Shown here one piece after another: positions 1 through 26,372 of a DNA stretch of 26,372 bases. Numbering within the stretch: position 1 is the stretch's first letter; the number at the start of each line of letters is the position of its first letter. Source of the stretch: a virus; the IMG/VR virus record IMGVR_UViG_3300009526_001106, positions 1-26,372 of that record, one strand, 5' to 3'. Below the pieces are notes generated by a model. That model worked only from the letters and a program-made list of their open reading frames with translations, did no database searches and was not told the origin of the DNA. The position numbers and the translations under genes were made by a program.

Positions 1-351
1 ACAGTTGTAATCACAGGCACAACTGTGGTGAACGGTGTGTCAGCAAATATTGACGGCAATTACACAATACAGGCGGCAGAATTTCCAGCAGAATCTCCAA
101 ACTTTGTGAGTTTCACAATCAATCTGGATACTTCAGCGGCAGGGTGGGGCAGTGCTACTTGTACAGTTGGTACAGTAGAAAGAACTCCAGTTGTGGGTGC
201 CGCAAACAAACAGGTGTTAGAAGAGCTATCTAATGCATCAAACGTAACAGGATCGATCACTTTTGCTCCTACAAGAAAATTATTACAATTTGGTGTTAAT
301 GGCGGTGCTTGGCAATTTGATAGAGAAATAACACTAACATTAACTTCGTAG
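1..351 (+). CDS. Phage virion/tail structural protein, 5'-truncated
   Basis: The reading frame is open from the first base and ends at a TAA at 349-351. The gene therefore starts upstream of the window, and the GTG at 25 is not a credible start. The visible C-terminal part is rich in Thr, Val, Ala, Ser and Asn, with alternating hydrophobic residues typical of beta-structured tail or baseplate proteins (for example FVSFTINLDT and EITLTLTS). No catalytic motif is visible. The next gene is a fibre-like protein whose late-promoter-like box begins 5 nt after this stop. The structural role is inferred from composition and neighbours; the exact virion part cannot be named. Confidence 0.6.
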   Translation, partial: TVVITGTTVVNGVSANIDGNYTIQAAEFPAESPNFVSFTINLDTSAAGWGSATCTVGTVERTPVVGAANKQVLEELSNASNVTGSITFAPTRKLLQFGVNGGAWQFDREITLTLTS

Positions 352-355
352 GAAC

Positions 356-363
356 GATAAATA
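356..363 (+). promoter_or_regulatory. T4-type late promoter-like box (GATAAATA)
   Basis: GATAAATA differs from the T4 late consensus TATAAATA at one base. It sits in the 30-nt gap between two structural genes, 18 nt before the ATG at 382, and is followed by a ribosome-binding-like AAAGGG at 373-377. T4-type late promoters have no -35 box, and none is visible here. Position and match make it a good candidate for late transcription of the fibre gene. Confidence 0.5.
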
Positions 364-381
364 TAAGAAACAAAGGGTATT

Positions 382-1860
382 ATGGCATATATTGTTAACA
401 AATTTGATGGAACACTGATAGCAACTGTAGAAGACGGTACTATTGACAACACAACTAATCTACGTTTTATAGGTAAAAATTATGCTGGATACGGCGAAAT
501 CCAAAATGAAAACTTTTTACACCTATTAGAAAACTTTGCTAGTGGTAGTCAACCAAGTCGTCCTATGGGTGGACAAATATGGTTTGATACATCTTTAAGT
601 AAATTAAAGTTTTATGATGGAACAAAATTCAGAACAACAGGCGGTGCTGAAGTTAGTGCCACTGCACCAGTAGGATTAACCACTGGTGATTTTTGGTGGG
701 ACACAGCAAACAGTCAATTGTATGCTTGGGACGGAACAAGTTTTGTTCTTGTAGGTCCACAAGGTACAGGTAGCACAGTTACTCAATTTGTTTCAAGACA
801 GATTAGAGATAATTTAAATGCCAACCAACTCATTATTGAAGGTAAAATTAATAATGATACTGTGATGTTATTCAGTTCAGCAGAATTCACAATAGGTACA
901 ACAGATCCATCTAACCAAATTACAGGATTCGATGTTGTTAAAAAAGGTATTACATTAGTAAACACACAGTCAACAACAAATGGTGTTACATCTACAGATC
1001 ATAGATATTGGGGTACTTCATCCAACTCAGATAGATTGGGTGGATTTTTAGCCTCAGACTTTATTAGATCAGGAGCAAGTGCTTTTTCTAGTATTGTAAG
1101 ATTTGGTGATGTAGGATTCACTGTTGGAGATTCAAATGATTTAAAAGTTTCAATAGAGAATGGTACAGAAGGATCTATTGCCAATGAAATAGGCAGTAAA
1201 ATTTCTTTAAAAGTTAATGATAGTGGTACTGTTAATGAAATCGCTTTTGTAAATGCAGACGGTATTCTTCCAGGTACTGGTAATAAAAATTTAGGAATAG
1301 TAACAGACAAGTGGTACGAAGTACATGCAAACTATTTTAAAGGGTTGGCAGACAGTGCTTCAGGTATAGACTTTGGTGCAACAACATATTTAGGTTCTAC
1401 AAATGCTGTAAACAACACCACAGCATTGAGAGATGCATCAGGAGAAATCACAGCCAGTGTGTTCAATGGTAGAGCAACACAGGCTTCTTATGCTGACTTG
1501 GCTGAGATTTACTCAACAGATAAAGAATACGAAGTTGGAACAGTAATGGCAATTGGCGGTGACGCAGAAACAACAGCATTCTTTGATGGTGGTCCATTTG
1601 GTGGCAATGTGTTTGGAGTTATATCAGGCAATCCTGGTTTCTTAATGAACAAAGACGCTGAAGGACAAGCAATTGCTTTTGTTGGACGTGTGCCAGTTAA
1701 AGTTACAGGTGCAGTTGAAAAAGGTGAAAAAATTTATGCGGCAGATTTAGGTTTAGGTACTACAACCAAAAAAGGACAATTGGTTGGTTTTGCATTAGAA
1801 TCAAATTCAGATACATCCACAAAACTGGTTGAGGTAGCACTACGCCTAATAAATAGTTAG
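382..1860 (+). CDS. Tail-fibre-like virion protein with WDT/DGT repeats
   Basis: A 492-residue protein of a type common in marine T4-like phages. The N-terminal ~125 residues carry two copies of a short module: GGQIWFDT...KFYDGTKF at about 63-83 and TGDFWWDT...YAWDGTSF at about 102-121. This module is typical of repeated fibre/virion proteins. The middle is beta-rich and Ser/Thr/Asn-rich. The C-terminal ~130 residues begin ASYADLAEIY, then carry VGTVMAIGG and a segment ending in GFALES. This resembles the C-terminal domain, sometimes chaperone-like or self-cleaving (peptidase G2-like), of other phage fibre proteins; that resemblance is from memory and unproven. The start is supported by AAAGGG just upstream and a late-promoter-like box. 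Confidence 0.8.
   Translation: MAYIVNKFDGTLIATVEDGTIDNTTNLRFIGKNYAGYGEIQNENFLHLLENFASGSQPSRPMGGQIWFDTSLSKLKFYDGTKFRTTGGAEVSATAPVGLTTGDFWWDTANSQLYAWDGTSFVLVGPQGTGSTVTQFVSRQIRDNLNANQLIIEGKINNDTVMLFSSAEFTIGTTDPSNQITGFDVVKKGITLVNTQSTTNGVTSTDHRYWGTSSNSDRLGGFLASDFIRSGASAFSSIVRFGDVGFTVGDSNDLKVSIENGTEGSIANEIGSKISLKVNDSGTVNEIAFVNADGILPGTGNKNLGIVTDKWYEVHANYFKGLADSASGIDFGATTYLGSTNAVNNTTALRDASGEITASVFNGRATQASYADLAEIYSTDKEYEVGTVMAIGGDAETTAFFDGGPFGGNVFGVISGNPGFLMNKDAEGQAIAFVGRVPVKVTGAVEKGEKIYAADLGLGTTTKKGQLVGFALESNSDTSTKLVEVALRLINS
1848..1855 (+). promoter_or_regulatory. Possible late promoter-like box (AATAAATA)
   Basis: AATAAATA lies in the last codons of the fibre gene, about 21 nt before the ATG at 1876. 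It differs from TATAAATA at the first base. The placement mirrors the box before the gene at 382. AT-rich sequence makes chance matches common, so support is modest. Confidence 0.3.
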
Positions 1861-1875
1861 TAGGAATAAAAATAA

Positions 1876-2745
1876 ATGGCTTTAGTAACAGCAAATAGAT
1901 TCAACACTTTAAGACAACAGATAGATAATGTGTTAGGAAATGGTTCAGGTGACACTGGTTATGGACAAACACTTACAACTCAGTCTGTACAAGTTGGCGA
2001 TTTGATCAACGCAACAAACATCAATAACTCATACGAAGATTTAAGAAAAGCATACAAACACCAAACTGGTGGCAATCCATCAACAAATGTAATTCAAGCA
2101 GTCAATCAAGGTGACTTGATCAAAGAAAATGATGGTGTTAGTTACACAGGTTGGGATCAATACGAAGCATTAGCGACAACAATCAGCACAAATAGATTAA
2201 CAGTTGATTCAACTCAACAAGTTGTTGAAACTGCTTTATCTAACACAAGAAGTTCGTGGAATGGAACAATTACTCTTATTGTGAACGTAAATTTTACATC
2301 TGCAGACGCTAGAAGATATTATTTTAACTCAGGTGGATATATTCAAATTTCATCCAGTACATCAGACAGCAGTTCAAAAGGTAGTTCTTGGAATTCAGTA
2401 ATGGGTGGAAATCTTAAATTTGGTGCTCATGCAACCACTCACACAGGAAACGGTACAGTGGATGGAGCGGCAATAGGAAATTTTGAATTAACAGGATCCT
2501 CACAAAGACTATTATCAAACTTTGATGCAGGTGGTGGAGCATATGCTCAAAACGATTATTATGTAGATGTAATTCAATCAAGTGCTACTCAAATCACATT
2601 CACAGTAACTTGGAGAGACGAATCAGGTGGTAATCCAGATGAAGATATTTCTAATTTAACATCTAACTTCTACACAGCAACAGCAATCACAGATGTAATT
2701 GGTACTGCACCAGGAGTTGTGCGTGGTTCTGGCGATAATTTCTAA
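1876..2745 (+). CDS. Phage virion structural protein
   Basis: A 289-residue protein opening MALVTANRFN, with an N-terminal helical region (NTLRQQIDNVLG, then LINATNINNSYEDLRKAYKH) and a beta-rich C-terminal ~190 residues full of Ser, Thr, Gly and Asn. No enzymatic motif is visible. Proteins of this kind sit beside fibre genes in marine T4-like phages and are usually annotated as virion structural proteins. The start is supported by AGGA at 1862-1865, 10 nt before the ATG. It is probably expressed late with the preceding gene and is the last structural gene before the accessory island. Confidence 0.7.
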   Translation: MALVTANRFNTLRQQIDNVLGNGSGDTGYGQTLTTQSVQVGDLINATNINNSYEDLRKAYKHQTGGNPSTNVIQAVNQGDLIKENDGVSYTGWDQYEALATTISTNRLTVDSTQQVVETALSNTRSSWNGTITLIVNVNFTSADARRYYFNSGGYIQISSSTSDSSSKGSSWNSVMGGNLKFGAHATTHTGNGTVDGAAIGNFELTGSSQRLLSNFDAGGGAYAQNDYYVDVIQSSATQITFTVTWRDESGGNPDEDISNLTSNFYTATAITDVIGTAPGVVRGSGDNF

Positions 2746-2752
2746 TCTATAG

Positions 2753-2781
2753 TTGACTTATATCCAAAAATCAAGTATAAT
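2753..2781 (+). promoter_or_regulatory. Sigma70-like promoter TTGACT-N17-TATAAT
   Basis: A -35 box TTGACT (2753-2758, 5 of 6 to consensus) and a perfect -10 box TATAAT (2776-2781) are separated by exactly 17 nt. They lie in the 48-nt gap after the last structural gene. The expected start of transcription is near 2788, giving a leader of only about 6 nt before the ATG at 2794. This is the best host-type promoter I see in the window. It would let the island genes be expressed independently of the late structural genes. Confidence 0.65.
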
Positions 2782-2795
2782 ATTTTTAATATTAT
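2777..2795. repeat. AT-only inverted repeat over -10 box and start codon
   Basis: ATAATATT at 2777-2784 and AATATTAT at 2788-2795 are perfect reverse complements around a TTT loop. The left arm overlaps the TATAAT box and the right arm includes the first two bases of the ATG at 2794. As DNA it could be an operator-like dyad. As RNA only the right arm would be transcribed from the predicted start, so an RNA hairpin is less likely. In such AT-rich DNA it may be coincidence. Confidence 0.35.
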
Positions 2796-3129
2796 GGATG
2801 AATCCTTATCAAAATCTTTGGAATACGCAGAGCGTCTAAGCACGTTCAACAATCAAATAAAACTGTTAAAAGAACAGTGTCTTGAGAATAATATCTTGTA
2901 CACTCAAGGACATCAATTTACCGTTGATCTCAATCTAATCAACTATTGTTTAACATTGATGAACATCAAAAAAACTAATGAAGCAATTTTTCTTGATGAT
3001 TACAAACTTCCGGTAAAAATTACAGACATCAACTCCTTTTACAACAATATTACTGACTTGTATCAACGTAATCTAAATCAGTACTTTGTGGAATACAATC
3101 AATTGGTGAAAGATAAAGGTGAGATCTAA
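2794..3129 (+). CDS. Hypothetical protein, 111 aa, first gene of the island
   Basis: I do not recognise this protein. It is mostly helical by appearance, with an N-terminal segment of about 35 residues that could be amphipathic (SLEYAERLSTFNNQIKLLKE) and a C-terminal helix-like segment (LYQRNLNQYFVEYNQL). No membrane segment or signal peptide is visible; the single Cys is in KEQCLEN. There is no Shine-Dalgarno sequence before the ATG, which fits the very short leader predicted from the promoter at 2753-2781. It ends 2 nt before the next gene. Its place after the fibre genes and before glycosyltransferase-like genes suggests an accessory role, but no function can be assigned. Confidence 0.6.
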   Translation: MDESLSKSLEYAERLSTFNNQIKLLKEQCLENNILYTQGHQFTVDLNLINYCLTLMNIKKTNEAIFLDDYKLPVKITDINSFYNNITDLYQRNLNQYFVEYNQLVKDKGEI

Positions 3130-3131
3130 TC

Positions 3132-3944
3132 ATGACCAAAGGAGTTTTGCTTTTTGCACACAACAACAGCACTGTGGATTATGTCAAACAGGCTAATTTT
3201 TGTGCAGGACAAATAAAGAAACATCTTGATTTGCCAGTGTGTTTGATTACGTCAGACAAATTCAATGAAGATCACAATAATTTTAATCATGTGATTGTGG
3301 TAAAAAAGCCAATCACTACTCAAACTAGAACATTCAATAATGCTACACAACGTTATGAAGATTTCTGGAACAACACTTCAAGACCCGATGCGTACTCTTT
3401 AACACCATATGATGAAACCATTGTGATGGACACAGACTATGTGGTAGCAAACAACAATCTTAACAAAGTGTTTGACAGCAAGGAAGACTTTTTAATTAAT
3501 TACAAAGCACAACACATAGACTTTGAATCCAGATACACTGAGGAAATGAAATACATAAGCGATACTGGTATCGAAATGTGTTGGGCCACAGTGTTTTATT
3601 TTAAGAAAACTGAAAGAACTAAAATTTTATTTGAATTAATTAATCATGTAAAAAATGAATGGGAATTTTATAGGTTCAAATATCAAATTATGAACACAAT
3701 TTACAGAAACGACTTTGCATTTGCTGTGGCAATTCATATGATTAATAATTTTGATAAAACCGATTGGCCCAAACAACTGCCTGGCAAACTGTTTTATACC
3801 ACAGACAAAGATAAGGTAAACTCGTACGTGGATAATAAATGGAGTTTTACATTTGAACGAGGAACGAAATGTCAAATAAAAGATATGAACATACACATAA
3901 TGAACAAAATAGGATTGAATAAAATTATAGATCAACATGAATAG
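3132..3944 (+). CDS. GT-A-like glycosyltransferase-family protein
   Basis: The protein opens with a beta-strand, GVLLFAHNN, then a helix and a second strand, PVCLITSD, as in nucleotide-sugar-binding GT-A folds. A DTD motif at residues 100-102 (TIVMDTDYVV) sits where the metal-binding DxD of these enzymes is expected. At 270 residues it is near the size of small GT-A enzymes. The start has GGTGAG about 9 nt upstream. It is a paralogue of the next gene: the two share the opening pattern, a central CLIT strand, and P(Y/F)D..IV.D.D. Sugar donor and acceptor cannot be read from sequence. It is cytoplasmic, with no signal peptide or membrane segment. The glycosyltransferase call is fold-level inference. 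Confidence 0.6.
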   Translation: MTKGVLLFAHNNSTVDYVKQANFCAGQIKKHLDLPVCLITSDKFNEDHNNFNHVIVVKKPITTQTRTFNNATQRYEDFWNNTSRPDAYSLTPYDETIVMDTDYVVANNNLNKVFDSKEDFLINYKAQHIDFESRYTEEMKYISDTGIEMCWATVFYFKKTERTKILFELINHVKNEWEFYRFKYQIMNTIYRNDFAFAVAIHMINNFDKTDWPKQLPGKLFYTTDKDKVNSYVDNKWSFTFERGTKCQIKDMNIHIMNKIGLNKIIDQHE

Positions 3945-4758
3945 AGGTTTTATATTATTTGTACAGAAGAACGATGTTTGTGATTATCTTAAACAAGCAG
4001 TCGCTTGTAGTTTAAGCATTAAAAAATTTATGCCCAACGAGCAAGTGTGTTTGATCACTGATATTGTTGTCCCTGAAAACTATCAAAAGCACTTTGATAT
4101 AATCAAAGACATACCCGGAGATGATCTAGCAGTCGACAGTGACTGGAAAGTTAATAATAGATGTAAAATTTATAATACCAGTCCATTTGACCAATCTATT
4201 GTGATAGATGTAGATATGCTGTTGTTGGAAAACATAGAACATTGGTGGAAACAGTTAAGCAACTATGAATTATATTATACCAATAAAGTAAAAACTTACA
4301 GAAATGATTGGGTAACAAGTGATTATTATAGAAAAGTCTTTGTGGAAAATTCATTACCTAATGTGTATTGTGGATTTCATTATTTTAAAAAATGCAAAAA
4401 CAACGAAGTATTTTTTAAATTATTAACAGATATAGTGATAAACTATGAACAATACAGCAAACGTTTCACAAAAAATAAAACACAGTCTTGGTGTAGTATG
4501 GATGTTGCTACTGCAATAGCAATTAAGTTGTTGGGTATACAACACAAAGTTTTCAGTAAACATAACAATTTAACATTTACTCACATGAAACCCAAAATAC
4601 AACACTATCAAAGTCAATTAAAGTTGTGGACTGAACAAATTGATTACAATCTTAATTCACAAAATGAATTATTTGTAGGCAATATTAAACAACACGGTTT
4701 GTTTCACTATGTGGAAGATAATTTTTTAACAGACAAGATGCTGGAGCAACTACAATGA
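3937..4758 (+). CDS. GT-A-like glycosyltransferase-family protein, paralogue of preceding gene
   Basis: A 273-residue protein with the same plan as the gene before it: an opening strand RGFILFVQ, a helix DYLKQAVACSLSIKKF, strand QVCLITD, and a DVD motif at residues 91-93 (SIVIDVDMLLL), the expected metal/nucleotide-sugar site. Later aromatic and Lys-rich segments (GFHYFKKCK, THMKPKIQHY) fit an acceptor-side half. It starts inside the previous gene with the 8-nt overlap ATGAATAG, which suggests coupled translation, and overlaps the next gene by ATGA. The pair probably arose by tandem duplication. Substrate unknown. Confidence 0.6.
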   Translation: MNRGFILFVQKNDVCDYLKQAVACSLSIKKFMPNEQVCLITDIVVPENYQKHFDIIKDIPGDDLAVDSDWKVNNRCKIYNTSPFDQSIVIDVDMLLLENIEHWWKQLSNYELYYTNKVKTYRNDWVTSDYYRKVFVENSLPNVYCGFHYFKKCKNNEVFFKLLTDIVINYEQYSKRFTKNKTQSWCSMDVATAIAIKLLGIQHKVFSKHNNLTFTHMKPKIQHYQSQLKLWTEQIDYNLNSQNELFVGNIKQHGLFHYVEDNFLTDKMLEQLQ

Positions 4759-5351
4759 ACATAAGACCGCCGCTAGAATTTGATGTAATACGTCCTGCAG
4801 TGAAATATTATTTTCATTTCAATCCAGAATCTAATGAAGTGCTTGGGTGTAGTGTGCAACAACAAGGACACAGTGTAGAAATTACAGAAGAACTAGCAAC
4901 ACAGGTTCAAAGCGGTTCAAAGCAACTATCAGATTATAGAGTAGTATTCAAAGACACCGAATATGTTGTCGAATCGCGGTATGTAGTAAACAACAAACTG
5001 CAAACTGATATAAAAACAGACAACCATACTAACAAAGTGGTTTACGAAATAGTAAAAAATGATAAAGATTCATGTGTTAGATTCAAACTGGATATGAAAA
5101 ATAAAAAATGGAACGTTAGTATAGATGATGATTTAAAAAATATAATACAAAACACAGTAAAACAAGACAATAATGTGTTTAAATTTTTTACTACACCACA
5201 ACACAACACAAGTGTTCCTGATTATTCCTTTGATGTAGACTTAAAGCAGTTATGCACTACTGGTGATATTCAATTTGAGCATAAATCTAATCAAACACCA
5301 AGATTGTTTTGTAGAAAAATTTACAATTATTCATATGAGGTAGCACAATGA
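4755..5351 (+). CDS. Hypothetical protein between two glycosyltransferase-like pairs
   Basis: I do not recognise this 198-residue protein. It opens MNIRPPLEFDVIRPAVKYYF and is rich in charged and amide residues with many short alternating strands (VSIDDDL, VVYEIVKND). This suggests a beta-rich, soluble protein. It has three scattered Cys and no enzyme motif or membrane segment. ATGA overlaps with the genes on both sides tie it to the glycosyltransferase-like genes. A structural or accessory protein that is itself a modification target is possible, but this is speculation. Confidence 0.55.
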   Translation: MNIRPPLEFDVIRPAVKYYFHFNPESNEVLGCSVQQQGHSVEITEELATQVQSGSKQLSDYRVVFKDTEYVVESRYVVNNKLQTDIKTDNHTNKVVYEIVKNDKDSCVRFKLDMKNKKWNVSIDDDLKNIIQNTVKQDNNVFKFFTTPQHNTSVPDYSFDVDLKQLCTTGDIQFEHKSNQTPRLFCRKIYNYSYEVAQ

Positions 5352-6256
5352 TTTTAAAGGTATCTGATATGGATTTTGTGTTTTTAAGTGTTGATGAACC
5401 CAATGCTGAAAAGAATTTTGCTAACTTAAAAAGAAAAATACCCTGGGCAAAACGTGTACACGGTGTTAAAGGCTTTGACACAGCACATAAAAAAGCGGCA
5501 GAAATATCTGAAACAGATAGATTTATCACAGTTGATGCTGACACACAAATACATGACAGTTTTTTGAATGTGATAGTTGACTTAAATTCGTTAGGACTAG
5601 ACAATACCTATCAATTTAGTTGGTGTGGAAATATTGATCTTAATGGATTAAGATACGGCAACGGCAGTTTAAAATGTTGGACAAAAGATTTTGTAAAAAA
5701 TATGAAGACACACGAGAATCATGATGGTGAAGCAGATAGCACAAACAAAAATGTAATAGAATTTTGTCATTTTCCAAATTACTATCAGTTTAATGAAAAT
5801 TATTCAACCAGTTACATAGATGGATCTGCATATCAATCCTGGAGAGCCGGATTCAGAGAAGGTGTTAAAATGAGTTTGGATAAAAATGTGCGACAAGCAC
5901 CAAAAGACTTGTGGTGGCAAAACTATCAAAGATTACTGGTATGGATGACAGTGGGTATGGATAATCCTTATGGTATTCATGCTATTCATGGAGCAAGAAC
6001 AGGTTGCTATCTCACAATGTGTACAGATTGGGATTTCAGTCAAGCAAACGAATATAGATATTTTGAAAAGTATTGGAAGTTTGAACTTCATGATGATGTT
6101 AAAGTTAATTTTTATCAAGACAGTATCGAACTAGGCAAAAAGATTACTGCTGAGCACGATATTGAATTACCTATTGAACCATTAACTGTGGAACAAAGTA
6201 AATTTTTTAAGAAAGTATACCTTAACACTCCAAGAATAATGAGGAAAACAATTTAA
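5348..6256 (+). CDS. Glycosyltransferase-like protein with VDAD motif
   Basis: A 302-residue protein. The segment from about residue 9 (DFVFLSVDEPNAEKNF) to VDADTQ at 62-67 resembles the nucleotide-sugar-binding half of GT-A enzymes, with DAD (63-65) as the DxD-type metal site. The middle holds SWCGNIDLNGLRYGNG and later W.AGFREGVKMS. These features are matched in the next gene (QSRNPINDLQYGYG and W.SAFRECVKLS), so the two are paralogues. The ATG at 5348 overlaps the previous stop by 4 nt. The next gene's start aligns with the internal ATG at 5369, so the true start could be either. Donor and acceptor are unknown. Confidence 0.6.
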   Translation: MILKVSDMDFVFLSVDEPNAEKNFANLKRKIPWAKRVHGVKGFDTAHKKAAEISETDRFITVDADTQIHDSFLNVIVDLNSLGLDNTYQFSWCGNIDLNGLRYGNGSLKCWTKDFVKNMKTHENHDGEADSTNKNVIEFCHFPNYYQFNENYSTSYIDGSAYQSWRAGFREGVKMSLDKNVRQAPKDLWWQNYQRLLVWMTVGMDNPYGIHAIHGARTGCYLTMCTDWDFSQANEYRYFEKYWKFELHDDVKVNFYQDSIELGKKITAEHDIELPIEPLTVEQSKFFKKVYLNTPRIMRKTI

Positions 6257-6945
6257 TGTACGATATTGTGTTTATAAGTTACAATGAAGCATTGGCGGAT
6301 CACAATTATAAAACATTGTGTGAACGTTTTCCTATTGCTCAACGAGTACAAGGAGTTAAAGGCATCCATCAAGCACATATTGAAGCGGCAAAAGTATCTG
6401 TCACAAAGATGTTTTGGGTAGTTGATGCTGATGCTCAGATAGTAGAAGATTTTAATTTCGATTATCAAGTAAATGAGTACAATTTAGAAACAGTTCATGT
6501 TTGGCAAAGTCGTAATCCTATTAATGATTTACAATACGGATACGGTGGAGTAAAATTATTGCCAAAGCAATTAACATTAGAAATGAACACAAACACAACA
6601 GACATGACAACCAGTATATCAAATAATTTTAAAGCAATAAAGCAAGTATCAAACATAACAGGTTTTAATTCAGACCCATTTAGTGCTTGGAAATCTGCTT
6701 TTAGAGAATGTGTTAAGTTAAGTTCTAAAGTAATAGATAGACAAGAGAACGATGAAACAGAGCACAGGCTAAACATTTGGTGTAGCAAAGGTGCGAATAG
6801 ACCTTATGGAGACTTTGCTATTGAAGGTGCAAAACAAGGTAGAAAGTTTGGAATAGAACACAAAGACAAACTGAATCTTATAAATGATTTTGATTGGTTA
6901 AAACAACAATTTAAGGAGACTTGCAGTGTCAGTGAATACTACTAG
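6256..6945 (+). CDS. Glycosyltransferase-like protein with VDAD motif, shorter paralogue
   Basis: A 229-residue paralogue of the preceding gene. It shares the opening strand (YDIVFISYNE), the RVQGVKG..QAH segment at about 30-41, DAD at 57-59, the N-(P/I)-x-D-L-x-YG motif, and a W.SAFRECVKLS helix followed by a segment ending G.A.EGA.QG. It is about 70 residues shorter, having lost material in the middle and at the C-terminus. Its ATG overlaps the previous TAA by one base (TAATG), so translation is probably coupled. The family-level call is inference from the strand-helix pattern and DxD-type motif. Confidence 0.6.
   Translation: MYDIVFISYNEALADHNYKTLCERFPIAQRVQGVKGIHQAHIEAAKVSVTKMFWVVDADAQIVEDFNFDYQVNEYNLETVHVWQSRNPINDLQYGYGGVKLLPKQLTLEMNTNTTDMTTSISNNFKAIKQVSNITGFNSDPFSAWKSAFRECVKLSSKVIDRQENDETEHRLNIWCSKGANRPYGDFAIEGAKQGRKFGIEHKDKLNLINDFDWLKQQFKETCSVSEYY
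6913..6918 (+). promoter_or_regulatory. Shine-Dalgarno deciding a GTG start
   Basis: AAGGAG lies 7 nt before the GTG at 6926 and inside the end of the previous gene. It is one of the clearest ribosome-binding sites in the window. It supports GTG, not a later ATG, as the start of the radical SAM gene. Confidence 0.7.
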
Positions 6946-8014
6946 AATACCTTTTGAAAATATAACACACGTTGGACAAAGTACCATGATGACTAAGGAC
7001 TTATTCAATGTGAGTTGGATCTTAGGTAGATTTTGTAATTATAATTGTTCATATTGTTGGCCTTATGCTCATAGTAAACAACTGGATCACCGACCACTTG
7101 AAGTTTACAAAAATACAATAACTGAGATTAAAAGACAAGCCAGGGCAAACGGGTTTAACAGTTTTCATTTTAGTTTTTCAGGAGGAGAACCAACAGCATA
7201 CAAAAGATTTTTACCTTTGATTGGACATTATGCTAATAATGACAGAGCAAAATACCAAAGTATACACATGACAACAAATTGTTCTCCTGGAATGAAATGG
7301 TGGAAAGTTTGGTTAACAGCAACAGAATCTCTTGTGCGTAGAAGTATTACAGCAAGTTATCATCATGAATTTGCTGATGAGAAGACATTTGGTGATAAGT
7401 TATTAATGCTACAAGAGAATGGAGTACATACTACAATTAATCAAGTAATGGTTCCTGAATTGTTTAACGAATTGTATGAAAGATGTGAAAGATTTAATCA
7501 ACGTGGAATAAATGTAACATTGAAACCTCAAAGTAATGAATCTGCTAGTGAAATTGTTAGTGGTTATTCAGAAGAACAAATCAAATTAATGCAACAAGGG
7601 TTTCCTTTAAAAAAACATGATGGGTCATCGATACAACAAATAACTATGATGGATTTTAAGAATAATGTTTATCACCTGGATCAAGCAGAAAGATTTAATG
7701 CATTTGACTTTAATAAATTTAAAGATTGGACTTGCAATGCTGGATATCAAAGTTGTATCATAAGAGAGCCAGGTGGAGAAGTAAAAAGAGCATACAGTTG
7801 TCATGATGAGCCGTTGGGCACTATTGATGAAGGATTTAATCTGTTTAAACAAGCAAAAAAATGTATTACACCAACCTGTGTAAGTTCTGCTGATAGCAAA
7901 ATACCTAAACACAGAGAAAAAGACTTTTTAGAACAGGTTCAAGTGGATGAAGAAATATCAGAAATTAGTAGAAAACAATCTAAGCAATTTAAAAAAGAAA
8001 GAACAAATGTATAA
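6926..8014 (+). CDS. Radical SAM protein with C-terminal SPASM-like cysteines
   Basis: The core carries C37-x3-C41-x2-C44 (GRFCNYNCSYCW), which binds the [4Fe-4S] cluster that cleaves S-adenosylmethionine, and SGGEP at 85-89, the SAM-contacting motif. The C-terminal third holds C270, C277, C292, C313 and C318 in a WxCNAG...C...C...C.PTC pattern, a SPASM/twitch-like auxiliary cluster region. SPASM proteins usually modify peptides or proteins by radical chemistry; some act on small molecules. The WxCNxG...C pattern recurs in the genes at 12872 and 13758, so the three are paralogues. The gene starts at GTG after a strong AAGGAG, overlapping the previous gene by 20 nt. Substrate unknown. Confidence 0.88.
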   Translation: MSVNTTRIPFENITHVGQSTMMTKDLFNVSWILGRFCNYNCSYCWPYAHSKQLDHRPLEVYKNTITEIKRQARANGFNSFHFSFSGGEPTAYKRFLPLIGHYANNDRAKYQSIHMTTNCSPGMKWWKVWLTATESLVRRSITASYHHEFADEKTFGDKLLMLQENGVHTTINQVMVPELFNELYERCERFNQRGINVTLKPQSNESASEIVSGYSEEQIKLMQQGFPLKKHDGSSIQQITMMDFKNNVYHLDQAERFNAFDFNKFKDWTCNAGYQSCIIREPGGEVKRAYSCHDEPLGTIDEGFNLFKQAKKCITPTCVSSADSKIPKHREKDFLEQVQVDEEISEISRKQSKQFKKERTNV

Positions 8015-8993
8015 ACTAACAGACATAAAAGATGTTCATTTAGAAATTACTAGTAAGTGTCAAGCCAAATGTCCAATGTGTCCTAGAAGAATACAAGGAG
8101 GACCGCTGAATCCTTTTATACATCTTGATGAAATAACACTGGATACATTTAAAAAATGGTTTTCTGAGGACTTTATTAAACAAATAGACAGTATGTTTAT
8201 GTGTGGTAATTTAGGAGATCCTATTGTAAGTAAAGACACATTAGAAATATACAAACATCTACGTAAAACAAATCCTTCTATAAGACTTGCCATGCACACA
8301 AATGGCAGTGCTAGAGATACTGAATGGTGGACGAAATTAGCACATGAAAAAGTAAAAGTAACTTTTGGATTAGATGGGTTGGAAGACACCAATCACTTGT
8401 ATCGTATATCTACAGATTTTAATAAAATCATTGAAAATGCCAAAGCATTTATTGGTGCAGGCGGATTTGCCAAATGGCATATGTTGGTGTTTAAGCACAA
8501 CGAACATCAAGTTGAACAAGCAGAACAAATGAGTAAAGATTTAGGATTTAAAATGTTTTCATCAAAACATACTTCTAGATTTAAAAATGATTATCTACAA
8601 GTTATAGACGAGGAAGGTAAACCTTTACACAAATTAGAACCCACACAAAAAAGTACCAGTATGATTCCGCTAATTGAAAAATCACAAAAAGAAACCACTC
8701 CTACCATTGTGTGTAAAGCAGTGAAAAATAGTCAGTTGTATGTGAGTGCTTGTGGTAATGTTTCGCCATGTTGTTGGTTAGACATGGAATGGATTCCGCC
8801 TATGCAAGAAAGCAGAATAGATTATATGACAAGAATTGGCGAGTTTCCGAATCTAAATAAAAACAGTTTAAAAGAAATCTTTGAAAATGGACACTTTGAC
8901 AAGATAGAACAAACATGGGGTCACACACCATTACAAGAATGTGGCAAACAGTGTGGATCTTTTGATAAACTAGGAGCTCAATTTGAAAGTTAA
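8007..8993 (+). CDS. Radical SAM/SPASM-domain protein
   Basis: The cluster motif is C18-x3-C22-x2-C25 (KCQAKCPMCPRR). In place of GGEP there is CGNLGDP at 66-72, a variant known from other SPASM proteins. The C-terminus has C236, C249, C255, C256, C312 and C316 (VSACGNVSPCCW...ECGKQCG), a typical SPASM auxiliary-cluster set. The chosen ATG gives the 8-nt overlap ATGTATAA with the previous gene. An upstream ATG at 7947 would add 20 Lys-rich residues with no support. At 328 residues it is of normal family size. It follows directly on another radical SAM gene, so the two may work in sequence on one substrate, which is not identifiable. Confidence 0.88.
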   Translation: MYKLTDIKDVHLEITSKCQAKCPMCPRRIQGGPLNPFIHLDEITLDTFKKWFSEDFIKQIDSMFMCGNLGDPIVSKDTLEIYKHLRKTNPSIRLAMHTNGSARDTEWWTKLAHEKVKVTFGLDGLEDTNHLYRISTDFNKIIENAKAFIGAGGFAKWHMLVFKHNEHQVEQAEQMSKDLGFKMFSSKHTSRFKNDYLQVIDEEGKPLHKLEPTQKSTSMIPLIEKSQKETTPTIVCKAVKNSQLYVSACGNVSPCCWLDMEWIPPMQESRIDYMTRIGEFPNLNKNSLKEIFENGHFDKIEQTWGHTPLQECGKQCGSFDKLGAQFES

Positions 8994-9588
8994 TATTACA
9001 GATGTGATGTTTTGGATGGATGCAATTAGACAGTCTGATGATACACATCGTACATTGGAAAGTTTTTGGAAAGGTCAAATCAACAGTAAAGTTTGGTTAA
9101 TAGATTACTTGGAAAAACATCAACAAACACTTCCTTATAACATTTTATTATGTGGCGGTTGGAACGGTGTGTTAGCAACATTATTATTTAATAGTGAATT
9201 AGATATCACTCGAATCGTTAGTATGGATATAGACAGTGAATGCGAACAAGTAGCAAACACAATGAATAAAGATTATGAAATACAAGGAAGATTTCAAGCA
9301 ATTACGTCAGACATGTTGACGTATAAAGATTATAACAAGCACAATCTAATTATTAATACTGTGTGTGAACATATGACACCAACACAATACACTGAATGGT
9401 TGGATAAATTGCCAAACAATAAAAGAATTGTTTTACAAAGCAACGATTTCTTTGACTGTGAAGAACATGTGAATTGTAAAAAGACTCTGGAAGAATTTAA
9501 AAAAGACTGTGGACTTGTTGTTGATTCAAGTGCTTCATTGTCTACAGAAAAATATAACAGGTTTATGATTATAGGGCACAAGAAATAA
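8983..9588 (+). CDS. Small class I SAM-dependent methyltransferase-like protein
   Basis: Residues 53-65 (NILLCGGWNGVLA) match the glycine-rich SAM-binding loop. SMDID at 80-84 fits the acidic residue that contacts the ribose, TSDML at 108-112 the third motif, and LIINTVCEHM at 122-131 the catalytic-strand motif IV. At 201 residues it is a bare Rossmann core. The best start is TTG at 8983, with AGGAGC at 8972-8977 about 5 nt upstream and an 11-nt overlap with the previous gene; the ATG at 9007 is the alternative but is far from any Shine-Dalgarno. Target unknown. It might methylate the product of the radical SAM genes before it, which is only a positional guess. Confidence 0.7.
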   Translation: MKVNITDVMFWMDAIRQSDDTHRTLESFWKGQINSKVWLIDYLEKHQQTLPYNILLCGGWNGVLATLLFNSELDITRIVSMDIDSECEQVANTMNKDYEIQGRFQAITSDMLTYKDYNKHNLIINTVCEHMTPTQYTEWLDKLPNNKRIVLQSNDFFDCEEHVNCKKTLEEFKKDCGLVVDSSASLSTEKYNRFMIIGHKK

Positions 9589-9589
9589 C

Positions 9590-10249
9590 ATGGATACAGC
9601 AACCAAAATTTTTAATAAATTTAAAGACGGCAGTTTGCCTTGGTTAGAACTGGATATAAATTTTATGGAGTATCTAGACGCAAAAGAATTTGATAATGTA
9701 AATGGTCATTATGTAGAGCACAGAGAAGATGAAACTCATAACGGTTGGGAAAGTTGTTGTCTGCATGGATTAGGTGTAGACAAAACAAGAGTAGCAAAAG
9801 AGTATGGTTATGAAGATGAACTGAATGCTCCATATACGTGGACCAGTCTGCAACAAGTTACTCCAACAGCGAAAAAGTTTTGGGAAGACTTTCCAGCAGA
9901 AAAGTACAGTAGAATAAGATTTATGAAATTAAATCCAGGAGGAAAAATAGATTGGCACAATGATGATCCAGGTCATCCGTTACCTGACGACCTTTGTGAA
10001 TATTTAATACCCATAAATGTTGCTGTACTACATCCGCCATCTTGTTACATGGAAGTTAAAGATCATGGAATAGTGCCTTGGGAACACGGCAAAGTATTTT
10101 TAATTAATATACTAAAAGATCATCAAGTAGTAAACAATGCTAACGTTGAAAGAATACACATGATTGCTCAAGCACACATTGGCAACAAAAGAAAACAATT
10201 TAACGAATTATTAGATAGGAGTATTAAAAAATATGGCATTTCAATATGA
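9590..10249 (+). CDS. Aspartyl/asparaginyl beta-hydroxylase-like 2OG-Fe(II) oxygenase
   Basis: The iron-binding triad is visible: H123 and D125 in KIDWHNDDPG and H178 in LKDHQVVNN. R188 (NVERIHMI), ten residues on, fits the 2-oxoglutarate carboxylate contact. The RFMKLNPGG strand before HxD and the HQVxN segment resemble the Asp/Asn beta-hydroxylase family (PF05118), which hydroxylates side chains on proteins; other members act on free amino acids or peptides. At 219 residues it is a single catalytic domain with no targeting signal. It begins 1 nt after the preceding stop. Substrate unknown. Confidence 0.8.
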   Translation: MDTATKIFNKFKDGSLPWLELDINFMEYLDAKEFDNVNGHYVEHREDETHNGWESCCLHGLGVDKTRVAKEYGYEDELNAPYTWTSLQQVTPTAKKFWEDFPAEKYSRIRFMKLNPGGKIDWHNDDPGHPLPDDLCEYLIPINVAVLHPPSCYMEVKDHGIVPWEHGKVFLINILKDHQVVNNANVERIHMIAQAHIGNKRKQFNELLDRSIKKYGISI

Positions 10250-11618
10250 TGCACAGCATAAAAAACATAATATAATTTTTATTCTTGAAAGTAATTTTCA
10301 TGCAATTAAAAATAATTCAGCAAAAGAATTAATTCAAAATATTGTTGAATATCAAATTGGAAAATTAAATGTAATGGGATATGATGTAGTAGTGTCTATA
10401 TCAATAGACGCAACAATAAGCAAAATAATTGATCAATATGATTATGCTGTTGTGTTTACTCCTGACACAGAGTTTCAAGGTGGGTCGTTCTTTACACATC
10501 TGCACAAAATGATTGAACAAGATTTTTACATAGCCGGACACGTTCTAGATAGAAAAGAAGGCTACTACGAACTTCATGAACAATGTTATGTGATTAATTT
10601 AAAGAAACACACAGAATTAGAACTACCACAGATAGGTGAGCTCAAAAGAAACTCAGAACATTTTACCACAGAGCCTATAAGAAGTGATGAAAACTTTCAT
10701 GACGATTATACACCTTTATGGATTAAACCTGGTAATGAACTTAAAACATTCAAACACAAATGGCATGGATGGAATGTTATTAGAACAGCATTGGATAACA
10801 AAGAAAAAATTATAATATTTGATGAGGATTTAAGAATGAGCAAGAAGTGTTATTATGCAGTACACGAAACTGATTTTAATGAAAACAGCAAACAAATTTT
10901 TAAGAAATACAACCAGAGTGCTAATAGATTGTTTTATCCAATCAACACAGAAGAATTACAGTCTGTAAGTACAGGAACTGTTAAACAATTAATTACACCT
11001 GCTAGTGGTCTTAACTGGTTAAAGTATTTGGAAAAACACGGATATGATGCAGAAACTGAAGTTGTGTTTTATGATTGGAATCCCAATGCATTATACTACA
11101 TGGAAGAAATAATAAAAAAGTTCGATGGTGGGGATTATCATAAGTTTTTAGTATCTGTAAATAGACACAAAACACCAGACTGGATAAATTCTAAATTAGA
11201 GATAGCAGAGTATTTTGAAACGGTCAGTCATTTATGGCATATTAAAGACAAAGTTAAATTTAAATTTGTCGAATGTGATCTGTTGAATGAATTCACTATA
11301 ACACCTATAAATCATAAGAATGTTATATTCAACATCAGTAACATCTTTGCTTATGAGCCAACAGTGCCGTTTGTGCCAACCAAACAAAGAGTGTTTAAAC
11401 AGAACCAACTGTTACGGTTATTAAAAGAAAAATACGATAAAATACAGTTAATAGTATCACAACACGCATGGTCAGGTTTTGTGGAATATGATATCGACGC
11501 AGGCTCAGTTCAAGATTTTTACGAAGTTGATATTGAAACATTAAAAGCACCAATGTGGCGTTTTGGAAAAGATTGGGTAAATCCTAAAGATCCGTGGGAG
11601 GAAGATGAAGAAAAATAA
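10233..11618 (+). CDS. Two-domain protein: GT-like N-half fused to methyltransferase-like C-half
   Basis: The N-terminal ~150 residues (NIIFILES, DVVVSISID, YAVVFTPDTEF at 71-81) resemble a GT-A-type Rossmann half with a weak acidic site. Confidence there is low. From about 250, LITPASGLNWLKYL, then VVFYDWN (D281), FVECD (345-349) and NVIFNISN (363-370), follow the motif order of class I SAM methyltransferases. The combination in one 461-residue chain is uncommon. It starts 17 nt inside the oxygenase gene, with TAGGAG about 11 nt upstream, and overlaps the next radical SAM gene by 14 nt. The methyltransferase half is more convincing than the glycosyltransferase half. Confidence 0.55.
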   Translation: MAFQYDAQHKKHNIIFILESNFHAIKNNSAKELIQNIVEYQIGKLNVMGYDVVVSISIDATISKIIDQYDYAVVFTPDTEFQGGSFFTHLHKMIEQDFYIAGHVLDRKEGYYELHEQCYVINLKKHTELELPQIGELKRNSEHFTTEPIRSDENFHDDYTPLWIKPGNELKTFKHKWHGWNVIRTALDNKEKIIIFDEDLRMSKKCYYAVHETDFNENSKQIFKKYNQSANRLFYPINTEELQSVSTGTVKQLITPASGLNWLKYLEKHGYDAETEVVFYDWNPNALYYMEEIIKKFDGGDYHKFLVSVNRHKTPDWINSKLEIAEYFETVSHLWHIKDKVKFKFVECDLLNEFTITPINHKNVIFNISNIFAYEPTVPFVPTKQRVFKQNQLLRLLKEKYDKIQLIVSQHAWSGFVEYDIDAGSVQDFYEVDIETLKAPMWRFGKDWVNPKDPWEEDEEK

Positions 11619-12879
11619 GAACAGTTGTACCTTTTGTATGCACCCTTTTACAGGATTGGCTACTAGAGAAGATGGAGCAATTAAGGTGTGTTGTCGCAGT
11701 CTTCCTATTGCTAATATAAAAGATATGAGTTTGGAAGAAGCATGGAACTCAGACAAAATGAAAGATGTAAGACGTCAGGTATTAAATGATGAACGTCCAG
11801 ATGTGTGTGAACCTTGTTTTGATTTAGAAGACCAAGGAGTCCAAAGCCTACGTCAAAGACATATCACTGATTCGTCTCCAGAATCTAGAATTAATTTATA
11901 CCCAAATGCATTAGATACACTTAACGATGATTATTCAATGCCGTTTGAACTACCCACAATAGAGATTAAAGTTAATAACTTATGTAATTTAAAATGCAGA
12001 ATGTGTAATCCTTTAGATTCTACACAATGGAAAGATTGGAATGCTATTGTTGATCATTATAAAAAAGAAGGAAACTATCTAGTAGATGCTGTTGAAAGTT
12101 TAGGTTTAACCAAAGCACCTTATGTGGGAATATTTGAAGACAAAGATCACTTTTGGGATAATTTAGAAAAACTACTGCCGCACTTTAGACGTGTGGAATT
12201 TGCTGGAGGAGAACCTTTAATGGATCCTGTACACTATAAAATACTAGATTTATTATCTAAAAATGGAGATAATATTGAAATTAAGTATGCCACAAATGGA
12301 ACTAAACTAGGCATTAAAGGTGGAAGAACTGTGCATGATTATTGGCCCAAGTTTAAAAGTGTTGCTGTGAATGTTAGTATAGATGGGTTACACGACACAT
12401 ATGAATATATTAGAGGCAATGGTAAATTTTCAGATGTTGAATACAATATTAAAGAAATGAAAAAAATTAAAACAGTTAGTAGAATAGTAGGTGCATTTAC
12501 TGTACAAGCAAACAACATAATGCAGATAGACAAAGTTATAGATTATTTTTTAAGAGAGATGAAGATTGTGTTTTACAGTCACAGAGTGAGTTATCCTAGA
12601 GCATTATCGGCACAAGTGTTGCCCAAAGCATTGAAAGATCAAGTGGTTGCAAAACTAGAAGCAATGAAACCTAAAATAAAAGATTATGAAATAGTAAAAC
12701 AACACCCAATATTAGAAAAAATTACACAACAACAAATACAAGACAACATAAACTTTTTACAAGCAAAAGACCTAAATGAATATTGGCTAGATTGTGTAGA
12801 CTTTAATAGAAAACTTGATCTTACAAGAAACCAAGGACCGTTTGAAAAAATCAATCCGGAGTTTCGAGATTATGTTTAA
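11605..12879 (+). CDS. Radical SAM protein with N-terminal twitch/SPASM-like domain
   Basis: The domain order is permuted. A cysteine-rich auxiliary-cluster-like domain comes first (C8, C11, C29, C30, C68, C71; SCTFCMHP, VCCRSL, VCEPCF). The radical SAM core follows, with C127-x3-C131-x2-C134 (LCNLKCRMC) and AGGEP at 200-204. This is the N-terminal-twitch radical SAM architecture known from phage and marine genomes, with no firm substrate. The start follows GGGAGG at 11596-11601 and overlaps the previous gene by 14 nt. It overlaps the next radical SAM gene by ATGTTTAA. The same two-gene order recurs in mirror image on the minus strand at 16135-13758. Confidence 0.88.
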   Translation: MKKNKNSCTFCMHPFTGLATREDGAIKVCCRSLPIANIKDMSLEEAWNSDKMKDVRRQVLNDERPDVCEPCFDLEDQGVQSLRQRHITDSSPESRINLYPNALDTLNDDYSMPFELPTIEIKVNNLCNLKCRMCNPLDSTQWKDWNAIVDHYKKEGNYLVDAVESLGLTKAPYVGIFEDKDHFWDNLEKLLPHFRRVEFAGGEPLMDPVHYKILDLLSKNGDNIEIKYATNGTKLGIKGGRTVHDYWPKFKSVAVNVSIDGLHDTYEYIRGNGKFSDVEYNIKEMKKIKTVSRIVGAFTVQANNIMQIDKVIDYFLREMKIVFYSHRVSYPRALSAQVLPKALKDQVVAKLEAMKPKIKDYEIVKQHPILEKITQQQIQDNINFLQAKDLNEYWLDCVDFNRKLDLTRNQGPFEKINPEFRDYV

Positions 12880-13768
12880 GGTAGAGCATTTATATCCACA
12901 CATTAAACAAAGTGTAAAGGTTGAATGGAACCTTGGTAAAAGATGTAATTACGATTGTTCTTACTGTCCAGCAGTGATACATGACAACACAAGTCCACAC
13001 ACAGACATCAACATATTAAAAAATGCTGTGGACGAACTTTCTAAAATCAACAACATAAGAATAAGTTTTACAGGTGGAGAACCATGTGTACATCCAAAAA
13101 TTTTAGATCTGTTGGAGTATGCTAAACCAAAAGTGTCATGGTTAAATGTAACTACAAATGGTACAAGGACTGCTGAATTCTACATAGATATTTTGGATAG
13201 ATTGATAAACCATATTGTGTTCTCTGTACACTTTGAATATGACTACCAAAAAGTAATAGAAACAGTTTTAAACGTCGCACAACACACAAAAAATAAAAAT
13301 ATACTAGTGCATATGATGATGTTACCAGGGCATTTAGATGACGTCTCTGACGCTTGTAGACGCCTGAAAGAAGCAGGAATAAACTATGCTCTACGACCAA
13401 TTCGTTGGACTGAAACACATGATGTTTTTGAAGACATGGAACGTTATTCTGCAGATGAAAAAGATTTTTTGGTAACACAAAATCATAATCCTCCACACAA
13501 CACAATGATAGATGAAACTGAATCTTGTAACACTAACGACTTGTTGATCGCAAAAACAAATCAATTCAAAGGGTGGAAATGTAATGCTGGATTAGAAAGT
13601 TTAATGATTAACTGGGACGGAGAAGTTCACAGAGCCACTTGCAGAGTGGGAGGTCCTATTGGAAACATCTATGAAGGAACTTTTGCACAACCTACAGAAG
13701 CAATCGACTGTACACGTGAATGGTGTACGTGTGCCGCAGATATCAATATAACTAAATCTAAAGTTTAA
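12872..13768 (+). CDS. Radical SAM protein with C-terminal SPASM-like cysteines
   Basis: A 298-residue protein with an intact C25-x3-C29-x2-C32 (KRCNYDCSYCP) and TGGEP at 67-71. The C-terminal cysteines C237, C257, C280, C285 and C287 (WKCNAG...TCRVG...CTREWCTC) match the patterns in the genes at 6926 and 13758. The ATG at 12872 forms an 8-nt overlap (ATGTTTAA) with the upstream N-twitch gene and has GGAG 10 nt upstream. An earlier ATG at 12815 would overlap by 65 nt and adds no conserved sequence. It converges with the minus-strand gene ending at 13758, the coding regions overlapping by 11 nt. Probably works with the N-twitch protein. Substrate unknown. Confidence 0.87.
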   Translation: MFKVEHLYPHIKQSVKVEWNLGKRCNYDCSYCPAVIHDNTSPHTDINILKNAVDELSKINNIRISFTGGEPCVHPKILDLLEYAKPKVSWLNVTTNGTRTAEFYIDILDRLINHIVFSVHFEYDYQKVIETVLNVAQHTKNKNILVHMMMLPGHLDDVSDACRRLKEAGINYALRPIRWTETHDVFEDMERYSADEKDFLVTQNHNPPHNTMIDETESCNTNDLLIAKTNQFKGWKCNAGLESLMINWDGEVHRATCRVGGPIGNIYEGTFAQPTEAIDCTREWCTCAADINITKSKV

Positions 13769-14720
13769 CTTTATCCAACAAACTTTCAGGCTGACACATA
13801 CAAGTGTTACGTTTGTCGCATATTTTCGGTTTAATGTCGGGATTGAATTTTGTCACAAAGTCTGGATCATATATATTATAATTTTCAAATAATTTAGTTC
13901 TACAAGCACTTGTGATTAGACCAGCAGGGTCTATCATCATACTGTCCACTCCTATATTACACATCCAGCCTCGGAAATCATTTTGTTTGTTTAACACCAA
14001 CCAGTTACGATTAACTTTTTTTGAAGATCCATCTTCAAATTTAACAGTGGGTTCGCTTTTCAAATGTTTTCTGTGTGTCCATAGATACCATAGACTAGGT
14101 CTTCTTTTTGTAGGTTTGGCAACAAATGCTTTTTGTTCTTCTGTGTAATTGATTGTTTTGTGCATAACTTCCATAGCACTTATAAACCAATCATACTTAC
14201 TTTGTTTAAATTTATTGATCAAACCTAAACACACGTCCCATTGTGTAGGATCCATTAAAACCATTGCGTTAGGACTTCTATCCAGTTCGTGCAGTGTGTC
14301 TGCCACTTCAATAAAGTGAGGCACATCAATCTGTTTCCAATGAGCACTTAATAAAATTTTATCAAACACTTCTCCGTACTTACGCCACCATCTCACAGTT
14401 CTGCTTCCATTGGAACTGATTGTGATGTATGAAGGTATTGTTTTTCTAATTTCTGTAACAAATTCTCCCAGTCTAGGCCACAATGTAGGTTCTCCTCCCA
14501 CAATGTGTAATTCAAGTTTTGTTTTGCCAATTGCTTTGTATTTTTCAAATAGATGTTTAAAGTTCAACACCAATTGATCCATGTCGTCGGTCCATCTGTG
14601 AGTACCTTCATGTGAACCTTCGAAACAATACCAACTAGAGAAATTACAAGTATTACCTATCATAAATTCGATACGCAACACTTCTTTAGGTTGAGGATTC
14701 CATACTTGTACTACGTTCAT
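13758..14720 (-). CDS. Radical SAM-family protein with Cys-to-Ser change in the cluster motif
   Basis: A 320-residue paralogue of the genes at 6926 and 12872. VGGEP (74-78) and the C-terminal cysteines C254, C273, C301, C307 and C309 (WMCNIG...ACR...CDKRNTCMC) are kept. The cluster motif reads C25-N-F-S-S29-W-Y-C32, so the central cysteine is serine. The codon is AGT (plus-strand act at 14634-14636), one base from TGT. Canonical radical SAM enzymes need all three cysteines, so the protein may be inactive, altered, or a sequencing/assembly error. The frame is open over its full length and overlaps the upstream N-twitch gene by ATGA. Confidence 0.85.
   Translation of the reverse strand: MNVVQVWNPQPKEVLRIEFMIGNTCNFSSWYCFEGSHEGTHRWTDDMDQLVLNFKHLFEKYKAIGKTKLELHIVGGEPTLWPRLGEFVTEIRKTIPSYITISSNGSRTVRWWRKYGEVFDKILLSAHWKQIDVPHFIEVADTLHELDRSPNAMVLMDPTQWDVCLGLINKFKQSKYDWFISAMEVMHKTINYTEEQKAFVAKPTKRRPSLWYLWTHRKHLKSEPTVKFEDGSSKKVNRNWLVLNKQNDFRGWMCNIGVDSMMIDPAGLITSACRTKLFENYNIYDPDFVTKFNPDIKPKICDKRNTCMCQPESLLDKVKL
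13760..13772. repeat. Short palindrome at convergent gene ends
   Basis: AAAGTTTAACTTT is a perfect palindrome around a central T and lies across the two convergent stop codons. The 6-bp A/T-rich arms are too weak for a confident terminator and there is no clear T-run. It may simply reflect both genes ending in Lys-Val codons. Confidence 0.25.
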
Positions 14721-16135
14721 AATAAATGTTTTAACTCCGGAAATACTGTTGCGGCTTCTAAACCACGTATTGCATCTAGTTTGTTTACATATTCTTTAAA
14801 GCCTGGAAGTAAATGACTGTGATCATTTTGATTCATATGTTTAAGTACAGCCTCCCAACGACGCCATCCATATGGATTATGTTTCCAATAGTCGTCATCC
14901 TGTCTATAATTTTTCCATAACCAATCTTTAAAGTCCATAAATTTTTCTTCAACTTCTTGCTTATCTTCTTTGGGTAATATTTGAATACTTAAGAAAGTAG
15001 GAATATACAACAAGTGCATATTAACCAAGCCACCGCCCATCTGTACATCTCCAGGCACTGTGCCTGCATTTAATTTTTTAAATCCACTTTCCACTTTCCA
15101 CTTCATGAAGTCTGGTAAGTGTTTTATGTTAAAAATTTGTATTGCTGTTGCCAAACTGGTTTGTATATTGTCTGGTGTATTGTCCAGCATGTGTAAAGTT
15201 TTTTCTACTGTTTTAAAATCTGTAGGATAACGTATGTACTCGTCACGTTTACCCATTGCATCCATGCTGACAGCAAATTTAACTTTTCTAAATTTACTCC
15301 ACAACTGAATTAAGTCTTCATCCACTAACAATCCGTTTGAGTTGTAACGCAACAATATCTTATCTTGATAGCCTTGTCTAATAATTTCTTCTATAAACAT
15401 TTTGTGTTCCTTGATCATCAGAGGTTCCCCTCCTGCAAAGTACACCTGTTTCAAGTTAGGAATCTGTGCATACATCTCTTGCCAAAATGTATCTTTTTCA
15501 TGCCACTTGTTGTTGAATTCTTTTTTATTCCATTGTAATTGATCTTTTACATTTTTATCTTTCAATTGAGGCATTAACTGTTGCCAATCTTTAACCCATT
15601 TAGAACTGTCATGTGGCGAACACATCACACATTTTATATTACAAGTGTGTCCTAATCTTAGATCCAAATACATTAATTGTTCTGGCACTGTGCCATCTTC
15701 TTTGGTTTGTTTTAACAGTTCAGGAATGTCTACACCATCTTTGTACCATGTGCCTGTTTCCCATATACGTTTTGAAACTACACCCACCTTTTCTTCTTGA
15801 AAACATTTACGACAACTATTAGGTACGTTACCTTTCATCATAGTTGTACGCACAGACTTCATGTAGTCGTTGTTCCATGCCTCCATAGGAGTATGTTTGC
15901 CAAAGTTTGCAGGTTTGCCATCTTCCATTTTTACAAGACCAACTTCGTGGTCGGAACCAGCGCCGCTGGCATTTGCTGAACAACACAATCTCATATCTCC
16001 ATTGGGTCTGGTAGCAAAGTGTATCCATGGTAGAATACAAAATGTAGAACTGCCTGATACAGATTCAAGTTCTTTTTGCCATTTACCCAACTGGGTATCT
16101 TTAGGATTCTGCCAATATTCGTTATGGTCTGTCAT
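14717..16135 (-). CDS. Radical SAM protein with N-terminal twitch/SPASM-like domain
   Basis: Same architecture as the gene at 11605: N-terminal cysteines C33, C51, C52, C108, C111 (TFCILPW, RLCCSAN, SCRKCF), then a radical SAM core with C165-x3-C169-x2-C172 (HTCNIKCVMC) and AGGEP at 234-238. At 472 residues it is about 48 longer, mostly N-terminal and linker. The shared CxxP(W/F)-CC-EAWN-CxxCF order makes the two clear paralogues. The start has TAGGAG 5 nt upstream and overlaps the SGNH gene by 14 nt. It is translated before the Ser-variant radical SAM gene, mirroring the plus-strand pair. Confidence 0.88.
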   Translation of the reverse strand: MTDHNEYWQNPKDTQLGKWQKELESVSGSSTFCILPWIHFATRPNGDMRLCCSANASGAGSDHEVGLVKMEDGKPANFGKHTPMEAWNNDYMKSVRTTMMKGNVPNSCRKCFQEEKVGVVSKRIWETGTWYKDGVDIPELLKQTKEDGTVPEQLMYLDLRLGHTCNIKCVMCSPHDSSKWVKDWQQLMPQLKDKNVKDQLQWNKKEFNNKWHEKDTFWQEMYAQIPNLKQVYFAGGEPLMIKEHKMFIEEIIRQGYQDKILLRYNSNGLLVDEDLIQLWSKFRKVKFAVSMDAMGKRDEYIRYPTDFKTVEKTLHMLDNTPDNIQTSLATAIQIFNIKHLPDFMKWKVESGFKKLNAGTVPGDVQMGGGLVNMHLLYIPTFLSIQILPKEDKQEVEEKFMDFKDWLWKNYRQDDDYWKHNPYGWRRWEAVLKHMNQNDHSHLLPGFKEYVNKLDAIRGLEAATVFPELKHLL

Positions 16136-16745
16136 TTAATCTCCTATATATTGAATCACACAACAGTTGATTACTTTTTATACCCGGGTGCATGTCATCT
16201 GTTGCTGTGTCCAAGTACACAATACCATCGCTATGATAGTTTTCTACTTGAATAAAATCTAATTTGTTTTTGTTTAATTCTTCAGGTGTTGCAGGATAAT
16301 GAATATAATCCACTCCTTGTTTTTGTAGATGTAAGTCTGCATGTTGTATATTGAACCAACTTTTCATTGCATAATCTTTTTCACTCAAATACTCTGCCCA
16401 TTTGCGTTCTTGATGTGTTTTTGCCCAAGGACCTAATCTATCTCTAAAGAAAGGAAACTTGTGAGGGAAATTAAACAACATATCCCTAACAAAATGTGTC
16501 CACATGATAACCACAGTATCATCTGACTTATAATCAAATTTTAATACATTGTACAATATTTCTGTGTTGCTTGAACCTGGAAAAGATTCGTTAACACATT
16601 CAACTTTCATTTTGTCTGCCAACAAACTTGACCAACCCAATTTGCTAGGTTTTAAATTGTGCAGTTTATCAAACATCCAATTGTTACAGTCAGGTAATCC
16701 TGTACCATAAGCATAAGAACAACCAAACGTTATCAGTCTTGACAT
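16122..16745 (-). CDS. SGNH/GDSL-type hydrolase-like protein
   Basis: A 207-residue protein. FGCSYAYGTG at 7-16 is the block I motif with the likely nucleophile S10, and D183-D-M-H186 followed by PGIKSN is the block V DxxH motif that supplies Asp and His. SGNH enzymes cleave or transfer acyl or acetyl esters on sugars, lipids or peptides. No signal peptide is visible, so it should act in the cytoplasm. The chosen ATG at 16745 has GGGGAG 8 nt upstream; an ATG at 16760 would add five residues but overlaps that site. It lies between a PP-loop ATPase and radical SAM genes. It could trim an acyl group from an island product, which is inference. Confidence 0.7.
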   Translation of the reverse strand: MSRLITFGCSYAYGTGLPDCNNWMFDKLHNLKPSKLGWSSLLADKMKVECVNESFPGSSNTEILYNVLKFDYKSDDTVVIMWTHFVRDMLFNFPHKFPFFRDRLGPWAKTHQERKWAEYLSEKDYAMKSWFNIQHADLHLQKQGVDYIHYPATPEELNKNKLDFIQVENYHSDGIVYLDTATDDMHPGIKSNQLLCDSIYRRLNDRP

Positions 16746-17539
16746 TTGCTTACTCCCCATTCTCTTTCTTTACACCAAAAACATTTTTCACATACTGGCA
16801 CAGGCGACCCTTCGACATATGTCTTGTAGTCTAAGTCTCCAAAGACTTCAGGATATGTCTGGTTATCACCTTCACAACTTCTTGTAAGATCAAATAGGTC
16901 CATTATGCCTAATTTTTTATATTGAGCAACTATCCAATCTTTTTGAACATGTGTGAAAGGGTGACAAGCCAAGCCGCCCATGTGTATTTTGATTAGTCTA
17001 TCTAATGTAGCATCTTCGATGTCTCGAGCCAATAGACGACCATCAAATTCTTTATCTGGATTCTTAGTTACACCACAGTACCAAGCATCTAAATTTTCTG
17101 TATGAGCAACATACTCTGCGTGTGCTCTTAACTCTATTTGATTACCGCTTTTTAATTTTCCATACTCATCTTGTATGTTAGGTCCTACTGATCCCCATTC
17201 TAAATCAGGAGCAATAAAATTTTCGTGTCTTTTAAATTGTATATTAGGAAAAGAATTAGTAATCCAATTGAACACATTCAAACTGTTGTGTTTTTGCCAA
17301 GGTCTGGTCTTCCAACATCTCACGTTAGTAATAATGTGTACATTGGTATTTGATTTTAATTGAGATATGATACTGCACAACAGCACACTCATCAAGGCAC
17401 TGTCTGCTCCACCACTCACACTGATACCAATATTTTTCCATTCAGGATTGAAAGGAAATACTACTCCATTTATATCGTGAAGAATATCACGATAGGCACT
17501 AGATTGGTATAGAGATTTTATATTTTCTAAATTGGACAT
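16733..17539 (-). CDS. PP-loop (N-type) ATP pyrophosphatase with Cys-rich C-terminus
   Basis: SGGADS at 42-47 (IGISVSGGADSALMS) is the ATP-binding PP-loop of enzymes that adenylate a substrate before amide, thiol or nitrile formation. The C-terminus has C222, C250, C253, C256 and C266 (RSCEG...VCEKCFWCKEREW), resembling the zinc-binding CxxCxxCxxR region of 7-cyano-7-deazaguanine synthase (QueC). The other preQ0 genes are not in this window, so a queC label is not justified. It is the first gene of the minus-strand run, with a late-promoter-like box 14 nt upstream and a 13-nt overlap with the SGNH gene. It may activate a carboxylate for ligation in the island pathway. Confidence 0.75.
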   Translation of the reverse strand: MSNLENIKSLYQSSAYRDILHDINGVVFPFNPEWKNIGISVSGGADSALMSVLLCSIISQLKSNTNVHIITNVRCWKTRPWQKHNSLNVFNWITNSFPNIQFKRHENFIAPDLEWGSVGPNIQDEYGKLKSGNQIELRAHAEYVAHTENLDAWYCGVTKNPDKEFDGRLLARDIEDATLDRLIKIHMGGLACHPFTHVQKDWIVAQYKKLGIMDLFDLTRSCEGDNQTYPEVFGDLDYKTYVEGSPVPVCEKCFWCKEREWGVSKCQD

Positions 17540-17552
17540 ATATGGACATCTT

Positions 17553-17560
17553 TATTTATC
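17553..17560 (-). promoter_or_regulatory. Late promoter-like box (GATAAATA) for the minus-strand operon
   Basis: On the minus strand the 61-nt divergent gap contains GATAAATA, identical to the box before the fibre gene at 382. It ends 13 nt before the ATG of the PP-loop gene. Transcription from it would leave a leader of only about 7 nt, so either the leader is very short or the box is chance. Confidence 0.4.
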
Positions 17561-17578
17561 GCTATTAAGTACGCACAT

Positions 17579-17584
17579 TATAAT
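17579..17584 (+). promoter_or_regulatory. Possible -10 box (TATAAT) for the rightward 2OG-oxygenase run
   Basis: A perfect TATAAT lies 16 nt before the ATG at 17601 in the divergent gap. I see no convincing -35 box at the usual distance. It could serve a sigma70-type or extended promoter. The location at the start of a new rightward gene run is the main support. Confidence 0.3.
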
Positions 17585-17600
17585 TTACGATAAGTACAAT

Positions 17601-18278
17601 ATGATGTTACAAAAATTAGAAACCAAAACTAATTCCAAAATATTGTTTGATTTGGTAAAACATTTACCAGAAGGTAAAAGTGTTTTAAATAAGCCCACAG
17701 GAAATTTTTTTTATGATCCATGGGAGTTATTACCAGAATACAAAGACACTGCCATTGAAGATTTATTAAAACAACTACCAGATCACGGAGAGGCAAGAGT
17801 TATTGTTTTAAAACCAGGAGAAAGTTATTCTGCCCATGCTGATATAGATGACAGATATCATCTCACACTAGATGCAGAACAAAGTTTCCTTCATGATATT
17901 GGAGATGAAATGATGTATGCTACCAAACCAGACGACACAGTGTATTTGATGAATGCAGGTGTGCTTCATTCAGCATCTAATTACGGATACAAAAACAGAT
18001 ATCAATTGGTAATACGCAAGAGATTGCAAAGTAATCACATGATGAAAGATCCAAGACAGGTTGTTATGACATCAAAAGATCCAGTGTACAATTTAAGATA
18101 TCTTTTTGACAGTTCTTTTTCAATACTGCTTAATAGATTAGCAAAAGAACAATCAATAGACTCATTTGCTAGAATTAATGAACACACAATTAAATTTTTA
18201 TGTGATGGTTCAAAAATAAATGAACTTTTAAAGATGCAACAAATTTGTGGATTTAAAATAGATATTGTATATGCATAA
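17601..18278 (+). CDS. 2OG-Fe(II) oxygenase-like protein
   Basis: A 225-residue protein with the iron triad H79-x-D81 (SYSAHADIDD) and H123 (GVLHSASNYG), and R133 (KNRYQLVIRK) ten residues later as the likely 2OG-binding residue. Strands ARVIVLKPG and TVYLMNAG fit the double-stranded beta-helix core. About 80 C-terminal residues after the core are helical and unassigned. The ATG at 17601 (ATGATG) is chosen; a possible start at 17532 would lie in the divergent control region and overlap the opposite gene. It is the first gene of the rightward run and overlaps the next gene by ATGCATAA. Substrate unknown. Confidence 0.7.
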   Translation: MMLQKLETKTNSKILFDLVKHLPEGKSVLNKPTGNFFYDPWELLPEYKDTAIEDLLKQLPDHGEARVIVLKPGESYSAHADIDDRYHLTLDAEQSFLHDIGDEMMYATKPDDTVYLMNAGVLHSASNYGYKNRYQLVIRKRLQSNHMMKDPRQVVMTSKDPVYNLRYLFDSSFSILLNRLAKEQSIDSFARINEHTIKFLCDGSKINELLKMQQICGFKIDIVYA

Positions 18279-18891
18279 TTGGAAACATTTTTATAAACAT
18301 AAACAAGGACTGGCTGTGGCAAATATGCTTTACCAACCGCTTGTGAACGAAGACAACACTGTGTTCTGTATGAATTGGAATCCAAACGATTATTTTGAGA
18401 ATGAATCTATGAATGAAGAATTGTACAACTTTTGGTTTGATCAAGAAGTGATGTATCTTTCAAAATTGAAAGACACAAAATATATTCCAGAATTATTAGA
18501 CATTGACTATGCTAAAAGAGAAATTAAATTCAAATGGTATAATAAAAATCTTAATGTTTTGATTGAAAATAACCAAATAGACAGCATACCTAATTGGAAA
18601 GAAAAAATTAAACAAATAAAACAAGATTTAGAGCAACAAAACATATATAAAATTAATATGTACCCTCATACTTTTTACTTTGATGATAACAATGAAGCAC
18701 ACTGTATGGATTTATATGGTTGCACAGACAATGATAATAGATACCTTGATATAAAATATCTAAAACCATTGATAAGAACGGATAGATTTGATAAATTTAT
18801 ATTAAACAACCAATTAGACACTCATGAACTGTATAAAGAAACAATTAAAACCAATTATGCAGAGTGGCCAGGAGATTTTTTAAATGCTTGA
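18271..18891 (+). CDS. Degenerate kinase-like (phosphotransferase-fold) protein
   Basis: I assign this weakly. The segment IYKINMYPHTFYFDDNNE followed by MDLYG (about 125-150) has the spacing of the catalytic-loop-to-DFG region of small kinases (HxDxxxxN ... hDFG). The catalytic Asp of the loop is absent, though an Asp is kept in MDLYG. The N-terminal segment YQPLVNEDNTVFCM is shared with the gene at 23770 (YTSLINEDATEFCM), so the two are paralogues. Length 206 residues, no membrane segment. The ATG at 18271 gives the 8-nt overlap ATGCATAA; a TTG at 18265 is the alternative. It may be a pseudokinase or a divergent small-molecule kinase. Confidence 0.5.
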   Translation: MHNWKHFYKHKQGLAVANMLYQPLVNEDNTVFCMNWNPNDYFENESMNEELYNFWFDQEVMYLSKLKDTKYIPELLDIDYAKREIKFKWYNKNLNVLIENNQIDSIPNWKEKIKQIKQDLEQQNIYKINMYPHTFYFDDNNEAHCMDLYGCTDNDNRYLDIKYLKPLIRTDRFDKFILNNQLDTHELYKETIKTNYAEWPGDFLNA

Positions 18892-19429
18892 ATTTGTAGG
18901 TAACTGTAACGATATATTAGACTGGAACGCAATCATCAAAGAAGTGCAGGATCAAGAAGGTAAACTTGCTTGTAAATATCTTCCAGTCAAAGATGTACCG
19001 GAATTAAAAGAGATTGATGATGCATTATCTACTATAGGCAGTTACAACAGAGAATCTATAGAATGGATCAATTATTATCCAGGCAATGAGTTTTCAATGG
19101 AGGTTGCTGAGAAGTTTGGCGAGTTTGTTGGTGCACCCAGAATGATTAAGAGTTGGATATCTAAAATATATCCAGGAAAAACTGCTCCATGGCATTGGGA
19201 CTGGGACGTTGATTGGAAAAAATACACAGAGCAAGGCAATCCTGTAAGATTCACAGCAATGATTAACGAACCTGCACCAGGACACGTGTTCATAGTAGGC
19301 GACGAAGCATTGTACAATCAGAAACAAGGAGATGTTCACAAGTGGCCTGACTTTAAATCATATCATGGCGGAACTAATTGTGGACTTGTACCTAAATTTA
19401 ATTTTAATTACTTGGCATACGCAGAATGA
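18884..19429 (+). CDS. 2OG-Fe(II) oxygenase-like protein
   Basis: A 181-residue protein with H104-x-D106 (TAPWHWDWD) and H161 (SYHGGTNCG) as the predicted iron triad. K171, ten residues on (VPKFNFNYL), stands where most relatives have Arg for 2OG. APGHVFIVGDEALYN and GDVHKWPD are shared with the next gene, so the two are tandem paralogues. It overlaps the previous gene by ATGCTTGA and the next by ATGA. The small size is of the single-domain type; the substrate is unknown. The triad spacing is clear; the Lys in place of Arg makes cosubstrate use less certain. Confidence 0.7.
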   Translation: MLEFVGNCNDILDWNAIIKEVQDQEGKLACKYLPVKDVPELKEIDDALSTIGSYNRESIEWINYYPGNEFSMEVAEKFGEFVGAPRMIKSWISKIYPGKTAPWHWDWDVDWKKYTEQGNPVRFTAMINEPAPGHVFIVGDEALYNQKQGDVHKWPDFKSYHGGTNCGLVPKFNFNYLAYAE

Positions 19430-19980
19430 AACAATACGTAGGAAATTGTAGTGATGTAATAGACTGGAATGCAGTTGTTGAATCCATAAAGAATTCTAAA
19501 CCAGCATATCAAGGACCAAGACACACAACACAAGATGATCTTCCAGGTATAAAAGAAATTAGCGAGTCGTGGAACAAAGCAGGATATAAACTTGCATCTG
19601 AAAATGGCACAATTGGTTGGGATATGTGTATACCTGAAACTAATTTTGACAGAAGTGTTGTAAACAAATTTGCAGATTACGTTGGAGTTGATGTTTTAAG
19701 TTGTTGGGTTAGTGTTGTGCATCAAGGAAATCATGCTCCTTGGCACTGGGACACACAAGACAATGAAGAAGAACTATGTAAATTAAACAACATAGAAAGA
19801 TTTCATGTACACATGGAAGATACACACCCTGGACATGTATTAATTGTGGAAGATGATTTGTATTACAATGCCAAAGCAGGTGATGTGTATAAATGGCCAG
19901 ATAGAAATGCTTGGCACGCCGGCTCTAACTGCGGACAAAGACCCAAATACATCTTTAACTTCTTTGGAACAAAAAGATAA
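19426..19980 (+). CDS. 2OG-Fe(II) oxygenase-like protein, tandem paralogue
   Basis: A 184-residue paralogue of the preceding gene. It opens with (K/E)xVGNC.D..DWNA like its partner, then has H107-x-D109 (HAPWHWDTQ), HPGHVLIVEDDLYYN, GDVYKWPD, and H164 (AWHAGSNCG). K174 (QRPKYIFNF) takes the usual Arg place. The RFHVHMEDTHPGH stretch is more His-rich than in its partner and could alter the substrate pocket. Start overlaps the previous stop by ATGA. Tandem duplication followed by divergence suggests two related steps or substrates. Confidence 0.7.
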   Translation: MKQYVGNCSDVIDWNAVVESIKNSKPAYQGPRHTTQDDLPGIKEISESWNKAGYKLASENGTIGWDMCIPETNFDRSVVNKFADYVGVDVLSCWVSVVHQGNHAPWHWDTQDNEEELCKLNNIERFHVHMEDTHPGHVLIVEDDLYYNAKAGDVYKWPDRNAWHAGSNCGQRPKYIFNFFGTKR

Positions 19981-19981
19981 A

Positions 19982-20560
19982 ATGAAAAAGAAACTTGTAT
20001 TTGATTACTTTCCATTGCTGAGATCCAGTTACGATGCAAATGAATTTGTATCAGAAGGTCTTTTAAAAGATGAATTGAATGTGTATTGGAACAACAACAA
20101 TATTTTTAAAGACATACAATCAAGCAAAGAAACTGCCGAGAACGGTTTTATCAAACGCACAGTTGATATTGATCTACTTGATAACAACACATTAATACTA
20201 GACAACACACAGACTTGGGCCAACGAAGAAAGTATTAAATTAAATGCTGAAATTAAATTGAACCGCAAACAAGAAGATACTTGGAACTTTCAATTTTGTT
20301 ACAACTTAAACACAACCAACAACGATGATTACAAAAGTTTTAATGAAAAATTTGGCATACTTGACGAAATGTTTCATTTCAAACTGAATGGCGAAGCAAT
20401 ATTGGTTAATGAAAAAGTAGAAGGCGGTAGAAGAATTTTTGCTGAAAAAGATTTTTATTACAGAGGAATACACCCAATCATGTTTGAACTGGAAGAATAC
20501 GGAACAGGTCTTGAAGAAGACAGCAGGTTTATACAGATTGTGAGGTTTACAGTATTATGA
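19982..20560 (+). CDS. Hypothetical protein, 192 aa, beta-rich
   Basis: I do not recognise it. It opens MKKKLVFDYFPLLRSSYDAN and has alternating strand-like segments (KRTVDIDLLDNNTLILD, SIKLNAEIKLNRK, FHFKLNGEAILVNEK) ending in RFIQIVRFTVL. This suggests a small beta-sandwich. No catalytic motif is visible. The ATG at 19982 follows the oxygenase stop by one base; an earlier open stretch in this frame from 19844 lies inside the oxygenase gene and is not credible. It overlaps the next gene by ATGA. A scaffold or target protein in the oxygenase run is possible; no function is assigned. Confidence 0.6.
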   Translation: MKKKLVFDYFPLLRSSYDANEFVSEGLLKDELNVYWNNNNIFKDIQSSKETAENGFIKRTVDIDLLDNNTLILDNTQTWANEESIKLNAEIKLNRKQEDTWNFQFCYNLNTTNNDDYKSFNEKFGILDEMFHFKLNGEAILVNEKVEGGRRIFAEKDFYYRGIHPIMFELEEYGTGLEEDSRFIQIVRFTVL

Positions 20561-21111
20561 GAATAGCAATCACAGGACACACATCTCCCATGGGAAAAGA
20601 TGTATATGAACATTATTCAAAAACATATCAGTGTTTAGGTATTAGTAGAACCACAGGATATGATTTTACAAATACAGACAGTCTCAACAACACAGTTAGT
20701 CAAGTGTTAGCCAGAGATGTATTTTTAAACATAGCACACGTGGGTGCTTCACAATCCTCATTACTACTGAAATTACAAGAACGTTGGACACATGATGCAC
20801 CTTTGCGTAAAGTTATAACAATAGGATCACTAGCAACAAAAGTCCCTAAAAAATTATTAGATCAAGTTGGTATCGATAAACAATATCTAAAAGACAAACA
20901 TCATATAGATGCTGTACACAACGCATTGGCAAATCAAACTCCATTTGGACCGCAATTAAAGTTCAGTCTTGTTAGAGTATTAAACTATGGCGAGAAAACT
21001 GGTGATAGAAGCGGAGAGCCTACTTGTACTGCACAAGATATTATACGCACAATTGATTACGTTATTGATGAATCAATGTATATTTCTACACTTGACGTTA
21101 GACGTTCTTAA
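20557..21111 (+). CDS. Short-chain dehydrogenase/reductase-like protein
   Basis: AITGHTSPMGK at 4-14 is a Rossmann nucleotide loop, though the middle Gly of GxxxGxG is Pro11. GISRTTGYD at 28-36 is the cofactor-choice region, NIAH at 58-61 resembles the NNAG motif, and S91 with Y110-x3-K114 fits the SDR catalytic triad. At 184 residues it is much shorter than the usual ~250 and lacks most of the substrate-binding C-terminus. A paralogue lies at 25596. It is the last gene of the rightward run, six bases from the opposite gene's stop. Probably oxidises, reduces or epimerises an island intermediate; substrate unknown. Confidence 0.68.
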   Translation: MRIAITGHTSPMGKDVYEHYSKTYQCLGISRTTGYDFTNTDSLNNTVSQVLARDVFLNIAHVGASQSSLLLKLQERWTHDAPLRKVITIGSLATKVPKKLLDQVGIDKQYLKDKHHIDAVHNALANQTPFGPQLKFSLVRVLNYGEKTGDRSGEPTCTAQDIIRTIDYVIDESMYISTLDVRRS

Positions 21112-21117
21112 AAAATA

Positions 21118-21753
21118 TTAATTACTTTCGTATGCTAGATCTTTGAATAAGTCTAGTGCATCTTCAAACTGTATGTGTGTGTTATCTTCTATTGTTAGCA
21201 AATGATAACTTAAAGTCCAACGTGGTTCGCTGGTATTAAAATTATGTGTTGAATGCAGTTGCCCAACATTAAGTAAACTGGGTTGACTAATAACTGCTTC
21301 GTGTACAACATCACAGTCTTCAACTTCAGCATGATAAAATTTGTCTACTGGGATATCAATGTCTACGTCTTTAAAATAAACTTCTTTGTGATAATCTGTA
21401 TTATCTCTTTCTGTTTGGATTAAAGATTCATCTTTTACTTTGTACCATCTTACTATGCTGTCTTGAGGTCCCCAAGTAAAATTAATGTTTGATGAATTAT
21501 TCAAAGTGGAAGCATCGTTGTGCATAGGTAAACCACCGCCATTAGGTCCATTGTAAAATGCTTCACAAACATTTGAAGGTTTTAAGCCATATTCTTTCAG
21601 CCAATCCACAAACCTTTCATCCCAATGTTCTCTTGTGGCACACCATTCATGCCAATTTTCGCCACGCATATTTTCAGGCTTTGCTTTGAAACAATCCGGA
21701 AACTTATGTTCAAACGGCAATTTTACATAACGGTGATATATGTTTTTATTCAT
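21118..21753 (-). CDS. 2OG-Fe(II) oxygenase-like protein
   Basis: A 211-residue protein with H78-x-D80 (GLPMHNDAS) and H167 (QLHSTHNFN) as iron ligands. R178 (EPRWTLSYHL), 11 residues on, fits the 2OG site. NFTWGP and VRW..VKDESL are shared with the gene just upstream, as are QPSL.NVGQLHST and QFE.AL..FK. The two are tandem paralogues. Its start overlaps the paralogue's stop by ATGAATAA. It is the last gene of the leftward run and converges on the SDR gene. Function inferred from the triad only. Confidence 0.65.
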   Translation of the reverse strand: MNKNIYHRYVKLPFEHKFPDCFKAKPENMRGENWHEWCATREHWDERFVDWLKEYGLKPSNVCEAFYNGPNGGGLPMHNDASTLNNSSNINFTWGPQDSIVRWYKVKDESLIQTERDNTDYHKEVYFKDVDIDIPVDKFYHAEVEDCDVVHEAVISQPSLLNVGQLHSTHNFNTSEPRWTLSYHLLTIEDNTHIQFEDALDLFKDLAYESN

Positions 21754-22357
21754 ATGTGACTTCCTTGAATATATTTAATGCTTTTTCAAACTGTAAATGG
21801 GTATAATCTTTATTAAGTAAAAAATAGCACAATGACCAACGTCCCTGTGTAGGATCCGGATTATATGTAGAATGCAGTTGACCAACATTAATCAAACTAG
21901 GCTGATTAATAACTTTTTCATACACCATATCACAATCCTTTTCACTTTCACAAATCAATTCACGATGCTGATTGTTTTCATCAAAGTGATCCACAATGTC
22001 TGGATTTACTATTTCTGTTATGTGTGAACTGTCAGTGATGTCTGTTTTACACAATGATTCATCTTTTACACGCCACCATCTTGTAGTGCTAGTATCAGGA
22101 CCCCATGTAAAATTAATTTTTGTAGCATTTGTTATTTTACTTGTATCATTGTGTATATGTACCTTTCCTTTGTTAGGTGGTGTATAGATACCTTCAGTTA
22201 CATTGGATACAACTATATCAAAGGATTCAATCCAGTTAATAACTGATTGATCAATATCTGTTTTAGGAACAAATATAACTTCTGACTGCAAGGGTTGATG
22301 TGAAAAGCAACTAGGCTTTGTGTGTTCAACTGGTATTTTTACATATCGATGATACAT
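21746..22357 (-). CDS. 2OG-Fe(II) oxygenase-like protein, tandem paralogue
   Basis: A 203-residue paralogue of the gene it overlaps. It opens MYHRYVKIPVEH, matching IYHRYVKLPFEH in its partner. It has H69-x-D71 (VHIHNDTS), NFTWGPD, TRWWRVKDESL, QPSLINVGQLHST with H162, and R173 (QGRWSLCYFL). Spacing of the triad is conserved between the two. The gene starts 1 nt after the larger oxygenase gene upstream, so the three leftward genes probably form one transcript. Substrate unknown. Confidence 0.65.
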   Translation of the reverse strand: MYHRYVKIPVEHTKPSCFSHQPLQSEVIFVPKTDIDQSVINWIESFDIVVSNVTEGIYTPPNKGKVHIHNDTSKITNATKINFTWGPDTSTTRWWRVKDESLCKTDITDSSHITEIVNPDIVDHFDENNQHRELICESEKDCDMVYEKVINQPSLINVGQLHSTYNPDPTQGRWSLCYFLLNKDYTHLQFEKALNIFKEVTYE

Positions 22358-22358
22358 T

Positions 22359-23165
22359 TTAATAATTGGATAAATGATCTATGCCCAACTGCTTTCTAAA
22401 TTTATCTGTAAACACACAATCAATTCGTAAGCCGTATTCTTGTTCGTTGCTGACATCACCACCATGCCAATCTTGATCGTTCCAAAATGACGCATTGGCA
22501 TTGATGTAAGTTTTATTTTTTGCTTCAGGATCCCATATGTAGAATCCTCTTTTTGTGCTGTATCTAATGTGTATGAATTCATTACGGTGATCAGTGTACC
22601 CTTGACTGTCGCCGTGTTTGCCATCTAGATCTCTGTGTTCAAATGGCTTACCATCGTGTTCACAATGAAAAAATATCACTCTACCGATGCTTTCTATTAC
22701 ACCAGTGTTCACTAATTCCTTAATCCAAGCCACCACACCTGGAAAATATTTTGCTTCTTCTGTGATGTTTCTTTCTGTGTTTCGGTGATCCCAATCTCCT
22801 TCTTCCCATAAGAAATAATAAATGTAAGGATCGTTAGCACCTAAAACTGCTTTTAAATATCTTGTGAATTGATTCCTTGTTTTGTAATCTTTGATGTTGG
22901 AATACAAATCGTCGCCATTTTTTCTAATTGGATGATCTTTAGGCAGTGCTTTGTATTCTTCTAGTGCTTGATAAATTGGTTTCCAATTTAAAGTATAACT
23001 CATGTCTTTGGGATCGAATCCTGGTGACATCCATGTGCCTTCTTTGGCATACTCACGAGCAAGAGCAAAACCTCTACATATTTCGGTATGCAGTTGTTGA
23101 AAACCTTCTATGTCTATGTGTTCGTCTAAATTGATATATGGACTACCGCCAATTCCTCTAATCAT
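22359..23165 (-). CDS. 2OG-Fe(II) oxygenase-like protein, larger type
   Basis: A 268-residue protein. H177-x-D179 (PFEHRDLDG), H234 (QDWHGGD) and R247 (YGLRIDCVF) fit the HxD...H...R pattern, with the distal His and Arg 13 residues apart. The IHIRYSTKRGFYIWDPE segment between them fits jelly-roll strands. The N-terminal ~110 residues are helical and have no counterpart in the two small oxygenases downstream, so this is a different subfamily. It is the first gene of the leftward run. No good Shine-Dalgarno precedes the ATG. Substrate unknown. Confidence 0.68.
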   Translation of the reverse strand: MIRGIGGSPYINLDEHIDIEGFQQLHTEICRGFALAREYAKEGTWMSPGFDPKDMSYTLNWKPIYQALEEYKALPKDHPIRKNGDDLYSNIKDYKTRNQFTRYLKAVLGANDPYIYYFLWEEGDWDHRNTERNITEEAKYFPGVVAWIKELVNTGVIESIGRVIFFHCEHDGKPFEHRDLDGKHGDSQGYTDHRNEFIHIRYSTKRGFYIWDPEAKNKTYINANASFWNDQDWHGGDVSNEQEYGLRIDCVFTDKFRKQLGIDHLSNY

Positions 23166-23178
23166 TAAAGTATTTACT

Positions 23179-23186
23179 TTTAAATA
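23179..23186 (+). promoter_or_regulatory. Possible late promoter-like box (TTTAAATA)
   Basis: TTTAAATA differs from TATAAATA at one base and lies in the 39-nt divergent gap, 18 nt before the ATG at 23205. That is the same distance as for the fibre gene at 382. The AT-rich context makes the match weak on its own. Confidence 0.3.
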
Positions 23187-23204
23187 CAGTATAGATATTT
23201 TATT

Positions 23205-23777
23205 ATGGCTTTTAAATTGGTACCTTATTCAGACAAGTTAAATCTTGAAACGTTTTATCATACAGCCGACCAAAAAGGATTTGTCAACAATTCAACCAAA
23301 AAAATGTTGGTAGATTCATTATCTAAAGAAGATAGATATCAGGTTTGGATGTTGTTATGGAATGGCAAAGTGATTGGATCCACTGCGGCACATTCATTTC
23401 CAGAAATGGGTCCTGACAGTTATCGTATTGCTTGTCGTATATGTACATTTACAAATGAATTGCCTAAAGAATATCAAATGGTTCGTACTCGGGAAACAAT
23501 TAAAACCCACCAAACAACCACACAACAATTTTTTCAACCAGCAGGAATAATGTGGGCAGGCTTTAATAAGAACTATTATGTGACAACAAATGAAAATGCA
23601 GAAGGAACACAACGTTTAGTTCATTCAATTGTTGCACCAACTTTAGAAAGCACAGGTGTTTACACCAAAGTTAAAGAGTTAAATTATAGAGGCACACAAC
23701 AAACAGTATGGCGTGTTAATGCTGATGTATATTTCAAACAACTACAACAAGTAAAGGCTTGGCCCACTTATGAATAA
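23205..23777 (+). CDS. GNAT-fold acetyltransferase-like protein
   Basis: A 190-residue protein. VWMLLWNGKVIGSTAAHSF at about 47-65 has the strand-turn-strand form of the central GNAT sheet, followed by YRIACRICTF (73-82) as the next strand. The expected acetyl-CoA pyrophosphate loop (Q/R-x-x-G-x-G/A) is not clear, so it may be a divergent member. The N-terminus LVPYSDKLNLETFYHTADQKG fits the first strand and helices. It starts a new rightward run, and its stop overlaps the next gene by ATGAATAA. Acceptor unknown; the call rests on pattern only. Confidence 0.5.
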   Translation: MAFKLVPYSDKLNLETFYHTADQKGFVNNSTKKMLVDSLSKEDRYQVWMLLWNGKVIGSTAAHSFPEMGPDSYRIACRICTFTNELPKEYQMVRTRETIKTHQTTTQQFFQPAGIMWAGFNKNYYVTTNENAEGTQRLVHSIVAPTLESTGVYTKVKELNYRGTQQTVWRVNADVYFKQLQQVKAWPTYE

Positions 23778-24456
23778 TTTTAAATATTATTACAACAATG
23801 TGCCTGGCAAAGGGTTGTGTAGAAACAATTTAATTTACACTAGTTTGATAAACGAAGATGCTACGGAATTTTGTATGTGGTTTCATAATGATTCAGAATA
23901 TCATAAAGGACATAATGAAGTGGTAGATCCTGTACTGATGGAATCGAAGTATCATAGAGAAAAAGATTTCTTATTAACATTAGATGTGGATCATAAAAAT
24001 TTAATACCAAAACTAACAAAGATTCATACTGATGAACAAAAAATATATTTTGAAATACAAGGCGTAGATTTTTGGGAACAAAGTCATGGAAAGACATATG
24101 AAGATGTGTTACCCAAATGGCAAGATCAAATGTTGTATATTATGGAAACGCACAAGAAATTAGGTATCTACAAATACAGTCTTCATCCCAGCAGTTACTT
24201 CATTATTGACGGTGAATTGAGAACAATCAATTACTTCTTTGCTTATAGAAACAATGAACCTGCGATCACAGTTCAAGAGCATATGAGTCATATATCTAAA
24301 GAAAGACAGCAACAATTGATGCCACAGATGAAAAAATTAGGTATTAAGGAAAACAAAACATATCCATTCGATAAACTTCAAGTATTATGTTTAGAAAGTT
24401 TTAGGAATGTATATCCGGATTCATTTATAAACAAAGCAATTTCTATCTATAAGTAA
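23770..24456 (+). CDS. Degenerate kinase-like protein, paralogue of gene at 18271
   Basis: A 228-residue protein. It shares NLIYTSLINEDATEFCM with the paralogue's MLYQPLVNEDNTVFCM. It also has the segment GIYKYSLHPSSYFI followed by INYFF, where kinases have HxDxxxxN and DFG. Both catalytic acidic positions are missing (Pro/Ser in the loop, Asn in the DFG position), so it looks like a pseudokinase. There is no membrane segment. The 8-nt overlap ATGAATAA links it to the GNAT-like gene, and the next radical SAM gene starts 4 nt after its stop. In both loci this family sits beside modifying enzymes, suggesting an accessory or regulatory role; this is inference. Confidence 0.5.
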   Translation: MNNFKYYYNNVPGKGLCRNNLIYTSLINEDATEFCMWFHNDSEYHKGHNEVVDPVLMESKYHREKDFLLTLDVDHKNLIPKLTKIHTDEQKIYFEIQGVDFWEQSHGKTYEDVLPKWQDQMLYIMETHKKLGIYKYSLHPSSYFIIDGELRTINYFFAYRNNEPAITVQEHMSHISKERQQQLMPQMKKLGIKENKTYPFDKLQVLCLESFRNVYPDSFINKAISIYK

Positions 24457-24460
24457 TACT

Positions 24461-25603
24461 ATGCAAGATACAAAAACAATCAGTCTATGTCATATATGTT
24501 ATAAGCACTGCGAAGCAGAAAGAGTTACTAAAGAAGATGGTATACATCTTGTGAAAACTTGTCCAGAACACGGTGTAAGTGATTATCTTGTGGAAACCAA
24601 TAAAGAATTTTATAATAATTTAACATATGATAAATCAGGATACTCTATTCCGCAAGGCATCATGGTGGAAGTCACAGACAAATGTAATTTAAATTGTCCG
24701 CACTGCTATCATAAACCAGACAACAAAACCACAGATAAACCAATAGAACAAATACTATGGCAAATAGAAAATAGATTTTCAGCAGATGCAGGTGCTGTGA
24801 TATTGGCAGGTGCTGAACCTACTGTGCGTAAAGACTTACCAGAACTTATAAAACAAATCAAAGCACTATTGAAAAAATTGAATAGACCTGAAGATGTATG
24901 TATATTGACAAATGGCGTAAAACTTTCTAACAGAGCATGGGTAAAAGAAATTGCTGACGCAGGCACTAGAATGGTTATGATTGGAATGAATCACCACTCT
25001 TATCAAGGCGAAAAAGTACACGAAAAACAATTAAAAGGAATTGAAAATTGTATTGCTGAAGGTATCTTTGTTTATTATGTAGGATACACATTAGAAAATT
25101 TAGAACACATGGAAGAAGTGTTAGAAGAAATACAGTCACTAGGCAACAAAGCATGGCAGTATAGAATTAGAGCAGGCTCTGATATAGGAAGATCACCTGA
25201 TGAACCTCAGTTCTTTTTAAGTGACCATGTGCAATTAATAAAAGATATTTGTGATCGTAAAGGGTGGACTTGGGAAAAAGAACCAGCAGATGATAATCTT
25301 TATCACTATATGGTAAAAATAAATGGAATAACTCATAGAATAATACAATGGAGTGATCCTAAAACCATAGACATGGAACAATTACAGTGCGGTCCTTGGT
25401 GTGATTTTGTACCAGGCAAACCTGTTACTAATTTTCTACATCAAATTATGTTGAGAGATGCTGTGGTGAATGAAGGTTATAATTTACACGACACTGTACC
25501 AAACAAATATCTGTTTCAGCCTGAGCAAGTTGATTATGCTGTTACAGAATGGACTTGGAAAAGTTGGGACGAAGCAGAAGTAAAACAGAAAAAATCTATT
25601 TAG
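24461..25603 (+). CDS. Radical SAM protein with N-terminal CxxC...CxEH zinc-like motif
   Basis: The N-terminus has C10-x2-C13, C17, and C34-P-E-H37 (LCHIC...TCPEHG), a rubredoxin-like metal site. The radical SAM core has C75-x3-C79-x2-C82 (DKCNLNCPHCY) and GAEP at 117-120 in place of GGEP. This N-terminal CxxC...C(P)EHG plus core layout is known from archaeal MJ0619-type pterin methyltransferases and the tetraether lipid synthase (Tes) group. The resemblance is from memory and does not fix function. There is no SPASM-like Cys set at the C-terminus, only CGPWC near 311. It is unlike the other six radical SAM proteins here. It overlaps the opposing SDR gene by 8 nt. Confidence 0.82.
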   Translation: MQDTKTISLCHICYKHCEAERVTKEDGIHLVKTCPEHGVSDYLVETNKEFYNNLTYDKSGYSIPQGIMVEVTDKCNLNCPHCYHKPDNKTTDKPIEQILWQIENRFSADAGAVILAGAEPTVRKDLPELIKQIKALLKKLNRPEDVCILTNGVKLSNRAWVKEIADAGTRMVMIGMNHHSYQGEKVHEKQLKGIENCIAEGIFVYYVGYTLENLEHMEEVLEEIQSLGNKAWQYRIRAGSDIGRSPDEPQFFLSDHVQLIKDICDRKGWTWEKEPADDNLYHYMVKINGITHRIIQWSDPKTIDMEQLQCGPWCDFVPGKPVTNFLHQIMLRDAVVNEGYNLHDTVPNKYLFQPEQVDYAVTEWTWKSWDEAEVKQKKSI

Positions 25604-26186
25604 GTTTATAATTTAATTGTGTAGCATCTATTGTTACACTTTGAAAATACATTGTTTCACACAGTAACATTTTAATAATCCACTTGGAAAGTTCATTGGG
25701 ATCGATTTTATTGCCTTCCATGTACTCGCTGATTTGTGTATCTGTACATCCTAATATAACATTAAGGATATGCGGACCATACACATTGATACGATTTTCT
25801 ACAATTTTGTTTTGTTCTTTTTTGGCATTGCCATATTTTTCCATGAAGTCAGTTGTGTCGGATTCGTTATAGCAAGATTTAGAACTTAAATTTAAAATTT
25901 TTTTATCTTTATTGCCTTCCCAGATTTGAATCATTGATTTAAGCATTTCAGTTTGTCCATCAAACTGTTCAGGTTCTGTCATTGGTAAATCGCCATCGGG
26001 CCAAGCACAATTAATGAATACATCTGCTTGTTTGGATTCTTCTATAATGATTTGTCTAGATTTTGCACTGCTTATATCAAAGCCATTGCTTCTTGAATAA
26101 CCTACAACGTCATGTCCTTCTGCAACAAGGTCATTGTGTAAACACTTGCCTATGCCTTTGGTGTGTCCTGTAATTCGGACTATCAT
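25596..26186 (-). CDS. Short-chain dehydrogenase/reductase-like protein
   Basis: A 196-residue protein with an intact nucleotide loop, TGHTKGIGK at 6-14 (G7-x3-G11-x-G13). GYSRSNGFD at 29-37 is the cofactor-choice region, INCAW at 58-62 takes the NNAG position, S101/S102 precede Y118-x3-K122 (KYGNAKK), and VYGPHILNVILG follows. The SDR catalytic set is thus present. It is short for the family. It is a paralogue of the gene at 20557, sharing ITGHT and G(Y/I)SR..G(F/Y)D. The gene begins 4 nt after the stop of the leftward tail-fibre gene, so it is likely on the fibre transcript. Substrate unknown. Confidence 0.75.
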   Translation of the reverse strand: MIVRITGHTKGIGKCLHNDLVAEGHDVVGYSRSNGFDISSAKSRQIIIEESKQADVFINCAWPDGDLPMTEPEQFDGQTEMLKSMIQIWEGNKDKKILNLSSKSCYNESDTTDFMEKYGNAKKEQNKIVENRINVYGPHILNVILGCTDTQISEYMEGNKIDPNELSKWIIKMLLCETMYFQSVTIDATQLNYKPK

Positions 26187-26190
26187 TGGA

Positions 26191-26372
26191 TTATATTAGG
26201 CTAGCCCAACCGCCGTTTTCGTAACCTTGGAATTTGTTATCTGTTGAGTTGTATATAACCATACCGTTTGCTGGAGTTAGTGCGTTTCTTTCAGTAGTGG
26301 TTAATGAACCAAATTGTACAAAGCCTGATGTTTTAATGTTACCAACCACATCTAATTTTTCTGCTGGAGTTA
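26191..26372 (-). CDS. Tail-fibre-like protein, N-terminus cut by the window edge
   Basis: The minus-strand frame is open to the right edge and ends at TAA (plus-strand tta at 26191-26193). The last 60 residues include PAEKLDVVGNIKTSG, then LTTTERNALTPANGMVIYNS and ENGGWASLI. This is the C-terminal pattern of phage tail fibres, especially the LDVxGxIxxSG and GxVIYNSxxxxFxxYxxGxW modules. It resembles the WDT/DGT modules of the fibre at 382. It reads toward the island and is followed after 4 nt by the SDR gene. It is a partial gene; most of the protein lies outside the window. Confidence 0.8.
   Translation of the reverse strand, partial: TPAEKLDVVGNIKTSGFVQFGSLTTTERNALTPANGMVIYNSTDNKFQGYENGGWASLI

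Follow-up and report, generated by a model that had tools for sequence, protein, structure and literature searches.

Directly behind its tail-fiber genes, a group of uncultured large bacterial viruses carries a conserved enzyme set that combines radical chemistry, hydroxylation and sugar addition, as seen in a viral DNA stretch of 26,372 nt (IMG/VR virus record IMGVR_UViG_3300009526_001106, positions 1 to 26,372; here referred to as the window) and its relatives in other viral contigs. We propose, with the chances about evenly balanced, that this island is a system with which jumbo-type T4-like phages modify their own virion proteins late in infection. If so, the modification would give stability, camouflage or receptor specificity.

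Flanking Genes and Phage Type

The window represents part of the genome of a jumbo-type T4-like phage. The capsid protein of a co-linear contig shared 66-70% identity with those of Phosso, PA5oct and GAP32, and 35% with that of Pelagibacter phage HTVC008M. The genes flanking the island were:

g01, 1..351 (+), 3' end of a virion structural protein, open ORF
GATAAATA, 356..363 (+), T4-type late-promoter core before g02
g02, 382..1860 (+), tail-fiber-like protein with a C-terminal Peptidase_G2-type autoproteolytic domain (PF11962, just under cut-off)
g03, 1876..2745 (+), structural by position only, following g02 in relatives
g34, 26187..26372 (-), C-terminal end of a fiber-resembling protein, full ORF L110:11253-12377 (375 aa)

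Over the portion they share, the partial g01 and a 734-aa ORF in a co-linear contig (L109:3210-5411) were 81% identical, and that ORF matched a PHROG virion structural family. Tail fiber and virion structural families of PHROGs were matched by g02, in addition to PF11962 at 22.9 bits (cut-off 25), while g03 had no family match. A fuller left block in the co-linear contig held a baseplate wedge protein, a giant virion protein (of which the first 1,000 aa were searched), p203 (a protein of unknown function), a tail fiber/collar protein and a virion structural protein. On the right, g34 was 93% identical to the end of its 375-aa relative, and because this ORF matched only PHROG families of unknown function, the fiber label of g34 derives from what we presume to be a resemblance to marine phage fiber ends. 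An initial sequence-only reading had placed the island between fiber genes; this was borne out on the left by the g02 family matches and the co-linear block, and the right-hand label was without profile support.

Radical SAM and 2OG-Type Genes

The same reading had described seven radical SAM and seven 2OG-type genes in the island, and profile matches to PF04055 together with conserved iron triads confirmed this. The radical SAM genes were:

g10, 6926..8014 (+), radical SAM with CX3CX2C and a GTG start (PF04055)
g11, 8007..8993 (+), radical SAM with a SPASM domain (PF04055 40.6 bits, SPASM 25.5 bits)
g15, 11605..12879 (+), N-terminal twitch radical SAM (NF033640, 327 bits)
g16, 12872..13768 (+), radical SAM (PF04055)
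g17, 13758..14720 (-), radical SAM, CX3SX2C in the window copy
g18, 14717..16135 (-), N-terminal twitch radical SAM (NF033640, 393.5 bits)
g32, 24461..25603 (+), radical SAM nearest TrsS/Tes models (PF04055, 72.2 bits)

All seven exceeded the PF04055 cut-off of 29.5 bits (72.2, 52.9, 45.8, 43.8, 42.6, 39.5 and 34.9 bits), and six carried the CX3CX2C cluster motif. The exception, g17, has Ser in place of the middle cluster Cys, which was kept in 32 of 33 relatives listed after removal of redundancy by motif and identity, the one departure being a 202-aa ORF; the Ser may be peculiar to the window or reflect an error in the sequence. In the NCBIfam search, the other five genes were under the NF033640 cut-off of 170 bits passed by g15 and g18, or were not listed, and g32 was far below the TrsS/Tes cut-offs (NF045646, 97.1 of 490 bits; NF045702, 70.5 of 450 bits). 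The g18 gene had 290 relatives in viral contigs and was the most conserved island member in six of seven contig comparisons (81-86% identity over all seven) and the most conserved shared ORF in five of them. In the one contig pair allowing the comparison, its identity equaled that of the capsid protein (84%).

No dedicated peptide was identified, which was counted against virion modification. A RiPP gene cluster, with its short precursor peptide gene, was not supported, as intergenic gaps in the island were at most 61 bp, though a precursor may lie elsewhere or overlap another gene.

The 2OG-type genes were:

g13, 9590..10249 (+), Asp/Asn beta-hydroxylase-type 2OG oxygenase (PF05118, 40 bits; triad in alignment A8)
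g21, 17601..18278 (+), 2OG oxygenase (triad in A8; PF05118, 20.4 bits, just under the cut-off of 22.6)
g23, 18884..19429 (+), 2OG oxygenase (triad in A7)
g24, 19426..19980 (+), 2OG oxygenase, paralog of g23 (triad in A7)
g27, 21118..21753 (-), 2OG oxygenase (triad in A10)
g28, 21746..22357 (-), 2OG oxygenase, paralog of g27 (triad in A10)
g29, 22359..23165 (-), 2OG oxygenase (triad in A4)

Residues of the HxD...H...R/K iron triad were conserved across relatives for all seven. In A8 (g13/g21, n = 26 sequences) H79, D81, H123 and R133 were invariant, as were H104, D106 and H161 with a basic residue (K or R) in A7 (g23/g24, n = 24); H78, D80, H167 and R178 were kept in A10 (g27/g28, n = 9), and H177, D179, H234 and R247 in A4 (g29, n = 11). 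No meaningful Pfam match was obtained for g23, g24, g27, g28 or g29. Against solved structures, the g13/g21 profile matched beta-hydroxylases (4.4e-18) and L-proline cis-4-hydroxylase (1.1e-4). Relatives of g29 numbered 425 in viral contigs.

Glycosyltransferase-Like and Other Enzyme Genes

The remaining island features were:

g04, 2794..3129 (+), small conserved protein, first gene of the island block
g05, 3132..3944 (+), glycosyltransferase-like, DxD (A11)
g06, 3937..4758 (+), glycosyltransferase-like, aligned with g05 (A11)
g07, 4755..5351 (+), no family match in Pfam or PHROGs
g08, 5348..6256 (+), GT-A-fold glycosyltransferase-like (AlphaFold pLDDT 83.3)
g09, 6256..6945 (+), glycosyltransferase-like through alignment A6 with g08
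g12, 8983..9588 (+), methyltransferase-like by eye
g14, 10233..11618 (+), N-terminal nucleotide-sugar-transferase-like fold (about 12-222) and a second, C-terminal part
g19, 16122..16760 (-), SGNH-like by eye
g20, 16733..17539 (-), PP-loop-type, with SGGxDS, TRSC and CxxCxxCxxR motifs
GATAAATA, 17553..17560 (-), late-promoter core before g20
g22, 18265..18891 (+), kinase-fold-like (A2)
g25, 19982..20560 (+), no meaningful family match
g26, 20557..21111 (+), SDR-like by eye, no profile support
g30, 23205..23777 (+), GNAT-like by eye
g31, 23770..24456 (+), kinase-fold-like, aligned with g22 (A2)
g33, 25596..26186 (-), SDR-like (NCBIfam SDR matches, best 27.7 bits, under cut-off)

Labels given to these genes earlier fared unevenly. 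A GT-A fold was found in the models of g08 and the N-terminal part of g14, and a glycosyltransferase role is predicted for both. The best match of g08 was B4GALNT1 (Z 10.7, rmsd 3.0 over 138 residues), with Z 9.1 to 2p6w, a capsid glycosylation enzyme of PBCV-1; the N-terminal fold of g14 (AlphaFold mean pLDDT 73.9) gave Z 10.8 to the nucleotidyltransferase GlmU (rmsd 3.8 over 168) and 10.6 to a PBCV-1 glycosyltransferase. The two folds resemble viral virion-glycosylating enzymes (PBCV-1 2p6w and others) among many other transferases, and what g08 shares with 2p6w and mimivirus R699 is only the GT-A fold (Z about 9, 12-13% identity), common to many other transferases, nucleotidyltransferases included. 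For g05/g06 the label is weaker, with D100 and D102 invariant in A11 (n = 15 sequences) and a weak glycogenin match of the profile (0.0026).

The kinase-like label drew weak support from a match of the A2 profile to protein kinases (7.8e-6), and the SDR label weak support for g33 only. The methyltransferase-, SGNH- and GNAT-like labels (g12, g19 and g30) had no supporting profile match and remain readings by eye. The PP-loop label of g20 stood by motif, its motif columns being invariant in 16 sequences with the exception of A45, and a PDB profile search returned no relatives. The gene had a weak QueC-like PHROG match (0.00098); an assignment as QueC (7-cyano-7-deazaguanine synthase) was not supported, since Pfam and NCBIfam gave no match and QueC was absent from the PDB profile results.

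The sugar-related genes bear on a second explanation, which we consider rather unlikely: late in infection the island would alter a glycan or lipid on the host surface (LPS/O-antigen type), keeping competing phages from adsorbing and progeny from sticking to debris. Unusual sugars or lipid A would then be tailored through radical SAM, 2OG and amino-transfer steps. Glycosyltransferase-like genes do recur (g09 in 59 of 80 g18 loci, g05/g06 in 50 of 50 g02 loci, besides the predicted folds), UDP-glucose/GDP-mannose dehydrogenases and an NAD epimerase occur in some related islands, and PF05118, the family of g13, includes the lipid A hydroxylase LpxO. Such clusters in T4-like phages have also been interpreted, in the available portions of two papers, as changing the O-chain or capsule (PMC7029224; PMC7824862). 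However, no window protein has a membrane segment (no 19-residue stretch above mean hydropathy 1.52), and the Pfam scan of 30 window proteins detected no flippase, polymerase or ligase family, the genes expected in an LPS/O-antigen cluster. Conservation of g18 at the capsid level would be odd for a surface-diversifying system, and host glycan remodeling would not require late co-transcription with fibers.

The motif set of g20, which we take to be QueC-like, could instead fit a third explanation, in which the product of the island is a small molecule or a modified nucleotide or amino acid acting on the host, on rivals or on the phage genome, its linkage to fibers reflecting a cargo hot spot. 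This we regard as distinctly unlikely. A class III aminotransferase is present in some related islands, and tryptophan-halogenase-like genes (29-31% identity) stand beside the set in two loci (L166 and L174); a cyanophage cluster with 2OG enzymes, a halogenase and carbamoyltransferases has been read in this way in the accessible part of its description (PMC7824862). Viperin was the best NCBIfam match of g10, g16 and g17, and PADLOC viperin models matched all seven radical SAM genes, but these matches reached no further than roughly 60% into the model, and prokaryotic viperin (NF038283) was not supported, with a best score of 56 bits (g16), far under the cut-off of 180. Further against a small-molecule product, the 30 window proteins included no transporter family in Pfam and no DNA C5-methyltransferase, TET/JBP-like or thymidylate-synthase-like family, and the position of the island is fixed across rearranged islands.

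Conservation of the Island Behind Fiber Genes

By its relatives, the island is not private to the window phage. Whether its genes lie scattered in relatives had been set beforehand as a test of the fiber linkage, and they proved to be linked, with at least two core island genes in 49 of the 50 loci having at least 6 kb behind g02; the 50th (L229) carried g05, g06 and g08 there. Behind g02, g05/g06 were found in all 50 assessed loci, and in 48 a radical SAM-family ORF lay within the 6-10 kb covered; an ORF at least 30% identical to a window enzyme was present in 25 of the 50. In eight co-linear contigs, all radical SAM and 2OG profile matches lay downstream of the g02/g03 block, and in the three that hold g34 (G002, G003 and G007) all lay before it. 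Most of the set was still beside g34-like ORFs in a contig of another type (G001, with no gp23 match).

Around g29, all 80 loci contained a radical SAM-family ORF, together with g31 (77), g30 (67), g21 (65), g22 (64), g24 (62), g20 (59) and g15 (59); in the 41 non-redundant loci the counts were 41 for g31, 34 for g30, 33 for g21, 32 for g22, 33 for g24, 30 for g20 and 34 for g15. A g34-like ORF was present in only 15 of the 80, with flanks ending at 10 kb. Among 80 g18 loci, g12 occurred in 79 and g10 in 70. In cultured Vibrio phages, a g15/g18-related radical SAM group lies in a stretch without an annotated fiber gene. This and the low count of g34-like ORFs, like the lack of profile support for the g34 label, were counted against virion modification.

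Core gene order was strongly shuffled, with 19 ordered neighbor pairs around g29 in the 41 non-redundant loci, and hypervariable fiber-side islands are described in the available text of PMC7029224. Both would suit a recombination hot spot behind fiber genes that gathers functionally unlinked enzymes. This explanation is already disfavored and we hold it to be very improbable: roughly a dozen families recur jointly in co-linear and divergent contigs, catalytic residues are kept, and g18 is conserved at the capsid level.

Late-Promoter Motifs

Outside the first block, some island operons open with the late-promoter motif that precedes the fiber genes. The exact T4 late motif, TATAAATA, was absent from the window. 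In relatives, ATAAATA within 100 bp before the gene was counted against expectation, and was found before p203 (39 of 41; 2.1 expected), g02-family genes (55 of 159; 7.4), g03 relatives (30 of 71; 4.4) and g34 relatives (13 of 13; 1.6). It also preceded the island heads g20 (13 of 61; 3.1), g21 (16 of 59; 2.1) and g29 (7 of 58; 3.0), in only 12-27% of relatives. Capsid and portal genes (two each) and the giant gene (six) had no motif within 80 bp; this, the missing exact T4 motif and the low share among island heads were counted against virion modification. Before g04-g12 together the motif was rarer than expected (2 of 478; 32 expected), and these genes are therefore probably read from upstream. 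Within the first block (g04-g16), genes overlap or stand 1-2 bp apart, and this block probably reads on from the fiber operon.

Proposed Role in Virion-Protein Modification

Virion-protein modification is favored because late-promoter motifs are shared, genes overlap and membrane segments are absent. Late in infection, the host cytoplasm would fill with fiber and baseplate proteins alongside soluble island enzymes. The radical SAM proteins, g18 foremost and with it g10, g11, g15 and g16, could introduce side-chain methylation, epimerization or crosslinks by C-H activation, 2OG oxygenases could hydroxylate side chains, and the glycosyltransferases g05, g06, g08, g09 and g14 would then attach sugars. 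The near-constant g18 may have a conserved component of the virion as its target, and the variable periphery may modify receptor-binding components that themselves vary. The earlier suggestion of a modified fiber or host target gains from the fiber linkage as well, and is weakened by glycan- and small-molecule-type genes in related islands. Nucleotide-sugar dehydrogenases, an epimerase, a class III aminotransferase and an alternative oxidase, the last also present in some related islands, were counted against virion modification, which needs none of them.

Comparison With Described Systems

The initial statement that no described system has this make-up was too strong, because radical SAM-rich T4-like phages are in print (Nishimura et al., 2017, PMC5332604; Zaragoza-Solas et al., 2020, PMC7029224). 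The available portions of these descriptions include neither this gene set nor its conservation, and give no mechanism. The pelagimyophage host recognition cluster (HRC), with fibers, glycosyltransferases and radical SAM cassettes, is likewise a large variable island located among the structural genes of marine T4-like phages, and two mentions of radical SAM in the accessible text give no function (PMC7029224). The HRC sits between VrlC and gp14; the window's left flank has a baseplate wedge, a giant virion protein and fibers, and gp14 was not located. The window's phage differs in its jumbo-type capsid protein (the 35% identity to HTVC008M) and recurring island core. The fiber neighborhood of marine T4-like phages also holds other cargo, according to the same portion of PMC7029224, and this was counted against virion modification.

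TARA_ERS488813_N000010, a marine T4-like phage, is similarly rich in radical SAM genes (12, with an Fe-S carrier), but these were read as Fe-S metabolism, with no link to fibers, 2OG enzymes or glycosyltransferases in the part of the paper available (PMC5332604). An A-type carrier occurred in one of 15 long records, and radical SAM matches numbered 1-15 per record. Sugar and amino-acid modification clusters are described in jumbo cyanophages, one type combining glycosyltransferases with epimerases and a second type 2OG enzymes with a halogenase. The available portion of PMC7824862 interprets them in terms of capsule/O-antigen or a secondary metabolite, and the text of that paper does not contain "radical SAM". 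HTVC008M (KC465899) carries a run of four annotated 2OG/phytanoyl-CoA dioxygenases beside a neck gene and, among the features listed, no annotated radical SAM gene. Mycobacteriophage virion proteins (capsid and tail tube) bear glycans (PMC12619734, on Freeman et al., 2023); the accessible part of that account concerns glycans only and mentions no radical SAM/2OG set.

In Sinorhizobium phage Phosso and Agrobacterium phage Atu_ph07, a baseplate wedge, giant protein, p203-like protein and g02-like fiber are followed by radical SAM genes. Their cluster is smaller, and its enzymes are only distantly related to those of the window (best E 1.2e-7). The 13 and 12 proteins tested included no relative of the glycosyltransferases or 2OG enzymes. 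The presence of radical SAM genes at the matching site in both phages was counted in favor of virion modification, and the distant relationship and missing enzyme types against it.

Phage Type and Flanking Genes

The window, a linear fragment of 26,372 bases from an uncultured virus record, is co-linear with a 100.6-kb contig (G003, locus L017) encoding gp23 and gp20 homologues. The G003 major capsid protein shared 66–70% identity with its counterparts in jumbo T4-superfamily phages (15 matches listed of 2,488 matching records), and the phages among the matches listed included:

Sinorhizobium phage Phosso, 469 kb
Vibrio phage 2.275.O, 349 kb
PA5oct, 287 kb
GAP32, 359 kb

A pelagimyophage origin of the window was dropped, since G003 gp23 was 35% identical to that of Pelagibacter phage HTVC008M versus 66–70% to the jumbo phages. 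The left flank of G003 contains:

baseplate wedge protein
virion structural protein of 4,883 aa
p203, a protein of 203 aa
tail fibre/collar protein
virion structural protein
g02, the fibre gene shared with the window

Together, the jumbo-type capsid and this block place the window directly behind the baseplate and fibre genes of a jumbo-type T4-like phage, of a group that we take to be marine. The gene at the right end of the window (g34) is presumed to be a fibre gene by resemblance, and its full-length relative matched only PHROGs families of unknown function.

No match to the first 25 kb of the window was found in a DNA search of 50,697 phage records. In tblastn searches of these records, the radical SAM genes g18 and g15 gave 3 weak matches (22–24%) and 18 weak matches (23–25%, all Vibrio phages), respectively, and g20, g29 and g09 gave none. 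A scan of 84,980 bacterial and archaeal species, which demands exact short peptide matches and so misses distant relatives, recovered one close relative of g18 (75% identity) on a 3,537-base contig of a Thermoplasmata MAG (L089, PUNK01000001.1), which is probably stray phage DNA binned with the archaeon.

Enzyme Families and Catalytic Residues

The seven genes assigned to the radical SAM superfamily by the sequence-only reading all scored above the PF04055 cut-off. Two of them, g15 and g18, belong fully to the N-terminal-twitch subfamily, and g11, g15 and g18 passed the SPASM cut-off. The CX3CX2C motif is intact in six; in g17, codon 29 (window 14634–14636, minus strand) encodes Ser for the middle Cys, which is Cys in 32 of 33 listed relatives, and the Ser probably reflects either a variant in the population or a sequence error. 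The assignment of seven 2OG-type genes was likewise borne out: the H-x-D...H...R or K triad was kept in alignments of 26, 24, 9 and 11 sequences, so the motif reflects selection rather than chance.

The accessory labels fared unevenly. A glycosyltransferase assignment was supported by fold for g08 (Z 10.7) and for the N-terminal part of g14 (Z 10.8; model pLDDT 73.9, with a fold also common to nucleotidyltransferases) and was weak for g05 and g06. Profiles gave no support for the methyltransferase, SGNH and GNAT labels, and the kinase-like label was weakly supported. In the two kinase-fold-like proteins, g22 (18265–18891) and g31 (23770–24456), the usual catalytic aspartates appeared by eye to be absent, and these are possibly pseudokinases. 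Profile searches against the PDB returned nothing usable for g14 (best 0.59), g18, g08/g09, g23/g24 (0.87), g29, g27/g28 (0.019) or the PP-loop-type g20 (best 0.17, a thioredoxin).

Co-occurrence and Linkage to the Fibre Genes

A scan of viral contigs gave 290 relatives of g18, and a separate scan with the 2OG-type g29 found 425; the best 80 loci of each scan were retained, which favours close relatives. Counts were based on best-hit family labels (E 1e-5), and as the radical SAM paralogues cross-match, a label denotes a family and not an orthologue. In the best 80 g18 loci, where differing flank lengths make the counts lower bounds, the most frequent companions were g12 (79/80), g11 (73/80), g16 (71/80) and g10 (70/80), followed by g15 and g17 (64/80 each), g09 (59/80) and g20 (54/80). 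The best 80 g29 loci contained g31 (77/80), g30 (67/80), g21 (65/80), g22 (64/80), g24 (62/80), g20 and g15 (59/80 each), and all 80 carried a radical SAM-family ORF. Co-occurrence was unchanged in 41 non-redundant g29 loci, among which 19 ordered neighbour pairs surrounded g29, indicating that the island genes travel together while their order changes.

The link between island and fibre gene was also counted from the fibre side. Among the best 80 g02 loci of the matches listed, 50 had at least 6 kb downstream (the 30 left out all had less), and 49 of these 50 contained at least two core island genes, the core here including g08 and g09. The exception, L229, has g05, g06 and g08. In the same 50 loci, g05/g06 were present in all and a radical SAM-family ORF in 48, with one at least 30% identical to a window enzyme in 25, so the radical SAM enzymes near g02 belong, in half of the loci, to other members of the superfamily. 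Matches to the radical SAM and 2OG profiles all fell inside the island in eight co-linear contigs. In G001, a ninth contig that differs in type, this held for 10 of 11 radical SAM matches, with one lying elsewhere. Long records had 1 to 15 radical SAM matches each (15 records; contig ends cut some islands).

A comparable site occurs in cultured phages. Matches to p203 were found in 60 deposited phage records, the 20 listed being 311–490 kb in size. At the p203 site of Sinorhizobium phage Phosso, whose host is S. meliloti, a wedge gene, a giant protein, a p203-like protein and a g02-like fibre are followed by four CX3CX2C ORFs, of which two passed the PF04055 cut-off, a third scored 29.3 versus 29.5 bits and the fourth 22.9 bits. 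The block recurs, unannotated, in Agrobacterium phage Atu_ph07, where both ORFs tested exceeded the cut-off. Published ESI-MS/MS of Atu_ph07 particles covers 131 virion proteins, most of them encoded in three gene clusters, among them CDS 170–215 (PMC6102473). The radical SAM enzymes of these two phages are distant from those of the window (best E 1.2e-7). In Escherichia phage 121Q, the genes at p203 are structural, and none in the stretch shown is annotated as radical SAM. In cultured Vibrio phages of ∼254 kb, a small radical SAM group lies beside NAD-salvage genes with no annotated fibre gene in the stretch, which does not fit a strict fibre linkage in all phages; in one, K566 (L131, record 161548–168284), the profiles of g15 and g18 hit the enzymes (best 2.8e-27).

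Late-Promoter Motifs

Genes g04–g16 overlap or lie 1–2 bp apart, in the same direction as the fibre genes. The motif ATAAATA, a T4-type late-promoter core, was enriched upstream of p203 and the fibre-side genes and was found before g04 to g12 in 2 of 478 cases versus 32 expected. This distribution and the gene packing suggest that the first half of the island is read from the fibre operon, and the motif before operon heads (g20, g21, g29) suggests that part of the remainder is read from the same promoter class.

Occurrence of ATAAATA within 100 bp upstream of genes in related loci. Expectations are from shuffles that keep base composition only; the loci, being related, do not count as independent; the genes included each had six or more non-redundant upstream regions.
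Gene; found; expected
p203 (non-redundant relatives); 39/41; 2.1
g02; 55/159; 7.4
g03; 30/71; 4.4
g34; 13/13; 1.6
g20 (island operon head); 13/61; 3.1
g21 (island operon head); 16/59; 2.1
g29 (island operon head); 7/58; 3.0

ATAAATA was chosen after an 80-bp trial of a two-form pattern on nine contigs and inspection of the gap before g02, so the count is not a pre-registered test. Some results speak against this promoter reading: the exact T4 late motif TATAAATA was absent from the window (3.6 expected), no late motif was found within 80 bp of the capsid (2), portal (2) and giant (6) genes, and most island heads have none.

Conservation of g18 and Proposed Function

Identity of g18 was 81–86% in seven pairwise contig comparisons, and in five of these no other shared ORF was as conserved. 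In the G003–G002 comparison it equalled the capsid protein (84%), with p203 and one other ORF higher (87%), and between G002 and G011 both g15 and p203 exceeded it. Genes of hypervariable islands are not usually so conserved, which favours a substrate that is essential and invariant.

Membrane segments are absent from the window proteins. Together with the gene set and its catalytic residues, the constant position and joint occurrence of the genes and the promoter class of some operons, this absence points to modification of virion proteins late in infection, the reading that we favour and judge about as likely true as false. The substrates would be fibre, baseplate, giant or p203 proteins, with radical chemistry and hydroxylation preceding glycosylation, and the modified virion would presumably benefit the phage. 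More tentatively, the island may encode a conserved viral maturation line, with radical SAM enzymes, 2OG oxygenases and glycosyltransferases modifying the phage's fibre and baseplate proteins one after another. Here g18 would use radical chemistry to introduce a single, invariant modification into a conserved part of the virion, for which p203 (71–87% identical between contigs) is a candidate, and the swappable periphery would be adapted to each phage's fibre.

The main alternative, remodelling of host surface glycans, draws on nucleotide-sugar genes in related islands and on published readings of neighbouring cluster types (PMC7029224, PMC7824862); we consider it rather unlikely. That the island yields a diffusible product appears improbable.

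Earlier work describes 12 radical SAM genes in one marine T4-like phage (PMC5332604), a fibre-side island with radical SAM cassettes (PMC7029224) and, in cyanophages, sugar and amino-acid clusters that include 2OG enzymes (PMC7824862, whose text does not contain the words "radical SAM"). New here are the defined core, the fixed fibre-operon link, the conservation of g18 at the level of the capsid protein and the corresponding site in cultured phages. Searches of open-licence PubMed Central found no paper connecting radical SAM enzymes with post-translational modification of a phage virion protein, and no description of the window's system as such. Maturation of a virion protein by radical SAM chemistry would, to our knowledge, be the first such case. 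If virion modification is correct, phages would build post-translationally modified fibres via radical chemistry, giving a new way of varying receptor binding or escape, a substrate class for a large pool of uncharacterised peptide- and protein-modifying enzymes, and a possible role for some of the radical SAM and 2OG genes in T4-like phages that lack an explanation. Because cultured jumbo phages have the corresponding site, this reading can be tested now.

Unusual Genes in Related Islands

By-eye readings of an amidinotransferase and a desaturase in related islands had no Pfam match and are not claimed, and an Fe-S carrier (PF01521), which could have backed the idea of phage-fed radical SAM enzymes, was present in 1 of 15 records and was not used for that purpose. 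Three loci (L023, L024, L027) have a four-gene block between g28 and g26 that includes a class III aminotransferase (PF00202, 121 bits) and a further ORF with no Pfam match. In L166 and L174, HTVC008M tryptophan halogenase-like genes (29–31% identity) adjoin g22/g29/g31. A 494-aa island ORF of G001 (66598–68082, minus strand) has a Radical_SAM match in its second part (67039–67548). The island of L031 includes a gene for an alternative oxidase (12889–13500, minus strand; PF01786, 276 bits), and ORFs of like size are found between g12 and g13 in L022, L214 and L217.
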